From: Levilactobacillus cerevisiae
GTDB lineage: Bacteria; Bacillota; Bacilli; Lactobacillales; Lactobacillaceae
Direction: 5' to 3'
NCBI RefSeq assembly: GCF_003946245.1
Contig: NZ_RHNN01000011.1
Coordinates: 1-64,000, forward strand
DNA: 64,000 bases
The translations under genes and the position numbers were made by a program. The notes beneath the pieces were generated by a model. That model was not told the DNA's origin. It saw only the letters and a program-made list of their open reading frames with translations, and searched no databases. How positions within the stretch are numbered: the first letter of the stretch is position 1; each line of letters opens with the position of its first letter. Below are positions 1 through 64,000 of this stretch, one piece after another.

Positions 1-1
1 G

Positions 2-42
2 AAAGCGTTACCCGAATGTAAATTACATTCGGGTAACGCTTT
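2..42. terminator. Perfect 20-bp inverted repeat, probable terminator of a gene left of the window
   Basis: Positions 2-21 and 23-42 are exact reverse complements around a single central base, and the right arm ends in TTT. Such a long stem with weak T tracts on both sides fits a bidirectional terminator. The gene it serves lies outside the window. Confidence 0.7.
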
Positions 43-165
43 AAATAGTTTTGGGTATTTTTTCAGCAGTCCCGCCTTTTGTCGCACGTTTCAACAATAT
101 AGCATCGGAGATACAGCGTGAGTCTGGGGGGTATCCCAGACTATGTGAATTGGCAAGGTCGCAAA

Positions 166-181
166 TGTTTCATGTGAAACA
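166..181. promoter_or_regulatory. parS: parS-like ParB binding site 1
   Basis: TGTTTCATGTGAAACA differs at one base from the Firmicutes parS consensus TGTTTCACGTGAAACA. It is intergenic. Five more sites of this kind lie at 8882, 16899, 27014, 34005 and 38755. ParB loads on parS to recruit SMC and segregate the origin region. That the sites work here is inferred from the match and the clustering. Confidence 0.75.
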
Positions 182-197
182 CTGGCAAAAATTCCCC

Positions 198-340
198 TTG
201 CATTGCGCCTGCGTTTTGCGCTAAACTAGTCACTAACTTAATAAACGATCGGAAGACTTAACAGTTAGATAAGGTGCTCGCGGAGCATCGGAGGGTTGCG
301 GCCAGATAAGATGATTCAGTGATCTTATCTGGCCTTTTTT
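198..340 (+). promoter_or_regulatory. Promoter plus attenuator-like leader of the MFS transporter gene
   Basis: A promoter is visible with -35 TTGCAT (198-203), an 18-bp spacer and -10 TAAACT (222-227). The roughly 130-nt leader holds a small hairpin (275-279 with 283-287) and then a strong intrinsic terminator (300-312 with 322-334, then TTTTTT) that ends only 22 nt before the ATG. The 7-mer AGATAAG occurs at 267-273 and again inside the terminator's left arm (304-310), so the upstream copy could pair with CTTATCT (324-330) as an antiterminator. The ligand is unknown and I could not match a known riboswitch class. Confidence 0.6.
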
Positions 341-362
341 GTCTTTCGGGAAGGAAGTGCAC

Positions 363-1514
363 ATGCAAAAAACGTATTGGACACGTAACTTTATTCTGAT
401 TTTACTGGGGAACGCGCTGTTATTCATGGTGTACAACATGCAGGTGCCCGTGCTACCGCTATATGGCAAGCATTTGGGCCTGTCACCGGCGCAAATCGGC
501 ATCTTTGTGGGCGCCATCATGTTTGCCTCACTGGTGACCCGGCTGTTTATTCCCTGGTTCTCTGCCAAATTCAGTAAGCGTGGCCTGTTAATCGGCGGTA
601 TTCTCCTGTATCTGGTGGCGTCGGTCGGCTACCCGCTGCTGAGTGGCTTCGGGTTGTTGGTCCTGTTGCGGCTGTTTAACGGTCTGGGGCACGGCTTGAC
701 GACGACCTACTTCGCCACCTCGGCCGCCGCGGAACTCCCGATGGGTAAAATTGGCGAGGGGATGGGCTACTTCGGTATCGGGACGATGGTGACGGCTTCC
801 TTGGCGCCACTGCTGGCCCTGGGTGTGGTTCACCGTTATGGATTTACGGCCTTTTTCCTGACCTGCGTCCTGACGCTCTTTGCGGCCATGTTGACGATTG
901 TAGGGACGCGCCGGGTGACCGCGCCCACGCCCAAATCGCCAACGAGCGCGCCGGTCTTTGACGCCCAATTCTTACCACAGTGTGGATTGGTCTTTGTCCT
1001 CGGCATCCTGATGAGTGGCGTCATGACCTTCACGCCAATCTACGCGCAGCTCCGGCACCTGACCGGCATCTCCGGTTTCTTCTTCGTGGCGGCGATTGCT
1101 GGCGTGGTGATTCGACCCATCGTTGGCCGGACGTTTGACCGCCGGGGTCCTCGGCTACTCCTGCTGGTGAGCACGGTGCTCCTGACGATTGGGATGGTGC
1201 TGATTGCTCTGGTCGACCGCAACTGGGTCCTACTGACGGCGGGCGTCTTCTATGGGGTGGCCGATGGGGCCATTTACCCGACGCTAGAGGCTTGGATCTT
1301 CAAGGTAACGACGCTGGCCAACCGCGATACGGCGACGGGGATGTTTCTAAACGCCTATGACCTGGGCATGGGGCTCGGCGCCGTCATCCTCGGCTGGGTC
1401 GTGGAAGCCGTGGCCTACCAGGGGATGTTCTGGGTGTTAACGGCAGTTTCCATCGTATACATTGGCGTGGCACTGGCGTTGAGCCGGGGCACGCGGTCGT
1501 TAGGCGTTGATTAA
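363..1514 (+). CDS. MFS drug/solute transporter
   Basis: A 383-aa integral membrane protein with about 12 hydrophobic segments, of the usual major facilitator length. It probably exports a drug or small metabolite by proton antiport; the substrate cannot be read from sequence. The reading frame opens at a TTG inside the upstream terminator (339), but the ATG at 363 has a GGAAGGAAG ribosome binding site 5-14 nt ahead and is the credible start. The protein begins MQKTYWTRNF. Expression is probably gated by the attenuator-like leader just upstream, which would suit a transporter induced by its own substrate. A terminator follows directly, so the gene is monocistronic. Confidence 0.85.
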   Translation: MQKTYWTRNFILILLGNALLFMVYNMQVPVLPLYGKHLGLSPAQIGIFVGAIMFASLVTRLFIPWFSAKFSKRGLLIGGILLYLVASVGYPLLSGFGLLVLLRLFNGLGHGLTTTYFATSAAAELPMGKIGEGMGYFGIGTMVTASLAPLLALGVVHRYGFTAFFLTCVLTLFAAMLTIVGTRRVTAPTPKSPTSAPVFDAQFLPQCGLVFVLGILMSGVMTFTPIYAQLRHLTGISGFFFVAAIAGVVIRPIVGRTFDRRGPRLLLLVSTVLLTIGMVLIALVDRNWVLLTAGVFYGVADGAIYPTLEAWIFKVTTLANRDTATGMFLNAYDLGMGLGAVILGWVVEAVAYQGMFWVLTAVSIVYIGVALALSRGTRSLGVD

Positions 1515-1530
1515 GAATAAGAAATGACAG

Positions 1531-1567
1531 ACAGTCGACCCACTATTTGGGGGGTCGGCTGTTTTTT
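1531..1567 (+). terminator. Intrinsic terminator of the MFS gene
   Basis: ACAG-T-CGACCC pairs with GGGTCG-G-CTGT and is followed by six Ts, 17 nt after the stop codon. Confidence 0.85.
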
Positions 1568-1610
1568 GATTCAAGCGATAAGGGTTCGTTTGAAAAGTTT
1601 CCGAATAAAA

Positions 1611-1975
1611 TGGTATTTCGCTAAAATAAAAAGTATAATGAAACCAGACAGAGGCCCAAATTAGTAACACTAGGAATTACTAATGCGGGCTCAGCACATT
1701 GTCAGTGCGGTTACCCGGGCGACTAGGCGTAGGGACGCGGCGTGTGCGTAGTTTTTGATTGGACGAAAGCAACGACCAACGGGCCCAAAATAGGTTACGC
1801 TGTTAACGGGATTCTAAGTAAAGAACCCGTAAATTTCGCCAGGTCGGGGAACCAGCCAGCAAGTGGTCGATACCTAACAGACTTTCAGTCAAGCACAGTT
1901 AAATGGACCAGAATCCAGTTACCCAGAGCCATATTTTTGTGCTGGGGCAACCGGTAAATCAAGGGAGACGATGGG
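1611..1975 (+). promoter_or_regulatory. Long structured leader of the WxL-like protein gene
   Basis: A perfect -10 box TATAAT lies at 1634-1639 with a weak -35 (TGGTAT at 1611). The start codon is about 330 nt downstream. Between them is a long hairpin (1652-1691; TTAGTAA pairs with TTACTAA inside a GGCCC/GGGCT base) and other GC-rich helices. A reading frame at 1742-1957 has no recognisable content and no ribosome binding site, so I treat the stretch as untranslated leader. It does not clearly match a riboswitch class I know. Confidence 0.5.
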
Positions 1976-3880
1976 ATGACGCGTCAAAAATTTAGTCGAC
2001 TACTCGTTATGGTTTTGATGTTGTTCGTCACGGTGGAGATTTATATTGGAAATCAGCGGTCAACGGTGGTTGCGCAGGCCGCAACGCCCAGCGCGGATAT
2101 CGTCAATGTTTTTGGCATCAATCTGAGTACTGGCTTTACCCTGCAGCCACAGGATGAGTACACGTACGTGGGCAACACGAAGACGCTGACGGCTAGCGTT
2201 GGGCATGATGTGTTGACTGCATATAATATCCTCTATCAGGATTCCTATCAGTGGTATCAATCCAGTGACGGGGGGACCACCTGGAAATCCGTGAGCAACG
2301 CAACTGCGTCCGCGACCACGACTGGTATCACGGGAGCCACGACAGCCGCGTTAAAGATTACGCCGGCTACTGCGGGTACCGTTTATTACCAGTTGTGTGA
2401 CCAGTATGGACTGAGTCTCCTCCTTAGCCCACAATACTACACCCGTGTTGCCGCCGTCACGACTGTCGCCTCGGCCATCAATGCCACTAGCCTAAAGGTT
2501 TCGACGGACGATAACTACTTATATAGTAATCAAACGAACGCGACCACTACGTTTGTTCACGGCACGCCGGCGCCGGCTGACGCAACGGGTGATGTGACTT
2601 GGACCAGCAGCGACACTAGCCTGGCCACGGTCGATAAGACCACCGGGCAAGTCACAGCCAACACCGCTAGCAAATCGGGGACCGTGACCATTACCGGGAC
2701 GCTGACCAACGCTGACGGCTCGACCGAGGTTGGGACCGTCGACATTAAAGTCGGTGGCGGACTGGATGATCAAACGGTAAATAGCGGCAAGACGGCAACA
2801 TTTACCGTGCAAGGAACTGCCGATCAGACGCCGACGTCGGTGGTCTGGCACAAGGTGACGACCAGCGGCACGGATAGCGTGGTGAATTCCGGCACCAGCC
2901 TGAACTACACCACGGCGGACACGACCGCGGCTGACGACGGCTCGAAATACTATGCGGTCGTCACGATGACGGTGGACGGGCAAACGGAAATGCTGACCAC
3001 GAATAAGGCGACCCTCAACGTCAACGTTGACCACACCCCCGCCGTCAGTATCACCAGCAAAATCGTTGACCTTACCGACAACACGGGCAACACCGACACC
3101 TCGCTGAATAACGTGGTGAACGGCGACAACGCTGAGATCACGGGAACAATCACGGACGCCAATCCGGATTCGAGTCTGAAGTCCGGGACGTTCCTGATTA
3201 AACTGCCCAGCAATGCCCAGAACACGTCCGTGACGATTGACGGTGCAAGTGCTAATTACATGCCAACGACCGTTGGTAGTGACATCTACCTAGTTGTTCA
3301 GTCGCGCATCAGTTTTAGCAGTTTGCAAACGCACTCGTTTAAGGTCGATTTTCAATCAACTGAAACGACTAACCTGTCCCTGACGACGAACGCCGAGCTC
3401 CGGGGCTACGATGCCGCGACCAGTGATAACTTGATTGACACCTATGCGGGGCCAGACCTCACCATCAACGCGACGGACGGTGGCGTGAGCGCGAAGGCTG
3501 GGGATGTCACGTTTGGCTCGCTTTCCTACGCCAACGTCGACGAAGAAATCGCTGGTCAAGTCAGTGGTGGCGGTGATTTGTTGGCAGTGACCGACAATCG
3601 GCGGACCAAGACGGGCACGACCGTTTCGCTGCGGCAGGCCACGCCATTTACCGACGGCACCCACACGTTGGACGCCACGCTGAGCTACAATAATGGCAGT
3701 ACGTTGACCGCTTTAACCAGCACCAACCAAGCGGTCTTGTACGCGGGTCCGGGAATGACGCTCGCATCATTGAACGCCAACCAGGGTCAGCAGTTAGAGC
3801 TGAAACTAGCCACCCAGGCCATTTATCCGGGCAGCTACACGTCCACGCTGGACTGGACGATCACCACGGCACCGTCATAA
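1976..3880 (+). CDS. WxL-domain-like secreted surface protein with bacterial Ig repeats
   Basis: 634 aa, secreted. An N-terminal signal peptide (about 1-35; RQK, hydrophobic core, then AQAA) is followed by Ser/Thr-rich modules. One looks like a Big_2 bacterial Ig domain (about 200-245, VTWTSSDTSLATVDKTTGQV) and the next resembles an Ig-like fold (about 255-350). The C-terminus has the layout of a WxL domain, which binds peptidoglycan non-covalently: a distal motif LDWTITTAPS with W627 sits at the very end. The proximal WxL motif is altered: residues 550-552 read VSL where W-x-L is expected. WxL genes normally cluster with DUF916 and LPXTG partners; none is adjacent here. The start ATG at 1976 has a GGGAGACGATGGG leader. 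Probably a cell-wall-bound adhesin; ligand unknown. Confidence 0.75.
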   Translation: MTRQKFSRLLVMVLMLFVTVEIYIGNQRSTVVAQAATPSADIVNVFGINLSTGFTLQPQDEYTYVGNTKTLTASVGHDVLTAYNILYQDSYQWYQSSDGGTTWKSVSNATASATTTGITGATTAALKITPATAGTVYYQLCDQYGLSLLLSPQYYTRVAAVTTVASAINATSLKVSTDDNYLYSNQTNATTTFVHGTPAPADATGDVTWTSSDTSLATVDKTTGQVTANTASKSGTVTITGTLTNADGSTEVGTVDIKVGGGLDDQTVNSGKTATFTVQGTADQTPTSVVWHKVTTSGTDSVVNSGTSLNYTTADTTAADDGSKYYAVVTMTVDGQTEMLTTNKATLNVNVDHTPAVSITSKIVDLTDNTGNTDTSLNNVVNGDNAEITGTITDANPDSSLKSGTFLIKLPSNAQNTSVTIDGASANYMPTTVGSDIYLVVQSRISFSSLQTHSFKVDFQSTETTNLSLTTNAELRGYDAATSDNLIDTYAGPDLTINATDGGVSAKAGDVTFGSLSYANVDEEIAGQVSGGGDLLAVTDNRRTKTGTTVSLRQATPFTDGTHTLDATLSYNNGSTLTALTSTNQAVLYAGPGMTLASLNANQGQQLELKLATQAIYPGSYTSTLDWTITTAPS

Positions 3881-3923
3881 GGATGGGCACCGAGCGAAAC
3901 TGATAAATAGGATAGTTAAACAG

Positions 3924-3964
3924 GGCGCAGACAATTTCTTTTCCAAATTGTCTGCGCCTTTTCT
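3924..3964 (+). terminator. Terminator after the WxL-like gene
   Basis: A 14-bp perfect stem (GGCGCAGACAATTT with its complement) is followed by TTTT. Two further hairpins follow at about 3968-4011 (CGTTTGG/CCAAACG, and GAGC-TGACA/TGTCA-GCTC), so the 3964-4186 gap is structured but shows no gene. Confidence 0.85.
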
Positions 3965-4186
3965 GAACCGTTTGGCACCGCCAAACGAGCTGACAGATTG
4001 TCACGCCAGCTCAAGCCGCCGGCGTCCGACCCACTGCGCTCCAACTTAAAGCGACCGCACAGCCAGCCAAGCACCACGACTCCCGATTGACCGGTAGACT
4101 TGTCAACCAGGCCGTATCCCAGTCAGGTTACTGGCCAAACGGCGTACGATGGCCCCGAACATGGTGCAACCTTGGGAGGCAATGAC

Positions 4187-5236
4187 ATGGGAAAATTTGA
4201 AGACGATATTGTTAACACACAGTTTCCGGATACGATTGGGAAATGGTTCACGGCTTACCTGGCGAGTGACGCCTGGCAGAAGCGCGCCAGAGACGTTGCG
4301 GCGCCGCAGTTAAGGGAGGCCTTGAGCTGGCTGGCCTTTTACGGCGACAGCGAGTTCGGTCAAGCGCCAACGGACTGGACGGCGGAAGCGCTCGAGACGC
4401 TGTTGACGGACACCTTGGTGGCACGCGCGAATTTTACCGCCATGGACTACTGGCATATCGTGCCGGCACTGTATGATTTCTTCACGTTCGTGGGGGAACA
4501 AAAGTGGTTGCCGGTCGAGCGGGTCAAGCTTTACCAACAGACGATTATCGCTGCGGCACCAACGATGGTCACGCGGGCCGACGATCCTGATAACTTCGCG
4601 GCGGATAAATTTCTGACGGCGCACTTGATTGCGGCAGACGTGGATCCCGACAATGAAGGTGCCGTCGCCATGTTTGTGGTGAAATCAGAACTGGCGATTT
4701 TAAATAAGATCTTTCCAGACGATGCCCCAGCCGATGACGCGGTAACCCCCAAGGCAGAGGGCGTGAAACAGACCGCGGCGATTCTTGATGATCCCGCCAT
4801 GGCGCCCGAACTCCTGATGCTGTTTGATCCGGACCGGGATGAAGCCTTCTTGCGGGCGAACCACCGGCAAACGCTAGGCGCACAGACTTGGCAACGCCAG
4901 ACAGCTCGGCTGGTGCACCACCGCGCCGTGATTACCGGTGTACGGCTCTGGCTCACGCGCGACGCGTACCCGGTGGCGTCGTGGGCCTCATCACAAGAGG
5001 TCTACGAGGCCGTCATCTTGGTGATGGACTCACTGTACCAGCAACGGTTAGAAACGCCAGAGATGTGGACGGCCGCGTCCTGGCGGCTGTGGGGCAGTTT
5101 CTGTCGCCAAACGGAACTGATAGACGGCCAGGCCGCGTTAGTGACGGACGTCAGCCTGCTGGACATGCTGGCGGATCAAGGTGTCGTGACGCCAGAGCAG
5201 GCGGCGACGTTTGCTGCGGCGTTCCGGGAAGGTTAA
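4187..5236 (+). CDS. Conserved-looking protein of unknown function
   Basis: 349 aa, soluble and acidic, with no signal peptide or membrane segment. I do not recognise a family. It is rich in aromatic residues and predicted helices (for example KWFTAYLASDAWQKRAR near the start). The frame extends upstream to 4100, but the ATG at 4187 has GGGAGG 7 nt ahead and is the better start. It stands alone between two terminators, so context gives no function. Codon use matches the GC-rich neighbours, suggesting a resident gene. Confidence 0.6.
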   Translation: MGKFEDDIVNTQFPDTIGKWFTAYLASDAWQKRARDVAAPQLREALSWLAFYGDSEFGQAPTDWTAEALETLLTDTLVARANFTAMDYWHIVPALYDFFTFVGEQKWLPVERVKLYQQTIIAAAPTMVTRADDPDNFAADKFLTAHLIAADVDPDNEGAVAMFVVKSELAILNKIFPDDAPADDAVTPKAEGVKQTAAILDDPAMAPELLMLFDPDRDEAFLRANHRQTLGAQTWQRQTARLVHHRAVITGVRLWLTRDAYPVASWASSQEVYEAVILVMDSLYQQRLETPEMWTAASWRLWGSFCRQTELIDGQAALVTDVSLLDMLADQGVVTPEQAATFAAAFREG

Positions 5237-5244
5237 ATGACTAG

Positions 5245-5288
5245 CAACATAAAACGGGCAGTGACCCACGACTGCCCGTTTTGTGTTG
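5245..5288. terminator. Bidirectional terminator
   Basis: CAACA-T-AAAACGGGCAGT pairs with ACTGCCCGTTTT-G-TGTTG, with T and A tracts on both sides. Confidence 0.8.
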
Positions 5289-5608
5289 TCACGAGTTGCT
5301 CAGGGCTGTACAGCCAGCGTCTGATGTTTAAGTACCAATAACTAATAACTAAGAATCAACTATTGAGCGCAGCTATTATTAATAACAGCTTGTTCAATTA
5401 CAATTATTAATATCAGTTAAAGCTTAATTTTAAAAACAGCCACCAACGTTTTCCCAAACGACCGTTACCACCGCACTTAATTTCAGCAACCAGCGTTACC
5501 AGGTGCATTCTCCCGGCGGTTACGGTAAGATTGGCTTAAAGACTTTTGACAAGAGTGGGACAAGCGACGGTAAAGCCTCACCGACAGTTAAAAAAGGAGT
5601 AATCACTT
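5289..5608 (+). other. AT-rich non-coding stretch before the TetM-like gene
   Basis: No ORF is credible here. The centre (5330-5430) is markedly AT-rich for this genome. A consensus -35 TTGACA lies at 5546-5551, but the best -10 (TAAAGC, 5571) is poorly spaced, so the promoter is uncertain. The gene itself has a good AAAAAAGGAG ribosome binding site at about 5590-5600. Confidence 0.4.
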
Positions 5609-7585
5609 ATGAAACACATCGTAGCGGGAATTGTTGCCCACGTTGATGCCGGCAAGACCACGCTATCGGAAGCGTTGTTGTACCAGTCCGGCGCGATGCG
5701 GCAACTGGGCAGAGTCGACAACGGAGACGCCTTCTTGGACCCCGACGACCTCGAAAAACAACGCGGCATCACCATTTTCTCTCACCAGGCCAGCCTGACA
5801 CACGACGACCTGCACCTCACCCTGCTGGACACCCCGGGGCACGTGGACTTCGCCTCACAAACGGAACAGGTACTCAGCGTTCTGGACTACGCCATCCTGG
5901 TGGTCTCGGCGACTGACGGCATTCAGGGCTACACGCGCACCCTGTGGCGGCTACTCGACCACTACCACGTGCCGACGTTTATCTTCATTAATAAAATGGA
6001 TGCCGTGACCGCCGACCGGGAGCGGGTGTTGACCCAATTGCAGGAGACCTTATCCGCGGGTTGCGTGGCGTTTGCGGGTACCAGTTTGCCAGCGGCCGCG
6101 ACCGAAGACGTGGCCATGCAAGACGACGCGGTCTTAGCGGACTATCTCGACAGCGGCACGCTCAGCGATGACGCAGTCCGGACCATGATTCAGCGGCGGC
6201 AGGTCTTCCCATGTTTCTTCGGGGCGGCTTTAAAATTAGACGGGGTGGCCGACTTCTTGGCGGGCCTGGCCTATTGGACGCAGGCCACCACCTATCCCGC
6301 TGATTTCGGCGCGCAGGTCTTCAAGATTTCTCATGACCAGGACGAACGCCTGACTTGGGTCCGGGTGACCGGGGGCGTGCTGGCGAACAAGGCTGTCATT
6401 TTAGATGAGCAGAAGGTCAATCAGTTGCGGGTCTACAACGGCGCCAAGTTTAAAATTGTGCCGTCCGTGGCCGCCGGTGAGGTCTGTGCCATTCCCAACC
6501 TGACGGGGACGCACCCCGGGCAGGGCTTGGGTCAACAGGTGGCCGGGCGCGCACCGGAAATCCAGCCGGTGTTGACGTACACGGTCGATCCGCGGGACAA
6601 CGACGTCCATCACTGTCTGACGGTGCTCCAAGAACTCGAGGACGAGGACCCGCAACTCCACGTGACGTGGTCCAGCCACCTGCAGGAGATTCGCGTGCAG
6701 ATCATGGGTAACGTCCAGCTGGAAATCTTGCAGCAGATGTTGCACGACCGCTTCCAGTTGGATTTGGGATTTGGTGAGGGCAGCATCCTCTATAAGGAAA
6801 CGATTCAACAGCCAGTCGAGGGTGTTGGCCATTTCGAGCCGCTCCGGCACTACGCGGAGGTCCACTTGCTCTTGGAACCGGCACCGCGGGGGAGCGGCCT
6901 GACGTTTGCGGCCGATTGCGCCCTGGAGATCCTGGGGAAAAATTGGCAACACCAAGTCCTGACGAACCTGCAGGCCAAGGAACAGTTGGGCGTGCTCACC
7001 GGTTCACCACTAACGGATGTCAAAATCACGTTGGTGATCGGCCGCGCTAGCATCGTCCACTCGGTCGGCGGCGATTTCCGGGAAGCAACCGGGCGCGCCG
7101 TCCGCCAAGGCCTGATGATGTTGCGCGAACAGGACGCCTGCCAGTTACTGGAGCCCTGGTACCAGTTCCGGTTAGAAATTGGCCAGGACCAGGTCGGCCG
7201 CGCCATGAACGATATCCAGCGCATGCACGGCAGTTTTGAAACGCCTGACGGGACCACGAGTGCCAGTGGGATGGTCGTTTTGACCGGGACCGCGCCCGTG
7301 GCCGAGATGCAGGACTATTCGCAGGAGGTTCAGGCCTACACCCACGGTCAGGGTCAGCTGGAATGTCTGGTCGATGGCTACCGGCCGTGTCACAACGCAG
7401 CGGAAGTCGTGGCGGCGCAGGATTACGCGCCGGTCGCGGATTTACCCAACACGCCGGATTCCGTGTTCTGTGCCCATGGTGCCGGCTATCCCGTCCCGTG
7501 GGATGCGGTGCCGGGGATGGCGCACGTGGATTACGCCTACTCGGCCGCGGATTTAGCCACGCTGGAAAGCTCACTTAACCAGTGA
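5609..7585 (+). CDS. TetM/TetO-like ribosomal protection GTPase (EF-G paralogue)
   Basis: 658 aa, close to the about 640 aa of the TetM group. The GTPase motifs are intact: P-loop AHVDAGKT (10-17), switch I RGIT (52-55), G3 DTPGH (74-78) and G4 NKMD (128-131), followed by domains laid out as in EF-G. Members bind the ribosome and eject tetracycline. Chromosomal copies in lactobacilli are often only distantly related to acquired tet genes and may be housekeeping translation factors, so resistance should not be assumed. Base composition is as GC-rich as the neighbours and no mobile element is nearby, which argues for a resident gene. Start ATG 5609 has AAAGGAG 9 nt ahead. Confidence 0.8.
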   Translation: MKHIVAGIVAHVDAGKTTLSEALLYQSGAMRQLGRVDNGDAFLDPDDLEKQRGITIFSHQASLTHDDLHLTLLDTPGHVDFASQTEQVLSVLDYAILVVSATDGIQGYTRTLWRLLDHYHVPTFIFINKMDAVTADRERVLTQLQETLSAGCVAFAGTSLPAAATEDVAMQDDAVLADYLDSGTLSDDAVRTMIQRRQVFPCFFGAALKLDGVADFLAGLAYWTQATTYPADFGAQVFKISHDQDERLTWVRVTGGVLANKAVILDEQKVNQLRVYNGAKFKIVPSVAAGEVCAIPNLTGTHPGQGLGQQVAGRAPEIQPVLTYTVDPRDNDVHHCLTVLQELEDEDPQLHVTWSSHLQEIRVQIMGNVQLEILQQMLHDRFQLDLGFGEGSILYKETIQQPVEGVGHFEPLRHYAEVHLLLEPAPRGSGLTFAADCALEILGKNWQHQVLTNLQAKEQLGVLTGSPLTDVKITLVIGRASIVHSVGGDFREATGRAVRQGLMMLREQDACQLLEPWYQFRLEIGQDQVGRAMNDIQRMHGSFETPDGTTSASGMVVLTGTAPVAEMQDYSQEVQAYTHGQGQLECLVDGYRPCHNAAEVVAAQDYAPVADLPNTPDSVFCAHGAGYPVPWDAVPGMAHVDYAYSAADLATLESSLNQ

Positions 7586-7621
7586 TTGACGGTTAGTGGC
7601 CGCCGGTGGTAAGCTGAGCAC

Positions 7622-7800
7622 AACTAAAAATATCGGAGGAATTGCCAGATGTCAGTCGTTCAATAGGCGTTACGCAGGTTGCTAAAAAAGTGGTTAAATA
7701 CCGCTGTCTTTAGTGTGCCCGTAACGGTTTGAACGGCAAAACTGACATCTGCGCCTCCTCATGAATGAACCAGGGGTGCAGTGGAGACTGCGCCTTTTTT
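7622..7800 (+). ncRNA. Long-hairpin RNA ending in a terminator, upstream of rsgA
   Basis: A promoter (TTGACG 7586-7591, 18-bp spacer, TAAGCT 7610-7615) predicts a start near 7622. From 7635 to 7758 the sequence folds into one rod of nested helices: GGAGG/CCTCC, AGATGTCAGT/ACTGACATCT (7647-7656 with 7741-7750), CGTTCAA/TTGAACG, GTTACG/CGTAAC, GCTAAA/TTTAGT and AGTGGT/ACCGCT around a 5-nt loop. An intrinsic terminator follows (7775-7800, GGTGCAGT/ACTGCGCC then TTTTTT). It could be a free-standing sRNA of about 178 nt or an attenuator for rsgA. The rod shape recalls 6S RNA, but the large central bubble of 6S is not evident, so I leave it unnamed. Confidence 0.6.
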
Positions 7801-7870
7801 GGTCGCCAAGAGTCGTGTCAGTTCGTTCAAGCCTTGGGGGTGCCGTCACCAACGAAAGGAATTGGCAGAA

Positions 7871-8881
7871 TTGAAAATTGATTTAAAAACGTACGGCCTG
7901 ACTGACCAAATTGACCAGCTCGCCGCAACCCAGCCGGAACTGACACTGGCCCGGGTCACCGGTAAATTGCGGCACGACCTCAGCGTGGAAACGGACTTCC
8001 CGGCGGTAGGCGACTGGGTCTTAACGACGCTGGCTCCCGACCACCAACTGGCACTGATCCAAACGGTGCTTCCCCGCCAAAGTGTGCTGGAACGTGCGGC
8101 CGTGGGCAAGACGGGCGCTGGCCAGATTATCGCGGCTAACGTGGATACCATCTTCATTTGCATGTCGCTCAACGCCAATTTTAACCCGCACCGCATCGAG
8201 CGTTACCTAACCATGGCCTGGGACAGTGGCGCCGTGCCGGTCGTGGTCCTGACTAAAGCGGACCTGTGTGCCGACGTCCCCGCCAAGCTGGCAGCATTGG
8301 CGGACGTCACGCTGGGCGTGGACGTGTTGACGTGCTCCGCGCAAACGGGGGACGGCCTTGCCGCCCTGAAGGATTACGTGACGGGGAACCAGACCGTTTC
8401 GTTCATTGGGTCATCTGGCGTGGGTAAGTCCACGCTGATCAATGGCTTGTTGGGACACGCTGCCCTGGTCACCAAGGAAATCAGAGCGGACGACGATAAG
8501 GGCCGCCACACCACGACGAGCCGTGAACTCTTGCGTTTGCCGGCAGGCGGCGTGGTGATTGACACCCCGGGGATGCGCGAGCTCCAGGTTCAGGGTGGCG
8601 ACCTCACCAAGGCCTTCGCCGATGTGACGGCGCTGGCCGTGCATTGTAAATTTCGCAACTGTACCCACCACACGGAACCGGGTTGTGCGGTCCAGGCGGC
8701 GATTGTGGCGGGAACCTTGGCGGCGGAACGTCTGACCAGCTACCGAAAACTCCAGGTCGAACTGAGTTACAGCGACATGAATGCCCGGGAGCGCGAGGAC
8801 GCCAAGATTCAACGCTTCTTCGGCAGTAAGAAGAAAATGAAGCAGGCCAGAAGTCACATGCAACAGATTCGCCGGCGTTAA
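7871..8881 (+). CDS. rsgA: Ribosome small-subunit-dependent GTPase RsgA (YjeQ)
   Basis: 336 aa. A late 30S maturation GTPase. It has an N-terminal OB-fold region, then a circularly permuted GTPase domain in which TKAD (G4) comes before GSSGVGKST (G1) and DTPGM (G3). The C-terminal zinc knuckle is intact (C-x4-C-x-H-x5-C pattern in KFRNCTHHTEPGC). The frame runs back to 7781, but that lies inside a terminator. TTG at 7871 with AAAGGA 10 nt upstream gives the usual N-terminus (LKIDLKTYGLTDQ). The long-hairpin RNA and terminator just upstream may control it. A parS-like site starts at the base after the stop codon. Confidence 0.93.
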   Translation: MKIDLKTYGLTDQIDQLAATQPELTLARVTGKLRHDLSVETDFPAVGDWVLTTLAPDHQLALIQTVLPRQSVLERAAVGKTGAGQIIAANVDTIFICMSLNANFNPHRIERYLTMAWDSGAVPVVVLTKADLCADVPAKLAALADVTLGVDVLTCSAQTGDGLAALKDYVTGNQTVSFIGSSGVGKSTLINGLLGHAALVTKEIRADDDKGRHTTTSRELLRLPAGGVVIDTPGMRELQVQGGDLTKAFADVTALAVHCKFRNCTHHTEPGCAVQAAIVAGTLAAERLTSYRKLQVELSYSDMNAREREDAKIQRFFGSKKKMKQARSHMQQIRRR

Positions 8882-8897
8882 TGTTCCACGTGGAACA
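8882..8897. promoter_or_regulatory. parS: parS-like site 2
   Basis: TGTTCCACGTGGAACA is a perfect 16-bp palindrome with the canonical CACGTG core and two symmetric changes from the consensus. It abuts the rsgA stop codon. Confidence 0.75.
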
Positions 8898-8935
8898 GTG
8901 GGTGATGCGTGATTGTGATCGAATTTTAGAGATAC

Positions 8936-8972
8936 AAAAACCGCTCTACAATAGGATGTAGAACGGTTTTTT
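8936..8972. terminator. Bidirectional terminator after rsgA
   Basis: AAAAACCG-C-TCTACA pairs with TGTAGA-A-CGGTTTTT around a 6-nt loop, with T tracts on both strands. Confidence 0.85.
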
Positions 8973-8989
8973 GTGTTGGTTAAGCGGGA

Positions 8990-9148
8990 GGTTGGTTGAG
9001 ACAGGTCAATGGGGATACTGCCAGTTGCAATGGTACTTTTAATAAAGATGTGGAAGGCCTCATCTGGGGTTAACCCGATGCGGGTAAGGACAGCCTCGAA
9101 GGCCTTCTTCTCTTTGGTGGCTATTCTGAAATGGACTTCGCTAGTCAT
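8990..9148 (-). pseudogene. Orphan RelB/DinJ-type antitoxin fragment lacking its own stop
   Basis: From ATG 9148 (GAGGTGA ribosome binding site) the minus strand encodes MTSEVHFRIATKEKKAFEAV, then a GLTPDEAFHIFIKSTIATGSIPIDL stretch. This is the ribbon-helix-helix N-terminus and the IxxFxKxxxxxxxIP pattern of RelB/DinJ antitoxins. Within about 50 codons the similarity ends. The frame then runs with no stop through the terminator at 8936-8972 and on antisense to rsgA. No YafQ/RelE toxin follows. I read this as a 3'-eroded remnant. It still has a well-formed palindromic operator upstream (9163-9192), so it may be transcribed. Confidence 0.55.
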
Positions 9149-9162
9149 AGCAATCACCTCAG

Positions 9163-9192
9163 CCATTACGGGACCACGTGGGACCATAATGG
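9163..9192. promoter_or_regulatory. 30-bp dyad, likely autoregulatory operator of the antitoxin remnant
   Basis: CCATTA (9163-9168) and TAATGG (9187-9192) lie symmetrically around CCACGTGG (9174-9181), and GG/CC pairs in the spacers also match. Twelve of 15 positions pair about one centre, 15 bp upstream of the antitoxin ATG. Confidence 0.55.
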
Positions 9193-9408
9193 ACAAGCGT
9201 TTAGCAAAGGTTGGCATTGGTCTAATGGCTCTCTCGCACTGGTATCCGCCAATTGCCTATTTTAAGCGATTGACGAGGGATTGTAGGGACTCTTACGGTA
9301 TCCGTGACTTATTTGCGGAATCAGCTGTATCAAATCGAATGAGGAATGAAAAATCAGCAAGGATGTAGACTAGATTTTTGTGTCGGATAGTTCGTCCCAG
9401 CCCAACGA

Positions 9409-9930
9409 TCACCCCTCAGCGCGCCGGATCACATCGCGGCAAGCCCGCACCAACGCCTCGCCGTCTGGCATTGGCTGATGGAACAGCAAGTCCTTGCCCG
9501 GGTCGCGGGGCTTCACCTGGTTGACGCCGTATGCCACGCTATTGGCGGGAACGTCCTTGGTGATGATTGCGCCGGCTCCGATGACGGTGTTCTCGCCGAT
9601 AATGATGGGACCCAGCACCTTGGCACCGTCCGCAATCTTCACGTTGGCGCCAATCACGGGATTGCCCAGGTGCTCCCAGGCCTGCGTCCGGCGGTTAAAG
9701 GCCATGTTCGAGCCAATCGTCACGTTTTGAAAGATAATCACGTTGGCGCCGAGCTTGGATGCAATCACCGTACAGCCGCGGGCGTGGTGGGCGAAGCGGA
9801 CACTGGGGTCGATTTCAACACAATTGATTTCGCAGTTGTAGCGGGCCTCCAATTCTGTCGCGGCGGTTTGGCGTTCGGCGGCAGTGGGGGCAAAACAATT
9901 TTGGTGGTACAGGGTTTCGAATGCTGACAT
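9409..9930 (-). CDS. Left-handed beta-helix (hexapeptide) acetyltransferase, serine O-acetyltransferase-like
   Basis: 173 aa. Hexapeptide-repeat turns such as IGANVKIADGAKVLGPIIIGENTVIGAGAI and NVTIG show the LbH fold. The charged stretch CVEIDPSVRFAHHARGCTVIA resembles the active site of serine acetyltransferases, with histidines for catalysis. It probably transfers acetyl from acetyl-CoA to a hydroxyl; the acceptor is uncertain because no cysteine synthase is adjacent. The frame runs further upstream into the preceding gene, but ATG 9930 has AAAGGA at suitable distance. It lies 16 nt after the oxidoreductase gene, so the two form an operon. Confidence 0.75.
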   Translation of the reverse strand: MSAFETLYHQNCFAPTAAERQTAATELEARYNCEINCVEIDPSVRFAHHARGCTVIASKLGANVIIFQNVTIGSNMAFNRRTQAWEHLGNPVIGANVKIADGAKVLGPIIIGENTVIGAGAIITKDVPANSVAYGVNQVKPRDPGKDLLFHQPMPDGEALVRACRDVIRRAEG

Positions 9931-9946
9931 GGCAGTCAGTCCTTTC

Positions 9947-10843
9947 TTAGTCAAATGTGACCAGCACGCGGCCGCGACTGTGGTGGTCGCACGCGTAGTG
10001 TTGGGCGGCGATGGTGTCACGAACGGCAAAGGTCCGGTCAATGGGGGCATGGAGGTCGCCGGTAGCCAGGTCGCCGATAAATTGGCGGTAGTCCGCGGGG
10101 GTAAAGCTTTCGTGAACAAATTTGAGCGGCAACGTGGCCTGGGTCAGGGCAATTGAGACGATTTCATAATCAGTCAGGTGAGCGGTCAGCGTGTTCAGGA
10201 GGGGCTCGCTCCCGGCAATGTCGATGACTAACGTGTCAGTCGTGAGTGGCGGGAGGTCGGCCGCCGTGACGGCCGGGTAGTCGGGGCACTGGGCCTGAAA
10301 ATACGCCTGACTCGCCGGGGAGACAATGGGCCAAATGTGCTTGTCCTGGGGCTGTAACAGTTGCAGCAGGTAGAGGCCGATGACCGAATTGGCACCGGTC
10401 ACGACCACGTTGGTGGCGGTGCTGGCAGTAATTTCTCGTTGGAGAACGTGGGCCGTTCCGGGTCCTGCGGTCAGGGCGGCGGCACTGGTGTCAGTAACGG
10501 CCGCGGGCAGTGGGAAGATGAAGTCGGGGTTCTCGGATAGCAGGTAGGCGCTGTAGGAGCCGCTGGGCTGCATGACCAGTACGCGCTGGTGTAGTAACGC
10601 GGGATTCCGGTTAGCGCCAACCGCAACGACCTGGCCGGTACCACCGACGCCGATGATGCGGGGGAGCTGGGCGGCTTGTTCAGCCGTGGCGTGCGGATTG
10701 GCTTCCCGTTTCCAATCGGTTGGGACGACGGGTAGCACGTGCATTTTGATGAGCACCCCGTTGGGCGTCAGGGCGGGAACGGGGATGTCGGCAGTGGTGA
10801 GCGCGTCGATCCCGTTGAAACTAGTTTGCATGATTGCGAGCAT
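9947..10843 (-). CDS. Zinc-independent MDR-family alcohol dehydrogenase / quinone oxidoreductase-like protein
   Basis: 298 aa. The order is a GroES-like N-terminal domain (about 1-110; PNGVLIKMHVLPVVPTDWK) and a Rossmann NAD(P)H domain (VVVTGANSVIGLYLLQLL). The structural zinc cysteines are absent, as in quinone oxidoreductases. It probably reduces quinones or enones with NADPH. ATG 10843 has AAAAGGAG 8 nt ahead. The promoter region carries two dyads matching one in front of the neighbouring marR gene, so it is probably repressed by that MarR and induced by an electrophile or phenolic. Confidence 0.78.
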   Translation of the reverse strand: MLAIMQTSFNGIDALTTADIPVPALTPNGVLIKMHVLPVVPTDWKREANPHATAEQAAQLPRIIGVGGTGQVVAVGANRNPALLHQRVLVMQPSGSYSAYLLSENPDFIFPLPAAVTDTSAAALTAGPGTAHVLQREITASTATNVVVTGANSVIGLYLLQLLQPQDKHIWPIVSPASQAYFQAQCPDYPAVTAADLPPLTTDTLVIDIAGSEPLLNTLTAHLTDYEIVSIALTQATLPLKFVHESFTPADYRQFIGDLATGDLHAPIDRTFAVRDTIAAQHYACDHHSRGRVLVTFD

Positions 10844-10868
10844 TGAAAATCTCCTTTTGTGGTTGTTA

Positions 10869-10944
10869 TGTTTCTATGGAAACAATCATAGCACGTTTTG
10901 TTTCCTTGTCAACAAAAAAGACGGATTACGTCGTTATGGGCGCA
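10869..10944 (-). promoter_or_regulatory. Oxidoreductase promoter with two MarR operator sites
   Basis: Read on the minus strand there is TTGACA, a 16-bp spacer and TATGAT. TTGTTTCCTTGTCAACAA (10898-10915) overlaps the -35, and TGTTTCTATGGAAACA (10869-10884) lies at the start site. The first shares TTGTTTC-N4-TCAACAA with the dyad before marR at 11535-11552. Confidence 0.7.
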
Positions 10945-11028
10945 TCTGTCTAAAGATTTGTTATTTGGTTAAGCCCAAGAACGACTAAGGCGGACAGCCA
11001 GGTTACCAGTACTTGGCACGTGTGAACA

Positions 11029-11496
11029 CTACGATTCGATGGTCTTATCCCGCGAAATTTGCTGATCCAAAAACTGATTGTACGCGTTCAGAAAGGCCAA
11101 CGTCTGTTGGAGCTGTTCGGGGTCTGCCTGCTCAAAGACGGGGGCGTCACGCTGGTTGAACTGCTGGTGGAGACGAGCGTGGGTGGCGCGAACGGCCTCG
11201 CCCTTTGACGTTAAGCGGAAGTAAACTTCCTTTTGATTGTCCGGATTTTGGTAGCGGCTAATCAGGTCGCGAGTGATGAGGCGCCGGGTCATCTTGCTAA
11301 CAGCGCCCCGAGTCACGTACAGGCCGTTCGCAATCGCCGTGACGTTGGCGTCTTGGTGGCCGCCAATAAAGGCAATCGTGTGGACCTCTGCGGGTTTGAA
11401 ATCGGCCAATTGTTCGGCTAAGACCGCATGATCCAGCCAGTTGATTTTGTCCAAGAGGGTGCTGAGACTGTCGAGAAATGCTTGTTGCTGTTCCAT
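11029..11496 (-). CDS. MarR-family transcriptional regulator
   Basis: 155 aa with a winged helix-turn-helix (about 55-115). It includes the recognition stretch LYVTRGAVSKMTRRLITRDLISR and a wing region (NPDNQKEVYFRLTSKG), as in MarR/OhrR. It is a dimeric repressor released by a ligand or oxidant; no obvious sensing cysteine is visible. ATG 11496 has GGAGG 5 nt upstream and is better than the GTG at 11508. Matching operators before this gene and before the oxidoreductase indicate autoregulation and control of the downstream pair. Confidence 0.85.
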   Translation of the reverse strand: MEQQQAFLDSLSTLLDKINWLDHAVLAEQLADFKPAEVHTIAFIGGHQDANVTAIANGLYVTRGAVSKMTRRLITRDLISRYQNPDNQKEVYFRLTSKGEAVRATHARLHQQFNQRDAPVFEQADPEQLQQTLAFLNAYNQFLDQQISRDKTIES

Positions 11497-11534
11497 AGGG
11501 ACCTCCACGTGTTTTTTCTTAGCTTAGCAGATAA

Positions 11535-11552
11535 TTGTTTCTGCTTCAACAA
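11535..11552. promoter_or_regulatory. MarR autoregulatory operator
   Basis: TTGTTTCTGCTTCAACAA has the same outer 14 bases as TTGTTTCCTTGTCAACAA at 10898-10915; only the 4-base centre differs. It lies about 40 bp upstream of the marR start. Confidence 0.7.
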
Positions 11553-11556
11553 TCTG

Positions 11557-12240
11557 TCACGATTTCAAATAAGGTAGGAGGTTGGCCAACACGATTTGGA
11601 AACCGGCCGGCAACAGGTGGGCGCCATCAAAGGTCAATTCCGCCCGTAAGTCGCCGTGGTCGTCTGTCAGGCCGGCGTTCGCGTTAATGTAAGCTTCACC
11701 GTGTTTGGCGGCGAGGGCTTGAACCTGGGTATCGGCCGCAACCAGGGCAGCGTTGGACCGGTAGCGGTAGAGCTGGGTGTGCTCGCCTTTTTCCTCGCCA
11801 AAGTCAGCGGTCGTGTTCAGGGGATAGTACGCCATCAGGTAGACGGTGGTGGCGGGCAGTTGCGCGTGAATCTGCGTTAAAATTTGATCGTAGTTAGCCA
11901 GAAAGGTTGCGGTCGGCACGTTGAAGCCGATGTCGTTGGAGCCAATGTTGATGAAAATCTTGCTGGGCTGCAGGTCGAAAACGAGTGGGTCCATGTGGGC
12001 CAGCAGGTCGGCCGTGGTGGTGGCTCGCACGCCGCGGTTGTAAATGTGCTTGCTGAGGCCGAGGTCCTGTTCGGCCTGGAACTTTTCGATGGGGAAGATT
12101 TCCATCAGAGAGGAGCCGACAAAGAGAATTTGGCCGGGCGTGACGGTGCGATTCTGCTGGTCGTAGCTGGCCCGTAACTGGTCTTGAAAGTCGCGAATCC
12201 GGGGGTCTAAGTTGGTGAGTTGTTTTGTTTGGTCAGTCAT
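11557..12240 (-). CDS. SGNH/GDSL-family lipase/esterase
   Basis: 227 aa, cytosolic (no signal peptide). The SGNH blocks are present: block I FVGSSLMEIF (a GSS variant of GDS), block III NIGSNDIGF with the GxND motif, and block V FDGAHLLPAG with Asp and His of the catalytic triad. Expected to deacylate small esters or glycans. Start ATG 12240 has AAAAGGAGA upstream. It is transcribed away from a marR gene, and the shared intergenic region holds two dyads, so it is likely in that regulon. Confidence 0.85.
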   Translation of the reverse strand: MTDQTKQLTNLDPRIRDFQDQLRASYDQQNRTVTPGQILFVGSSLMEIFPIEKFQAEQDLGLSKHIYNRGVRATTTADLLAHMDPLVFDLQPSKIFINIGSNDIGFNVPTATFLANYDQILTQIHAQLPATTVYLMAYYPLNTTADFGEEKGEHTQLYRYRSNAALVAADTQVQALAAKHGEAYINANAGLTDDHGDLRAELTFDGAHLLPAGFQIVLANLLPYLKS

Positions 12241-12265
12241 GGTGAACGTCTCCTTTTACCGTATA

Positions 12266-12337
12266 GTTAGATTATCTAACAGTTAGGGAGTCTACACCTG
12301 AGGTAAAAAATTGTCAATCAGTTAGGTAAACTAACTG
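12266..12337. promoter_or_regulatory. Divergent promoter region with two MarR-type dyads
   Basis: GTTAGAT-T-ATCTAAC (12266-12280) and CAGTTAG-GTAAA-CTAACTG (12319-12337) are perfect inverted repeats sharing the GTTAG/CTAAC half-site. A minus-strand promoter (TTGACA, 17-bp spacer, TAGACT) for the GDSL gene lies between them. The second dyad would cover the plus-strand promoter of marR. Confidence 0.72.
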
Positions 12338-12382
12338 TATTTTCACCTAACACTTTGGTAAACTAAGACCGAGGTGATTCAA

Positions 12383-12814
12383 ATGACAACGACTAACGGT
12401 AGCGCCATCAGTACCCTGATTCGCGAAATTTTTGTGGCGGAACAGGCCCAGATTGCGGCGGGCCTGCACCGGCAGGAACCCGTCACTCCCCAGCAAGCGG
12501 TTGTGTTGCAGCTGATTGATCAGCGGCCAGGGTTGATTCAAAAGGATATCGTCGCGCTCATGCAGCGGCGGGCGGCCACGGTGTCGACCTTTTTGAAAAA
12601 GTTAGAGACGGCCGGTTACATTACCCGGCAGATTCCCGAGGACAATACGCGCAACAAGCAATTATTCTTAACGAACCGGGGACAGGCGGTGGTGGCCGCG
12701 TTTCAGACGACCCGCACTGACGTGTACCAGCGACTCGCGGCGAATTTGAGTGCGACCCAACAGGCGGAATTGGTGACGCTATTGACGACGGCGAAGGCCG
12801 GATTGGAGGACTAG
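12383..12814 (+). CDS. MarR-family transcriptional regulator
   Basis: 143 aa. The winged helix-turn-helix is clear: PGLIQKDIVALMQRRAATVSTFLKKLETAGYITRQ, then a wing with NTRNKQLFLTNRG. ATG 12383 is preferred over GTG 12374; GAGGTGA lies upstream. It ends 1 nt before the pepI ATG, so translation is probably coupled. It probably represses itself and pepI, and the divergent GDSL gene, through the GTTAG dyads at 12266-12337. Confidence 0.87.
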   Translation: MTTTNGSAISTLIREIFVAEQAQIAAGLHRQEPVTPQQAVVLQLIDQRPGLIQKDIVALMQRRAATVSTFLKKLETAGYITRQIPEDNTRNKQLFLTNRGQAVVAAFQTTRTDVYQRLAANLSATQQAELVTLLTTAKAGLED

Positions 12815-12815
12815 C

Positions 12816-13700
12816 ATGACTGTTCAAGAAGGCTTTATGCCATTTGGCAAGTATCAAACGTACTACCGGGTCGTGGGCGACCTAACTTCCGGGCAAACGC
12901 CGCTGCTCCTGCTGCACGGCGGGCCGGGTTCCACGCACAACTACTTTGAAGCTTTTGACGAGTTGACGGCACGGACCGGACGTCCCGTGGTGATGTACGA
13001 CCAATTGGGCTGTGGCCGGTCATCCATGCCGACCGATCCCAGTTTGTGGCGGGCGGAAACGTGGGTGGCGGAGCTCAAGGCTCTGCGTAACTATTTGGGA
13101 TTGACGCGCGTACACTTGCTGGGGCAATCCTGGGGTGGCATGCTGGCCATCATTTACCTGTGTGACCACCAACCGGCAGGAATCCAGAGTGTCATTTTGG
13201 CCAGCACACTGTCGTCCGCGAAACTTTGGCAACAGGAACAGGCGCGCATGATTCGCTTCATGGCACCCGCAGATCAGGCGGCGATTGCTCAGGCGGAGGC
13301 AAGTGGTGACTTCACGGCGCCGGCCTATTTGGCAGCCAATGACCGCTACATGTTGGCGCACGCGGCGGGGCCCGTGACAGCGGACTCCCCGAAGTTCTTG
13401 CGACGTGCCAAACGGCAGGGAACGGCGGCCTACAACGTGGCCTGGGGGCCGAACGAATATTTTCCCACGGGAACCCTCCAGGATTACGATTACACGGAAA
13501 AATTGGCGCGAATCACGGCACCGACGTTAGTGACTAGCGGGACCAATGATTTGAGCACGCCGCTGGTGGCGAAGACGATGGTCGACCACTTGCCCCATGC
13601 AGCGTGGACGCTGTTCGCCCACAGCCGACACATGGCGTTTATTGAGGAACCGGAAGCCTATTTGGACCGGTTGACGCAGTGGCTGGCGGCGCAGGATTAG
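12816..13700 (+). CDS. pepI: Proline iminopeptidase PepI (alpha/beta hydrolase)
   Basis: 294 aa, the usual length of lactobacillar PepI. It removes N-terminal proline from peptides in the cytosol. The oxyanion region LLLLHGGPGSTHNY, the MYDQLGCGRSS motif and the nucleophile elbow GQSWGG (Ser) are all present. The Asp (SGTNDLSTP) and His (HSRHMAF) of the triad follow in order. ATG 12816 has GGAGG 7 nt upstream. It forms an operon with the upstream marR gene. Confidence 0.88.
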   Translation: MTVQEGFMPFGKYQTYYRVVGDLTSGQTPLLLLHGGPGSTHNYFEAFDELTARTGRPVVMYDQLGCGRSSMPTDPSLWRAETWVAELKALRNYLGLTRVHLLGQSWGGMLAIIYLCDHQPAGIQSVILASTLSSAKLWQQEQARMIRFMAPADQAAIAQAEASGDFTAPAYLAANDRYMLAHAAGPVTADSPKFLRRAKRQGTAAYNVAWGPNEYFPTGTLQDYDYTEKLARITAPTLVTSGTNDLSTPLVAKTMVDHLPHAAWTLFAHSRHMAFIEEPEAYLDRLTQWLAAQD

Positions 13701-13711
13701 GGAACACTAGG

Positions 13712-13840
13712 TACTTTAGGCGCCGAAGCTCTTGACTTCCCCAGTAAGCAAACCGCTTGGGCAATGAGCTGAAGCTGAACTTTTCGCAAACCCTAACGGA
13801 TGCGATTGCTGCGAAGAAATTACCCAAAAATGCACGCTGA
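13712..13840 (+). pseudogene. Frameshifted C-terminal remnant of an unknown gene
   Basis: One frame reads GTLGAEALDFPSKQTAWAM and then hits stops. A shift of one base continues with ELKLNFSQTLTDAIAAKKLPKNAR and a stop. The joined text reads like the C-terminus of a cytosolic enzyme, but I cannot name the family. No start codon or ribosome binding site is visible. It is probably a decayed gene tail following pepI. Confidence 0.35.
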
Positions 13841-13856
13841 ACAAGGCATAATAAAG

Positions 13857-13890
13857 GCCCAGAAACGATGTGAAATCACCGTTTCTGGGC
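13857..13890. terminator. Bidirectional terminator between the remnant and the MFS gene
   Basis: GCCCAGAAACG (13857-13867) pairs with CGTTTCTGGGC (13880-13890). The minus strand continues CTTTATTAT. Confidence 0.8.
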
Positions 13891-13912
13891 TTATCTGTGT
13901 CATTATTTTTAA

Positions 13913-15145
13913 TTAGTTTTCGTTTACTTGACCCATCTTGCGCAGGCTTGGAATCGTCAACATGACCGTGAAACTGATAATGTAGAGCACGGACAGGAAG
14001 CCCATGACCACGGTCAACGTGTAGTGGTCCATCAAGAAGCCAATTACGACGGAGGAGAAGCCCCCGACAGCGCGACCGACGTTCACAATCACGTTGTTGG
14101 CTGTCGAGCGAATTTCAGTGGGGTAGAGGCGACTGATCACGGCGCCGTAGCCCCCAAACATCCCATTGGAGAAGAACCCAATGATGGCACCGGCGAGAAT
14201 CAACGTGACCTGGTTGAACGCGAGCGTGATACTGAAAACGGCCAGGGCGGAGGCTAAGAGGAAGATACCAAATGCCCGCCGGGGACCGAAGTAGTCGAGG
14301 ATGGAGCCAAACGTCATCATCCCAATACTCATGCCGACGATGGTCGCAATCATCCAAACGGAAGAGCCGGAAACCGTCAAGCCAAGCTTTTGTTGCATGA
14401 TGGCTGGCAGCCAGTTCATTAAACCAAAGTAGCCGGCGATTTGTACGATGACCATGACCATTAAGGCAACGGTTTGGTAAGCCAAGCGGGGTGTCTTGAA
14501 GAGGGCCCGAATTTGGACCGGCTTCTGTTGATCCTTTGGTTCTTGCTTGGCGGCTAAGAATTCATCACTCTCACGTAAATGCCGCCGAATGAAGTAGGTT
14601 AATGCCACGGGAACGAGGCCCAGGACGAAGAGTGCTTTCCAGCCCAGCGTGGGGATAATGAAGGCCGCTGCGACTGCGGCAAGGATGGCGCCCATTTGAC
14701 CGCCAATTGCCGCAATCGAGGTCATTTTGCCAATTTTGTTACGGTTGAAGCTCTCGGCAATCAGCGTGATGCCGACGCCATACTCCCCGCCGGCCCCAAT
14801 CCCAGCGAGAAAGCGGAAGAAATAAATCCAGTAAATGTTACTGGCGAAACCCATGGCAGCGGTCGCGAAGGCGAAGATGAAGATGGTGTGGGAGAAGACC
14901 CGCACCCGGCCGAAGCGGTCCGCTAAAATGCCAAATAAAATCCCACCCGCGAGCATCCCGAGATTGGTGATCGATGAAATCAAGCCAGCTTGTGCACCGC
15001 TGATATGTAGATCGGCAATGATTGATGAAAGCGCAAAGGATAAAAACATAACATCCATGTTCTCCAAGGCGAATCCGGCTGAAGTTGAAGCAATCGTCCA
15101 CTTCTGGTTGTTACTGAGCGCGTGGTTCTGCGTCGTGGTTTCCAT
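13913..15145 (-). CDS. MFS metabolite:H+ symporter (aromatic acid/sugar porter type)
   Basis: 410 aa with about 12 transmembrane segments. Loop 2-3 carries the MFS signature GILADRFGRVRVF, and the loop between segments 4 and 5 has RFLAGIGAGGEYGVG, typical of the metabolite:H+ symporter and sugar porter branches. A central cytosolic loop follows segment 6 (RRHLRESDEFLAAKQEPKDQ). Likely imports an organic acid or similar solute; substrate unknown. ATG 15145 with GGAGGAAC upstream is chosen over 15181. Nothing adjacent suggests a pathway. Confidence 0.82.
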   Translation of the reverse strand: METTTQNHALSNNQKWTIASTSAGFALENMDVMFLSFALSSIIADLHISGAQAGLISSITNLGMLAGGILFGILADRFGRVRVFSHTIFIFAFATAAMGFASNIYWIYFFRFLAGIGAGGEYGVGITLIAESFNRNKIGKMTSIAAIGGQMGAILAAVAAAFIIPTLGWKALFVLGLVPVALTYFIRRHLRESDEFLAAKQEPKDQQKPVQIRALFKTPRLAYQTVALMVMVIVQIAGYFGLMNWLPAIMQQKLGLTVSGSSVWMIATIVGMSIGMMTFGSILDYFGPRRAFGIFLLASALAVFSITLAFNQVTLILAGAIIGFFSNGMFGGYGAVISRLYPTEIRSTANNVIVNVGRAVGGFSSVVIGFLMDHYTLTVVMGFLSVLYIISFTVMLTIPSLRKMGQVNEN

Positions 15146-15250
15146 ATATTCAGTTCCTCCAAAATGAATGTTCACTGACATTCGTTATTTTTTCCGGTTA
15201 CCCGGACGTTGGCAATAGTATGACATGTTCAAAAGGAAAAAGCAACCGTT

Positions 15251-15280
15251 AATCCGGATATTAAATTAATTATACGGATT
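15251..15280. promoter_or_regulatory. Possible operator and -10 of the MFS symporter gene
   Basis: AATCCG (15251-15256) and CGGATT (15275-15280) form an inverted repeat. A perfect minus-strand -10 TATAAT (plus coordinates 15269-15274) lies inside it. The regulator is unknown. Confidence 0.45.
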
Positions 15281-15377
15281 CTACAATTATCGTCATATAT
15301 GGAAGAAGAATGAGACGGTCGCGAAACTTGGTCAAAATTTATTTTGCCAGGTAAACCGTCTAACCTAAAATTTAGGG

Positions 15378-15530
15378 TTGACGGTCGGCTAGTTATCCGC
15401 TAAACTCATTACAAATAAGCTTTAACTTAGCCCTGTGAGACTAAAAAGGTGAACGGTTCGTCCCCCTAGCAAACGCTGGCAGTGGACGCAAATCCGGCTA
15501 GCCCAACACAGGTGCTAGCCGGATTTTTTT
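15378..15530 (+). promoter_or_regulatory. PyrR-type attenuator of pyrFE
   Basis: A promoter TTGACG (15378-15383), 17-bp spacer, TAAACT (15401-15406) is followed at 15421 by TTTAACTTAGCCCTGTGAGA and then CTAAAAAGGTGAACGG. This matches the PyrR binding-loop pattern (AGUCCNGNGAGGCU, then AAGGU..ACGG). A strong terminator follows (ATCCGGCTAGC 15492-15502 with GCTAGCCGGAT 15514-15524, then Ts) 26 nt before pyrF. UMP-bound PyrR would favour termination. Confidence 0.88.
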
Positions 15531-15549
15531 CTGGAGAAAGGAACACCCC

Positions 15550-16266
15550 ATGCGACCAGTTATTGTGGCGTTAGACTTTGAAAATCAAACGGTAGTCGAA
15601 CATTTTTTGGACCAATTTCCGGCAACGGACCAGCTGACGGTGAAGGTCGGTATGGAATTGTTTTACGCAACCGGACCCAGCATTTTACGAACATTGCGAG
15701 ATCGAGGCCTGCGGATTTTTCTTGACTTGAAGCTGTACGATATTCCCCACACGGTCGAACAGGCCATGCGCCAACTGGGACGCCAGGGCGTGGCCATGGT
15801 TACGGTGCACGCGGCCGGTGGTGCCGCCATGTTAGCGGCGGCGCGACGTGGCTTGGACCAGGGTAGTCGTGAGGCGGGAGTTGCCCCGGCTAAGTTGCTG
15901 GCCATCACGCAACTGACCTCGACAACGGAAGCGCAAATGCAGGCCGAACAGCTAGTATCAGCCGATTTACCGGCAACCGTGGCCCATTTGGCCCAACTGG
16001 CTCAGGCAAACGGGGCGGACGGCGTGATTTCCTCGGCGTTAGAAGATCCGGCAATTCACGCGGCGACGTCTGCGGATTTTCTCTGTATCAATCCGGGCAT
16101 TCGCTTGGCCACTGATGCGGTGGATGACCAGAAGCGGGTGGTGACCCCAGCTCGGGCCGCGGCCCTCGGTAGTAACGGCTTAGTTGTCGGCCGGTCAATT
16201 ACCCGAGCGACGGATCCAGTAGCGGCGTATCAGACAGTCTTAACGGAATGGGAGCGCGGAAAATGA
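15550..16266 (+). CDS. pyrF: Orotidine-5'-phosphate decarboxylase
   Basis: 238 aa. Last step of UMP synthesis (OMP to UMP and CO2). The catalytic Asp-x-Lys-x-x-Asp motif is present in FLDLKLYDIPHT, the phosphate-binding loop appears as GLVVGRSITRA, and the length is normal. ATG 15550 has GGAGAAAGGA ahead. It is followed by pyrE with overlapping stop and start. Only these two pyr genes are here, although they carry their own PyrR attenuator. Confidence 0.95.
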   Translation: MRPVIVALDFENQTVVEHFLDQFPATDQLTVKVGMELFYATGPSILRTLRDRGLRIFLDLKLYDIPHTVEQAMRQLGRQGVAMVTVHAAGGAAMLAAARRGLDQGSREAGVAPAKLLAITQLTSTTEAQMQAEQLVSADLPATVAHLAQLAQANGADGVISSALEDPAIHAATSADFLCINPGIRLATDAVDDQKRVVTPARAAALGSNGLVVGRSITRATDPVAAYQTVLTEWERGK

Positions 16267-16898
16267 TGACAATCACGGATAAAATAGCGGCGGACCTTTT
16301 ACATATTGGGGCAGTTACCCTAGCACCCAACGACCCCTTTCTCTGGGCGAGCGGCATGCAGGCCCCCATTTACACGGATAATCGGCAGACGATTGCTTAT
16401 CCAGAGGTCCGGGCGTCGATTGCGGATGGTTTAGCGGCGCTGATTCAGGACAAATACCCCACGGCGACCGTGATTGGCGGCGTGGCAACGGCGGGAATTC
16501 CGCATGCGGCGTTGGTGGCTGACCGGCTGGCATTACCCATGAACTATGTGCGCGCCAAGCCCAAGGACCACGGTCGGGGCAAGCAAATTGAGGGGCAGAT
16601 CTCGCCGGACGACCAAGTTGTGTTGATTGATGATTTAATCTCAACCGGTGGAAGCGTACTGGCCGCAGCTAAAGCGGTCCAGGCGACTGGCGCCACAGTT
16701 CTAGGCGTCGTGGCCATTTTCTCCTATGAGTTGCCAGACAGTATGGTCAACTTCCGTGAAGCTGGATTGACACTGACGCCACTGACGACTTACAGTGCCT
16801 TGATTGCGGTGGCCCGTGAAGAGGGCGACATGACAGCCGCCGAGTTCGCGTCCTTGCAGCAATGGCGTGAGGATCCGTGGGCGTGGCCGGAAGCGTAA
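16263..16898 (+). CDS. pyrE: Orotate phosphoribosyltransferase
   Basis: 211 aa. Converts orotate and PRPP to OMP. The PRPP motif VVLIDDLISTGGS is intact and the flexible loop with basic residues (RAKPKDHGRGKQIEG) is present. ATG 16263 overlaps the pyrF stop and has GGGAG 8 nt upstream; an in-frame ATG at 16248 lies too far inside pyrF. A parS-like site starts at the base after the stop. Confidence 0.95.
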   Translation: MMTITDKIAADLLHIGAVTLAPNDPFLWASGMQAPIYTDNRQTIAYPEVRASIADGLAALIQDKYPTATVIGGVATAGIPHAALVADRLALPMNYVRAKPKDHGRGKQIEGQISPDDQVVLIDDLISTGGSVLAAAKAVQATGATVLGVVAIFSYELPDSMVNFREAGLTLTPLTTYSALIAVAREEGDMTAAEFASLQQWREDPWAWPEA

Positions 16899-16914
16899 TG
16901 TTTCATGTGAAACA
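16899..16914. promoter_or_regulatory. parS: parS-like site 3
   Basis: TGTTTCATGTGAAACA is identical to site 1 and follows the pyrE stop codon directly. Confidence 0.75.
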
Positions 16915-16933
16915 AGTAAAATGAGTGTAAGCG

Positions 16934-16971
16934 AAAAGCGATTTGCCAGTTAACCGGCAAATCGCTTTTTT
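16934..16971. terminator. Bidirectional terminator between pyrE and the M23 peptidase gene
   Basis: AAGCGATTTGCC pairs with GGCAAATCGCTT, flanked by A and T tracts on both sides. Confidence 0.88.
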
Positions 16972-16980
16972 CGTACCTAC

Positions 16981-17751
16981 TTAGTCAGCGGCTTTAATCA
17001 ACTTCAACGGATCCTGCCACGAATGGGCGCTGGGGTTCTGCCAATCATTTTGCGCGGTGACCCAGCTCTTCTGGTTGGTAACGCCCAGGTGCAGATGACC
17101 GCTGGCCTGAGTCGCAATGACCTGCCCAACTTTAACGGTTTCACCGACTTTGACGGTATGGGTCTGTTTGCCCATCGCAAATTCTTGGTAAACAATCTGG
17201 TCGCCATCCGCGGTCTCGGTGACCACGACGTCTTTGCCCAGTCCCAGTGGATAGGCATCGGTCACGCCACGTTTCATCGGGTTGCCGACAAAGATGACCT
17301 TCCCCGCGTGAACGGCGTGAATTTTACTACCCACGCCCGCGTTGAAGTCGACCCCGTCGTGCCAAGGAGAGTCGGCGAGGTCGCGCTTACCAAATGTTGA
17401 CGTGACGTACTGGCCACCGGTGTACGGCCAGCCCCATTCGGCTGGTTCGTCGGCCTTAGCTGAAGCATTGGCCGTCGTTGGCTTGAGTGCTGTCTTGGCG
17501 GCCTTCACCGCGGTACTTGCCGATTCAACGTGAAAGTATTGATACACGCGCTTGGGCTGGCTGGTTGCCTGTTCCGTCGGAGTATTGGCAATGGTGAGCG
17601 TTTCCGCTTCGGCCGTCTTGCCGATAAACAAAGGAAAACTAGAGATGACGCCCAGCAGTAAGAGGACGGGTAGTGTTCCGAGGAGTAGTTGGCGTTTTAG
17701 CCGGTTATTTAAATGACTTAATTGGTTGAAAGTGTGTTTCAGAGGCAACAT
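16981..17751 (-). CDS. Membrane-anchored M23 (LytM-type) peptidase
   Basis: 256 aa. An N-terminal signal anchor (about residues 27-48, LLLGTLPVLLLLGVISSFPLF) is followed by a linker and a LytM domain (about 125-250). Both zinc motifs are present: H-x-x-x-D in WHDGVDF and H-x-H in GHLHLG. So it could be an active endopeptidase cutting peptidoglycan cross-bridges outside the membrane. ATG 17751 (AAAGGTGG upstream) is used rather than the earlier GTG 17766. It is monocistronic, and the partner or target is unknown. Confidence 0.82.
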   Translation of the reverse strand: MLPLKHTFNQLSHLNNRLKRQLLLGTLPVLLLLGVISSFPLFIGKTAEAETLTIANTPTEQATSQPKRVYQYFHVESASTAVKAAKTALKPTTANASAKADEPAEWGWPYTGGQYVTSTFGKRDLADSPWHDGVDFNAGVGSKIHAVHAGKVIFVGNPMKRGVTDAYPLGLGKDVVVTETADGDQIVYQEFAMGKQTHTVKVGETVKVGQVIATQASGHLHLGVTNQKSWVTAQNDWQNPSAHSWQDPLKLIKAAD

Positions 17752-17766
17752 CGTTTTGGGGTCCAC

Positions 17767-18084
17767 CTTTTCACAGTAATAGAAAGATTGTACCAGTGTT
17801 TTGCGGGTAATGACATTAAAATTGTGTGACGATTTTGGGTTGGGCGGGATTTTGTAGATTTTAGGTCCGTCAGTTTGGCTGCGGATTTCGGCTAAATTGG
17901 GTGGCGGTGTGCCACTAGTAAACCGAGCTGTCGACGAACGCTAATTCTAATTAAAGACGATTTAATGTGATTTATGTTAACCAATCAATTCAATACAACA
18001 GTAAATACGATTTTAATCACGTTTTTTTGTGTTCTTCTATTAGATTTGCTAAAATGGCATTAACCGGGAAAGGTGGTTATGACA
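17767..18084 (+). promoter_or_regulatory. Intergenic stretch with promoter of the AbiL-like operon
   Basis: The right half is AT-rich, unlike the flanking resident genes. A promoter TTGTGT (18027-18032), 17-bp spacer, TAAAAT (18050-18055) lies just before the ATPase gene. No other gene is seen. Confidence 0.6.
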
Positions 18085-19368
18085 ATGCTAATTGACTTCT
18101 CAATGACGAACTTTAAGTCCTTTAAAGATGAAACGACACTTTCAGCAGAAACGGGCGAACGATTGAGTCGGCTCAAGCAGACCAATACCCTGAATGAAAA
18201 TGGCTATGGTCTTCTTAAGAATCTGCTTATCTTTGGGCCCAACGGTTCGGGGAAATCTAACTTACTGCTGGGTTTAAGAACAATGAAGCAAATGGTCTTG
18301 ACGAACCCCACGAAGGTGACCACACAATTACCCGCACAGCCATTCGTATTAGATGAAGTGAGCGTGCATCAGCCGCTTTACTTTGCGGTGACCTTTAATT
18401 ATCAGCGGACAACCTATCATTATGAATTCTCATATACCAAGTCTGCCATCGTCTCTGAGAAATTAAGTATCAAAGAGACCCGCGGAATGCGCACCTACTT
18501 TGAACGTCACCAACAAGAATTTTTGGTTTTGCCGGCCAATTTGGTGTCATTGCAAACGACGACCAAACCCAATACACTCCTCCTCTTTAACGCACAACAA
18601 GCGAATGATCACCATGCAGCAGGCGTCATGGCCTGGTTTCAGTCCGATTTATTATTTGTGGATGATGCACATTTGTCGGAGCAACTAGTGGCCATGCTTG
18701 ACCAACCAATTGTGAAGGAAGAGTTCTTACAATTCTTGCACTTTGCCGACTTCAATATTGTTGATATTCAAACGCGGCAGGTTGCGACACCCCGGATACC
18801 AGATCAGTTGTTGCAACTACTCCAAGGAGGCGACGGAGAAGTCCAATTGCCTGAAACGATGCCGCAGATATTTGCGATTCATCAGAAATACAATGCGGCT
18901 GGCGAGGTTGTTGGTCAAGAGGAATTGCCATTAGCGAGCGAGTCGCAGGGGACGCAAAAGATATTTGTTATTGGCCTGTCGATTATCAATGCTCAGTTAA
19001 ATGGTAACGGCAAGACACTCTTATTCGATGAATTTGATGACTCGCTACACTTTGAACTCACGAAGGCGTTGATTAAGATTTTTAATTCTAAGGCCAATAA
19101 GAATCAATTTATCCTGACCACTCAGGAACTGCAACTGTTGGATTCTGACTTGAGAACTGACCAGATTTACTTGGTGGAAAAGAATTTTCAAGGGGTAAGT
19201 GAACTAAACGCTATTTTTGATTTTAGTGATACCCGGATGACCGCTCGCCGTGACGTGAGCTTTTTGAAACGGTATATTGAAGGTCGCTTCGGTGCCATGC
19301 CAACGGTCAACGCGGATGAGATGTTACTAGCGTTAGAGGAGCTTAGTGCTGACGGTGATCGTGAATGA
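18085..19368 (+). CDS. AAA15-family ATPase, RloA/AbiLi-like defence component
   Basis: 427 aa. An ABC/SMC-like ATPase of the OLD/AAA15 group. The N-terminus MLIDFSMTNFKSFKDETTLS is typical, Walker A is FGPNGSGKSN, a SQGTQ signature precedes the end, and Walker B is LLFDEFDDSLH. It overlaps the next gene, an RloB homologue, by 4 nt. The ATPase + RloB pair is the arrangement of the lactococcal abortive infection system AbiL, and is parallel to the PARIS AriA/AriB pair. The likely role is to sense phage and release the RloB effector. ATG 18085 is preferred because AAAGGTGG lies 8 nt before it. Codon use is more AT-rich than the neighbours, suggesting transfer. Confidence 0.8.
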   Translation: MLIDFSMTNFKSFKDETTLSAETGERLSRLKQTNTLNENGYGLLKNLLIFGPNGSGKSNLLLGLRTMKQMVLTNPTKVTTQLPAQPFVLDEVSVHQPLYFAVTFNYQRTTYHYEFSYTKSAIVSEKLSIKETRGMRTYFERHQQEFLVLPANLVSLQTTTKPNTLLLFNAQQANDHHAAGVMAWFQSDLLFVDDAHLSEQLVAMLDQPIVKEEFLQFLHFADFNIVDIQTRQVATPRIPDQLLQLLQGGDGEVQLPETMPQIFAIHQKYNAAGEVVGQEELPLASESQGTQKIFVIGLSIINAQLNGNGKTLLFDEFDDSLHFELTKALIKIFNSKANKNQFILTTQELQLLDSDLRTDQIYLVEKNFQGVSELNAIFDFSDTRMTARRDVSFLKRYIEGRFGAMPTVNADEMLLALEELSADGDRE

Positions 19369-19976
19369 GCCGAAAATCACGGCAACTTAACCAGAAGAAA
19401 GTAACGGTTATTTATTGTGAAGGTGAGTCTGAAAAGGCTTATTTTGAAATGTTGTCAGCAAAATATCGTAGTGGCGCGAATGTTCATACTGAAAAGGTGC
19501 AAATCGAAACCATTGCGCAATCGCGGGGCGCGGACTTGATTGAAAAGGCAGCTCGTAAAATGGCACGGCTACCACGAAACAAACAGGTAGACCAAGCGTA
19601 CGTTGTGTTTGACCGAGATAACTTAACACAATCTGATCTTGAACATTGTGGTAGGGTCGCCCGTGAGCACCAAATCAAGATTATTTTTTCCAGTATCAAT
19701 TTCGAAGTTTGGATTCTCATGCACTTTGAGACAGTGTCCAAAGCATATACGGGGTCACAACTTAATCAAAGGCTATCAGGTTCTCAATATTTCAATCAAG
19801 ATTATTCGAAATTTAAAGGAAGACGCTACGATCACTTTTTGTTTGATCGGGTTAACTTTGCAGTTGTTCATGGTCAAATCCTCACGAATCGCCAGGATAA
19901 TTTCTGGTTAAAAAGTGATCCTTACACAAATGTGCACGAGGTATTAACAGATATCTACGGCGTCACCCAATTCTAG
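19365..19976 (+). CDS. RloB-family protein (AbiLii-like effector, TOPRIM-type)
   Basis: 203 aa. The opening KKVTVIYCEGESEKAYFEML carries the conserved glutamates of a TOPRIM-like fold. AYVVFDRDN supplies the Asp-x-Asp, followed by SSINFEVWILMHFE, which is characteristic of RloB. TOPRIM folds in defence systems are usually nucleases, for example AriB cutting tRNA; activity here is inferred. ATG overlaps the ATPase stop (ATGA), so the two are translationally coupled. The pair is closed by the terminator at 19983-20019 and forms a two-gene cassette with low GC. Confidence 0.8.
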   Translation: MSRKSRQLNQKKVTVIYCEGESEKAYFEMLSAKYRSGANVHTEKVQIETIAQSRGADLIEKAARKMARLPRNKQVDQAYVVFDRDNLTQSDLEHCGRVAREHQIKIIFSSINFEVWILMHFETVSKAYTGSQLNQRLSGSQYFNQDYSKFKGRRYDHFLFDRVNFAVVHGQILTNRQDNFWLKSDPYTNVHEVLTDIYGVTQF

Positions 19977-19982
19977 CCAAGA

Positions 19983-20019
19983 GGTCCAGCAACCGCGCCA
20001 CAGTTGATGGGCCTTTTTT
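19983..20019 (+). terminator. Terminator of the AbiL-like operon
   Basis: GGTCCA-G-CAAC pairs with GTTG-A-TGGGCC, followed by six Ts. Confidence 0.75.
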
Positions 20020-20171
20020 GAGCCGTTGAGCCCCTCAAAATCACCTCCCCACCAAACCTTACAGTTCCGGAAAGTTTGTTAAGCTTCCCTCAAGCCCTAA
20101 CGTATTTTAAGTTTCAGGCGGTATAACCAAGGTAAGCAACTTTTGTTGATTAAGTAAGGGAGGACTTTCTA

Positions 20172-21581
20172 ATGACAAATACCAAACGAAACATCACCAT
20201 CGCTTTAGCAGGAACCGCCGTTGTGGGTGGCCTGATTGCGGCCCCACAGCTGTTAAACGCCAGTCAGCCAACGCCGCCGACTCAGGCCATGGCGAAGACG
20301 AAACCGAGTGGCACCAAGCCAAGTGGAACTAGTGCGCCGGGACAAACCAGCAGTAGCAGCGCGAAACTTTCTGGACAGAAGACGATTTCCAGTAGTAAAA
20401 CGCTGAGCAAACAGACGATTAAATCCAGCACCGCCAACCGTTCTGCCGTCTACGTCAAGAGTGGCGGCAAGCTGACCCTCACCAACAGCAAATTGACCAA
20501 GACCGGCAGTACGACCAGCACCGACAGCAGTAATTTCTTCGGCCAAAATGCCGGCCTGTTAGTCACCAAGGGTGGTCAAGCCACCGTTTCCGGTCTGACG
20601 GAAAATACGGCCGCTACCGGGGCCAACGGGATCTTTGCGACCGGTAAAAACGCCAAAGTGACGGTCAAAAACAGTCAAATCAACACGACCAAGAGCTCGT
20701 CACGGGGCCTTGACGCCACCTATAAAGGAAAGATCACGGCAACCAACACCAACATCACGACGACCGGCAGTCACTCTGCCGCGTTGGCAACCGACCGGGG
20801 TGGCGGTACCGTCAGCCTGACTAAGGGGACACTGAAGACTGCCGGTGACGGCTCGCCCGTCATTTACTCCACGGGGAACATTTCCGCGCAGAACGTGACT
20901 GGGACCGCCACGGGTGCTGAAGCGGCCGATATTGAAGGGTCGAACAGTATTACCGTTAAAAATAGTCAGTTGACCGGTAAAAAGAATAACGGGGTGATGC
21001 TCTACCAGAGTATGTCCGGTGATTCCGAGGTCGGCACGTCCGTCTTCTCCATGACGAACGGCAGTCTGACGTCGACGGTGAAGAGCGGTTCTAAAGGGAC
21101 CACCAACCACACCGGGGCGCTCTTCTACGTCACCAACACAACGGCCAAGATTAATCTGACCAACGTAAAATTGAGCAACGCCTCGAACACCCTGATCCGT
21201 TTGGCCAGCGACCGCTGGGGAACCAGTGGCAGCAATGGTGGCAAGCTGACGTTTACCGCTAAGAACCAAACGCTGAAGGGCAACATTCTGGTGGCCAAGG
21301 GCAGTACGCTGAAACTGAATCTGACCTCCGGGAGTACGTTTACCGGGGCCATCAACAGCGCCAACACCACCGGCAAGACGACGGTCACACTGAAGGGCAA
21401 CAACACCTGGAACGTGACCAAGAATTCGTACGTCACGTCACTGGTCAGCACCAAGAGCGGCATTAAGCACATCAAATCAAACGGCCACAACGTATATTAC
21501 GATAAGAGTAGTAGCGCTAACAAATGGCTTAACGGCAAGACGTACAGCCTGAGTGGCGGCGGAAAGTTGATTGCCAAATAG
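20172..21581 (+). CDS. Secreted Ser/Thr-rich beta-helix (adhesin-like) protein
   Basis: 469 aa. A signal peptide (NTKRNITIALAGTAVVGGLIAA) and a low-complexity Pro/Ser/Thr linker (about 33-85) come first. Then roughly 300 residues repeat a loose pattern of about 20-25 residues (GGKLTLTNSKLTKTG, GKNAKVTVKNSQINTT, GKITATNTNITTTG, SNSITVKNSQLTG), as in right-handed parallel beta-helices of adhesins. No LPXTG motif, WxL domain or membrane anchor is seen, so it is probably released or bound by charge. ATG 20172 has AAGGGAGGA ahead. Function unknown; carbohydrate binding or biofilm is a guess from fold alone. Confidence 0.65.
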   Translation: MTNTKRNITIALAGTAVVGGLIAAPQLLNASQPTPPTQAMAKTKPSGTKPSGTSAPGQTSSSSAKLSGQKTISSSKTLSKQTIKSSTANRSAVYVKSGGKLTLTNSKLTKTGSTTSTDSSNFFGQNAGLLVTKGGQATVSGLTENTAATGANGIFATGKNAKVTVKNSQINTTKSSSRGLDATYKGKITATNTNITTTGSHSAALATDRGGGTVSLTKGTLKTAGDGSPVIYSTGNISAQNVTGTATGAEAADIEGSNSITVKNSQLTGKKNNGVMLYQSMSGDSEVGTSVFSMTNGSLTSTVKSGSKGTTNHTGALFYVTNTTAKINLTNVKLSNASNTLIRLASDRWGTSGSNGGKLTFTAKNQTLKGNILVAKGSTLKLNLTSGSTFTGAINSANTTGKTTVTLKGNNTWNVTKNSYVTSLVSTKSGIKHIKSNGHNVYYDKSSSANKWLNGKTYSLSGGGKLIAK

Positions 21582-21701
21582 ACTGATTGATTGGCGTGAG
21601 TGGCTTCAGTCAGGTTTAAAATGATTGTTGTGTGACGACGCCACCGCCAGCTTTCTTTATCGAATTGAATACCAGTGAGCTTAAGCTTTTCAACCAATGA
21701 C

Positions 21702-21755
21702 ACAAAAACACTGACCATACACCTCAGCAACGAGGGGAATGGTCAGTGTTTTTGT
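21702..21755. terminator. Bidirectional 17-bp stem terminator
   Basis: ACAAAAACACTGACCAT (21702-21718) pairs exactly with 21739-21755. It can serve the beta-helix gene (+) and transcription leaving the RNA element and yhgE (-). Confidence 0.85.
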
Positions 21756-21872
21756 ACGGGAAAATTATAAGCTGAGAGGACGTTTACCAAAATCAATGTA
21801 AACCGGAATCTCGGCCAGTCACAGGGCGACCAGAGAACAATGCCAAAGTGCTACCGTAACACCGAAGGCATT

Positions 21873-22078
21873 GGTCTGGTCGCTGTAGGCGTGAGTGAAC
21901 CAAATTTAGGCTCAGCCGTGGGATTTTCCAAGTGGGGTGCTTGGAAAATGGCGACTTTGAAACGCGGGCTTGGCGGTTCAAAGCGAGGTCAAAGACCGCT
22001 CTTTGGCTTTGGCCGTCCTGCCCACAGCGTTCCAGCCTAAATTTGGCGAACGGTAAGCCGGCAGGCAAGCACCAGACC
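21873..22078 (-). ncRNA. Structured RNA element R1 (unknown family, minus strand)
   Basis: Sits 5 nt after the yhgE stop, same strand. Outer arms GGTCTGGT/ACCAGACC (21873-21880, 22071-22078) enclose CCAAATTTAGGCT/AGCCTAAATTTGG (21900-21912, 22034-22046). Inside are a perfect 10-bp hairpin (ATTTTCCAAG/CTTGGAAAAT), CTTTGAA/TTCAAAG and CAAAG/CTTTG. Read on the minus strand it contains CGCTGTGGGC, AGCCAAAGAGCGGTCTT, CTTTGAACCGCC and TCCCACGG. All of these recur in similar order in element R4 and partly in R3, while the stems differ. Confidence 0.6.
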
Positions 22079-22083
22079 AGTAC

Positions 22084-24852
22084 CTAAACCTCTGGGATGT
22101 CCATGGCGTTGATGCGGCCGTGCCGGCGAGCGTAGAACAGCATCGCCATCGCCGAGAATGCCAAAGCAATCCCGAAGAGCACGCCCATTTCAGGCAAGGC
22201 CGAGTTGCCAATCATCAAGGTCTCGCGGAAGCCATCGACGGCGTAACTCATGGGTAACCAGGGATGAATGGCCTTGAAGAACCCATTTGTCAGTTGCAGC
22301 GGGTAGGTCCCCGCGGAGCCGCCAAGTTGGAGCACCAGCAGGACCATTCCGAAGAAGGCCCCCGGCTTGCCCAGCACCAGGTTCAGCCAGTAGACAATGC
22401 TCATGAAGGCGCCCCCAGTTAAGAGGAGCATCATGAACGTCGCCCACGGATGAATCGGTGCGAGCCCGTCGATGCTGGCGAGCAGGCCGGTCATAAATGT
22501 GGCTTCGCCGAGGACAAAGGCACTCATGATGGACGCCTTGCCCAGCCACCAGCTCCAACCAGTCCGGGGGTATTTCCGCGGCGTGTACATGTCAAACATC
22601 AGGTTGAAGACCAGTGCCCCCACGAAGAGGGAGACGGACATCATGTACGGCGCCATCCCGGTCCCATTGTCCGGCGCATCATCGTGGTCGGTGTGGGTCG
22701 TGGTTGTCGGTTGGGCAAATTGGCGGTAGGTCAGCTGTGACGGGTGACCTACCGCCGCTTTCTTGCTGGCGGCGTTCAATGAAGTGGCCAGCTTGGCGTT
22801 GCCGGTCTGAACCGTTGCGGCGCCCGTCGTTGCTTGCCTGGCACCGGTTGCCAGTTGCTTTGCGCCACTCGTGACTTGCGTCGTGCCGTTCGTGGCCGTC
22901 TGCATGGCGGCGGTCAGCTGCGGCCCACTGGTGGCCAGGGTGGTGAGGCCGCTGGTCAGGGTCGTGGCCCCGTCAGCCAGCTTGGTAATGCCACTCTTGA
23001 GCTGGGGCGTCTTGCCGTTAAGCGTGGTCAAACCACTAGCCAGCGTGGTTGCGCCGCTGTTGAGGCTGGCATTTTTCGCGGTCAACTGTTGGGTCCCACT
23101 TGCTAGTTGCGATGTGCCACTGACGAGTTGTTGCGTCCCGGTGGTCAGTTGGGTGCCCTTAGTGCTGAGCTGCTGCGTGCCGGCGGCCAATTGCGTGGCG
23201 CCGGTCGTGAGTTGACTGACGCCGCTGGTGAGGCTGGGCGTCTTGGACGACAGCGTCTGCAGGCCCGTGTTCAGGGTGCCCAGCGCGGTATTGGCCGTTT
23301 GCAGGCTACTGGTCAAGGTCTGCGCGTTCGTGGTCAACGTGTCGACACCACTGGCCAGCTGATCTTGGGCGCTGGCCGCCGCGGTCAGGCCACTTTGGAG
23401 ATCGGTCAAGGCGCTGGCACTGCTGTCGAGATCACTCAGGTCACTGCTGAGTTGCTTGGCGGCGCTCTGAACCGTGGTGAGGGCGCTACTGTCATCGGTG
23501 TCACTGACGGCTTTGAGCATGGCGGCCTTTTGGGTGGCCGTCAAATTTTGGGTGTCGGCCGCCGCGGCCACCTTGGTCTTGAGGGCCGCACTGTCGTCAG
23601 CGCTCGCCAGTGCTGTGAGCGCCGTTTGTAAAGCCGCGGCGTCACTCTTAACGGCACTGGTACTCTGCGCGCTGGTGGCCAGCTTGGCCGCGGCAGTTTT
23701 CAAAGCGGTCTGTTGCGTTTTAGACGAACTGAGGCCGGATTGAAGTTGCTTGAGGCCACTGGTCAAGGCTGCGCTCCCGGTGGCGAGTTTGGTGTAGTTG
23801 GTGGTCAGTTCCTGGCTGCCACTCGCCAGTTTGGTAACGCTGCTACCGAGTTGTTGGGTGCTGGCACCGAGCGTGCTGAGATTACTGCTGAGCTTTTGCG
23901 CACCGGTATTGGCGCTGGCCACACCGCTCACGTATTGCTGGGTGCCGGACTGGACGGTCCGACTCCCCGTGGCGACTTTGCCGGCGGCCGTATTGAGTTT
24001 GCTGGTGCCGGCGGTGTAGGCGGAAACGCCGCTGCGGAGTTGTTGGCTCCCGGTTGCGAGCTGCTGGATGCCACTGATGAGTTGATTGGATTGACTGAGT
24101 AGCTGATCAAGGCCGGTGGTGAGCTGTTGACTGCCGGCCTGGGCTTGCTTGACGCCGGTGACGTACTGGCTGAGCTTGCTGGTAATCGTGCGTTCGCCGT
24201 TGGTCAGCTTGACCGAACTGCTAGCCAGCGTGTTCAGGCCGGTCGCAATTTTTTTGTCGGCGGCGGTTAATTTTTGGCTCCCAGTGGCGAGCTTCTGACT
24301 GCCCTTGCCGGCGGTGCCGAGGCCGCTCCCCAGCTGTTTGATGCTGGTAAACATGGTCTTGGCGTAGGTCTGGGTCACTTGCGCACCAACGGATTGGGCG
24401 GCGGACTTCGCGGCCGTGGCCGTCATCTTGGACGCCGTAAAGTTATGGCCGGCGCTGGTCTGGTAGTGGAGCACCATTTTCTGCGGGTGGGTGGCCATCA
24501 GGGTCGTCGCGTCGTGGGAAAAATTGTGCGGAATTGTGATGACCATGTAGTATTTGCCGTTGGTCAAGCCTTGTTCAGCCTGGGCTTTGGTCGTGACCGG
24601 TATAAATTTCATCGCCGTGGATTTTTTTAAATTGGTGGTGAGACTCTTGCCGGCGGTCAGGCGTTTACCCTGGTAGGACACGGGTTGATCCTGATTGACG
24701 ACGGCCACGGGGAGGTCGGCGAGCCTGCCGTAGGGGTCCCACATGGACTTGAGAAACGTGACGGCGTAGATTGATGGAATAAACATGATGACCACCAAGA
24801 CTGCCAAAAGTAATTTATGTTTGATTAAATATCGCCATTCTGCGCGAATCAT
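22084..24852 (-). CDS. YhgE/Pip-family membrane protein with very long coiled-coil repeat region
   Basis: 922 aa. One transmembrane segment near residue 20 and the YhgE N-domain signature (FLKSMWDPYGRLADLPVAVVNQD) are followed by an extracellular region of about 500 residues built from heptad-like repeats (QLASGTQQLTTG, KLATGSQKL and variants). The last 200 residues hold about five membrane segments (ABC-2 permease-like). Such proteins include lactococcal Pip, a phage adsorption receptor; some are linked to type VII secretion. ATG 24852 with GGGGGGA upstream is chosen over the long upstream extension. Divergent from a TetR gene that probably represses it. A shorter paralogue lies at 34896. 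Confidence 0.8.
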   Translation of the reverse strand: MIRAEWRYLIKHKLLLAVLVVIMFIPSIYAVTFLKSMWDPYGRLADLPVAVVNQDQPVSYQGKRLTAGKSLTTNLKKSTAMKFIPVTTKAQAEQGLTNGKYYMVITIPHNFSHDATTLMATHPQKMVLHYQTSAGHNFTASKMTATAAKSAAQSVGAQVTQTYAKTMFTSIKQLGSGLGTAGKGSQKLATGSQKLTAADKKIATGLNTLASSSVKLTNGERTITSKLSQYVTGVKQAQAGSQQLTTGLDQLLSQSNQLISGIQQLATGSQQLRSGVSAYTAGTSKLNTAAGKVATGSRTVQSGTQQYVSGVASANTGAQKLSSNLSTLGASTQQLGSSVTKLASGSQELTTNYTKLATGSAALTSGLKQLQSGLSSSKTQQTALKTAAAKLATSAQSTSAVKSDAAALQTALTALASADDSAALKTKVAAAADTQNLTATQKAAMLKAVSDTDDSSALTTVQSAAKQLSSDLSDLDSSASALTDLQSGLTAAASAQDQLASGVDTLTTNAQTLTSSLQTANTALGTLNTGLQTLSSKTPSLTSGVSQLTTGATQLAAGTQQLSTKGTQLTTGTQQLVSGTSQLASGTQQLTAKNASLNSGATTLASGLTTLNGKTPQLKSGITKLADGATTLTSGLTTLATSGPQLTAAMQTATNGTTQVTSGAKQLATGARQATTGAATVQTGNAKLATSLNAASKKAAVGHPSQLTYRQFAQPTTTTHTDHDDAPDNGTGMAPYMMSVSLFVGALVFNLMFDMYTPRKYPRTGWSWWLGKASIMSAFVLGEATFMTGLLASIDGLAPIHPWATFMMLLLTGGAFMSIVYWLNLVLGKPGAFFGMVLLVLQLGGSAGTYPLQLTNGFFKAIHPWLPMSYAVDGFRETLMIGNSALPEMGVLFGIALAFSAMAMLFYARRHGRINAMDIPEV

Positions 24853-24898
24853 CGGCGAATCCCCCCTGTTCTGTGGTATCCTGTGAGTAAAATATGCC

Positions 24899-24975
24899 TC
24901 ACATGTGGCTAAATAATACGCAGAAGTGTTAATCACGTCCACCACACAATGAGTTACTATGTGGATTAAGCCACA
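24899..24975. promoter_or_regulatory. Probable TetR operators in the yhgE/tetR divergent region
   Basis: TGTGG-ATTAAG-CCACA (24960-24975) is an inverted repeat. A related ATGTGGCTAA occurs at 24903-24912. Both lie between the divergent starts at 24852 and 25012. Confidence 0.5.
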
Positions 24976-25011
24976 CTTTCGCCACATCTGGGGTCTAACG
25001 GGAGGGATTCG

Positions 25012-25596
25012 ATGACGGATAGACGAGTCGTCCGAACGAATCAGGCGCTGCGAGCGGCCTTTAGAAAACTGGCCCAGCAGTATCGGTTTCGCGAAATCAC
25101 CGTGGCACAGTTAACCGCGGAGGCCAATATCAATCGGAAGACATTTTACTTACATTTTGACTCGATTGATGATTTGGCGGATAGTTTCACCGCGGAGATT
25201 GCGGATCAATTATTAGAATTGTTATTGCGGGAGCCGGCCAACCACGCGCCGCTGAATCATCCGGGCGTCTGGTTTGACCGGTTGAGTGCCTTCTTCGAGG
25301 AGGCGCCAACGTTCTATACGTTTATCCTGACGTCAGACGACTACAGCTTTCTCTCACGTCGGGTGAAATACCGCGTGGCAGCGGGGTTAGCGGCGGATTT
25401 TCAAAAGGACTATCAGCTGAGCGCCCTGGACGCCGAGATTGGCGTGAACTTCCTGATCGACAGCACGTTGACGCTGTTTCGGCTCTACATTACCAAGCAG
25501 CTGGGCGACCTGTCGTCAGCAGAATTTCGCCAGCGCATGGTGACGCTGAATTTGGCGGGGATGCGCGGGTTTTTGAAGTTGGCTGGAGGGAAGTAA
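25012..25596 (+). CDS. TetR-family regulator divergent from yhgE
   Basis: 194 aa. The N-terminal helix-turn-helix is clear (FREITVAQLTAEANINRKTFYLHFDSIDDLADSF), and the C-terminal half is helical and ligand-binding. ATG 25012 has GGGAGGG ahead. The gene pair TetR-YhgE is repeated at 34124-36188, so each YhgE seems to have its own repressor. Confidence 0.85.
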   Translation: MTDRRVVRTNQALRAAFRKLAQQYRFREITVAQLTAEANINRKTFYLHFDSIDDLADSFTAEIADQLLELLLREPANHAPLNHPGVWFDRLSAFFEEAPTFYTFILTSDDYSFLSRRVKYRVAAGLAADFQKDYQLSALDAEIGVNFLIDSTLTLFRLYITKQLGDLSSAEFRQRMVTLNLAGMRGFLKLAGGK

Positions 25597-25897
25597 GAGT
25601 AGGACAACAGCCAGCTGCCTGTTGTCGCACGTTTCGGCAGTAGAAATGTGGGGACACCAAAAGAGCCTGAGAAATGATTTCCGCCCAGACTTATTTTTAA
25701 AACTGGCTAAATGATTTTACGCGCTTAATGGAAAAATGCTTAAACTTTCAGTGAATTAAATGAAATAATGTGATTCTGATAAATATCATTAACGTTAGGC
25801 GGGTGAACGCGTCGGCCAGACGAGCAGCCCAAAGGCACCGTCGCTTTAAGCCCTCTTCAGCCGTACGCGCTGTTTAGCACCAAACGCCCAAAAATCT
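25597..25897. other. Non-coding stretch with a degenerate terminator-like repeat
   Basis: No ORF is credible. Positions about 25621-25710 (TTGTCGCACGTTTC, AAAAGAGCCTG, CCCAGACTT) resemble 70-145 and 51104-51172, suggesting a short dispersed terminator-type repeat. The middle (25690-25800) is AT-rich. Confidence 0.35.
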
Positions 25898-25940
25898 AAA
25901 AATCATCAACCACCTTATCACAGGGAAGTTGATGATTTTT
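25898..25940. terminator. Terminator after yaaA
   Basis: AAAAATCATCAAC (25898-25910) pairs exactly with GTTGATGATTTTT (25928-25940). Confidence 0.85.
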
Positions 25941-25944
25941 GCGT

Positions 25945-26691
25945 CTACTTTTGATAAATAAAAACCAACTGCGTCGCCGTCGATCGGTCCGCTGCAAATG
26001 CCCAGTCGGGGTGGTCAAAGGCGGTCGCGTCGGCTGCCGTCAGTGCTTGGTGTTCGGCCAAAAAGCGGACCATTTCGCCACGGGCCATTTTGGCGAGAGT
26101 GGCCTTGGTGACCAGTTTGCCGTTGACCAGGCTGGCGAACACGATGGTGATTAGTTGGTCCGGGTTCTGCAGGTAGGGCGTGATGGCCTTTGCGTACTCC
26201 TGTGAGGCCAGATTAATGATCGGTTCCGCGCCGTCAACCAAAGCCTGGTAGAGGCGGTCGCCCCAGAAATCATACAGATTGCGAGCACCGGCGACCGGCA
26301 ACTTCGCCTGCATTTCCAAGCGGTAGGGGACGATGCCGTCAAATGGCCGCAGGATCCCGTAGAAGCCCGAGAGAATCCGCAGATTGTTACGGACGTAATC
26401 CAGGGCCGGGGCGGTAAACAGGTCCGGCGCCATGTACTGGTACTGAATCCCAGAGTAGGCCAGGAGTGCGGGCGTCAACTGGCGCTGCAGGTCGAGTTGC
26501 TGGAGCCAATTGTAATTGGGTCGCGCAAGCTTGTCGCTGCAGTGCCACAACGTCTTCGCCGCGGCATAGTCCAGTTGTCGGAGCCGGGCCAGGATGGCTT
26601 GCGTCTGGTCAAGGTATTGGGGTAGGCCATCAACGCCAAAGGTATCGGTATCGACGACCATTTTCTTGGCCGGTGCGATGATGATTTTCAT
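25945..26691 (-). CDS. yaaA: Peroxide stress protein YaaA
   Basis: 248 aa, the normal length. The opening MKIIIAPAKKM is the YaaA signature, with YSGIQYQYMAP and LSGFYGILRPFDGIVPYRLEM as further conserved blocks. YaaA lowers free intracellular iron and so DNA damage under peroxide stress. ATG 26691 with GAAGG upstream. It is transcribed alone, with the candidate small RNA and its terminator about 110 bp upstream. Confidence 0.92.
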   Translation of the reverse strand: MKIIIAPAKKMVVDTDTFGVDGLPQYLDQTQAILARLRQLDYAAAKTLWHCSDKLARPNYNWLQQLDLQRQLTPALLAYSGIQYQYMAPDLFTAPALDYVRNNLRILSGFYGILRPFDGIVPYRLEMQAKLPVAGARNLYDFWGDRLYQALVDGAEPIINLASQEYAKAITPYLQNPDQLITIVFASLVNGKLVTKATLAKMARGEMVRFLAEHQALTAADATAFDHPDWAFAADRSTATQLVFIYQK

Positions 26692-26804
26692 GGGGAACCT
26701 TCTTTCGAGTTAAGGGGTGCTTGGCGCCAAAGTGCTAGTTCCATTGTACCGACAATCGCCGGCATTACGACAGTTATTTTACCCAATTTCCCTAAAAATC
26801 GGTA

Positions 26805-26908
26805 CAAAAAAAGCAGCCTCGCGTTCTACTCGAGACTGCATGTGGTGAGGTGCGGCGACCTTCTGAATGCTTGCGCACCGATCGCGTACCCCCACCGTGG
26901 TTTGGCAC
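26805..26908 (-). ncRNA. Candidate small RNA with its own promoter and terminator
   Basis: On the minus strand TTGACT (plus 26939-26944), a 17-bp spacer and GATACT (26916-26921) form a near-consensus promoter that predicts a start at about 26908. The transcript contains the hairpins CGTGGT-GCCAA-ACCACG and GGTGCG/CGCACC. It ends with a terminator (GCAG-CTCG stem, plus 26812-26839) and seven Ts. Length about 104 nt. No credible peptide or known family is recognised. Confidence 0.6.
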
Positions 26909-26966
26909 CACGAGTAGTATCGCACGTGGCTGGTGGTGAGTCAAGGAAAAATTGCTGTGGCAGATT

Positions 26967-27002
26967 CACGTGGTCGTTGTCCAGGCGGTAACTGACCACG
27001 TG
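26967..27002. terminator. Hairpin after deoC
   Basis: CACGTGGTC (26967-26975) and GACCACGTG (26994-27002) are exact complements. The T tract is weak, so this is a transcript-end stabiliser or weak terminator. Confidence 0.45.
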
Positions 27003-27013
27003 AGCCCGCTAAA

Positions 27014-27029
27014 TGTTTCATGTGGAACA
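27014..27029. promoter_or_regulatory. parS: parS-like site 4
   Basis: TGTTTCATGTGGAACA, two changes from the consensus, lies just downstream of deoC. Confidence 0.65.
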
Positions 27030-27039
27030 TTTGGTCAGC

Positions 27040-27693
27040 TTAGGCCTTGCCAATGACCTTCAGACCTGAACTCGTACCCAAGCGGGAAGCCCCGGCATCA
27101 ATCATGGCTTCGGCCTCATCCTTGGAGTGCACACCGCCAGACGCCTTGACTTTGATGCGGTCGCCAACGGCCTTCTTCATCAGGACCACGTCTTTAATGC
27201 TAGCGCCACGGGTCGAGAAGCCAGTGGAGGTCTTAACGAATTCGGCGCCAGCGTCGGCCACAAGCTTGGACGCCTGCATGATTTCTTCGTCGCTCAACAG
27301 GGCCGTTTCGATGATGACCTTGGCCAACTTGTGGTTGTCGTGGGCCGCATTGATGACGGCGGTCAGGTCGGCGGTCACGGTTGCCAAATGGCCACTCTTG
27401 AATTCGCCAATGTTCATGACCACGTCAATTTCATCCACGCCGTCTTTCACGGCCTGCAAGACTTCGGCGACCTTGATGGCCGTGGTGTTCGCGCCCAGAG
27501 GAAAGCCAATCACGGTGTCGGTATTGACATCGGTATCTGCCAATTGTTGGTGCGCGTAGGCCACCCAGTACGGGTTGATCATCACGGAGCGGAAGTGGTT
27601 TTCCTTAGCCTCGGCAACGATACGGTCAATGTCGGCTTGCGTGGCCTCCGGAGCGAGTAGGGTATGGTCGATGGTACGGTTTAAATCAGTCAT
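27040..27693 (-). CDS. deoC: Deoxyribose-phosphate aldolase
   Basis: 217 aa. Class I aldolase splitting deoxyribose-5-phosphate into glyceraldehyde-3-phosphate and acetaldehyde. The Schiff-base lysine motif FVKTSTGFSTRGA is intact, and KVIIETALL and VKASGGV complete the barrel. The second ATG (27693) has GAGGA at 7 nt and is the better start. It is divergent from its SorC/DeoR-type regulator. The other deo genes (deoB, deoD, pdp) are not here. Confidence 0.95.
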   Translation of the reverse strand: MTDLNRTIDHTLLAPEATQADIDRIVAEAKENHFRSVMINPYWVAYAHQQLADTDVNTDTVIGFPLGANTTAIKVAEVLQAVKDGVDEIDVVMNIGEFKSGHLATVTADLTAVINAAHDNHKLAKVIIETALLSDEEIMQASKLVADAGAEFVKTSTGFSTRGASIKDVVLMKKAVGDRIKVKASGGVHSKDEAEAMIDAGASRLGTSSGLKVIGKA

Positions 27694-27754
27694 GTTCATG
27701 TCCTCTTTTCTGTTAGGTTCAAATCTACCCTCTTAATCTACCACGCTTTCTTAC

Positions 27755-27787
27755 AAATGTAAAATAGAAAATATATCAAATGTAAAG
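27755..27787. promoter_or_regulatory. Direct repeat operator in the deoC/deoR divergent region
   Basis: CAAATGTAAA occurs at 27755-27764 and again at 27778-27787, 23 bp apart (about two helical turns). This fits binding of an oligomeric regulator between the two promoters. Confidence 0.55.
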
Positions 27788-27833
27788 TGTGGTAAAATAG
27801 GGCTATCAGTAAATTTGAGATGGAGGAAATCGC

Positions 27834-28778
27834 ATGGCACTGTCTAAAAAACAAATTGAACGGATTTTGGCGATCAGTCGTTACTACTATCAAGACGACC
27901 TCAGCCAGCAGGAAATCGCCCAGAAGATGAACCTGTCCCGGCCGACGGTGTCCAAGTCGCTCCAACTGGCGCGGGAAAATAATATCGTCACCATCACCAT
28001 TCAGGACCCCTTTGAAAATACGGCGGTCATTCGCCAGCAGCTACAGGAGAAGTATCACCTCAAGGACGTGGTGATTGCAGAGCAGGCGAACTACGATGAG
28101 CAGGGCATTTTGGAACAGTTGGGGGCCGTCACAGCAAATTACCTGGATCAAATTGTGACGGACGGCGTGACCATCGGCATCAACTGGGGCCGGACCATGG
28201 CGGCCGTGGCCAACCACCTGCATCCCAGTCACAGCCAAAACGTGCGGCTGGTGCAGCTCAAGGGGAGCGTGACCAACTCGGGCGAGGACAATTTCTCAGC
28301 AGCGATTACCCAGAAATTTAACCAGGCCTTTCACACGCAGGCGAGCCTCTTACCCTTGCCGATTATTTTCGGGGATGCCAAGGTCAAGCAGCTGGCCATG
28401 CGCGACCAGTTCATTCACCAGGTCGTTTCCCAGGGCAATGCGGCCGATATCGCGCTGTACACGGTCGGAACGACGCGACCAACCGCCATGCTCTTTCAGT
28501 CGGGCTACCTCGACGATGCGCAAATTCACCAGCTCCAGACGACGGCGGTGGGCGACGTGCTCTCCCACTACATCACGGCCGCCGGGGAGTTAGCCGTGCC
28601 GGAATTGGACCAACGAACGGTCGCCATCCCTCTGCCCCAGCTGGCGAAGAAACGCTATGCCATTTTGATTGCCGGGGGTCAGGCCAAACTCCAGCCGATT
28701 CACGCGGCATTGGTCGGCGGGCACGCCAACGTGTTGATCGTGGACCAGGCCGTCGCCAAGGCGTTGGTTGCGCTGTAG
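27834..28778 (+). CDS. deoR: SorC-family sugar-phosphate-responsive regulator (DeoR of deoxyribonucleosides)
   Basis: 314 aa. An N-terminal helix-turn-helix (DDLSQQEIAQKMNLSRPTVSKSLQLAREN) is followed by a sugar-phosphate-binding domain with GINWGRTMAAVANHL and AGELAVPEL, as in Bacillus DeoR. The effector is probably deoxyribose-5-phosphate. ATG 27834 has GGAGG upstream. Position back to back with deoC supports the assignment. Confidence 0.85.
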   Translation: MALSKKQIERILAISRYYYQDDLSQQEIAQKMNLSRPTVSKSLQLARENNIVTITIQDPFENTAVIRQQLQEKYHLKDVVIAEQANYDEQGILEQLGAVTANYLDQIVTDGVTIGINWGRTMAAVANHLHPSHSQNVRLVQLKGSVTNSGEDNFSAAITQKFNQAFHTQASLLPLPIIFGDAKVKQLAMRDQFIHQVVSQGNAADIALYTVGTTRPTAMLFQSGYLDDAQIHQLQTTAVGDVLSHYITAAGELAVPELDQRTVAIPLPQLAKKRYAILIAGGQAKLQPIHAALVGGHANVLIVDQAVAKALVAL

Positions 28779-28829
28779 CGGCGGGCATTTGACGACCAGA
28801 AACTCTGACAATTGACGGGAGGTAGCCAC

Positions 28830-29564
28830 ATGGATCTGGCAACGACGATTTGGACGGCAGAGACGTATCAGACATTTCTAACGGAACTCGAACAGGCCGG
28901 GGGCGCCACGCTGCGGGAGCACATGGCGCGGCTGGTGCCGACCGACTATCCCATCTGGGGCCTGAAAATGCCGCAGTTGCGCGCGTTGGGGACCACGATT
29001 AGTCGCGGGGATCCGGTCGGCTTCTTGCAGGTCGCGGGCGCGGAATCCTACGAGGCGGTCATCGTGCAGGGCTTTGTGCTGAGTCGCATGAAAATCGGCT
29101 GCGCGGCCTTCACCCGGTATTGTGACGCCTATTTGACGCGGGTGGATTGCTGGGCGATGTGTGACCTGGTCGTCCACTGCCAGCAGGTGCCCAAGTTCAA
29201 GCCGGCCTTTCTCCCCACGATTCAGCGCTACCTGCAGGCGACCAACCCGTGGATCCAGCGCACGGGACTCGTTTTCCTGCTGAAATTTTATCTCACCCCA
29301 ACGGACACGGCGCAGACGCTACGGTTGGCCGCGAGTGTGGACAGTGACGACTATTACGTGCAAATGGGCCAGGCGTGGCTGTTGAAGGCGGCCTTCCCTA
29401 AGAATCAAGCGGCCGTTTACCAGCTGTTGCGGGCAGTTTTACCCCTGCCAGTGGTCCAGAAAACGGTGGCGAAGATTAAAGGTTTGCGGCACACGAGCCT
29501 AACTGAGCAGGCTGAGTTGCAGGCGATTCTGGCGGAACGGCGGTTGGCTCAAAAGCGGGGATGA
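28830..29564 (+). CDS. DNA alkylation repair enzyme (AlkD-like HEAT-repeat glycosylase)
   Basis: 244 aa, all-helical. The family signature YPIWGLKMPQLRALG is present near the N-terminus. RVDCWAMCDLVV supplies the Trp and Asp of the AlkD base-excision site, and NPWIQRTGLVF is another conserved block. Removes bulky or cationic alkylated purines without base flipping. ATG 28830 with GGGAGG 7 nt ahead is chosen over 28812. It follows deoR by about 50 nt and may be cotranscribed. Confidence 0.82.
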   Translation: MDLATTIWTAETYQTFLTELEQAGGATLREHMARLVPTDYPIWGLKMPQLRALGTTISRGDPVGFLQVAGAESYEAVIVQGFVLSRMKIGCAAFTRYCDAYLTRVDCWAMCDLVVHCQQVPKFKPAFLPTIQRYLQATNPWIQRTGLVFLLKFYLTPTDTAQTLRLAASVDSDDYYVQMGQAWLLKAAFPKNQAAVYQLLRAVLPLPVVQKTVAKIKGLRHTSLTEQAELQAILAERRLAQKRG

Positions 29565-29667
29565 TTGCCAGAAATGACTGACAAATTTCGTGAATCAGCT
29601 TGGAGAAAACTCTTTAACAGATCAAGTCAATTCGGTATACTAAAGAAAAAATAGTGGGGTGAGTTGC

Positions 29668-30240
29668 ATGGCATTTCCGATTGCAATGGAAATTAAGGTT
29701 GAGTTGCAAGATCGCAAACCCAGTACGTGGCGTAAACTAGTGGTCCCAATCGGTCTGCGGTATGACCAATTGCACGTGCTGATTCAATTGTCGTTTGGTT
29801 GGCAAAATATGCATTTATATCAATTTTATACAGAAAAAGATCAGGATAGCCTGATTGTTCAGGAATTTGATCCCGAGCTGGCCGACAATCCGTTTCATCA
29901 GGTCTCGCAAAGAATTGCGGCGGAGAGCTACGTTTATCCGGACCTGGATGCGGGCCCCGTGGTCTACGAGTATGATTTTGGGGAGGACTGGCTCCACAAA
30001 ATCAGTTTGGAAAAAGTGTTGACGGCCGAGGAATTGGTCCATGATGAAGTTGCGCTGCCCAGCTGTGTGCGGGGGGCGGGCCCGATTCGGCGGGAAGATT
30101 CCGGCAGTGAAAACGAAGGCAATGGTGAACGCAGGGCTGGCTACTCCAAGAAAACCATCAACGCGCAGTTAGACCGCTGGTCCGGTGCTGGCGAGCAAAT
30201 GATTCTGGCGGATGACTTGGGACTTAGACCGGAGTTTTAG
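29668..30240 (+). CDS. Plasmid pRiA4b ORF-3-like protein
   Basis: 190 aa. The N-terminus MEIKVELQDRKPSTWRKLVV and blocks GLRYDQLHVLIQLSFGWQNMHLYQF, VYEYDFGEDWLHKISLE and LPSCVRGAGP are the hallmarks of the pRiA4b ORF-3 family, whose function is unknown. The C-terminal tail is charged. A promoter is visible (TTTAAC 29613-29618, 17 bp, TATACT 29636-29641). ATG 29668 follows GGGGTGAG. These proteins occur on plasmids and chromosomes; nothing mobile flanks this one. Confidence 0.75.
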   Translation: MAFPIAMEIKVELQDRKPSTWRKLVVPIGLRYDQLHVLIQLSFGWQNMHLYQFYTEKDQDSLIVQEFDPELADNPFHQVSQRIAAESYVYPDLDAGPVVYEYDFGEDWLHKISLEKVLTAEELVHDEVALPSCVRGAGPIRREDSGSENEGNGERRAGYSKKTINAQLDRWSGAGEQMILADDLGLRPEF

Positions 30241-30314
30241 GAGCGGCCGCGGACTTGGCCATTGCTAAATTTATTTCCGAAAAAAACGTCCGGTCAGGAG
30301 ACCAGGCGAATTGA

Positions 30315-30352
30315 AAAAGCAGACGTGGCGTGAGATGGCCAGGTCTGCTTTT
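30315..30352. terminator. Terminator between the pRiA4b-like gene and the arabinofuranosidase
   Basis: AAAAGCAGAC (30315-30324) pairs with GTCTGCTTTT (30343-30352); usable from both sides. Confidence 0.8.
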
Positions 30353-30396
30353 GGTGTCTATTAAATCAGTTCATTAGGTGTTAAGAATTGCTCAGG

Positions 30397-30525
30397 CTAC
30401 TTCACCTGGAAGCGGATCATGTTCCAAGACAGCGGCGCCAGCGTCACACTGGCCTGATGGCCCTGCGCGTTGACGGGCAACGGCCGCAGCTGCATTTTAC
30501 CGTCACGGTTGTCGGCCTTCACGTC
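30397..30525 (-). pseudogene. Severed C-terminal coding tail of the GH51 gene
   Basis: In the same frame after the TAA (30526-30528), 42 more sense codons run to TAG (30397-30399). They read DVKADNRDGKMQLRPLPVNA and end in LSWNMIRFQVK, the normal C-terminal beta-strand ending of GH51 enzymes. So the TAA is a recent nonsense change, most simply from a Tyr codon. Confidence 0.8.
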
Positions 30526-31964
<1,439 letters not shown>

Positions 31965-32030
31965 TGAAATAATTAACTTAACTATAACCGACGCTAACCC
32001 GGGTGACCATTGAGAATCTCACCGAGAGTT

Positions 32031-32292
32031 TATAATTTTTGTCATAGCTAAAGATGAAAAACTTCGGAAGGGTGGTTAACGATGATTGTCGCTGTTAAAT
32101 TAGGTGGAGGTGCCACCTGCGGCTGCCAGAGATTCCGGTTACTATGGGGACCGCCTGCGGCCTGAGGGACGGTCCTCCGGCTCGGTTTGAAGCCTGGAGG
32201 AATCGCCAGTCTCCAAACACGTCCCACGCTGTAAGCTGATTCTCAGCTAACACCGTTGTCACAGCTACCTCCGTCTCTGGCCTCCTCCGGTT
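32031..32292 (+). ncRNA. Structured RNA element R2 (unknown family, plus strand) with its own promoter
   Basis: A -10 TATAAT at 32031-32036 points into the element. The core (32115-32292) has closing arms GCCAGAGA/TCTCTGGC (32125-32132, 32274-32281) and internal hairpins GGACCG/CGGTCC, CCTCC-GGCT/AGCC-GGAGG and AGCTGA-TTC-TCAGCT. It shares CACCTGCGGCT, CTATGGGG, TTGAAGCC, GTCTCCAA, CGTCCCACG, AACACCGT and TCCTCCGGTT, in this order, with R3 at 52221. In R3 the closing stem has changed on both arms (CCAGGGA/TCCCTGG). A short frame after 32082 has no recognisable content. Confidence 0.62.
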
Positions 32293-32358
32293 GAAACGGT
32301 GTTTTACCAGTTATGTTAGTACAAAACACTATTGCGCTAGCTTTTGACGATTGGTTGT

Positions 32359-32393
32359 TGCCACGTTTAGTGTAGGTGTCACTAAACGTGGTA
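32359..32393. terminator. Long hairpin downstream of R2
   Basis: CCACGTTTAGTG (32361-32372) and CACTAAACGTGG (32380-32391) are exact complements extended by TTG/TAA pairs. Not followed by a long T tract. A weaker GTGTTTT/AAAACAC repeat precedes it. No gene is seen in 32293-32469. Confidence 0.5.
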
Positions 32394-32469
32394 AGCTATT
32401 TTAGGCAATGCTGTCACAATGGTTTAGTGGCCGTCTGATTCTGATTAGACTTATCTATTTAGGCCATAG

Positions 32470-32501
32470 AAAAAGCGCCCGCGAGAATTTCGGGGCGCTT
32501 T
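32470..32501 (-). terminator. Terminator of the small secreted-protein genes
   Basis: Minus strand AAAGCGCCCCGA and CGGGCGCTTT form the stem, followed by TTTCT. Confidence 0.8.
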
Positions 32502-32507
32502 GTTAAG

Positions 32508-32927
32508 CTAGCGTTTGAAAATCATCGCCCCGTACGATTCGTTCCCGGTGTAGTTGCCGGCGAGGTTCGGGGTGTGCTTGGGGATGATGTCGAAGTGGGT
32601 CTTATTGAAAATCTTAATTTTGACGGGCGCTGAAGTCTTGGCGCTGTAGTGGAGCCGACCGTAGTAGGTGGATTTCGCGTGCTTCTTCAGGCCGGTGAAG
32701 CGCCAGTGGTAGCGGAGGCTGGTCCCTTTGACGTGAATCGTGGCGTGGTTGCCTTTAAAGGTGGTCCGGTCGTGAAAGCCACCCTGGGAGCCGTCGGTCA
32801 GTCGGTACCAGGTGTGACTGCGAATCGATTTGGGCAGCGTGGTGCTGGCGTTAGCCGTGAGCGGCAGGCCAAGTGGCGCAACGGCGACGAGGGTGAGGGC
32901 GGTGATTGTGATTTTTTTGAAATTCAT
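32508..32927 (-). CDS. Small secreted protein, lactobacillar family of unknown function
   Basis: 139 aa. A signal peptide (NFKKITITALTLVAVAPLGLPLTANA) is followed by a basic, beta-rich mature part with LPKSIRSHTWYRL. A similar P-K-(A/S)-(L/I)-R-x-x-W block starts the mature part of the protein at 50692, so they are probably paralogues with a lipocalin-like small barrel. It lies 15 nt downstream of the next gene on the same strand and shares its transcript. Function unknown. Confidence 0.65.
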   Translation of the reverse strand: MNFKKITITALTLVAVAPLGLPLTANASTTLPKSIRSHTWYRLTDGSQGGFHDRTTFKGNHATIHVKGTSLRYHWRFTGLKKHAKSTYYGRLHYSAKTSAPVKIKIFNKTHFDIIPKHTPNLAGNYTGNESYGAMIFKR

Positions 32928-32942
32928 GCGACTTGAGCTCCT

Positions 32943-33452
32943 TTAGAAATTGGGATGATTTTTGACAGTATGGTACCAGCCGGTGCCCGTCAGATAAGTG
33001 GTGTAGGTCCAGACGGTATACGGTGAAGTCCCGTAACCACCGGCGTCGTTGGACGAATCGAACTCGCCGAGGGTCCAGTGCTTGTGATTGTTGAGGTATC
33101 GCCAGCTGGGTTTCACGTGGTAGACGTTGTCGCTATTGCGGGTGCCAAAGCTATACCACCCGTTGTGGTGGCGCAGGTAGTAGCGGCTGGCCGCGATGTG
33201 AGACTGGTGCCACTTCCCGTTACGGGTCGTTTTCGTCGCGATGTAGACGCTGTGTTTCGCGAAATGTAACCGCTGATACCGCCATTTGCCGCTATAGGCG
33301 TTCTGATAGGAATACCAATATTTATGGTGGCGGAGGGTCTTACTGTTGGTGTAAAGCTTGGTCTTGGCGCTAGCCGGGGTACTAGGCGCAACGGCAATCA
33401 AGCCGGTGAGGAGCGCACTCAGGGTTAGGGTCGCGTAGAACAGTTTTTTCAT
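32943..33452 (-). CDS. Secreted aromatic- and histidine-rich protein
   Basis: 169 aa. The signal peptide MKKLFYATLTLSALLTGLIA ends in ASA. The mature part is rich in Tyr, Trp, His and Lys (RHHKYWYSYQNAY, YYLRHHNGWYSFG), as in short cell-surface modules of lactobacilli. No anchor. ATG 33452 with AAAGGGGA is chosen, which removes an upstream extension that would overlap the GNAT gene. First gene of a two-gene unit with 32508. Function unknown. Confidence 0.62.
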   Translation of the reverse strand: MKKLFYATLTLSALLTGLIAVAPSTPASAKTKLYTNSKTLRHHKYWYSYQNAYSGKWRYQRLHFAKHSVYIATKTTRNGKWHQSHIAASRYYLRHHNGWYSFGTRNSDNVYHVKPSWRYLNNHKHWTLGEFDSSNDAGGYGTSPYTVWTYTTYLTGTGWYHTVKNHPNF

Positions 33453-33514
33453 GATGATGAATCCCCTTTCACATGACCCCAGTATACGAGTTTGTGAAGG
33501 CGATTCAAGGGGAA

Positions 33515-33949
33515 TTATGCACGCGTCCAGGTCATGCATTGGTCCAACTGCTGCGTCTCTGGGTCGACGACTGCCGGTTGCGCTTGGAAACCGTGCTGGC
33601 GGTAAAAGCGACTGGCGCGGGCATTGGCCGTGTAGACGTTCAGACTGAGATGGGGGTAGTCGGCCTGTAAACGGGTCATCAGGGCGTGGCCCACCCCCTG
33701 GTCACGGGAGTCGCGGGCGACGAAGATTCCGGCAATGTCTGTTCCCTGCAGACCGGCAAAGCCCAGGATGCCGCTGTCATTGCGGGCGACGTACAGCGTG
33801 GCCTGGGGGAGTTGGGTCGTAACCGTGGGCGCCATGCCTTGCCAGTAGCTGGCGGGGATGAATGGGTGGGCGTCGAGGTTGCCCTGTAGCCAAATGGCCA
33901 GCAAGCGGTCCAGTTCGGCGGGGGTGGGGGTTAAGATTTGAATTTTCAT
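33515..33949 (-). CDS. GNAT-family N-acetyltransferase
   Basis: 144 aa. The acetyl-CoA loop region is visible as VARDSRDQGVGHALMTRLQ, followed by LNVYTANARASRFYRQHGFQ, typical of RimI/YiaC-like GNATs. Acceptor unknown. ATG 33949 has AGGAGG 6 nt ahead. Confidence 0.8.
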   Translation of the reverse strand: MKIQILTPTPAELDRLLAIWLQGNLDAHPFIPASYWQGMAPTVTTQLPQATLYVARNDSGILGFAGLQGTDIAGIFVARDSRDQGVGHALMTRLQADYPHLSLNVYTANARASRFYRQHGFQAQPAVVDPETQQLDQCMTWTRA

Positions 33950-34004
33950 GAGAGCCTCCTAATGACCTTTAGTATACCGGGCTGGCGGGTGTTTGACCAG
34001 CAGA

Positions 34005-34020
34005 TGTTTCACATGAAACA
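34005..34020. promoter_or_regulatory. parS: parS-like site 5
   Basis: TGTTTCACATGAAACA is the reverse complement of sites 1, 3 and 6, with one change from the consensus. Confidence 0.72.
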
Positions 34021-34123
34021 TTGGGTGTTGGTAAGGTGACCCACCCAGGTGGGGACTATGGAGACGAGCTGGTGGCGCTTTGCTGGCGGTCGTGGTTGAC
34101 TAGCCGTGAGGAGCGTGAGGATC

Positions 34124-34762
34124 ATGGATGATAACGAAAAATTAGCGCGGATTTACGCGGCGGCGAGTGAACTATTCATTCAACCGGGGTATCACGATAC
34201 CCAAATGCAGATGATTGCGCAACGGGCGCAGCTGGCGGTGGGCACGCTGTACCGGCTGTTTAGTAGCAAGGAAGCACTGTTGGATCACGTTTTCTTGACG
34301 ACGTTACCCGCTGGAGATAATGCGGGGGCTATCTATCCCTTGCAGCCAGTCGACCCGCGGGAGTTGGTCCGCCGAACGGAAGCAACCTACACCGCGTGGA
34401 ACCGCCAGTTGGCCACGGAGACGGCACTGTCCTTTGACGAGCGACTGACGGCGTTGTTTACCGCGTTCAAGCGCTACGGCCGCTACTTTTTGATTTTAGA
34501 GCATAATCCAACCGTTAATCCGGCCCTAACCGCGTTGTACCGGCAACAGCGGCAGGCGTTGTACCAGCAGGTGGGCGAGCTGTTGCGGCAGACCGTACCG
34601 GACCTCAAAGACCCGCAACGGCACGGGATGGTCGTCGTTGACCTCGTCTTCTGGTGGTGCGCCCACAAGCGCTACGACAGCTTTGAAACGGAAATGGCGC
34701 ATGCGGATGACGAGGAGATGCTGGCGGTGGTCCGCGAGGTGCTGCACCGGTGTTATCAATGA
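34124..34762 (+). CDS. TetR-family regulator upstream of the short yhgE
   Basis: 212 aa. The helix-turn-helix is HDTQMQMIAQRAQLAVGTLYRLFSSKEALLDHVF; the rest is a helical ligand domain. ATG 34124 has GAGG close upstream. A perfect 7-bp dyad (GAATGAA-N7-TTCATTC) precedes the next gene, so this regulator probably represses the 430-aa YhgE protein. Confidence 0.85.
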   Translation: MDDNEKLARIYAAASELFIQPGYHDTQMQMIAQRAQLAVGTLYRLFSSKEALLDHVFLTTLPAGDNAGAIYPLQPVDPRELVRRTEATYTAWNRQLATETALSFDERLTALFTAFKRYGRYFLILEHNPTVNPALTALYRQQRQALYQQVGELLRQTVPDLKDPQRHGMVVVDLVFWWCAHKRYDSFETEMAHADDEEMLAVVREVLHRCYQ

Positions 34763-34852
34763 GGCCCCTTTGTTATCTCACCGCGTAAAGCCCGCCAGAT
34801 TCGGCCGAAAAAGATGCAATTTTAGCCGGCGTGATTAAACTGGGCAGTAATC

Positions 34853-34873
34853 GAATGAATGATCCGTTCATTC
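34853..34873. promoter_or_regulatory. TetR-type operator before the short yhgE
   Basis: GAATGAA (34853-34859) and TTCATTC (34867-34873) form a perfect inverted repeat with a 7-bp spacer, 22 bp upstream of the start codon. Confidence 0.65.
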
Positions 34874-34895
34874 AATCCTAAGGGGGATGTCGATT

Positions 34896-36188
34896 ATGAA
34901 ATCACGCGAATGGTCGTATTTGAAGAAGCACCCAGCACTGTGGCGTATTTTATTGGGAATTCTAGTAGTGCCGTTGGTCTACGCGGCAACGTTTCTGGCC
35001 TCCGTTTGGAATCCGTACGGGGAACTCCACAACCTGCCGATGGCGGTGGTCAACCAGGACCGGTCAACCCAAACGTTGGCGTGGGGGCGCCAGGTGACGC
35101 ACGAATTGACCCGCAGCAAGTCGCTGCAATTCCATGAAATGGGCGCGGCTCGTGCGCAGCGGGAATTGCGGTCGGGCAAGCTCTTCTTAGTATTAAAAAT
35201 TCCAGCGAACACCTCACGCCGGTTGAGTCGGTTGGCCACGGATCCGCAACAGTTACGGGTGACTTACCAGACCAACGCCGGGCAGAGCGCCATTGCCGCT
35301 AAGATGGGCAATTCCGCGATGACCAAGCTGCAGGCAACGCTGAATCAAGCGGCCGTTCAGGGGGAGCTCCAGGCAATCCAACGGCAGACGGCGCAGGCAG
35401 GCAAGCGGGTGACCGCCACGGCGGGGCAAGTGACGCAGGTAACCCGGGCGTTGGCAGCGGGCTTGCCGGCAAGTCAGGTTGTCGTGGCCAATACGGCCAT
35501 CGCTAACGGCTTGGCTCAGGGCGGCCAACAATTACGGGCGACGCAGAGTGCGCAACAGCTCAAGAACCTAGCGGCGCCCATCAAGTTGGTTCAACATGAC
35601 GTGGCACCCGTACCCAACAACGGGACGGGGATGGCGCCGTACTTTATGACGATTTCGTTATTCGTTGGCTGTATCACCTTGAACATCATTTACGATGCCG
35701 GCAAACGCCACGGCAACTATCGGCGGTTCGTCAATGCCTGGTTGGATAAGATGGGCTTCCTCTGGGGGTTCGTGATGTTGGCCGCATCGGGGATGTGGCT
35801 GGGAACTTACTACATCAATGGGTTGCGGCCGTTGGAACCGGTGAAAACGTACTTGTTGAGCTTGCTGATAATCCTGGCGTTCTTCAGTCTGGTCACGTGT
35901 TTCCGCTTGTGGCTGGGACTAACGGGCGCTTGGCTGATGCTGATTTTCATGCTCTTTCAAATTGGCTGCTCGGGCGGCACGTATCCGATTCAGCTGACCA
36001 ATCCGCTGTACCGCGCCGTGCACCCGTACTTGCCGATGACCATCGCCATGAATGGGCTGCACCACACCATTTCGCTGGGCGGGTCGATTAGCGGCGTTGT
36101 CGGGATCCTGGTAGGCATGATTGTCGTCTTTAGTTTGGGAACGTTGGGCTTCTTCTACTGGCACCGGCGGGATGCAGCGGTCCTGTAG
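34896..36188 (+). CDS. Short YhgE/Pip-family membrane protein (ABC-2 permease-like)
   Basis: 430 aa. N-terminal membrane segment and YhgE block (FLASVWNPYGELHNLPMAVVNQD), a short extracellular helical part (about 100-225), and about five C-terminal membrane segments. The block NNGTGMAPYFMTISLFVG corresponds to DNGTGMAPYMMSVSLFVG in the 922-aa paralogue at 22084. The long repeat region of that protein is missing here. ATG 34896 is chosen because AAGGGGG lies 9 nt upstream. The role could be export or a surface receptor. Confidence 0.8.
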   Translation: MKSREWSYLKKHPALWRILLGILVVPLVYAATFLASVWNPYGELHNLPMAVVNQDRSTQTLAWGRQVTHELTRSKSLQFHEMGAARAQRELRSGKLFLVLKIPANTSRRLSRLATDPQQLRVTYQTNAGQSAIAAKMGNSAMTKLQATLNQAAVQGELQAIQRQTAQAGKRVTATAGQVTQVTRALAAGLPASQVVVANTAIANGLAQGGQQLRATQSAQQLKNLAAPIKLVQHDVAPVPNNGTGMAPYFMTISLFVGCITLNIIYDAGKRHGNYRRFVNAWLDKMGFLWGFVMLAASGMWLGTYYINGLRPLEPVKTYLLSLLIILAFFSLVTCFRLWLGLTGAWLMLIFMLFQIGCSGGTYPIQLTNPLYRAVHPYLPMTIAMNGLHHTISLGGSISGVVGILVGMIVVFSLGTLGFFYWHRRDAAVL

Positions 36189-36210
36189 CGGGGGTTGGCA
36201 TCTAGAAATC

Positions 36211-36256
36211 AAAAACAGGTAATCATGGCAATTACTTGCGATGATTACCTGTTTTT
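36211..36256. terminator. Bidirectional terminator
   Basis: AAAAACAGGTAATCAT (36211-36226) pairs exactly with 36241-36256; serves yhgE (+) and the SDR gene (-). Confidence 0.88.
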
Positions 36257-36290
36257 GTGATGACAGCAAGGATTATTGTAAAATTACTGA

Positions 36291-37049
36291 CTAACGGGCT
36301 TCCGTCATACCACCGTCGACGCCAATTGTTTGGCCGGTAATGTAATTTCCGCCGGGGGAAGCCAAGAACATGACAACTGGTGCAATATCTTTTTCTGGAT
36401 CACCAAAACGGCGAAGGGGAATCTGTAATTTGGCGTCTTTAAAAGTATCAGGATTAGCTGCGAAGAAGTCCTTAGCTAATTCGGTCATGGCGTCCGGGCA
36501 AATCACGTTACAGGTAATATTGTATTCACCGTATTCATTGGCTATTTGGCGCGTGTAACCACGAATAGCTTCCTTATTTGAGCCATAAGCGGAGTTGCCG
36601 GGGTCGCCGACAACGCCACTCATGCTGGCGACATTGATAATTCTGCCGAACTTTTTAGCCTTCATATGGGGTAGGCAGGCATGCGTAAATAAATAGGTTC
36701 CGAAAGCCCCGGTGGACCAAGCCATCTTCATGTCCTCAGGCGTCGTCTCCTCGGCTGGTCGAATATCAGGTACGCGTTGTGCGTTGTTTACGAGAACGTC
36801 AACTTTACCGAACTCTTTGATGACAGCTGAAACGGTTTGATTAACATCCGTTTCCGATGAAACGTCGCACTTGATGGCGATTGCTTTTTTTCCTAAGGCC
36901 TTAATTTTTTCACTAGCCTGGGCTGCCGTTTGCTCATCGTATTCCGCAATAACCACTTGGGCGCCTGCGAGTGCGAATGATTTGGCATAGGCAAAACCGA
37001 TGCCACGACCGGCACCCGTGACGATGACAACTTTATCTGTAAAATCCAT
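36291..37049 (-). CDS. Classical short-chain dehydrogenase/reductase
   Basis: 252 aa. NAD(P)-binding TGAGRGIG near residue 12, NNA, the catalytic Ser (NVASMSG) and Y-x-x-x-K (YGSNK), and the terminal GQTIGVDGG block are all present. Substrate unknown; similar enzymes act on sugar alcohols, 3-oxoacyl groups or steroids. More AT-rich than the flanks, like the divergent TetR gene, so the pair may have been acquired together. ATG 37049 with AGGAGG ahead. Confidence 0.85.
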   Translation of the reverse strand: MDFTDKVVIVTGAGRGIGFAYAKSFALAGAQVVIAEYDEQTAAQASEKIKALGKKAIAIKCDVSSETDVNQTVSAVIKEFGKVDVLVNNAQRVPDIRPAEETTPEDMKMAWSTGAFGTYLFTHACLPHMKAKKFGRIINVASMSGVVGDPGNSAYGSNKEAIRGYTRQIANEYGEYNITCNVICPDAMTELAKDFFAANPDTFKDAKLQIPLRRFGDPEKDIAPVVMFLASPGGNYITGQTIGVDGGMTEAR

Positions 37050-37181
37050 CTCAAAGACCTCCTTGTATGTAATTAATTGTATTTCATTTCACAAAAGAGT
37101 AGAAGTGACCATTGGGGGTAAAAGTCTCGTTTGAAACTTTAGGGTATAATTGTCTCATGCAAAGGTGGTTGGTGAAGATGG

Positions 37182-37706
37182 ATGAATACCAGAATAAGGC
37201 TAATTAATGCGATGCAGATGTTGCTAACAAAACACGCCATTAAAGACGTGACGGTAGAGATGATTCTCAAGCAGAGCGATATTTCAAAGGCAACATTCTA
37301 TCGTTATTTTGCGGATAAATATGAATTAGCAACGGCTTATTACACGCATACGCTCTATGATGTTTTGCTGTATACGGAACCAGATTATCGATCATCAATG
37401 AACAAACTGTTGGATTTTATGAAGGATAATCAAGAATATTTTAAGCAATTGATGGTCTTGGATGCGCCGGACGACTTGGCCACGCTGCTCTTTCAAAGTA
37501 GCATGCAAACGTCTCAAAAAGTGATGGAAGAATATAAGCAGCAGCCATTATCTAAACATGAAGTCCAGGGGCTGGCTTTCTTCACGGCAGGGGCCACGCA
37601 TACCATTTTACAATGGATAGACTCTGATACAGCTTTGCCAGTGGTTGAGGTGTCTGAGCTGATCTATCAATGTATCCCATCGTTTTTAAAACCCTACATC
37701 CCCTGA
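37182..37706 (+). CDS. TetR-family regulator divergent from the SDR gene
   Basis: 174 aa. The helix-turn-helix is KDVTVEMILKQSDISKATFYRYFADKYELAT; the C-terminal part resembles the TetR_C group seen with dhaS-type regulators. A -10 TATAAT is at 37145-37150. It probably controls the divergent SDR gene. AT-rich codon use. Confidence 0.82.
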   Translation: MNTRIRLINAMQMLLTKHAIKDVTVEMILKQSDISKATFYRYFADKYELATAYYTHTLYDVLLYTEPDYRSSMNKLLDFMKDNQEYFKQLMVLDAPDDLATLLFQSSMQTSQKVMEEYKQQPLSKHEVQGLAFFTAGATHTILQWIDSDTALPVVEVSELIYQCIPSFLKPYIP

Positions 37707-37862
37707 AAATAGCGGCTCATGAATACCGGGACTAGTTGTAAGCGGTTTCAGAGAAAATGACTAATTTCCTTGATAATCCAGTCGATAATTTTACCACCAG
37801 CACTGGGATTGTCAGGTGTGATGTATAATGAATAGGTGAGATTTTTTAGATGAGGTGAGTTT

Positions 37863-38753
37863 TTGAAAAAGTTAGCACCCCTGTTTGTGGGGTTAGGCGC
37901 GGTCAGCTTTGGGATTCCGGCGTCGTTATTTAAAATTGCGGCCAGTGAAGGCGTGGTCAATGGGCCGCTGCTGTTCTGGTCGTTTCTGAGCGCCGTGATC
38001 ATTCTCGGTGTCATTCACTTTGCGCGGCGACAGTGGCTACGCTATCAGCACACCAACTGGAAACAGATTGGGCTGGTGATTGCGGCCGGGACGGCTTCCG
38101 GGTTCACGAATACCTTCTACATTCAGTCGTTGAAATTAATTCCGGTTGCCGCAGCCGCAGTGATGTTGATGCAGGCGGTCTGGCTGTCGGTGTTGCTGGG
38201 ATCCGTTATTCACCGGCAGTGGCCGTCGCGGGTCCAGGTTCTGAGCATTGTGCTGGTCTTGATTGGCACGATCTTGGCGGCGGGACTTTTTCCGATTACG
38301 CAGGCGTTGTCGCCGTTGGGATTATTCTTCAGTTTCTTAGCAGCCTGCGCGTACGCCTGTACCATGCAGTTCACGGCCAGTCTGGGCAATAACCTGGACG
38401 CGTTGAGTAAGACGTGGCTGCTGTGTATCGGCGCGTTCCTGTTGATCTCGATTGTCTGGGGACCACAGATTGTGACGGCCAAGGTGACCGGCAATACCAT
38501 CCTGTGGGGCGTGCTGATTGCCCTGTTCTCAATGGTCTTCCCGTTGGTGGCCTACTCAATTTTTATGCCGTATTTGGAACTGGGCATCGGCCCGATTCTG
38601 TCGTCACTGGAGCTACCGTCGTCGATTCTCGTGGCCTTCATTTTGCTGGGAGAAACCGTGAGCTGGCCGCAAATCATTGGGGTACTGGTGATTATCGGTG
38701 CCGTGATTTTGCCAAATGTGTGGAGCATGCAGCGGCGGGGTCAGATTGATTAA
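37863..38753 (+). CDS. EamA/DMT-family transporter
   Basis: 296 aa with about ten transmembrane helices in two EamA halves. The start is TTG 37863 with GAGGTGAG just ahead; the protein opens KKLAPLFVGLGAVSFGIPASLFK. Such proteins export amino acids or other metabolites. Substrate unknown. A parS-like site follows the stop by one base. Confidence 0.82.
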   Translation: MKKLAPLFVGLGAVSFGIPASLFKIAASEGVVNGPLLFWSFLSAVIILGVIHFARRQWLRYQHTNWKQIGLVIAAGTASGFTNTFYIQSLKLIPVAAAAVMLMQAVWLSVLLGSVIHRQWPSRVQVLSIVLVLIGTILAAGLFPITQALSPLGLFFSFLAACAYACTMQFTASLGNNLDALSKTWLLCIGAFLLISIVWGPQIVTAKVTGNTILWGVLIALFSMVFPLVAYSIFMPYLELGIGPILSSLELPSSILVAFILLGETVSWPQIIGVLVIIGAVILPNVWSMQRRGQID

Positions 38754-38754
38754 A

Positions 38755-38770
38755 TGTTTCATGTGAAACA
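38755..38770. promoter_or_regulatory. parS: parS-like site 6
   Basis: TGTTTCATGTGAAACA, identical to sites 1 and 3, begins one base after the EamA stop codon. I find no further site to the right of it. Confidence 0.75.
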
Positions 38771-38799
38771 ATGGCATACGTTTCAGTAATAGGGACTAA

Positions 38800-38835
38800 A
38801 AAGGGAGCCGGCGACGTTTGTCACCGGCTCCCTTT
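38800..38835. terminator. Bidirectional terminator after the EamA gene
   Basis: AAAGGGAGCCGG pairs with CCGGCTCCCTTT. Confidence 0.85.
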
Positions 38836-38855
38836 CACATGGCATTTAACACGGC

Positions 38856-38975
38856 TTAACGACTAACCAGACTGCTGGGAACGGCCACCAGCGTGGTGCT
38901 CCGGTGAGTGAGCACGACACTGGCGGTGGCGCCCAGAATCAGAATGGCGAGAATGATTTTCAGAATGCGTTTCAT
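38856..38975 (-). CDS. 39-aa membrane miniprotein
   Basis: ATG 38975 has GAAGG 10 nt upstream. The product is a short basic start (MKRILK), one hydrophobic helix (IILAILILGATASVVL) and a tail ending VPSSLVSR. It is monocistronic, with the shared terminator 20 nt beyond its stop. It is similar in design to the 37-aa peptide at 45853. Function unknown; a small membrane regulator or type I toxin-like peptide are possibilities. Confidence 0.5.
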   Translation of the reverse strand: MKRILKIILAILILGATASVVLTHRSTTLVAVPSSLVSR

Positions 38976-39015
38976 GGCGGCAGACCTTCTTTGACAGTGA
39001 GTATACCACGGAAAT

Positions 39016-39359
39016 GGGGCGTAGGGGTCAACTAGGGTTGCCGGGTGTATGGTGCTGGGAACGTGCCGGTCGTTGAACCAATCGCGGTCGATTTAATCTG
39101 GATGGTGCCAGTTAGCGGTGATGAACTATCCGCTGACCGGGTCATTTGGTGGCACATTCTGTCTGGAAAACGACCACTGCCACCGCAATCATTTTACGGG
39201 TGTTTTTGGCCAGAAAGTTGTTGACGGCGAGAGGGTTAATCGATATAGTGAACACTACGCATAATTAATATAGACCATTAAATAATTTTCTTAATATTGG
39301 CTGGTTCGTCAGCCCGCTTCCCAGTATACTTGAGAGTGAATTTAAAGGGGGTAACACAC
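39016..39359 (+). promoter_or_regulatory. Intergenic region and promoter of the Wadjet-like operon
   Basis: No gene in 39016-39300. TAGTG-AA-CACTA (39246-39257) is a small dyad in an AT-rich tract. A -10 TATACT lies at 39325-39330 (predicted start near 39337), followed by AAAGGGGG (39344-39351). Confidence 0.5.
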
Positions 39360-40850
39360 ATCGCGGTCACATTGGAACCAAAATTAAAGCAATTATTGCT
39401 GGCCAACAACCTGGGGCTCAGCCAGAGTCACCGGTTGGCGGGCTGGCATGTGCTCACGATCCTTTACCATGACGGCGCAGCTAGTGGTGCCGTCACGGAT
39501 CTCAACTACCTTTTACAAAAATACAACAACGAATACTTAGAGCCAGACGAAAAGCCCATCACGGACACCGTTTTGAAACGCATTTTAGGCGTACTGGGCA
39601 ACGATGCCAGCCTAGTTGAAGTCTCGCCACGCAAGGTGCGGAGCCGGATGGTGAATGGTGGTTATCACACGCATCAATCCTACGTTTATAAAATTACGAG
39701 TAGCGGAATTGAATACTTAACCATGATGCAAAAGGTGATTGACGCCGACAATACCGTGACGGCCAACATTACCCGGATTCGGGAGTACTGTGAGCTCGTC
39801 GCCAAGTTGGCCGATCCCCAGCTCTCCGCGGTCGACACGCAACTTTACAACGACTTTCAAAACATGTTGTCGGCCTACGCGGACGTCATGAAGGGGATGC
39901 ACAAGCTGGACGAGGACCTGAGTGAATTGGCCAATAATTTAGCCTTCAATCACGGGGGTTCGGCGGCCAGCCAGCTGCAGAATAAGGCGATTCCGGCGTT
40001 CAAACAACTCCTGAATCAGGGACCGCGGACCCAAGCGCTGGCCAACTCGCAAAGCTTCAGTAAGCGGGTCGCCCGGAGCCAACAGGGGAGCGATGACCTG
40101 GATGCCGCCCACGCGACGGGAGACCAGGCCAAAATGCTCCTGCGGTTCCAAAATGTCCAAGACTACGCGCAGCGGCAATTAGATCGCTTGGCAGCCAGTT
40201 TCGACCCCAGTGCGACGGCGATTGACAACAGTCTGGACACCGTTTATTTACTCTTTCAAACGATTCTGAGCGCAATCCGGTTACTCAGTCAGGAATACGA
40301 TCACATTCAGAGCCAAACGGTGGACGTGCAGGCACTGACCGGCCAAGTCGACAAGCTACTGACGCGGTATCAATCGTTAATTGTTCGTCAACCGATTGCT
40401 CGGCATTTGCCATACGACCGCAACGACCTGGATGACGAAACCGACCTGTTAAATGCCACCACGATGGGCCCCGTGGCCTACGCGGCGGAGACTCGCACCA
40501 GTACGGTGGCGACCGCGGCTGATAATCCACAACTCGCCACGGATGATGAAGACCTACCGGATTTACAAGACGGTCTGGCTGAATTCCAACAATTAGTCAT
40601 GCAGGACGCTGATCACGGGGTGGTGGACCATGATTTAACCTTCACCTCGCAACACGCCCGCGACGAAGTCATTCGGCTGTACAGTGCCACGGGTTACGAC
40701 CACTACGATAGCTTCGCGCCGTTTGGTCGTCCGGTGGCCAAGGTGACGACGCTACAGGCAACGCCCGTGCAGATTCACTGTGTGGGCGAGGCCTACACGG
40801 TGACCTTGCCCGGTACGTTTGCGGTCTGGTTTGTTAAGGAGGACGCATGA
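39360..40850 (+). CDS. jetA: JetA-like kleisin subunit of a Wadjet-type SMC system
   Basis: 496 aa from the position proposed here. First gene of a four-gene SMC operon. The N-terminal 120 residues look like a winged helix (GWHVLTILYHDGAASGAVTDLNYLLQ). A long helical middle follows (about 130-380, IREYCELVAKLADPQ onward), then a small C-terminal domain; this is the layout of MukF/JetA kleisins. Start: the ribosome binding site AAAGGGGG ends at 39351 and the only codon at the right distance (8 nt) is ATC 39360. GTG 39336 lies at the predicted transcript start and TTG 39372 is 20 nt away. It overlaps jetB by 4 nt. Confidence 0.75.
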   Translation: MAVTLEPKLKQLLLANNLGLSQSHRLAGWHVLTILYHDGAASGAVTDLNYLLQKYNNEYLEPDEKPITDTVLKRILGVLGNDASLVEVSPRKVRSRMVNGGYHTHQSYVYKITSSGIEYLTMMQKVIDADNTVTANITRIREYCELVAKLADPQLSAVDTQLYNDFQNMLSAYADVMKGMHKLDEDLSELANNLAFNHGGSAASQLQNKAIPAFKQLLNQGPRTQALANSQSFSKRVARSQQGSDDLDAAHATGDQAKMLLRFQNVQDYAQRQLDRLAASFDPSATAIDNSLDTVYLLFQTILSAIRLLSQEYDHIQSQTVDVQALTGQVDKLLTRYQSLIVRQPIARHLPYDRNDLDDETDLLNATTMGPVAYAAETRTSTVATAADNPQLATDDEDLPDLQDGLAEFQQLVMQDADHGVVDHDLTFTSQHARDEVIRLYSATGYDHYDSFAPFGRPVAKVTTLQATPVQIHCVGEAYTVTLPGTFAVWFVKEDA

Positions 40851-41869
40851 GTAATTTACGCGCCACGGAGCGCTTGATTATCAATCAATTAATGGATCAC
40901 GGCATCTTCACCAGTACCATTACGCCGCAGACCACGGGAACCACCGCCGACGCTATCAACGCCTTGAAACGGACGGTCACGCAACAACGATTGAACAGCT
41001 ATTTTAAAAATCTCCTGGGAGTCGTTCCCGATAACTACCAGGAAAATTTACTCTTTCTCTTCGGGGACAAACGGTTGGAACCGGAGTCCGTGCACGTCTT
41101 GTTGGCGACCATCAAGGCCGTGATTAATTTACCAGAATTGCAAAACGCCCAGAGCGACCGGGTGGTACCGACGCAAACGATTATTCGTCAGGTGCACAGC
41201 GAGGTGGTGGAGCTGGATGAAAAGGAAATTCGCCGCCGAATCACGCATTTATTTGTGGACCGCTTCGCACTGTTCGTTCCCGACATGCCCGAGCTAGGTC
41301 CCAGTGACCAAACGCAAGAGGTGGAGGACTATTGGGATATCAGTCCGGACTTTAATTACGTTGCGCAATGCCTGGTAAACCACCTGCAGGCAGGCGAGAG
41401 CGCGCAACCGACCACACCTATGCAGCGGGTCAACCGGGCGCTGTTGAACAAACGGTACTTGAGCCGCGACTCAAAGCTCTGGCCGGAACTCCTGGTGCAT
41501 AAGGCAGAAATCGCGGAGCAGTGGGCCCAACTGGAGCGGTTTGAATTGGAATGTGGCGACGACTATGCGTTGCTACTGGACCGGACCCATCAGCCTAGCA
41601 AGGCCAAACCGTTTGTGGTAGCGATTGCCGTTGCCCGGTCGTTAGGGGTTGGGTTGCCGGTCGACAAATTAGTTCCCAGAATTCATTTAATTATTCGGCA
41701 GATTTTTCCGGAGGAGCAAGTGGGCATTAGCCTGGTTAAACAGGCCCTCACGGATAATGCGCTGATCACAGAGGAAAATGGGTATGTCAGTCCCACGCCG
41801 ATTGCCAAACGTTTCGTGATGCGAACGGTGCTGGAACAAGACGAGCAACCAACTGAGGAGGAGAGCTAA
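40847..41869 (+). CDS. jetB: JetB-like (MukE/KITE-type) subunit
   Basis: 340 aa. ATG overlaps the jetA stop (ATGA). It is predicted to be mostly winged-helix modules (SNLRATERLIINQLMDHG; KEIRRRITHLFVDRFALF; AVARSLGVGLPVDKLVPRI) as in the KITE subunits that bridge the kleisin and SMC heads. No catalytic motif. Assigned by operon position and architecture, because sequence similarity to known JetB is not obvious by eye. Confidence 0.7.
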   Translation: MSNLRATERLIINQLMDHGIFTSTITPQTTGTTADAINALKRTVTQQRLNSYFKNLLGVVPDNYQENLLFLFGDKRLEPESVHVLLATIKAVINLPELQNAQSDRVVPTQTIIRQVHSEVVELDEKEIRRRITHLFVDRFALFVPDMPELGPSDQTQEVEDYWDISPDFNYVAQCLVNHLQAGESAQPTTPMQRVNRALLNKRYLSRDSKLWPELLVHKAEIAEQWAQLERFELECGDDYALLLDRTHQPSKAKPFVVAIAVARSLGVGLPVDKLVPRIHLIIRQIFPEEQVGISLVKQALTDNALITEENGYVSPTPIAKRFVMRTVLEQDEQPTEEES

Positions 41870-41870
41870 T

Positions 41871-44800
41871 TTGACGAAGGTACGAGAACAATTAACGCCC
41901 GCCAGCTATCATCTACGCAACTTTAACAAGTACGTGAAATTAGACATGCAGGCCGCAGAAAACGGAAACCTGACGCTGATCGGTGAAAACGCAGCGGGGA
42001 AGACCACACTAGCCAACTGTTTCTTTCCGATGCTGATTGATGGCTCAATCTCTACGCCTTCATTTAACGCGGCGAAGGGGACGGATAAGCTGGACCATAC
42101 GGGAAATCCGCGGAACAGTGCCCGGGATACCCGGAACTTTGAGGGGATGTTACTCGGCTGGGGCAGTGGTGCCATGAAGGTGCGGACTGGCTACAGTTAT
42201 CTGGTCCTGCGTTCGGCCAAACGCCAAGTGATTCTGGGCCTGGGCGCACATCGTGCCGTTGGGGAGAGCCGCAAGCCGACTTGGTGGTTCGTGGCAATCA
42301 GTGATCAGGTGACGGAACCCCTGACGGTAGTGACCACGGCCGCTGACGGGGCGAGCCTGACGGAAGAGGACTTCCGTCAGGCTAACGCTGGTTTGGGCAA
42401 GCAGTTACGGCTCTTCAATCAGGCGGCCAATTACCGCGAGTACGTGGCCACGCAAGTCTACGGTTTCGCGGGCGGCGAATCGCTGGGGAAACTGGCGGCC
42501 GTTTACCGGTTGCTGGCATCGCCCATTTTAACGGCCGGTAATGCCCGGTTTACGCCGATTCGTGAGGCACTGAAGAATGCGCAAGAGGGAATTGACCCGC
42601 AAATCATCCAACAGGTGGCCGATAGCCAACGCGAGGTCAACCAGACCAAGGGTGTCTTGGACCGGCTGAAACAGGCCCAGAAACGCCTACAGAAGATGAA
42701 AAAGGAGATCTTCTGGCGCAATCTGAACCACATTCGTGAAACCACGCTGGATCCCTATAGTCAGGTGCGTCACGACTACGAAAAGAAGCAGGAAGTCATC
42801 GATCAAGCGCGGCAAACGATTGTGACCGTGGACGAGCAACTTAAAATTTTGACGGAAAACCTCACGCAGAGTGCGGAAAAGTTACGCCAGTTGCGGCAAG
42901 ACAAGGCCAATCAAAAGAGTATCGAGGTCTTGCGCGACCAATACCAAGCGCAGATCAAAAGCCTGACCCAACGGCTGGCAACCTATCGCGCGCAACAAAA
43001 GCAGTTGGAAAAACTCCGGACGCAACTAACCGACGTGACGGACCAACAGGCGGCGTTGCGTGCTCAGCAGCAAACGACCAATGAGCAGGAACTGCGGCCG
43101 CTGTTGACCCAGTTAGCCACGCAAGCGACGGGCCTGTCCGAATTGATGGACGTGGTCACCGAGGTGGATCCGGCTAAACTCAGCGACCAACTGATGGGCT
43201 ACATTCGTCAGATGAAGAAGGTCCTGACACGCTACCAAGACGATGAACGGGCCAAGGAACGGGTCAGTCAAGATGTCCAAATCGTGGGCGAGATGCGGGG
43301 CGAACTGGATACCCGCATCGACCAACACGCCCAAGGGCCATTGCAGGGCCGGGTACGGAAGGACTTGCACCAAGATAACGCGGAGGTTCACGAGGCCGGG
43401 GCAGCTAAAATGAATACCCAGTTCCAAGAGATTTTGGCCAAGCAACAGGCCGCGTTGACCGCCCATCCCGATTTAAAAACGATTCTTGCCCAGGCAGACT
43501 TTTTAACGCGCCTGACTCAGCAGCAAAAATCTCTGGCCGATATGGTTCGCCATTTAGCCGACATGGCGCGTGAGTTAAGCCAGTTGGCCGGTCAACAGAC
43601 CTTTTTCGAGCAACAGATTGCTGATGTGGTGGCGCAGGTGGAAACTGGGTTTGACGCCCAACAGGTCGAAACCGAGATCAGCGATACGCAGACGCGGCGG
43701 GATGCCCTGGTGATTGATACTCAGATCGATCAGAAAATTGGTCAAGCAGAACGTGACCAGCAACAATTCGCCGTCGAGCAACAAACCTTGAATAACCAAC
43801 GGGCAAACGCGGAAGGCCGCATCAGTTCGGCACAAGATGACCGGGCCAGCCTCGAAAAACGCCTACAGCAGTTGCAGGATCAGGGACAGTTAGGCTTGCA
43901 GACGTTGGCCCCCTACGTGCCGGCTGACGCTACGTTAACCACGATTATTGAGGCGCTGGCCTTTGTGCAACAGCACAACAGTGAGGTGCGGACGAGTAGT
44001 TACGGCGATATCAGTGATTGGATTGGTCGCCTGATTCATAAGAATAATAGTGACGGCATTGACCGTAACGCTTTGGATACCATTTTTGAGGAGCGCGGTT
44101 ACGCGGATTTTGCCAGCGCCATGCGGCAACAGCGGTCCGTGAATCAAAATGGCCTGAGCGTCGTGGCCTTTGATATTAATCGGGCACTCCTCTTGATGGC
44201 CACGGACGAAAGCCACGTGGAAAAAAAGTTGGCGGAGTTAACCACGGGCAATAACGTTGCCCAGGATACCTACATGGCGGCCGCCGTTCAGCGGATCACC
44301 GCGCAGTACCTCTTGATTGCCGACTACAACCGGATGTTAACGGAGGGCGTTAGTCGCGAACAGAGTATCAAGTTGAAGATTGAATTGACGCCGGCCGACG
44401 TGGAACCTAAAATCATCGAAGAAGCCTGTGACCCGCAGCTCCAGGAACGGCCCGCACTTCTAGCCGAGGTTCAGAATCGTTTGGAGAAGCTGGCCAATGA
44501 CTTAACGGTGGCCGATGACGATGAACGCTTTATGGTGGCAGCGCAACAGCTCTTGGACACCCGGCAGTGGTCGGCCTTTAAGGTGCTGATCAAGCGGCGC
44601 CAGAGTGATGAGAATCACTACGAAGAGGTCGATGACAAGTTCGTTCAGTCCGGCGGCTCCGGGGCGGAAAAAGCGCAGGCAATGGTCTTACCACTGTTAC
44701 TGGTACCTAAGATGGTGCTTCAGCGCGCCACCTTGAAGGACGCACCGTACCTGGTGATGTTTGATGAATTTGCTGATAAATTGGACCCGGAAACGGCAAA

Positions 44801-44996
44801 ATCCTTTGCCAAAACCATTGCGCGCTTTGGCTTTAACTTTATCGCGACCATGCCGAGTGGTGCCCAGAACAAAATTTTGGCGGATCGCGTCGACAACGTG
44901 GCTTATGACGTGATTGCACCCAAGAACCCCAACGATGGCCGCTTCCACGTGAACGTTGTCCGGGAGGCGCTGAGTTGGGGGGATGGGCATGAGTGA
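41871..44996 (+). CDS. jetC: JetC-like SMC/MukB-type ATPase
   Basis: 1041 aa, soluble. Walker A GENAAGKTT near residue 40, long coiled coils (about 290-470 and 560-690), then the signature SGGSGAEKAQ and Walker B YLVMFDEFADKLD near residue 960: the head-coil-hinge-coil-head layout of SMC proteins. JetC proteins extrude DNA loops. It is short for the family, whose other branches are usually 1100-1350 aa, so the coils must be short. TTG 41871 has GAGGAG 7 nt ahead. It ends overlapping jetD. Confidence 0.87.
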   Translation: MTKVREQLTPASYHLRNFNKYVKLDMQAAENGNLTLIGENAAGKTTLANCFFPMLIDGSISTPSFNAAKGTDKLDHTGNPRNSARDTRNFEGMLLGWGSGAMKVRTGYSYLVLRSAKRQVILGLGAHRAVGESRKPTWWFVAISDQVTEPLTVVTTAADGASLTEEDFRQANAGLGKQLRLFNQAANYREYVATQVYGFAGGESLGKLAAVYRLLASPILTAGNARFTPIREALKNAQEGIDPQIIQQVADSQREVNQTKGVLDRLKQAQKRLQKMKKEIFWRNLNHIRETTLDPYSQVRHDYEKKQEVIDQARQTIVTVDEQLKILTENLTQSAEKLRQLRQDKANQKSIEVLRDQYQAQIKSLTQRLATYRAQQKQLEKLRTQLTDVTDQQAALRAQQQTTNEQELRPLLTQLATQATGLSELMDVVTEVDPAKLSDQLMGYIRQMKKVLTRYQDDERAKERVSQDVQIVGEMRGELDTRIDQHAQGPLQGRVRKDLHQDNAEVHEAGAAKMNTQFQEILAKQQAALTAHPDLKTILAQADFLTRLTQQQKSLADMVRHLADMARELSQLAGQQTFFEQQIADVVAQVETGFDAQQVETEISDTQTRRDALVIDTQIDQKIGQAERDQQQFAVEQQTLNNQRANAEGRISSAQDDRASLEKRLQQLQDQGQLGLQTLAPYVPADATLTTIIEALAFVQQHNSEVRTSSYGDISDWIGRLIHKNNSDGIDRNALDTIFEERGYADFASAMRQQRSVNQNGLSVVAFDINRALLLMATDESHVEKKLAELTTGNNVAQDTYMAAAVQRITAQYLLIADYNRMLTEGVSREQSIKLKIELTPADVEPKIIEEACDPQLQERPALLAEVQNRLEKLANDLTVADDDERFMVAAQQLLDTRQWSAFKVLIKRRQSDENHYEEVDDKFVQSGGSGAEKAQAMVLPLLLVPKMVLQRATLKDAPYLVMFDEFADKLDPETAKSFAKTIARFGFNFIATMPSGAQNKILADRVDNVAYDVIAPKNPNDGRFHVNVVREALSWGDGHE

Positions 44997-45798
44997 GTAT
45001 CAACAGCAATATGAACAGGCAACGGGCAAACGGGTGTCGGCAGCTGCCGCCAAATTGGACGGGTTGTTTGATCGGATTGCCAATGGTGAAGTTCTGCCGC
45101 CACGGGGGCAACAGGCCGTAGACCTAGGCTTAACGGCCCACAGTCTAAACGACGCCCGAGAAAATCCGGCGGTGTATGACTACTATCACTGGGTGCTGAC
45201 CAATTACTTTGCGCCCCAGCAGATTCAAGAGGTGACGGCAAAGTTGATTGGCATGGCATTTACCTGTGCCAATATCTTTCAAACCGACCTACCCCAGCCA
45301 ATCACGTTAAACCCCTGGCAGATCCCAGCGATGCGAACGTTTCCGCTACGCACGACGCGGGCAATCGTTGTGGAAAATAATGGCGTATTTGCCTGGCTTC
45401 TCCAGCTACACCCGGAGTGGCCGCTAATCAATCAGTCGGGAAACGACTTTAACGCGGCATACGTTGACCTCATCCAGGCCCTAGAACGACAGCACGTCCA
45501 GTTCACGTACCTCGGTGACTTAGACAGTCGGGGCATCCAGATGGCCGATCACCTCTTCAACGTCTTACGACAAACGTCAATTGAGACCTTCACCGCGCTA
45601 CAGTCACCGGCCAATGTGGTGAAGTGGTTGACGCTGAACGGGAGAGTCGATGGGCAACGTACCCGCCAGCTAACGGTCCAGAATCCCGTGTTCCAAAAGG
45701 AAATGAACTCGATTAACCTACTGGGTAAATTTGTGGAACAGGAACAGTTGATTGGCGCGTACGAAACGCTGATCACAGCGTGGTTAGCGCAAAAATAA
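44989..45798 (+). CDS. jetD: JetD-like TOPRIM nuclease subunit
   Basis: 269 aa. The TOPRIM-type acidic residues are visible: Glu in AIVVENNGVFAWL and the Asp-x-Asp in YLGDLDSRGIQMADHL, as in topoisomerase VI subunit A and JetD. JetD cuts DNA after the SMC complex has extruded a small circle. The N-terminal half is short compared with type I JetD (about 380-400 aa). ATG 44989 overlaps the jetC stop; ATG 44983 is an alternative too close to GGGGGG. Confidence 0.78.
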   Translation: MSEYQQQYEQATGKRVSAAAAKLDGLFDRIANGEVLPPRGQQAVDLGLTAHSLNDARENPAVYDYYHWVLTNYFAPQQIQEVTAKLIGMAFTCANIFQTDLPQPITLNPWQIPAMRTFPLRTTRAIVVENNGVFAWLLQLHPEWPLINQSGNDFNAAYVDLIQALERQHVQFTYLGDLDSRGIQMADHLFNVLRQTSIETFTALQSPANVVKWLTLNGRVDGQRTRQLTVQNPVFQKEMNSINLLGKFVEQEQLIGAYETLITAWLAQK

Positions 45799-45800
45799 AG

Positions 45801-45845
45801 AGAGACCCGTTAACGATGCGTTTGCGTCGTTGACGGGTCTCTTTG
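45801..45845. terminator. Terminator of the Wadjet-like operon
   Basis: AGAGACCCGT-T-AACG pairs with CGTT-G-ACGGGTCTCT, followed by TTT. Confidence 0.85.
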
Positions 45846-45852
45846 GCGGACA

Positions 45853-45966
45853 CTATTTTTTCTCAGCAGAACGGGCTGGCGCTTTGACCGTTTGACAACT
45901 TCCCAGCGTGACCAAGGCCACGGTCACAAACAAAGCGGTAAATGACGTGATGAGTTTAACCAACAT
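45853..45966 (-). CDS. 37-aa membrane miniprotein
   Basis: ATG 45966 has GGAGGAGG 8-15 nt upstream, a strong ribosome binding site. Sequence: MLVKLITSFTALFVTVALVT, then LGSCQTVKAPARSAEKK. One membrane helix and a basic tail. The gene is tail-to-tail with jetD and shares its terminator. Unknown function. Confidence 0.5.
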   Translation of the reverse strand: MLVKLITSFTALFVTVALVTLGSCQTVKAPARSAEKK

Positions 45967-46173
45967 AAGCGGTTCCTCCTCCGAATGGACTAGAACACTT
46001 GCTGTGAGTGTACCACGTAATTTCGGTGAGCAGGAAAGTTTCGTTTTACCCGCCAATCTAGGCCTATCCGAAACTAAATTGCCTAGAATTGGTTCACAAA
46101 CTGAACGCAAGCAAAGTTAAGTTAGAACCGGTAGAATGGAAAGTAAGAAATTTATCGAGGAGGAACTACAACC

Positions 46174-46602
46174 ATGCCAACCCTTAAGCGCGTTGATTCA
46201 CTGACCTTAGACCTCTACCTGAAAGGCATCTTCACCCAGCAATTTGACCAGCATCACTTCGATTACGACGGTCAGGTGGGCGAGGTCCTGGCCATCGGCG
46301 CGTATGACGACGAACGCCTGATTGGCGGCATCCTGATGCGACGGCGCTACGACCATTTGGATATTGCCAAGCTGGCAATCGACAGGGCCTATCGGGGCAA
46401 ACGGTTGGGAACGCAACTGATCCGGGCCGCCGAAAAACTAGCGCGGGACCGGCACGTCATCAACATCACGCTCTCAACTCGCAGCTATCAGGCGGTCGGC
46501 TTCTACGAAAAATGTGGGTACCAAATCTACGGGACGGTGGTCGATCTCCCGTTTGCGGGCGTCACCACCACCTACTTCGTGAAGCGCCTGACGGCAAAAT
46601 AA
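46174..46602 (+). CDS. GNAT-family N-acetyltransferase
   Basis: 142 aa. The acetyl-CoA motif A is LAIDRAYRGKRLGTQLIRAAE, followed by LSTRSYQAVGFYEKCGYQ. Length and ending (GVTTTYFVKRL) fit small GNATs of the ElaA/YjgM kind. Acceptor unknown. ATG 46174 has GAGGAGGA ahead. Confidence 0.8.
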   Translation: MPTLKRVDSLTLDLYLKGIFTQQFDQHHFDYDGQVGEVLAIGAYDDERLIGGILMRRRYDHLDIAKLAIDRAYRGKRLGTQLIRAAEKLARDRHVINITLSTRSYQAVGFYEKCGYQIYGTVVDLPFAGVTTTYFVKRLTAK

Positions 46603-46621
46603 AAAGCCCTCCACCGAGAGC

Positions 46622-47524
46622 TTAATCACTGACACCATCGTAGCCAATGAACGTGTAATAGGTTTGCCCGCCAATGCGGTACAGACTATCAAACGTCCCC
46701 GCTGTCCCCGTTTCCGGATTGCCGGTCGTGTGTTGGGGCTGGTGCAGATTTTTTAAAGTTAGTTTGTATTGGGCGTTGCCAGTGTGGCTAACGCGGGTGG
46801 TCTTAATTCCCGCAACGGCATGGCTAAAGTACAGCGTCCGGTTAGGGTCGTGGAAGGCCGTTTTCGTAATTTTGGCCATGCCGATGGGTTTCTGATAAAA
46901 GCCCAGACCGGCGTTGGCCTTAGCGTCATATTGTAGAACTTCTAAATAGCCATCCGGTGTGACGCGGATACTCTTACTATCGGGTTCAATTGGGCTCAGA
47001 GCCGCATCGGCGCCACCCACGTAGAGGTCGCCGTGACTGTAGCCGGGCATGTAGTCCGGAGCCTTGACCCGCTTGAACGCAGAGAGCTTGGTGGTATCCG
47101 TGATGGTTGCCTGCGGATCATACGCGCTGGCGCCGGGGTCAATCGTATAACCCGGACGGGCACTGTTAGCCAGTACCGGGTAACTTAACCGCGCCAAGAA
47201 TAATTGGAGGCTGGGGACCAAGTAACTGCCCGCTTTAGTCGTAGTTAGGTTACCGGCCACCGTGATGCCAGCGGGGAGTGTGAGTTTTTGACTGATTTCG
47301 TGACCCGTTTTATAAGTTGGGTAATAAGCGACTTTGACCGTCACGGGACGGGTGGTCTGGTAGTAGGCACTCAGGTTTAAAAAGTCCGTGCTGGCCGTAT
47401 AATCGCCAACCTTGACCAGGGCGCTGGGCTTCTCCGTTTGGGCGTGAGCAGCCAGTAAGCCACTACAGATGACCAGCCCAAGAGCCAACAACCCGAGGGT
47501 GTTTTTAACAAATTTTTGATAAAT
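46622..47524 (-). CDS. Secreted protein of unknown function with an apparent ATT start
   Basis: 300 aa from ATT 47524. A TTG at 47491 would start inside the hydrophobic core and give a signal peptide with no charged n-region. Eleven codons upstream, ATT follows AAAGGAG at 9 nt and yields a regular signal peptide (YQKFVKNTLGLLALGLVICS, then AAHA). The -10 TATACT (plus 47560-47565) predicts a leader of only about 30 nt, leaving no other start. The mature part is beta-rich (YTIDPGASAYDPQATIT; GDLYVGGADAALSPIEPDSK) and unanchored. Family not recognised. Confidence 0.62.
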   Translation of the reverse strand: MYQKFVKNTLGLLALGLVICSGLLAAHAQTEKPSALVKVGDYTASTDFLNLSAYYQTTRPVTVKVAYYPTYKTGHEISQKLTLPAGITVAGNLTTTKAGSYLVPSLQLFLARLSYPVLANSARPGYTIDPGASAYDPQATITDTTKLSAFKRVKAPDYMPGYSHGDLYVGGADAALSPIEPDSKSIRVTPDGYLEVLQYDAKANAGLGFYQKPIGMAKITKTAFHDPNRTLYFSHAVAGIKTTRVSHTGNAQYKLTLKNLHQPQHTTGNPETGTAGTFDSLYRIGGQTYYTFIGYDGVSD

Positions 47525-47764
47525 GGGAACCGGCTCCTTTCGAAAAATGTCTAAGGTTAAGTATACCTGAAACCGAGCTGAATTGCACCGAACTTATGTT
47601 CTTTTGGCAAACCCAGTGGGGATTCATTTAGAAAACGGGTCGCGTTAGTTCTCAGCAGTCATTACCGCGAGCCAGGGTGATGGCTTTTTTTGGCAGGCAA
47701 AACGCAGCCTTAACGTCAAGCACGCCCAACCGCTAAGCACCTGAAATAAGACATTTCCCCGCAG

Positions 47765-47779
47765 TTAACCCGGGTTATA
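47765..47779. repeat. Left copy of a 15-bp repeat with palindromic core
   Basis: TTAACCCGGGTTATA, containing the 12-bp palindrome TAACCCGGGTTA. The same 15 bases occur at 48440-48454, flanking the broken XRE gene. The rest of 47525-47882 shows no gene except the promoter of the secreted protein. Confidence 0.7.
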
Positions 47780-47882
47780 TTTGCCGGCAACGCCGCTAAA
47801 ACCCGCGTTGACAACCAAATAGTCCGGGAAATTTTCCGTGGTGTTTGCTATGATTAAGGTGTTCATTCGGGGAGGAATGGTC

Positions 47883-48443
47883 ATGGAAATTAGGGAACAA
47901 CTTAAGCAACAGCGGGCACAACGGCACTGGTCGCAATAGGACCTGGCCGAGCGCCTACAGATCTCGCGGCAGTCCGTTTCAAAGTGGGAGCGGGGGACCG
48001 CGTTACCCAGTTTCGCCAACGTGGTCGCCATCAGTGACCTATTTGGCTTGTCAATTGATGAGCTGATTCGTGGGGACACCGAGCTCATGGACCAACTCAC
48101 GGTGGCCGACGAGGAAGACGTTGGTCCGGTGGGGCGGGTCATTTACGGCGGCCTGTTTTGGGGTGTGATTGGCTTCTTGGCCACTTGGGCTTTGGGCCTG
48201 GATTACCAGGATACGGCGGCCTTGTTGCAACTACCAATTGTTTTGGTCTTTATTGCCTTACTGCTGACAATCTACGCCAACCAGTAACACCACCGGGCGC
48301 CGTTATCGCGGGCCGTGATCTGGTTGAGCATCGGCCTCATTGCGCTCATGGTCTTGCCACTGATTAGTGCGAATGTGGCAGCCATCGTTAAAGTTGTGCC
48401 GGGTGCCGCTCGGGCAGGCTGGCATGCCGGTGCTGGAAATTAA
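47883..48443 (+). pseudogene. XRE-family membrane-bound regulator with two in-frame stops
   Basis: From ATG 47883 (GGGGAGGAATGG ahead) the frame reads MEIREQLKQQRAQRHWSQ, TAG (47937-47939), then DLAERLQISRQSVSKWERGT. This is a classical Cro/XRE helix-turn-helix in which the TAG stands where Glu is usual (SQEDLA). After LSIDELIRGD come two membrane helices, a TAA at 48285-48287, and then, still in frame, another helix (AVIWLSIGLIALMVLPLISA) to a final TAA at 48441. Without the stops it would be 186 aa, a membrane-tethered XRE regulator. Each lesion needs a single base change. Confidence 0.78.
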
Positions 48444-48454
48444 CCCGGGTTATA
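48440..48454. repeat. Right copy of the 15-bp repeat
   Basis: TTAACCCGGGTTATA again. It overlaps the last stop of the XRE pseudogene and lies about 80 bp upstream of the DeoR/GlpR-type regulator gene, so it could be an operator rather than a duplication scar. Confidence 0.6.
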
Positions 48455-48535
48455 AATTTCCCGTTCTGGTTATTTTGGCGTACACTTGATGGAAAGTCGA
48501 AAATAATTGCTTTCTATCGAAAGGAGCAGGTACTC

Positions 48536-49285
48536 ATGGCCCACGAACGGCGGGAACAAATCATTCAAATCGTCAATCAGCAACGGAAGGTTGCGGTCAC
48601 CGAACTAGCTCGGGCAACGGGGGTGTCACTGGTTACCATCCGCAAGGACCTGACTGAGTTGGAGGCGGAGGGCCTACTCATCCGGCAACATGGGGTTGCC
48701 ATGATCAACAATCCCAACGACTTGAACTACCGGCTGGCTCAACACCACGCCCAGAAAACCCGCATCGCCCGGGCCGCCGCGGAGTTGGTCGCAGACAAGT
48801 CGACTATCATGATCGAGTCTGGCTCCGCGTGTGCCCTGTTAGCTGAAACGCTGGGCCAACAAGAAAAGCACGTGACCATCGTCACCAACTCGACCTACAT
48901 TGCCAATTTGGCCGCCAGCTATCCGAACCTGACGCTCTTCGTTCTCGGCGGTCAGTACCAGCCCGAGTCACAGGTGACCGTGGGGGCGCTGACCAAGCAA
49001 CTGCTGCAGTCCTTTCACGTGGAACAGCTCTTTGTCGGGACGGACGGCTTTGATCCCGCGGCAGGCTTCACCGGCGCCGACATCCAACGGACGGAAGTGG
49101 TTCAGGAGATGGCTCACCGTGCCGAGCAACTGATTGTCTTGACGGATGCCAGTAAGTTTAAACGGCCCAGTCTGATTCACCAGTTTTCACTGCCCGATGT
49201 CTCTACAGTTATCACGGATGATAGCGTGACGGCTGGGGTGATGATGGTGTTGCGTCATTTCAAAATAAATTTATTAATGGTCTAA
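48536..49285 (+). CDS. DeoR/GlpR-family transcriptional regulator
   Basis: 249 aa. The N-terminal helix-turn-helix is RKVAVTELARATGVSLVTIRKDLTELEAEGLLIRQHGVA. The C-terminal DeoR sensor domain (MIESGSACALLAETL; TDASKFKRPS) binds a phosphosugar. It lies just upstream of gldA, so glycerol or dihydroxyacetone phosphate are likely signals. ATG 48536 with GAAAGGAG. Confidence 0.87.
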   Translation: MAHERREQIIQIVNQQRKVAVTELARATGVSLVTIRKDLTELEAEGLLIRQHGVAMINNPNDLNYRLAQHHAQKTRIARAAAELVADKSTIMIESGSACALLAETLGQQEKHVTIVTNSTYIANLAASYPNLTLFVLGGQYQPESQVTVGALTKQLLQSFHVEQLFVGTDGFDPAAGFTGADIQRTEVVQEMAHRAEQLIVLTDASKFKRPSLIHQFSLPDVSTVITDDSVTAGVMMVLRHFKINLLMV

Positions 49286-49292
49286 GTCACTG

Positions 49293-49328
49293 ATACCAAG
49301 TCCGCCAACGCCGACTTGGTATTTTTTT
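49293..49328 (+). terminator. Terminator after the GlpR-type gene
   Basis: ATACCAAGTC pairs with GACTTGGTAT, then TTTTTT. Confidence 0.88.
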
Positions 49329-49340
49329 CACAATCAGGTC

Positions 49341-49385
49341 TTGAAAACGTTTGCAAAAGAAACTATACTTAGTTTCGTTAGAAAC
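49341..49385 (+). promoter_or_regulatory. gldA promoter with cre site and operator dyads
   Basis: TTGAAA (49341-49346), 17-bp spacer, TATACT (49364-49369). A cre site TGAAAACGTTTGCA (49342-49355) covers the -35. GAAACT-N6-AGTTTC (49359-49376) covers the -10, and GTTTC-GTTA-GAAAC (49372-49385) follows, probably for the upstream DeoR-type regulator. Confidence 0.78.
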
Positions 49386-49425
49386 GTTACATAATCTTTT
49401 GCCTAATTTGAAAGGGGTTCGTGTC

Positions 49426-50526
49426 ATGGAAAGTATTTTTGGGAGTCCCGCAACTTACGTTCAAGGAATTGGTGTCTTGTTTGATAGTGCCAAGTACATT
49501 CAGCGGTTAGGGTCGAAAGCCGTTCTGCTGGCGGATAGCGTGGTTTACGGTATCGTCGGGAACGATTACCTGGCTTACCTGAAGCAAAACGACATTGACG
49601 TGAAACAGGTGACCTTTAACGGGGAAGCCTCCGACAACGAAATCAAGCGAGTTGACGCCATCGGCAAGGAATTTGATACCGACATGATCATCGCCCTCGG
49701 TGGTGGGAAAACGCTCGACAGTGCCAAGGCGATTGCTGACGACCTGCACGTTCACGTGGCCGTTTTGCCAACGCTGGCCTCGACCGACGCGCCATGTTCA
49801 CGGCTCTCCGTCCTCTACACGGATGACGGCGCCTTTGAAAAATACCGTTTCTATGACAAGAACCCTGACCTGGTACTGATCGATACCAAAGTGGTTGCCG
49901 GCGCGCCAGTTCGTTTGCTGGCTTCCGGGATCGCTGACGCCTTAGCGACCAACGTTGAAGCCAAAGCGGTGGCTAAGGGTGACAAGCAGACCATGTTGAA
50001 TGGTCACCAGACCTTGGTCGGGAACGCCATCGGTTCCAAGTGTGAGGAAACCCTGTTCAAATACGGGATGGCGGCCATTGCTTCCGTGAAGGATCACGCC
50101 GTTACCAAGGCGCTCGACCACATTGTTGAGGCCAACACGTTGATGAGTGGTCTCGGCTTTGAAAGTGGTGGCCTGGCCGCTGCTCACGCCATTCACGACG
50201 GCTTGACCGCGCTGGATGGCCCCATTCACAGTCTGACGCACGGGGAAAAGGTGGCCTTCGGGACGCTGACCCAGCTGTTCCTGGAAGGTGCCGACCAAGA
50301 ACGTTTTGAAAAATTCCTGAAGTTTGAGCTCGCCATTGGCATGCCAACCACCTTTAAAGATTTGAAGATTGAAGGGATCAGTGACGATGATCTCTTGAAG
50401 GTTGGGAAACAAGCCACGGCACCAGCTGACACCATGGGCCGGATGCCGTTTGAGGTGACGCCTTACGATGTGGCCCAAGCCATGAAGGGTGTCGACGCCT
50501 ACAGTCGCCATTTCCAAGAAAAATAA
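49426..50526 (+). CDS. gldA: Glycerol dehydrogenase
   Basis: 366 aa. NAD-dependent, zinc-containing enzyme oxidising glycerol to dihydroxyacetone. NAD motif ALGGGKTLDSAKAIAD. Zinc ligands are visible as Asp in ASGIADALAT, His in AAAHAIHDGL and His in HSLTHGEKVAFG. The frame extends upstream into the promoter, but ATG 49426 follows GAAAGGGG at proper distance. Catabolite repression is expected from the cre site. No dihydroxyacetone kinase is adjacent. Confidence 0.93.
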   Translation: MESIFGSPATYVQGIGVLFDSAKYIQRLGSKAVLLADSVVYGIVGNDYLAYLKQNDIDVKQVTFNGEASDNEIKRVDAIGKEFDTDMIIALGGGKTLDSAKAIADDLHVHVAVLPTLASTDAPCSRLSVLYTDDGAFEKYRFYDKNPDLVLIDTKVVAGAPVRLLASGIADALATNVEAKAVAKGDKQTMLNGHQTLVGNAIGSKCEETLFKYGMAAIASVKDHAVTKALDHIVEANTLMSGLGFESGGLAAAHAIHDGLTALDGPIHSLTHGEKVAFGTLTQLFLEGADQERFEKFLKFELAIGMPTTFKDLKIEGISDDDLLKVGKQATAPADTMGRMPFEVTPYDVAQAMKGVDAYSRHFQEK

Positions 50527-50539
50527 ACAGTGATTTGTG

Positions 50540-50569
50540 AAGGGTTCGATTAAAAGTCGAATCCTTTTT
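50540..50569 (+). terminator. gldA terminator
   Basis: AAGGGTTCGA pairs with TCGAATCCTT, followed by TTT. Confidence 0.8.
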
Positions 50570-50691
50570 ACTTGCCAACTATCGCGATAGTTAATAGCGG
50601 AAATTTTCAGCCGCACAGGGTATACTGTGGGCAGGAATCAGGTAATGTTAGCCACAACTGGTGAACAGACTATTTTTGGAGGACGAGCGCG

Positions 50692-51099
50692 ATGCAAAAA
50701 TGGGGACAAATCATGATCGTTGCCCTAACTACGGTGACGGTCGGCGGGGCAGCGGCAACAACGGCCCACGCGGCGACTTGGCACAAAGGCACGCCCAAGG
50801 CTTTACGGGGCAACTGGCAACGCAGCTACCGGGATCAAGGCACCAAGATTGTCATGCATTTCAAGGTTCAGGCGCAGACGATTCACCTGTCGCGGGTGAA
50901 ATCAGCGGCGACGACCTGGACGAACCTGAGTTACCAAAAAGTTGGGAAGCACACCTACAAGTTGAAGGGTATTTACCAGAACGGCGAGTTGGTCGACAAG
51001 GACGCCCGCCTGCAAATCGTTCAGAAAAATCACAAAATTGAATTCAAAAACGCCTGGTCAAGCAAGTATGATTACCTAGGCTGGTATCACCAATCGTAG
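50692..51099 (+). CDS. Small secreted protein, paralogue of the one at 32508
   Basis: 135 aa. A signal peptide (MQKWGQIMIVALTTVTVGGAAATTAHA) is followed by TWHKGTPKALRGNWQRSY and alternating beta-strands ending LGWYHQS. The PKALRGNW block parallels PKSIRSHTW at 32508. ATG 50692 has TTGGAGGA ahead. Monocistronic. Function unknown. Confidence 0.65.
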   Translation: MQKWGQIMIVALTTVTVGGAAATTAHAATWHKGTPKALRGNWQRSYRDQGTKIVMHFKVQAQTIHLSRVKSAATTWTNLSYQKVGKHTYKLKGIYQNGELVDKDARLQIVQKNHKIEFKNAWSSKYDYLGWYHQS

Positions 51100-51134
51100 G
51101 TCGTCCATTTCAGAAATAGAGGTTGGGGGATCCG

Positions 51135-51172
51135 AAAAGAGCCTGGGGGAGTGTCATCCCAGACTCTTTTTC
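51135..51172 (+). terminator. Terminator, member of a dispersed family
   Basis: AAAAGAG-C-CTGGG pairs with CCCAG-A-CTCTTTTT. Related text occurs at 97-145 and 25650-25710. Confidence 0.75.
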
Positions 51173-51284
51173 ACAAGCTGCGTGCGCGGCGAGAAAAATT
51201 AAAAAGACAAACTTGTTGCTTTTAAAGTCACAACCAGTTATGATAATCTGCAACTTAGAAAATAAGAGAAGGAGATAATCAATT

Positions 51285-52154
51285 ATGAAATACGCAATTT
51301 CTGCTGCGACCGGGCGCTTCGGTCAGCTTGTCATTCAGGACCTCCGTAAAATTGTGGATATCAGCGATATCGTTGCCATTGTCCGCGATGTCGAGAAGGC
51401 TCAACGTGTCTTGCCTGAGGACATCACCATTCGCCAAGCCGACTACACCGACGAAGCCGCCCTGCAACACGCCTTGCGTGGGATTGACCGGTTACTCTTC
51501 ATCTCGTCGGTTCCCGGTGGGGAGGTCCCGCGCCAGCAGCAACACGCTAACGTGGTCCAAGCCGCGCAAAAGGCGGGCGTGGGCTTCGTTGCCTACACCA
51601 GTTTTGCCCACGCCGATACCGCTCAGTCGCCGCTGTCCAAGGACCACGTCGCCACGGAACAATTATTACGCGACAGTGGGCTCAAGGTCAGCTTCCTGCG
51701 CAACGCGTGGTATTTGGAAAATGAATTAAGCTATCTGCAGGCTGCCGCACAGGGCCAAGACGCCGTTTACGCGGCGGGCCGGGGTAAAATTAGCTTCGCC
51801 CTCGAACGTGAATACGCCGAGGCCGCTGCCCGGGTCATGACACTGGTTGCACCTAAGGCCGTGTACGAATTTGGCGGCGAACCCCGGACCTACGCGGATC
51901 TAGCCGAAACATTGAGCGCGCTGACGGGAAAGTCCTTCACCTTTAAGAGCGTGGATGACGCGACCTACCGTGCCGCCATGCAGGCAGCCGGCTTGGGGCC
52001 AGAGCTGATTGGCGTGCTAACGGCCATGCAGGATATGATGCGGGCCGGCGAGCTGGACGTCACGTCGACTGACTTGCCCGACGTGCTGGGCCGGCCGTTG
52101 TCGACGCTCCCCGATGCGCTGCATGAGGTTCTCCAGGCCCACGCTGGCGCTTAA
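51285..52154 (+). CDS. NmrA-like NAD(P)-binding oxidoreductase (quinone oxidoreductase QorB-like)
   Basis: 289 aa. Atypical SDR: the Rossmann motif is AISAATGRFGQL, with LLFISSVPGG and YTSFAHAD next, and a C-terminal substrate lobe. Probably an NAD(P)H-dependent quinone reductase. Promoter TTGCTT (51216-51221), 17 bp, TATGAT (51239-51244). Start ATG 51285 with GAAGGAGA ahead. Structured RNA element R3 follows about 65 nt after the stop on the same strand. Confidence 0.8.
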   Translation: MKYAISAATGRFGQLVIQDLRKIVDISDIVAIVRDVEKAQRVLPEDITIRQADYTDEAALQHALRGIDRLLFISSVPGGEVPRQQQHANVVQAAQKAGVGFVAYTSFAHADTAQSPLSKDHVATEQLLRDSGLKVSFLRNAWYLENELSYLQAAAQGQDAVYAAGRGKISFALEREYAEAAARVMTLVAPKAVYEFGGEPRTYADLAETLSALTGKSFTFKSVDDATYRAAMQAAGLGPELIGVLTAMQDMMRAGELDVTSTDLPDVLGRPLSTLPDALHEVLQAHAGA

Positions 52155-52220
52155 CGCGCTGGTGAAAATGAGATCGGATCGGCGCTGGCCGCCTTCTTGC
52201 CAAATTGGCTGGGGCTGGTC

Positions 52221-52402
52221 ACCTGCGGCTTCCAGGGAGCTCCGCCTGCTATGGGGCCGGTTCCAGCCAAAGAACGGGCTTCCACCTCGACTTGAAGCCA
52301 CGAAGTACGCGTGTCTCCAAGGTCGTCCCACGGAGTAGGCCGGGCAAATACCCCGACCAACACCGTCGACACAGCTGGCTCCGTCCCTGGCTTCCTCCGG
52401 TT
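52221..52402 (+). ncRNA. Structured RNA element R3 (unknown family, plus strand)
   Basis: Closing arms CCAGGGA/TCCCTGG (52232-52238, 52384-52390). Hairpins GCC-G-GTTC/GAAC-G-GGC and GGCTTC/GAAGCC (around 52278-52299). Shares ordered core motifs with R2 (CACCTGCGGCT, CTATGGGG, TTGAAGCC, GTCTCCAA, CGTCCCACG, CACAGCT, TCCTCCGGTT). Its centre (AGCCAAAGAACGGGCTT, ACCTCG) closely matches the minus strand of R1. Stem sequences differ with pairing kept. Confidence 0.62.
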
Positions 52403-52458
52403 AACGTTGCTGGGCGAATTTGACCGAGCGGAGTCACTGACACATTGCATTCAAAACG

Positions 52459-52498
52459 GCGCAGTCACCATCTACAGCAGATGGTTGGCTGCGCTTTT
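52459..52498 (+). terminator. Terminator after R3
   Basis: GCGCAG-T-CACCATCT pairs with AGATGGT-T-GGCTGCGC, followed by TTTT; a plausible end for an nmrA-R3 transcript. Confidence 0.8.
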
Positions 52499-52620
52499 AC
52501 TTGTGTGGCGTCAATTGAGGCCATTTAGTGACTCATGATTATTGGCCAAGAGCTAGTGACTACAACTAGACTGCCACGTGAAGGTGAGTCATCCAATCTA
52601 AACGGGCTAACGCCATGTAA

Positions 52621-52796
52621 GCCGCAGGGCTGGCGCAAATGAGCCAAGCCGTGGGAATTGCCTTAGCGGCGCACTTGGCCGGTTAGGCAATTGGTATCTT
52701 TGAGCCGCAGGCGGCTCAAAGTAAGTCTGGAGACCGCCTTTTGGCTCCAGACGGCCGCCCACAGCGGTCCGGTCTCATTTGCGCCAGCCCGGAGGC
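52621..52796 (-). ncRNA. Structured RNA element R4 (unknown family, minus strand)
   Basis: A perfect 17-bp terminal stem (52627-52643 with 52774-52790) is extended by GCC/GGC. Minus-strand hairpins are GTCTGGA/TCCAGAC around GCCAAAAGGCGG, CTTTGAGCCGC/GCGGCTCAAAG, and AATTGCCT/AGGCAATT. Core motifs CGCTGTGGGC, AGCCAAA, GCGGTCT, CTTTGA.CCGCC and ATTCCCACGGCT match R1 in order, while every helix differs in sequence. It lies antisense-oriented just upstream of the lac promoter. Confidence 0.65.
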
Positions 52797-52852
52797 ACTG
52801 CTAGCAAGCAACATTACCCGCCTTCTTCACTGGCATCTGGCCGTATCTGTTG

Positions 52853-52878
52853 TATAATAACCAATGTAAGCGTTTTAA
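52853..52878 (+). promoter_or_regulatory. lacLM promoter and cre site
   Basis: -10 TATAAT (52853-52858), weak -35. TGTAAGCGTTTTAA (52865-52878) is a near-consensus cre covering the predicted start, so CcpA repression by glucose is likely. No lac repressor gene is adjacent. Confidence 0.7.
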
Positions 52879-52894
52879 AAAAGGAGGAAGACTT

Positions 52895-54781
52895 TTGAAA
52901 GCAGAAATTTCATGGCTGGATGATCCCCAGACCTTTCGGGTCAACCAGTTACCCGCTCACAGCGACCACCGCGGTTACGCCACGATTGCTGAAGCCGCTG
53001 CACAACAGAGTAGTCTGGTCCAAAGCCTCGATGGCACCTGGGAATTTGCCTTTGCGCAGGATCCCCAGCACCGTCCCGTGGGCTTCTATGAACCCGATTA
53101 CGACCGTTCTGACTTCGATCGGTTAGCCGTTCCGGGCCACATTGAACTCGCCGGTTACGGCCAGATTCAGTACATCAACACGGCCTATCCTTGGGAGGGC
53201 AAGCATTACCGCCGGCCCGCCTACAGTATGGGCGCCGACCATCCCGAAAAAGGTATGTTCAGTACCGACCCCGAGAATACGGTCGGGGCTTACGTCAAAC
53301 ACTTTACGCTGAACTCCGAGTTGGAAAATCAGCGCATCAGCGTTGAATTTGATGGGGTCGAACAGGCGATGTTCCTCTGGCTAAATGGCCATTTCGTCGG
53401 TTACGCCGAAGACAGTTTCAGCCGTGCCGAGTTTGACCTGACGCCTGACCTGCAAGCTGGCGACAACGTGCTAGCCGTTGAGGTCTTTAAGCACAGCACG
53501 GCCGCCTTCCTCGAGGATCAGGACATGTTCCGCTTCTCCGGGATTTTCCGCAGCGTGCGCCTGGTTGCCAAGCCAGCGCTCCACGTCGAGGACCTGACGA
53601 TTCGTGCCGGGGTCGACGATGCGTTTACCACGGGTGAGCTGAAATTAGCGCTCCAACTGTCCGCCGCCGACCAACTTACGGGTTCCGTGAACGTCAACTT
53701 GCTTGACGCCAGCGGTCAATCCGTCTGGACGACGGCCGTCACCGCCGCAGTCGACCTCAACCTCGCCACGACCGTGAACCACGTCCACCTCTGGAACCAC
53801 CACGACCCGTACCTCTACCAGCTCCAAATCGAACTGCGCGACGCTGCGGGCAAACTGGTTGAAGTCGTCCCTTACCAGGTTGGTTTCCGCCGGATTGAAC
53901 TGAAAAATAAAATTATGCAACTCAACGGTCAACGTCTGGTCATCAACGGCGTCAACCGCCACGAGTGGGATGCCCACCGCGGCCGGGCCGTGACCGCCGC
54001 CGACATGGCCCACGACATGCAAGTCTTTCACGACAATCACATCAACGCCGTGCGGACCTGCCACTACCCGGACCAGGACGCGTGGTACCACCTTTGCGAC
54101 CATAACGGCATTTATATGATGGCCGAAAATAATTTGGAAACCCACGGCACTTGGCAAAAAATGGGGGCCGTTGAGCCCTCCTACAACGTGCCGGGCAGCC
54201 TGCCACAGTGGCAATTAGCCGTCCTCGACCGCGCCAAGAGCAACTACGAAATGTTCAAGAATCACCCCGCCGTTTTATTCTGGTCACTGGGCAACGAATC
54301 CTACGCCGGCGATGACATTGCGGCGATGGACAAGTTCTACCACGACGTTGACCCCACGCGGCTGACCCACTACGAAGGCGTTTGCCGGAACCGGGTCTAT
54401 GCGGACCGCATTTCCGATATGGAAAGCATGATGTACGATCCACCGCGCGCCATCGCCGATTACCTGGAAAATGATCCCGACAAGCCGTTCGTCAACTGTG
54501 AATACATGCACGACATGGGCAACTCCATCGGGGGCATGAACAGTTACATCGACTTGATTGATAAGTACCCAATGTATCAGGGCGGCTTCATTTGGGATTA
54601 CATTGACCAGGCGCTCTGGACCAAGGATGACGTGACCGGACAAGCCGTTCTCCGCTACGGTGGGGACTTTGACGACCGGCACTCCGACTACGAATTCTCC
54701 GGTGACGGCCTGCTCTTTGCCGACCGGACACCGAAGCCAGCATTACAGGAGGTGGACTACTACTATGGCCAACACGACTAA
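52895..54781 (+). CDS. lacL: Beta-galactosidase large subunit
   Basis: 628 aa, GH2. The heterodimeric LacLM of lactobacilli splits lactose. The acid/base Glu lies in [10 protein letters not shown] and the nucleophile in [12 protein letters not shown]. The N-terminal jelly roll ([14 protein letters not shown]) and the barrel are complete, and the protein ends where LacL normally ends. TTG 52895 has AAGGAGGAAG ahead. It overlaps lacM by 17 nt. Confidence 0.95.
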
Positions 54782-55724
54782 ATTAAACGTGATTTACGGC
54801 GACGTGACCCTGGGGCTCAGCGGTCCCGGGTTTCACTACATTTTTGCTTACGACCGGGGCGGCCTTGAGTCGCTGGTGCGCTTTGGCAAGGAGTGGCTGT
54901 ACCGGACGCCGAAACCGGCTTTCTGGCGCGCGACCACCGATAACGACCGCGGTAACGGCTTTTCGACCACTTCCGCGGCGTGGTTAGGGGCCGACATGTT
55001 TAGCACCTGCACCCAAATCGACGTGGCGGTTGATGGCCAAGCGATTCCACTGCCGATTGCGCCGGAAAATAATAAATATTCTGATCACGAAACGGCAACG
55101 ACCGTGGCGATTACCTTTACCTACACCACGACGACCGTGCCTGCCACGACGGTCACGGTGCAATACGTGGTGAGCGCGGATGGCCAAATGACCGTTAACA
55201 CCCACTACAACGGGGTCGCCAGCTTACCAGAGTTGCCCGTCTTGGGGTTGCGGTTCGTGATGCCAACCACGGCGACCGGCTTTGACTACCAGGGCCTTTC
55301 GGGCGAAACGTATCCCGACCGGATGGCTGGCGGCAAGCCCGGCACTTACCACGTGGCCGGCCTGCCCGTGACGCCGTACATGGTGCCCCAGGAATGCGGC
55401 ATGCACATGGCCAACGACTGGGTCAAAGTGACCCGGGCGACGACGCAAAATAACGCCGACCCCGACCACCAACCGTTCAGTCTGACGGTTCGGGAAAATG
55501 GCCAACCGTTCGCCTTTAGCTGCCTGCCCTATACTCCCGAGGAATTGGAAAATGCCACGCACCTGGAAGAATTACCAGCTGCCCGTCGCACCGTCTTGAC
55601 AGTTTACGGGGCAACCCGTGGTGTCGGCGGCATCGACAGTTGGGGCGCCGACGTCGAACCGCAGTACCACGTTGCGGGGGATGTCGACCACGACTTCAGC
55701 TTTGTGATTGCTGGCGTGGACTGA
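54765..55724 (+). CDS. lacM: Beta-galactosidase small subunit
   Basis: 319 aa, corresponding to the C-terminal domain 5 of Lac[13 protein letters not shown] is a conserved block that reaches the active site. ATG 54765 lies inside the end of lacL with AGGAGG upstream, so the subunits are translated in a coupled way. No galactose or permease genes follow. Confidence 0.95.
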
Positions 55725-55774
55725 TGGGTCACAGCTTTAGCATCTTCTATAGGTAATATTAGTTAATTAATAAT

Positions 55775-55820
55775 ACAAGACTCAAATGACTATCAATTAT
55801 GATAATTGTTTGAGCCTTGT
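55775..55820. terminator. lacLM terminator
   Basis: ACAAG-A-CTCAAA pairs with TTTGAG-C-CTTGT; the loop is AT-rich. Confidence 0.7.
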
Positions 55821-56258
55821 TTGTGTTCCACGGATAGATTGTAATGATGATGATTGCTAATTAAAAAAAGCACAGTTGTTTTTGATAATTAAAACACTAT
55901 TTTAATAATAAACGGCAGACTGATAATTAATCTGTGCTTCAAATACGCTGGATAGCCCCAAAAGGAGAAGATAACATGAGGTGAAGCGGAAAAGACCGTC
56001 TCGACGGTCAACGTAGCTACTGAGACCAAGCTGAGAGCGGATGAAGTGGTCGGTCAGTTACCCGGGAAGTGCGTAATACCGGGCTTTTTCGTTCCCATTA
56101 AAAGGGCCGGGCAACTGTGAAAATAATCACTAACAAAAAGTAAGTAAAGATACTGGCTTTTCCCCCACACCTGGACTATGCTGTAACCTGTTAAGAGAAT
56201 TTGAGGCATTTCGACCAGCATTGTTAGCCGCAATGACCATTAAGGAGCGCGAGTAATT
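55821..56258 (+). promoter_or_regulatory. Structured leader with internal terminator before pyruvate oxidase
   Basis: AAGCACAG (about 55869) and CTGTGCTT (about 55932) form a long-range stem over an AT-rich loop. AGGAGAAGATAACATG AGG TGA at about 55964-55983 is a ribosome binding site with a two-codon ORF. GACCGTC-TC-GACGGTC makes a short hairpin, GACCA/TGGTC another. A weak terminator CCCGG/CCGGG with TTTTT ends at 56088. About 170 nt then run to pox, and GCCGGGCAACTG (from about 56105) could pair with CAGTTACCCGG to disrupt the terminator. No TPP-riboswitch signature is found. Confidence 0.5.
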
Positions 56259-58019
56259 ATGACCAAAATGATTGCAGGACAAGCGTTAGTTAAGGTTTTG
56301 GAAGCCTGGGACGTGAACCACATTTATGGAATTCCCGGGGGTTCAATTAATCATACCGTAGAAGGTCTGTATTTAGAAAAGGATCAGATCGCCTATATCC
56401 AGGTCCGTCACGAAGAGGTTGGCGCACTCGCCGCCGCGGCTGACGCGAAGTTCACGGGCAAGATTGGTGTCGCCTTTGGGTCCGCGGGCCCTGGCGCCAC
56501 GCACCTCTTCAACGGGCTATACGATGCCAAAATGGACCACGTGCCCATGCTGGCGCTGGTCGGCCAAGTGCCCCAGTCCGCGATGAACACGAACTATTTC
56601 CAGGAAATGGACGAGACGCCAATGTTCAGTGACGTTGCGGTCTACAACCGGACGGCCACCACGGCGGAACAGCTGCCATACGTGGTCAACCAAGCCATTC
56701 GTGAAGCTTACCGCCAAAAGGGGCCAGCCGTCGTCATCATTCCGGAAGACTTAGCGGCCACCGAAATTGATTACGAACCCGTGAAGACGCCCAACGTGGT
56801 GGCGAACACGTTTACCGAAACCATCGATTCCACTGCCGTGAGTGCCACCCTGGACTTACTGAAGGCGGCCAAGCACCCGTTGATCTATGCGGGCCGCGGC
56901 TTGCTGGGGGCACGTGACGAGCTGGTTAAATTCAGTGAGCAGTTCAACGTGCCCGTCATCAACACGGTTCCGGCGACCGGTGTGATTCCGACCGATCATC
57001 CTAACGCCATTGGCACGTTTGGTCGGCTCGGGTCCAAGTCGGGCTTTGAAGCCCTGCAACACACCGATTTGATTCTCTTCCTGGGCTCCGAATTTCCATT
57101 CGCCCAGTTCTGGCCAAAGAATATTAAAATCATTCAAGTCAACGATAATTCATTTGATATTGGTAAAATGGTGCCGGTCGACTACGCCGTGATCGGGGAT
57201 GCCAAGAGTTACCTTCAGGCCATGATTGCCACGGGTGAAACGCTGCCCGCAACCGACTGGCTCAAGGCCAACCAGCAAAATAAAGCCAACTGGAATCAGT
57301 GGCTCGACCAACTTGCTGGCGACGACAGTCACGGGTTGGCGCCCGAGGCTGTGACCAAAAAGATTGCGTCAATGGTTGGTCCCAAGGATACGTACGGGGT
57401 CGATACCGGCAACGTTTCCGAATGGGCGGTCCGGGGCCTGCCGATGAATCAGCAGCAGCGCTTCGCCTTGTCCGGGTTATTTGCGACGATGGGCTATGGC
57501 CTGCCAGCCGGGTTAGCCGGGGCGTTGAGCGTGCCCGACGCCCAGTCCTGGTCGCTGTCCGGTGACGGTGGCTTCGCGATGGTCGCACCCGACATCATCA
57601 CGGAAGCCCGTTACCAGTTGCCCGTCATCAACGTGGTCTTTAGTAACCGGCGTTTCGGCTTCATTTACCGCGAACAGGTCGACACCAAGCAACACCTGTA
57701 CGGGGTCGATTTGACCGACGCGGACTGGGCTAAAGTTGGTGAAGGCCTTGGTGCGATTGGTTTTACGGTCACCAACAATGAAGAAGTCGAAACGGTCTTT
57801 GATCAAATCAAGGACCTGCAGGCCAAGGGCAATCGCAAGCCAATCGTGGTCAACGCCGTCATCAAAGACGACGACCCAATCGGCACGGCCTTCATGCCAC
57901 TGGACGCCAAGCTCTACGGCCAAGACGCCGTGGACGCCTACGCCAAGAAAAATCACATTGATTTGACCCAACAACCTGCTTTAGGTGAGTTGTTACGGGC
58001 TAAGGGTGATAATCTTTAA
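56259..58019 (+). CDS. pox: Pyruvate oxidase (acetyl phosphate and H2O2 forming)
   Basis: 586 aa. ThDP/FAD enzyme: pyruvate + phosphate + O2 to acetyl phosphate, CO2 and H2O2. The catalytic Glu is in VRHEEVGALAAAAD, the ThDP motif is GDGGFAMVAPDIITEARYQLPVINVVFSN, and IYGIPGGSIN opens the Pyr domain. Length is near the about 600 aa of the L. plantarum enzyme. ATG 56259 with AAGGAG at 13 nt. Monocistronic behind a structured leader. Confidence 0.9.
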   Translation: MTKMIAGQALVKVLEAWDVNHIYGIPGGSINHTVEGLYLEKDQIAYIQVRHEEVGALAAAADAKFTGKIGVAFGSAGPGATHLFNGLYDAKMDHVPMLALVGQVPQSAMNTNYFQEMDETPMFSDVAVYNRTATTAEQLPYVVNQAIREAYRQKGPAVVIIPEDLAATEIDYEPVKTPNVVANTFTETIDSTAVSATLDLLKAAKHPLIYAGRGLLGARDELVKFSEQFNVPVINTVPATGVIPTDHPNAIGTFGRLGSKSGFEALQHTDLILFLGSEFPFAQFWPKNIKIIQVNDNSFDIGKMVPVDYAVIGDAKSYLQAMIATGETLPATDWLKANQQNKANWNQWLDQLAGDDSHGLAPEAVTKKIASMVGPKDTYGVDTGNVSEWAVRGLPMNQQQRFALSGLFATMGYGLPAGLAGALSVPDAQSWSLSGDGGFAMVAPDIITEARYQLPVINVVFSNRRFGFIYREQVDTKQHLYGVDLTDADWAKVGEGLGAIGFTVTNNEEVETVFDQIKDLQAKGNRKPIVVNAVIKDDDPIGTAFMPLDAKLYGQDAVDAYAKKNHIDLTQQPALGELLRAKGDNL

Positions 58020-58031
58020 TTAATGGATTAG

Positions 58032-58066
58032 AAAAAATGCGAGCCGTTTAGGTGCTCGCATTTTTT
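58032..58066 (+). terminator. pox terminator
   Basis: AAAAAATGCGAGC pairs with GCTCGCATTTTTT. Confidence 0.9.
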
Positions 58067-58123
58067 ATTGACGTGAGGATTTTGAAAATTGTTCATTGTC
58101 ATTAATCTGTCGAGTGTTATTAC

Positions 58124-58158
58124 TTGTGAGTACAGAGTAGTACGTATATACTGGTACT
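58124..58158 (+). promoter_or_regulatory. mazEF promoter and operator half-sites
   Basis: TTGTGA (58124-58129), 17 bp, TATACT (58147-58152). AGTAC at 58129 and 58139 and GTACT at 58154 form an array of half-sites around the -10, as expected for antitoxin autoregulation. Confidence 0.7.
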
Positions 58159-58175
58159 TACAGGAGGCGAGACCA

Positions 58176-58445
58176 ATGGCAGCAAATAATCCACGAGTTC
58201 TCGGGGAATTTACAACTCGAAAAACGGGGAATTCATTATCATTAACTGTACCAGTGGGCTCTGGTATTTCAGAAGGCCAAAGGTACCTACTAATGATGGA
58301 GGAGGATGGTACCCTGATTTACAAAGTGCAAGATGATAATCCATGGTTGAATGGGGATTATAGTGATATTGACTTTCGGGCAGAGATGGATGACGTTGGA
58401 AATTATGGCGTTGAGCGTCCAGTAGGTAAGGAGCGGCAAGACTAA
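58176..58445 (+). CDS. mazE: MazE/AbrB-type antitoxin
   Basis: 89 aa. A short swapped-hairpin type DNA-binding N-terminus (GEFTTRKTGNSLSLTVPVGSG) is followed by an acidic C-terminal tail that would wrap the toxin (DDNPWLNGDYSDIDFRAEMDD). ATG 58176 with AGGAGG ahead is chosen over the longer frame. Its stop overlaps the toxin start. More AT-rich than the flanks. Confidence 0.8.
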   Translation: MAANNPRVLGEFTTRKTGNSLSLTVPVGSGISEGQRYLLMMEEDGTLIYKVQDDNPWLNGDYSDIDFRAEMDDVGNYGVERPVGKERQD

Positions 58446-58798
58446 TGAGTCCCAAACAGGGTGATTTAATTTTCATCGATGCTGAACCACATGTTGGTCA
58501 CGAAGAGGGTGGCCACAGTCCACAAACGGGAAATATTCGGCGGCCGATGGTTGTTATTTCAAATAATGGCTATAATTTGTCGATGGGGATGGTTGTGTGC
58601 ATGCCAATTACTTCAAAGATTAAGACGGATGAAAGAATTTATTCACCGATTGTGGATCATGATAGCGGTATTAGCGGTTCAATTATTACTTATCAAGTAC
58701 CCAATTATGATTTCAATGCCCGACACGGTGAAATTGTTGGACACATTCATGCAAAACTATTAAATGAGCTGCTACAAAAAGTTAAAAGAATTTTTTAG
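58445..58798 (+). CDS. mazF: MazF/PemK-type endoribonuclease toxin
   Basis: 117 aa. The PemK-like barrel is recognisable: KQGDLIFIDAEPHVGHE, NIRRPMVVISNNGYN, VVCMPITSK and GSIITYQVPNYD. Cuts RNA at short motifs unless bound by the antitoxin. Starts at ATG 58445 overlapping the antitoxin stop by one base. Confidence 0.82.
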   Translation: MSPKQGDLIFIDAEPHVGHEEGGHSPQTGNIRRPMVVISNNGYNLSMGMVVCMPITSKIKTDERIYSPIVDHDSGISGSIITYQVPNYDFNARHGEIVGHIHAKLLNELLQKVKRIF

Positions 58799-58799
58799 T

Positions 58800-58931
58800 A
58801 TGCGTGATGTAATTAATGAGGTAGTAAAGTCTATGTGGAAATTTCCAACCCGAGCATCTAAAAGGACTATTCCGAAATTAGCCGGTAAGATCAGTAAAAT
58901 GGCGGTGAATATCCAAAGATTCCAAAGCTAA
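58800..58931 (+). CDS. 43-aa basic peptide following mazF
   Basis: The ATG begins one base after the mazF stop. Sequence MRDVINEVVKSMWKFPTRAS, then KRTIPKLAGKISKMAVNIQR, then FQS. It is basic and amphipathic and lacks its own ribosome binding site, so it would depend on coupling to mazF. It could be a decayed piece of another gene or a third component. About 115 non-coding bases follow before the next terminator. Confidence 0.4.
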   Translation: MRDVINEVVKSMWKFPTRASKRTIPKLAGKISKMAVNIQRFQS

Positions 58932-59048
58932 CAACTACTGTGTCGCAAGATATGTGAGCGACAAGCCTCTGAATCCATTCAGGGGGAATTGACGCATACG
59001 CAGAGAAGTAATATTAACAATTCTAAGGTGTTTGGAGCTCAAAAGAAA

Positions 59049-59088
59049 AGAGATGTTAATTGTCGATTTTGTGACAATTAACATCTCT
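59049..59088. terminator. 16-bp stem bidirectional terminator
   Basis: AGAGATGTTAATTGTC (59049-59064) pairs exactly with 59073-59088. Confidence 0.85.
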
Positions 59089-59115
59089 TACTATTTTAAA
59101 TCCTATTTCCCCAGA

Positions 59116-60117
59116 TTATTTCACCAGCCCCAGGTTAACCAACCGCTCGCCAGCGGCCAAGACGGTTTCTGCCGGGGTGTGTTGTGTCCAGCCCAGGTCG
59201 GTTTCGGCGGCCGCCGTACTGTGGTGGTAGCGCCGGTCCAGCATGGGAACCAAGGTGCGTAAACTTGGCATTGGTTTTGCCAGTAACCGGGTTGCCCAGT
59301 TAGGCATTGCCCGCGCGTGTAAATGCAGCTGAGAGAAGTGCTGTTGATACAGTCGCGCCACGGCCAGCATCGTCAGCGTCTGTGAGGCGGCTAAGTAGCG
59401 GTGGCCAATCGCGGCGGGCTGTGCAAAGGCTAGCCGGTGCAGGACGGCCAGATCCCGGACGTCGCTAATTTCTAACGGCACCTTGGGGATGGCCGGTTGG
59501 CCCTTGAGCAGTTGCAACAGGATGCGATTCGAGCTGAGGTTGTCAGTCATCACGGGACCGAAGATGGCGCCGGGCAGGATGGTCGTCAGCTCCAGTTGGT
59601 GTTCCTTGGCAAACGCCCACGCCGCCTGTTCCGCTTTCACCTTGGAAATCCGGTAGGGGTCTAGTTCGGGATTGGCCGGGTCCGTCCAGAAACTCTCGTC
59701 CAGCGTGCCAGTCGCGTGACTATCCGGCGTGGAAACGGCTTGGGAGCTAGTCATCACGATGCGTTTCACACCAGCATTGGCCGCTGCCTGAAAGACGTTG
59801 CGGACCCCATCGCGGGCGATTTCCACCAACTCTGCGGTGGATTCCGTGCCGTGACCCAGTGGGGAGGCGACGTGAATCACGCCGTCAGCGCCCGCCATGG
59901 CATCTTCCCAGCCAGCGGCACTGGTCAAGTCGGCCGTGAAGAAGGTCAGGTTGGCAAGTTGGTCGGCGGTGACGTAGCGACTCATCCCCGCCTTGATGGC
60001 GTCGGCCTTGCTCAGGGAGCGGAGGCTGGCCGCAACCGCGTAACCGTGTGTTAACAAGTCAGTCATCACCCAGGTGGCAACGAAACCGGAGCCGCCGGAA
60101 ACAATCAATTTTTTCAT
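59116..60117 (-). CDS. NAD-dependent epimerase/dihydroflavonol-4-reductase-like extended SDR
   Basis: 333 aa. The Rossmann motif is VSGGSGFVATWV, the catalytic Y-x-x-x-K is YRISKVK, and substrate-lobe text is ILPGAIFGPV. It probably reduces an aldehyde or ketone, as in the cinnamyl-alcohol/aldehyde reductase branch. Divergent from a TetR gene, with a perfect operator dyad between them, suggesting induction by a reactive carbonyl or phenolic compound. Confidence 0.82.
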   Translation of the reverse strand: MKKLIVSGGSGFVATWVMTDLLTHGYAVAASLRSLSKADAIKAGMSRYVTADQLANLTFFTADLTSAAGWEDAMAGADGVIHVASPLGHGTESTAELVEIARDGVRNVFQAAANAGVKRIVMTSSQAVSTPDSHATGTLDESFWTDPANPELDPYRISKVKAEQAAWAFAKEHQLELTTILPGAIFGPVMTDNLSSNRILLQLLKGQPAIPKVPLEISDVRDLAVLHRLAFAQPAAIGHRYLAASQTLTMLAVARLYQQHFSQLHLHARAMPNWATRLLAKPMPSLRTLVPMLDRRYHHSTAAAETDLGWTQHTPAETVLAAGERLVNLGLVK

Positions 60118-60140
60118 CAGGAAAACCTCTATTCGTTTTA

Positions 60141-60171
60141 TTTAGACAAATAATACTCTAGGTTGTCTAAA
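60141..60171. promoter_or_regulatory. TetR operator between the reductase and its regulator
   Basis: TTTAGACAA (60141-60149) and TTGTCTAAA (60163-60171) form a perfect 9-bp inverted repeat with a 13-bp spacer in the divergent promoter region. Confidence 0.78.
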
Positions 60172-60213
60172 ACGTCAAGAAATGTTATCCTAGATTCAGA
60201 GGAGTTGACCAGT

Positions 60214-60858
60214 ATGATCAATCAAAAAGACCTAACCATCAAGCTTAATCACATTATTTTAATCGAAGGATTTCAAAAACTATCCATGAGTAAATTAGCC
60301 ACGGCGGTGGGCATCAGCCGGGCCAGTCTCTACCTGTATTTTAAAAATAAGGACGAAATCGTCCAAGCCGTCGTCGACCGCCACCTGAAATTTATCGCGG
60401 AGCACCCGGTGCCTAAGCAGTTCTCGCCGACGACCTTCCTGCCAATTTGGTTGGATTCCCTCCTATTAATGGGGTCCACAACGGACTTGTTTATGGCCGA
60501 CCTGCGCAAGGGCTACCCGGAGCTGTTCCAAACGCTGAGCGCGGCCTACCAAGGCTACTTTGCGCAGTTGGCGGTTTACGTGGGCCAGGGGCAGGCCAGT
60601 CATTTCTTCCTCGACCTCTACTCAGTTGACTTCGTCTTATTTCAAGCCCAAACGTTGGTGCAGGGGGTCTTGCGCCAGGTGCAGGGTCGCCAATTATCCC
60701 TGGACCACGCTGGCAAATATTTGGAAGACACCTTGCATTTCCAGTTGGCGGGCCTGTTGCCACGACGGAGCCAGGAACAACTCGACGAACAGCAGATCGC
60801 CGGCTTTGAAGCGACCGTGTTACGCGAGTTCCGGGAGACTTACGCGTTGATTGGGTAA
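60214..60858 (+). CDS. TetR-family regulator of the divergent reductase
   Basis: 214 aa. The helix-turn-helix is LSMSKLATAVGISRASLYLYFKNKDEIVQAVVDRH. ATG 60214 with GAGGAG is used rather than the upstream extension, which would begin in the operator. Likely represses itself and the reductase through the TTTAGACAA dyad. Confidence 0.85.
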   Translation: MINQKDLTIKLNHIILIEGFQKLSMSKLATAVGISRASLYLYFKNKDEIVQAVVDRHLKFIAEHPVPKQFSPTTFLPIWLDSLLLMGSTTDLFMADLRKGYPELFQTLSAAYQGYFAQLAVYVGQGQASHFFLDLYSVDFVLFQAQTLVQGVLRQVQGRQLSLDHAGKYLEDTLHFQLAGLLPRRSQEQLDEQQIAGFEATVLREFRETYALIG

Positions 60859-60955
60859 GTGAGAGTAAAAGGGCGGCTGTGAATTTTAATCACTGATTTA
60901 AGCTAAGAGGAGTCTTCTGTGTAGGCGATTCAACTGTCAACGCTTGCAGCTTTTG

Positions 60956-62161
60956 TTAGTAATCTAATTGTGGTGAAATTTTCCCAGAGACTATAATGAT
61001 TAATGAAAGTAGTAGGTATCCAACACCACCAATAAAGAAAAAGAAGCGAATTCCCAAGCTGTTAATTAGAATTGGAATTCCTAACAAGCCCACTGGTTGG
61101 CTCAAGTTGATCAGAGAAAAGTAGCTGTTTGAAACAGCCGCCAGATTCTTACTCTGGATTTTTTGCTGAAGTATCGTTTTGGAAGAAATGTTGAAGAAAG
61201 GGAGTGCGCCTCCCAATAACAGCAGACCTAGCAAGGAGCCAAATAGGTTTCTTGATTGACCAAATATCAAGAATGCAATTGGAACTTGGACGATTGCGAT
61301 ACGAATGAATGTGTGAATCTTAACTCTCGTGGAGAGGAATCGATAAACGACAGAACCTAACAGGAATCCGATGGAGAAGAGAGATTCCATGATACCAGTT
61401 AATTTAGTGTTGCTAAATATTTTTGCGGCCATTTGCGTAAAGTAGACATCATTAGGCGCAAGCAAAATATTGAAGAGGAGTGCTGTAGTTAATACCGGTA
61501 TAAGTGCTGGAACTTGTTTGAGTAGCTGATGGACCAGCCCTAAGCCATTCCAGATGGTCTCTTTGATTTCAACCTGTGTTCGAGCAGCTGTTGTTGGTTT
61601 CTTGGTTACCGTAACAAGCTTCGTGAGTAATCCAGCAACAATTAAATAGGAAAGAAAGTCAAATAGAAATAACGTGAATAGGGGGATTAATGTCATTAAT
61701 ACTGTGACTAATACGCCGGAAAAGAGATTGGCACCCATCCTTGCTGTACTAATAGCCGCGTTAATTTGATTGAAGGTGGCGGAATCGAACCACTCTACGG
61801 TGAGCTTAGTGACAACGGGATCAAAGAACGCTGAACAAATATCATATAGAACGGCACCGGCAACGAGAAGTGAAAACACTCTTATTTTAAAAAATGCACA
61901 GGCCAACAGCAAGAAAACAGCAGCACTCGATGCGAGGCAACTCGCAATGAGTAGTTTTTTGAGCTGAGGGTTCTTATCAACGAAGTACCCAATTGGCGCT
62001 GCTAAGAGGATTTCAGGTACAAACAATGTGAACGAAAAGATGCCAATGTACAAAGCGTTATGGAACCACGTGCTGATTAAAATAAGTAGCGCTATTCTGG
62101 AGAATCCGGTTCCAAAGTTATTCACGAATTGGCTGATTAGAATAATGTTCTTGTTATTCAC
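60956..62161 (-). CDS. MFS transporter, low-GC and probably acquired
   Basis: 401 aa with about 12 membrane segments; similar in layout to macrolide-type efflux MFS proteins (QFVNNFGTGFSRIALLILIS at the start, AAPIGYFVDKNPQLKK in loop 2-3). The codon usage is clearly AT-rich against its neighbours, which points to horizontal transfer. Starts at GTG 62161 with GAGAGGGGGA ahead. Substrate unknown. Confidence 0.8.
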   Translation of the reverse strand: MNNKNIILISQFVNNFGTGFSRIALLILISTWFHNALYIGIFSFTLFVPEILLAAPIGYFVDKNPQLKKLLIASCLASSAAVFLLLACAFFKIRVFSLLVAGAVLYDICSAFFDPVVTKLTVEWFDSATFNQINAAISTARMGANLFSGVLVTVLMTLIPLFTLFLFDFLSYLIVAGLLTKLVTVTKKPTTAARTQVEIKETIWNGLGLVHQLLKQVPALIPVLTTALLFNILLAPNDVYFTQMAAKIFSNTKLTGIMESLFSIGFLLGSVVYRFLSTRVKIHTFIRIAIVQVPIAFLIFGQSRNLFGSLLGLLLLGGALPFFNISSKTILQQKIQSKNLAAVSNSYFSLINLSQPVGLLGIPILINSLGIRFFFFIGGVGYLLLSLIIIVSGKISPQLDY

Positions 62162-62335
62162 GCTGCAGTCCCCCTCTCTGTGTAGAAGACAATAGCACTA
62201 AAAATGCTTTAACTTGAGTTTGCTTCACAAATTTAATTGATAAGTTTTCTGTATTATCAGAGTGAAAATAGGGCTGTATAAAAGAGTACGGGGATACAGA
62301 AAATTTTTTTGTCTAAAAAAATTTCACCTTTCCCC

Positions 62336-62366
62336 TTGCCTTGAAGTACACATGAAGGTTTATTCT
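62336..62366 (+). promoter_or_regulatory. MerR-type promoter with 19-bp spacer
   Basis: TTGCCT (62336-62341), a 19-bp spacer and TATTCT (62361-62366). The spacer region holds the imperfect dyad CCTTGAAGTACACATGAAGG (62339-62358). Over-long spacers with a central dyad are the hallmark of promoters activated by MerR proteins; a merR gene closes this operon. Confidence 0.8.
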
Positions 62367-62401
62367 AGGGTCATCAAAGCGTTAGGAAGGGAGCAAAATG
62401 C

Positions 62402-62992
62402 ATGACAAATCGTTTACCGAAAGGCCGCGGGGCCCAATCCGACGGGGCGGACACCAATGCTAGCCATCAGCCGGTTCGCCAGGTAACGCCGGGTGCGACT
62501 ACCCTGATCGTTTACTTTTCACGCAGTGGCAACACGGAAGCGCAAGCGCGGACGGCGGCCCAGTATCTAGGCGCCGACAGCTATGAATTAGTCGTCGCTC
62601 ACCCGTATCCGGTTGACTATCGCGCCAGCGTGGACCGGGCGACCCGGGAGCGGGAAAATCGCGAGTGGCCCGCGCTACTGACCGCCGACCTGCCCGACCT
62701 CAGTCAGTACCAACTGATTCTGTTGGGCCACCCCATCTGGGCCATGACCCCGGCGAATCCCATGCGGCAGTTTTTAGAACAGTTCGGCAACCAATTGGCG
62801 GGTAAACGGCTTGCCTCGTTTGCGACCAACGCTGGTTACGGGGCGGGCGACACCCAGCAGGTGCTAGCCCGGCTGACGCCAGCGTCGACCGTCGTTTTGC
62901 CCAATTATAGTATTCAAGATGTGCATTTAGAACGGACCGTCAGCGCGTTCAAACGCTGGCTCGACCAGACAAAAGGAGAGTCTTCATTATGA
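62402..62992 (+). CDS. Flavodoxin family protein
   Basis: 196 aa. FMN phosphate loop SRSGNTEAQA after the first strand (TLIVYFS), then ILLGHPIWAMTPANPMRQFLEQ, as in flavodoxin_4 proteins. A polar stretch of about 30 residues precedes the fold. ATG 62402 with GGAAGGGAG ahead. Its stop overlaps the next gene (ATGA). Confidence 0.85.
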   Translation: MTNRLPKGRGAQSDGADTNASHQPVRQVTPGATTLIVYFSRSGNTEAQARTAAQYLGADSYELVVAHPYPVDYRASVDRATRERENREWPALLTADLPDLSQYQLILLGHPIWAMTPANPMRQFLEQFGNQLAGKRLASFATNAGYGAGDTQQVLARLTPASTVVLPNYSIQDVHLERTVSAFKRWLDQTKGESSL

Positions 62993-63642
62993 CAAAAAAT
63001 GTTTTAATTTTAGCAGCGAACGGCCAGATTGCCCGGTTGGTGGAACACCGACTCTTAACGGAAGCGGCTTTTCAGGACGTCAACTTAACCTTGTTCTTGC
63101 GGGATGCCAGTCGCTTAGCCGACCTGCAAGCCAACCCGCGGGTGACGCTGATTGACGGCGACATTACCGATGCCAGCGCCGTCAGTGCCGCCATGGCCGA
63201 CCAAGACCTGGTTTTCGTGGCCGTGGTGGATCACGATGGCCAGAACCGCTTGACCAAGAGCGTGATTGCCGGCATGCGGGCCAACCACGTCGACCGGGTG
63301 CTGTTTACCAACGTGCTCGGGCTCTACAATGAAGTCGGCGGTGAATTTGGTCGCTGGAATTTGGCATCGATTGGTGCCGGGATGGCGCCAGCGCGGCAAT
63401 CCGATGCACTCTTGGCGGCGTCTGGCTTGGACTACACCACGTTGCGCCTGCCTTGGTTGAACGACCGCGGCGTCAGCTACACCGTGACCACCAAGGATCA
63501 GCCGTACGAAGGCGTTTCCGGCTCCCGGGCGAGCGTGGCGGACGTGGTGGTGAACATTATTTCCGACCCATCGCGCTACAGTCGTGATAGTATTGGGATG
63601 GCGGACCCGGCAACTGCGGGCCAAGACCGGCCAGTGTACTAA
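62989..63642 (+). CDS. NmrA-like NAD(P)H-binding protein
   Basis: 217 aa. Rossmann start VLILAANGQIARLV, then GDITDASAV and LFTNVLGLYNEVGGEFG. An atypical SDR without a clear Y-x-x-x-K. Coupled to the flavodoxin gene and followed 20 nt later by merR, so probably a redox or electrophile stress operon. Confidence 0.8.
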   Translation: MTKNVLILAANGQIARLVEHRLLTEAAFQDVNLTLFLRDASRLADLQANPRVTLIDGDITDASAVSAAMADQDLVFVAVVDHDGQNRLTKSVIAGMRANHVDRVLFTNVLGLYNEVGGEFGRWNLASIGAGMAPARQSDALLAASGLDYTTLRLPWLNDRGVSYTVTTKDQPYEGVSGSRASVADVVVNIISDPSRYSRDSIGMADPATAGQDRPVY

Positions 63643-63662
63643 ATTAGAGGAGCTGAAATGCA

Positions 63663-64000
63663 ATGAACATTAAAGAAGCGAGTGAAAAAACGGGGGTCTC
63701 CTCCGCAGCTATCCGCTACTACGAGAAGGAATCCCTGATTCCCGCGATTGATCGGACCGAGGTGGGCAACCGCGATATTGACGACCGCATCATTCGGCGT
63801 ATCCGCTTCGTGACCCAGATGCGGGCCGCGGGGATGAGTATTGAAAATCTGCGTCGTTACATTCAACTATTTGATGCCCAAGAAGATAACACGAAGGAAC
63901 AAAAGGCGTTACTGCAGGAACAATTGGCCGTGATGGAAGAAAAGCGCGACGATCTGCAGTCGGCGATTGACCATCTGAATTACAAGCTCAACCACTTCTA
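63663..64000 (+). CDS. MerR-family regulator (runs off the window)
   Basis: 112 aa visible, no stop before the edge. The winged helix-turn-helix is NIKEASEKTGVSSAAIRYYEKESLIPAIDR, then FVTQMRAAGMSIENLRRYI and a dimerisation coil. No sensing cysteine seen so far. ATG 63663 with GAGGAG ahead. It probably activates the 62336 promoter and its own operon. Confidence 0.88.
   Translation, partial: MNIKEASEKTGVSSAAIRYYEKESLIPAIDRTEVGNRDIDDRIIRRIRFVTQMRAAGMSIENLRRYIQLFDAQEDNTKEQKALLQEQLAVMEEKRDDLQSAIDHLNYKLNHF

Follow-up and report, generated by a model that had tools for sequence, protein, structure and literature searches.

The four structured elements in the window (64,000 nt of contig NZ_RHNN01000011.1 of Levilactobacillus cerevisiae, the whole stretch of DNA that was analysed) are likely to be resident members of an old, non-autonomous family of mobile repeats that are interspersed in the genomes of the Lactobacillaceae and fold back on themselves at the level of DNA. 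The reading of this family as an RNA is weak. Other explanations were also weighed; not all of them are incompatible with that of a mobile repeat.

The modules of the window and their relatives

Each repeat consists of a foldback module some 180 bp long, in which an outer stem surrounds several hairpins. Covariance models placed all four elements within 17 bases of the positions given in the original prediction. R1 (21887..22061, minus strand; 204.4 bits with the R1 model) is a solo copy located directly 3' of a 967-aa ORF (22084-24987, minus strand), and R2 (32113..32292, plus strand; 210.6 bits with the R2 model) is also solo, flanked by leftward ORFs of 462 and 139 aa. R3 (52219..52402, plus strand; 154.9 bits with the R2 model) and R4 (52620..52798, minus strand; 140.6 bits with the R1 model) are the first and second halves of a facing pair (52219..52798, without a strand of its own), separated by a spacer of 217 nt. 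With its degenerate outer ends, read from the sequence as CGGGCTAAC on the left and AACATTACCCG on the right, R4 extends over 52603..52820 (minus strand); the consensus of R4-type outer ends in relatives is CGGGTTAAAC / GTTTAACCCG, and the R4-type alignment comprised 31 copies.

The R2/R3 covariance model also matched R4 (E 2.8e-14) and R1 (E 1.1e-7), and therefore R1-R4 constitute a single family. No fifth copy was found within the window by either covariance model at E<=0.1. The hairpin loop and bulge AGCC..GCGGTCT are conserved in the R1 and R4 types and partly in R2 and R3, and the helices that had been described as changing on both arms do so, with the pairing as described. Compared with shuffled sequences, R1 (z -5.66) and R4 (z -7.26), each with some flank included, fold far better; neither R2 alone (z -1.51) nor R3 alone (z 0.25) stands out. 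No known family could be assigned: Rfam gave 0 matches at gathering score over the whole window, and 0 at E<=1 in the region 52000-53000, which contains R3 and R4.

The count of four copies proved to be a great underestimate. Searching the host genome with the R1 covariance model yielded at least 150 matches (150/150 scored; 1808 first-look candidates), and searches with DNA queries, in which 40 candidates per query were scored, gave at least 41 (R4), 40 (R2) and 41 (R1) matches. R2 is 87-92% identical to at least 39 other places in the genome, and R4 has at least 40 further places at 79-88% identity. Across the Lactobacillaceae, the family was matched in 51 of 251 genomes, representing 10 of 40 genera. 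Its density, 22 copies per 191 kb or about one module per 9 kb, is given from a single L. wangkuiensis contig, because the segments of the host genome had been taken around hits. The presence or absence of copies differs between species. No match to R1 or R2 as DNA queries was found in the plasmid collection; in viral contigs the R2-helix pattern gave 0 stretches and the R1/R4-helix pattern 23, one of which scores with the R1 model at E<=0.01. Among the best-ranked results of larger sets of open-access literature, nothing on this repeat in lactobacilli was found.

Neighbouring modules lying within 130 nt of each other (n=47) were facing in 35 cases, tandem in 12 and diverging in none. Cores have been exchanged between copies with retention of the outer frame, and they have also been swapped between sister species. 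Further cases of core exchange are visible in the alignments of orthologous copies.

The MITE form and the IS4-family transposase

Relatives of R1 and R2 make up the body of a MITE of about 640 bp in L. angrenensis and L. suantsaiihabitans, as a facing pair bounded by the terminal inverted repeats CTGAAGGTTGAAAG. Sites within 1 mismatch of this repeat number 101 in G040 and 86 in G047, the two MITE-rich genomes of these species, and a reversed-pattern control gave 1 and 0, respectively. Of 22 stretches, 20 were retained as the MITE set; 13 of these elements are 615-644 bp long and the rest are 277-468 and 729 bp, and both modules, in facing orientation, are present in all 13 elements of 600-660 bp. 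Target duplications of 7-9 bp, scored at each of these three lengths with no more than 1 mismatch, accompany 18 of the 20 elements, compared with 8/380 in the control. Clean filled and empty sites in G047 and G040 were recognised at 2 of the 4 places that were read; the third holds a partly deleted remnant in G040 and is empty in L. wangkuiensis, and the fourth gave no clear filled/empty comparison.

A link of this MITE form to IS4-family insertion sequences is highly probable. Truncated IS4-family transposase genes, matching PF01609 and NF049925, end in nearly the MITE repeat. The sequence CTAAAGGTTGAAAG, which is one letter apart from the commonest MITE repeat and equals a frequent MITE variant, lies 62-65 nt beyond the transposase stop in genomes G000 and G040, and it is found at one end of the transposase copies (71.5% and 67.5% identical) of two named plasmids. 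In each of these four truncated or partial IS copies the MITE-like repeat is at a single end. Intact IS4 relatives carry at both ends a repeat with 2 differences from the MITE form (CTGAAACTTGAAAG in the intact IS of L. yonginensis), and none of the intact IS copies found was bounded on both sides by the exact MITE repeat. NF049925 had a match in 4 of 8 genomes searched, above the cut-off in one; among the MITE-rich genomes, G040 has a fragment and G047 none. An IS4-family transposase probably moves the MITE of L. angrenensis and L. suantsaiihabitans in trans. That such an enzyme also moves elements of the R3/R4 type appears possible, if somewhat doubtful.

Homology to a MITE with target duplications, which the original prediction had set against its own reading, was found for the R1 and R2 relatives in these two species; the copies in the window lack a recognisable terminal repeat. 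A search of the window allowing up to 3 mismatches found no MITE/IS4-type terminal repeat near R1-R4, and the 4 window-wide matches to the MITE repeat compare with 5.3 expected by chance. The window copies are therefore not classed as the L. angrenensis/L. suantsaiihabitans MITE; R1 and R2 may be decayed or solo relatives of MITE units. For the R4 type, no target duplication was found in 17 copies: an exact-only search, with ends set by motif and true ends uncertain, showed no duplication of at least 3 bp in at least 3 of the 17, and 2 bp gave no clear excess. Since neither a MITE repeat at the window copies nor an R4-type target duplication was found, we infer the movement of the window copies. 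At the loci of orthologues of the gene adjacent to R3/R4, a profile search (E<=1e-4) found an upstream module in 0 of 27 other Levilactobacillus loci, of which 26 had 1500 nt of upstream sequence and one just 177 nt.

The family is not only a MITE end, as the module is distributed more widely than this MITE. Around 8 facing pairs in other genera the MITE-type terminal repeat was not found; 3 of the 8 have a short terminal repeat of 9-14 bp, none alike. Two of these pairs look like one place in two related genomes, so that at most 7 are independent. A bolder proposal, which we put forward tentatively and regard as rather doubtful, is that the 180-bp module represents an independent genetic unit that predates any single transposon, has boarded unrelated mobile elements across the Lactobacillaceae and has changed frames by core exchange; its fold would have been kept as DNA rather than as RNA, through conversion or template switching.

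Covariation, orientation and alternative explanations

Covariation is commonly read as a mark of functional RNA. Homologous and strongly covarying structures, as originally predicted, are supported both by the covariance models and by the covariation scores, which were 0.501 in Levilactobacillus (0.166 for shuffled alignments) and 0.616 in other genera (0.172); fitting these alignments to the model favours covariation, their cells are not independent events, relatedness was uncorrected, and two rows of the other-genera alignment represent opposite strands of one sequence. A structured non-coding RNA class (an sRNA, a 3'UTR element or a protein-binding RNA), spread by transposition and kept for a putative transcript, would account for these scores, for the conserved AGCC..GCGGTCT loop and bulge and for the presence of the family in 10 genera, and helix 2 has a persistent G-U position. 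In favour of this reading, G-U exceeded A-C in counts of 62 vs 33, 100 vs 32 and 156 vs 76, which were obtained with structures that admit G-U and not A-C, the last two before dropping pairs where G-U dominates. In contrast, one-sided stem changes from Watson-Crick pairs were 21 to G-U and 18 to A-C (with a structure from one species only), and the copies of the host genome had 35 G-U and 103 A-C cells, an excess that a few inherited columns may dominate.

Orientation also speaks against a transcript. Placement was analysed for 203 elements (segments of the host genome around hits mixed with contigs), with genes defined by a simple ORF rule and ORFs of more than 30% element skipped; only 2 elements lie in the interior of a predicted ORF. 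Among the 92 located between tandem genes, 45 are sense and 47 antisense. The copies are moreover very numerous and diverging, and the reverse complement of R2 scores with a covariance model too. An RNA class is therefore improbable, and the selection on RNA structure that had been originally proposed is unsupported, given the even orientation and little or no strand preference in stem decay in the unbiased counts. Double changes in resident orthologous copies kept the pairing in 27 cases and broke it in 1 (21 of the 27 in three places), and such maintenance could mean a host function.

Movement by a Y1 transposase (RAYT or IS200/IS605 type) acting on single-stranded hairpins, with the modules as REPIN- or BIME-like palindromic pairs, is most unlikely. 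The 35 facing pairs among 47 close neighbours and the intergenic scatter do resemble REPINs, and a search of 10 genomes showed Y1 transposases in 7, but the module-rich genomes G012 and G040 had 0 Y1 matches, one Y1 match came from a genome without R1-model hits, and target duplications of 7-9 bp are unexpected of Y1 transposition. A Y1 transposase as the partner of the module was rejected, as its genome distribution does not fit.

Equally remote is selection of the modules as bidirectional terminators or mRNA 3'-end protectors at convergent gene ends: by raw counts, convergent gaps are slightly fuller (35/162) than tandem (61/373) or divergent ones (23/161) and two spacers contain terminator-like hairpins, but this excess is small, parasitic repeats of pneumococci show the same convergent excess (PMC3049150), and 92/203 copies lie between tandem and 42/203 between divergent genes.

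Under the preferred explanation of a mobile DNA-level repeat, pairing would be maintained as DNA and not for the function of a transcript, both by gene conversion between copies and because spreading would require a hairpin or cruciform. Although its covariation is strong and extends across genus boundaries, the statistics of orientation and strand rather favour DNA. If the module is indeed a genetic unit of its own, textbook covariation would here report selection or repair acting on a DNA fold. The family is thus well suited for testing how mobile DNA folds can be distinguished from RNA genes, and the comparison of G-U with A-C is a simple strand test for this purpose.

Comparison with known systems

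Among the closest known systems are the IS4-family insertion sequences (NCBIfam NF049925), which have the terminal repeat CTAAAGGTTGAAAG in common with a MITE variant; beyond the terminal repeat, no likeness of the bodies, compared without alignment, was noticed. The REP, BIME and REPIN elements are palindromic units between genes, often in alternating orientation, and REP units accompany RAYT transposases. The Lactobacillaceae modules are likewise palindromic, often arranged as inverted pairs and scattered between genes. However, they are far larger than REP units, for which 20-40 bp is reported (PMC3733652), and they lack a consistent Y1 partner.

According to two reports (PMC3049150, PMC10969869), the BOX, RUP and SPRITE repeats of Streptococcus pneumoniae are also structured, numerous and intergenic, and BOX is modular; these repeats insert into one another, and the terminal repeats of BOX and RUP resemble those of ISSpn2 and IS630-Spn1. 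Judging by these descriptions, the Lactobacillaceae module is set apart by its 180-nt multi-helix fold, its facing pairs and its covariation over 10 genera. Another comparable class is that of MITEs mobilised by insertion sequences, such as QMITE2 of Coxiella, which according to PMC10969869 are non-coding, intergenic and of strong secondary structure, with terminal inverted repeats shared with an insertion sequence and direct repeats of 7-9 bp. What distinguishes the Lactobacillaceae element is a body made up of two complex modules in facing orientation; these modules also occur without the terminal repeat, in the R4 frame and in other genera.

A branched family of often facing modules

The four foldback modules of the window were placed with covariance models at 21887-22061 (R1, minus strand), 32113-32292 (R2, plus strand), 52219-52402 (R3, plus strand) and 52620-52798 (R4, minus strand). 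In the window, a model built from the R2 and R3 types also matched R4 (E 2.8e-14) and R1 (E 1.1e-7), and the pairings R1/R4 and R2/R3 of the original prediction are therefore kept as branches of a single family. That it could not assign a known family agrees with Rfam, in which neither the whole window (gathering score) nor positions 52000-53000 (E<=1) had a match. Since the R2 model also recognized the reverse complement of R2 (window 32114-32293, minus strand; E 2.1e-6), the module itself is near-palindromic.

Four copies proved a large underestimate of the family size, as model R1 revealed at least 150 in the L. cerevisiae genome (all 150 scored, the best of 1808 first-look candidates, matched, the weakest at E 1.1e-21). 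DNA queries with R4, R2 and R1 gave at least 41, 40 and 41 matches, the best 40 candidates being scored each, of 129, 176 and 215, respectively. In L. wangkuiensis, 22 copies lie in one 191-kb contig. Comparison with named relatives identifies the genus as Levilactobacillus, the nearest protein (93% identity) occurring in L. wangkuiensis, L. mulengensis and L. lanxiensis. Within this genus, model R1 found the family in 22 of 24 genomes (L. cerevisiae counted), against 0 of 16 genomes from other families of the order. Model R2 (E<=1e-4) had matches in 51 of 251 Lactobacillaceae genomes and 10 of 40 genera, with stricter filters and the best 10 candidates scored per genome. Of the named loci from other or poorer relatives (n=40), two had matches, Secundilactobacillus odoratitofui (3) and Lactiplantibacillus modestisalitolerans (1). 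An R1/R4-type module also occurs on a viral contig (IMGVR_UViG_2886212900_000003), at 850-1029 (plus strand, 142 bits), where it faces a second at 1241-1344 (minus strand).

Neighbouring modules within 130 nt, drawn from L. cerevisiae segments and contigs of five relatives (n=47), were facing in 35 cases, tandem in 12 and diverging in none. In other genera all 8 loci with two modules close by were facing (spacers of 62 to 368 nt), two of these looking like one place; at two loci from other genera (L321 and L331), terminator-like hairpins with T runs occupy the spacer.

The R3-R4 pair lies upstream of a 643-aa ORF, and no module was found there in 27 other orthologous loci (26 with 1500 nt upstream, one with 177 nt). 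For the 967-aa ORF that precedes R1, 26 loci with a match of at least 57% identity (own locus included) were compared, and 6 have some element downstream; in three of the 26 the sequence reaches only about 140-300 nt past the ORF. In L. yonginensis a facing composite 3' of this ORF points the opposite way to that of two sister genomes, as though it had flipped at its site (loci L082, L083 and L085; genomes G050, G049 and G010). Between R1 and a 469-aa ORF, positions 21700-21756 form a strong hairpin flanked by A and T runs, with the shape of a bidirectional terminator.

Conserved pairing and the level of the fold

Pairing is kept while the sequence drifts, as originally predicted, and covariation exceeded the shuffled level in all three row sets. 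For model R1 (82 distinct rows) 95.8% of pairing cells were paired (85.8% shuffled), with a covariation of 0.291 (0.119 shuffled) and double changes at 17 of 33 pairs. For model R2 (122 distinct rows, R1/R4-type copies included) the values were 95.0% (74.9%), 0.501 (0.166) and 40 of 45 pairs, and for other genera (31 distinct rows, outside model building) 94.1% (70.0%), 0.616 (0.172) and 37 of 45 pairs. Neither the covariation score nor the percentage of paired cells was equalled by any of 500 shuffles, in alignments fitted to the model and so favouring it; one of five measures, further pair types in the model R1 alignment, was equalled by 86 of 500. In slid controls 34-51% of cells pair. A review of pitfalls, in its passages on this point, advises keeping one copy per genome and warns that pseudogene copies blur covariation (PMC11234323); the rows used here include several copies per genome.

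Within L. cerevisiae, comparison with the type consensus gave 61, 22 and 22 pair-keeping double changes (32 R1, 33 R2 and 10 R4 copies), against 0.7, 1.2 and 0.1 expected from single rates, and 4, 9 and 0 pair-breaking ones. The change rate was 4-6% per side in stems and 11-14% in loops.

A transcript under selection should tolerate G-U over A-C on one strand. At 14 places with resident orthologs, when a single species supplied the structure, G-U had replaced a Watson-Crick pair 21 times, A-C 18 times and other mismatches 31 times, and the L. cerevisiae copies hold 35 G-U and 103 A-C cells. Counts leaning to G-U (62 vs 33 in a joint fold of orthologs; 100 to 32 and 156 to 76 in the fitted alignments) are biased, because the underlying structures admit G-U and not A-C. 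Without G-U-dominated pairs the fitted alignments gave 45 to 32 and 90 to 76; counted by pair, the ratios were 9 to 8 and 15 to 16. Other genera also leaned to G-U (45 vs 36). Between tandem genes, modules were sense in 45 and antisense in 47 cases; 2 of 203 elements lie inside a predicted ORF. A defined strand is mildly favoured by a G-U position in helix 2 that persists in all three row sets. Given the G-U and A-C counts and the even orientation, selection on RNA structure, as first proposed, is judged unlikely and the module is read, short of proof, as a DNA-level fold.

Mobility and apparent exchange of cores

Four places were compared between L. suantsaiihabitans and L. angrenensis. At two, a facing pair stood against a clean empty site, and the filled site had a duplicated target and inverted terminal repeats reading CTGAAGGTTGAAAG or a degenerate version of it; at the third, L. 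angrenensis has a partly deleted copy and L. wangkuiensis is empty; at the fourth, the comparison did not resolve. The terminal repeat (<=1 mismatch) occurs at 101 sites in L. angrenensis and 86 in L. suantsaiihabitans. Target duplications of 7-9 bp (<=1 mismatch) flank 18 of 20 elements, compared with 8 of 380 when ends were crossed between elements. All 13 elements of 600-660 bp combine an R2-type module with a facing R1-type one, and their mean pairwise identity is 86% (79-97%). In L. cerevisiae the repeat is rare (11 sites), and 16 full composites share an alignable stretch of about 530 bp, their ends being ragged.

The candidate partner is a truncated transposase of L. cerevisiae (contig C56) and L. 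angrenensis, with CTAAAGGTTGAAAG 62-65 nt beyond its stop. The L. cerevisiae copy falls in the IS4 family by its match to NCBIfam NF049925 (276 bits, cut-off 250), and it also matches PF01609. Copies on L. paracasei and L. plantarum plasmids (71.5% and 67.5% identical) have CTAAAGGTTGAAAG at one end each. The relatives in L. yonginensis and on an L. brevis plasmid are intact and carry CTGAAACTTGAAAG at either end; no intact IS bounded on both sides by the exact MITE repeat was found. NF049925 had matches in 4 of 8 genomes searched, above the cut-off in one; of the MITE-rich genomes, L. angrenensis has a fragment and L. suantsaiihabitans none. In L. hammesii, eight contigs end about 40 bases beyond CTAAAGGTTGAAAG (C8, C30, C39, C58 and C63 at bases 41-56; the ends of C20, C38 and C62), as if a collapsed multicopy element had broken the assembly.

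A MITE with target duplications, the alternative named at the outset, thus describes relatives of R1 and R2 in L. angrenensis and L. suantsaiihabitans and not the window copies. No IS4-type terminal repeat was found near R1-R4, so that IS4 movement of R1 and R2 is one we infer from relatives, and for R3 and R4 it is unsupported.

The 31 aligned R4-type copies have consensus ends CGGGTTAAAC and GTTTAACCCG, about 220 bp apart, and no target duplication was found in 17 copies with settable ends. Most flank-mappable copies of L. wangkuiensis, L. mulengensis and L. lanxiensis occupy the same places. At four of these, outer stem and flanks are alike and the core varies by species, being R4-type in one and R3-type in another, so cores appear to have been exchanged within retained frames; at two more, the L. 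mulengensis core resembles a different branch. At two places, additional copies resemble local tandem duplications. Of the 27 pair-keeping double changes in orthologs, 21 fall in three places, a pattern that block exchange would produce. Near one hairpin apex the arms read CTTAG in the copy of one species and the reverse complement CTAAG in that of another (G012:C6:153460-153634; G043:C32:35577-35750), as hairpin inversion would give.

Relation to known repeats

The original observation of folded repeats was a good one, and this family was not described among the top results of the open-access literature searched. As far as seen, the breadth, the facing modules, the core exchange and covariation with little strand sign are new. 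In mechanism the family closely resembles known kinds, namely MITEs and, as outlined in PMC3049150 and PMC10969869, the pneumococcal BOX and RUP repeats.
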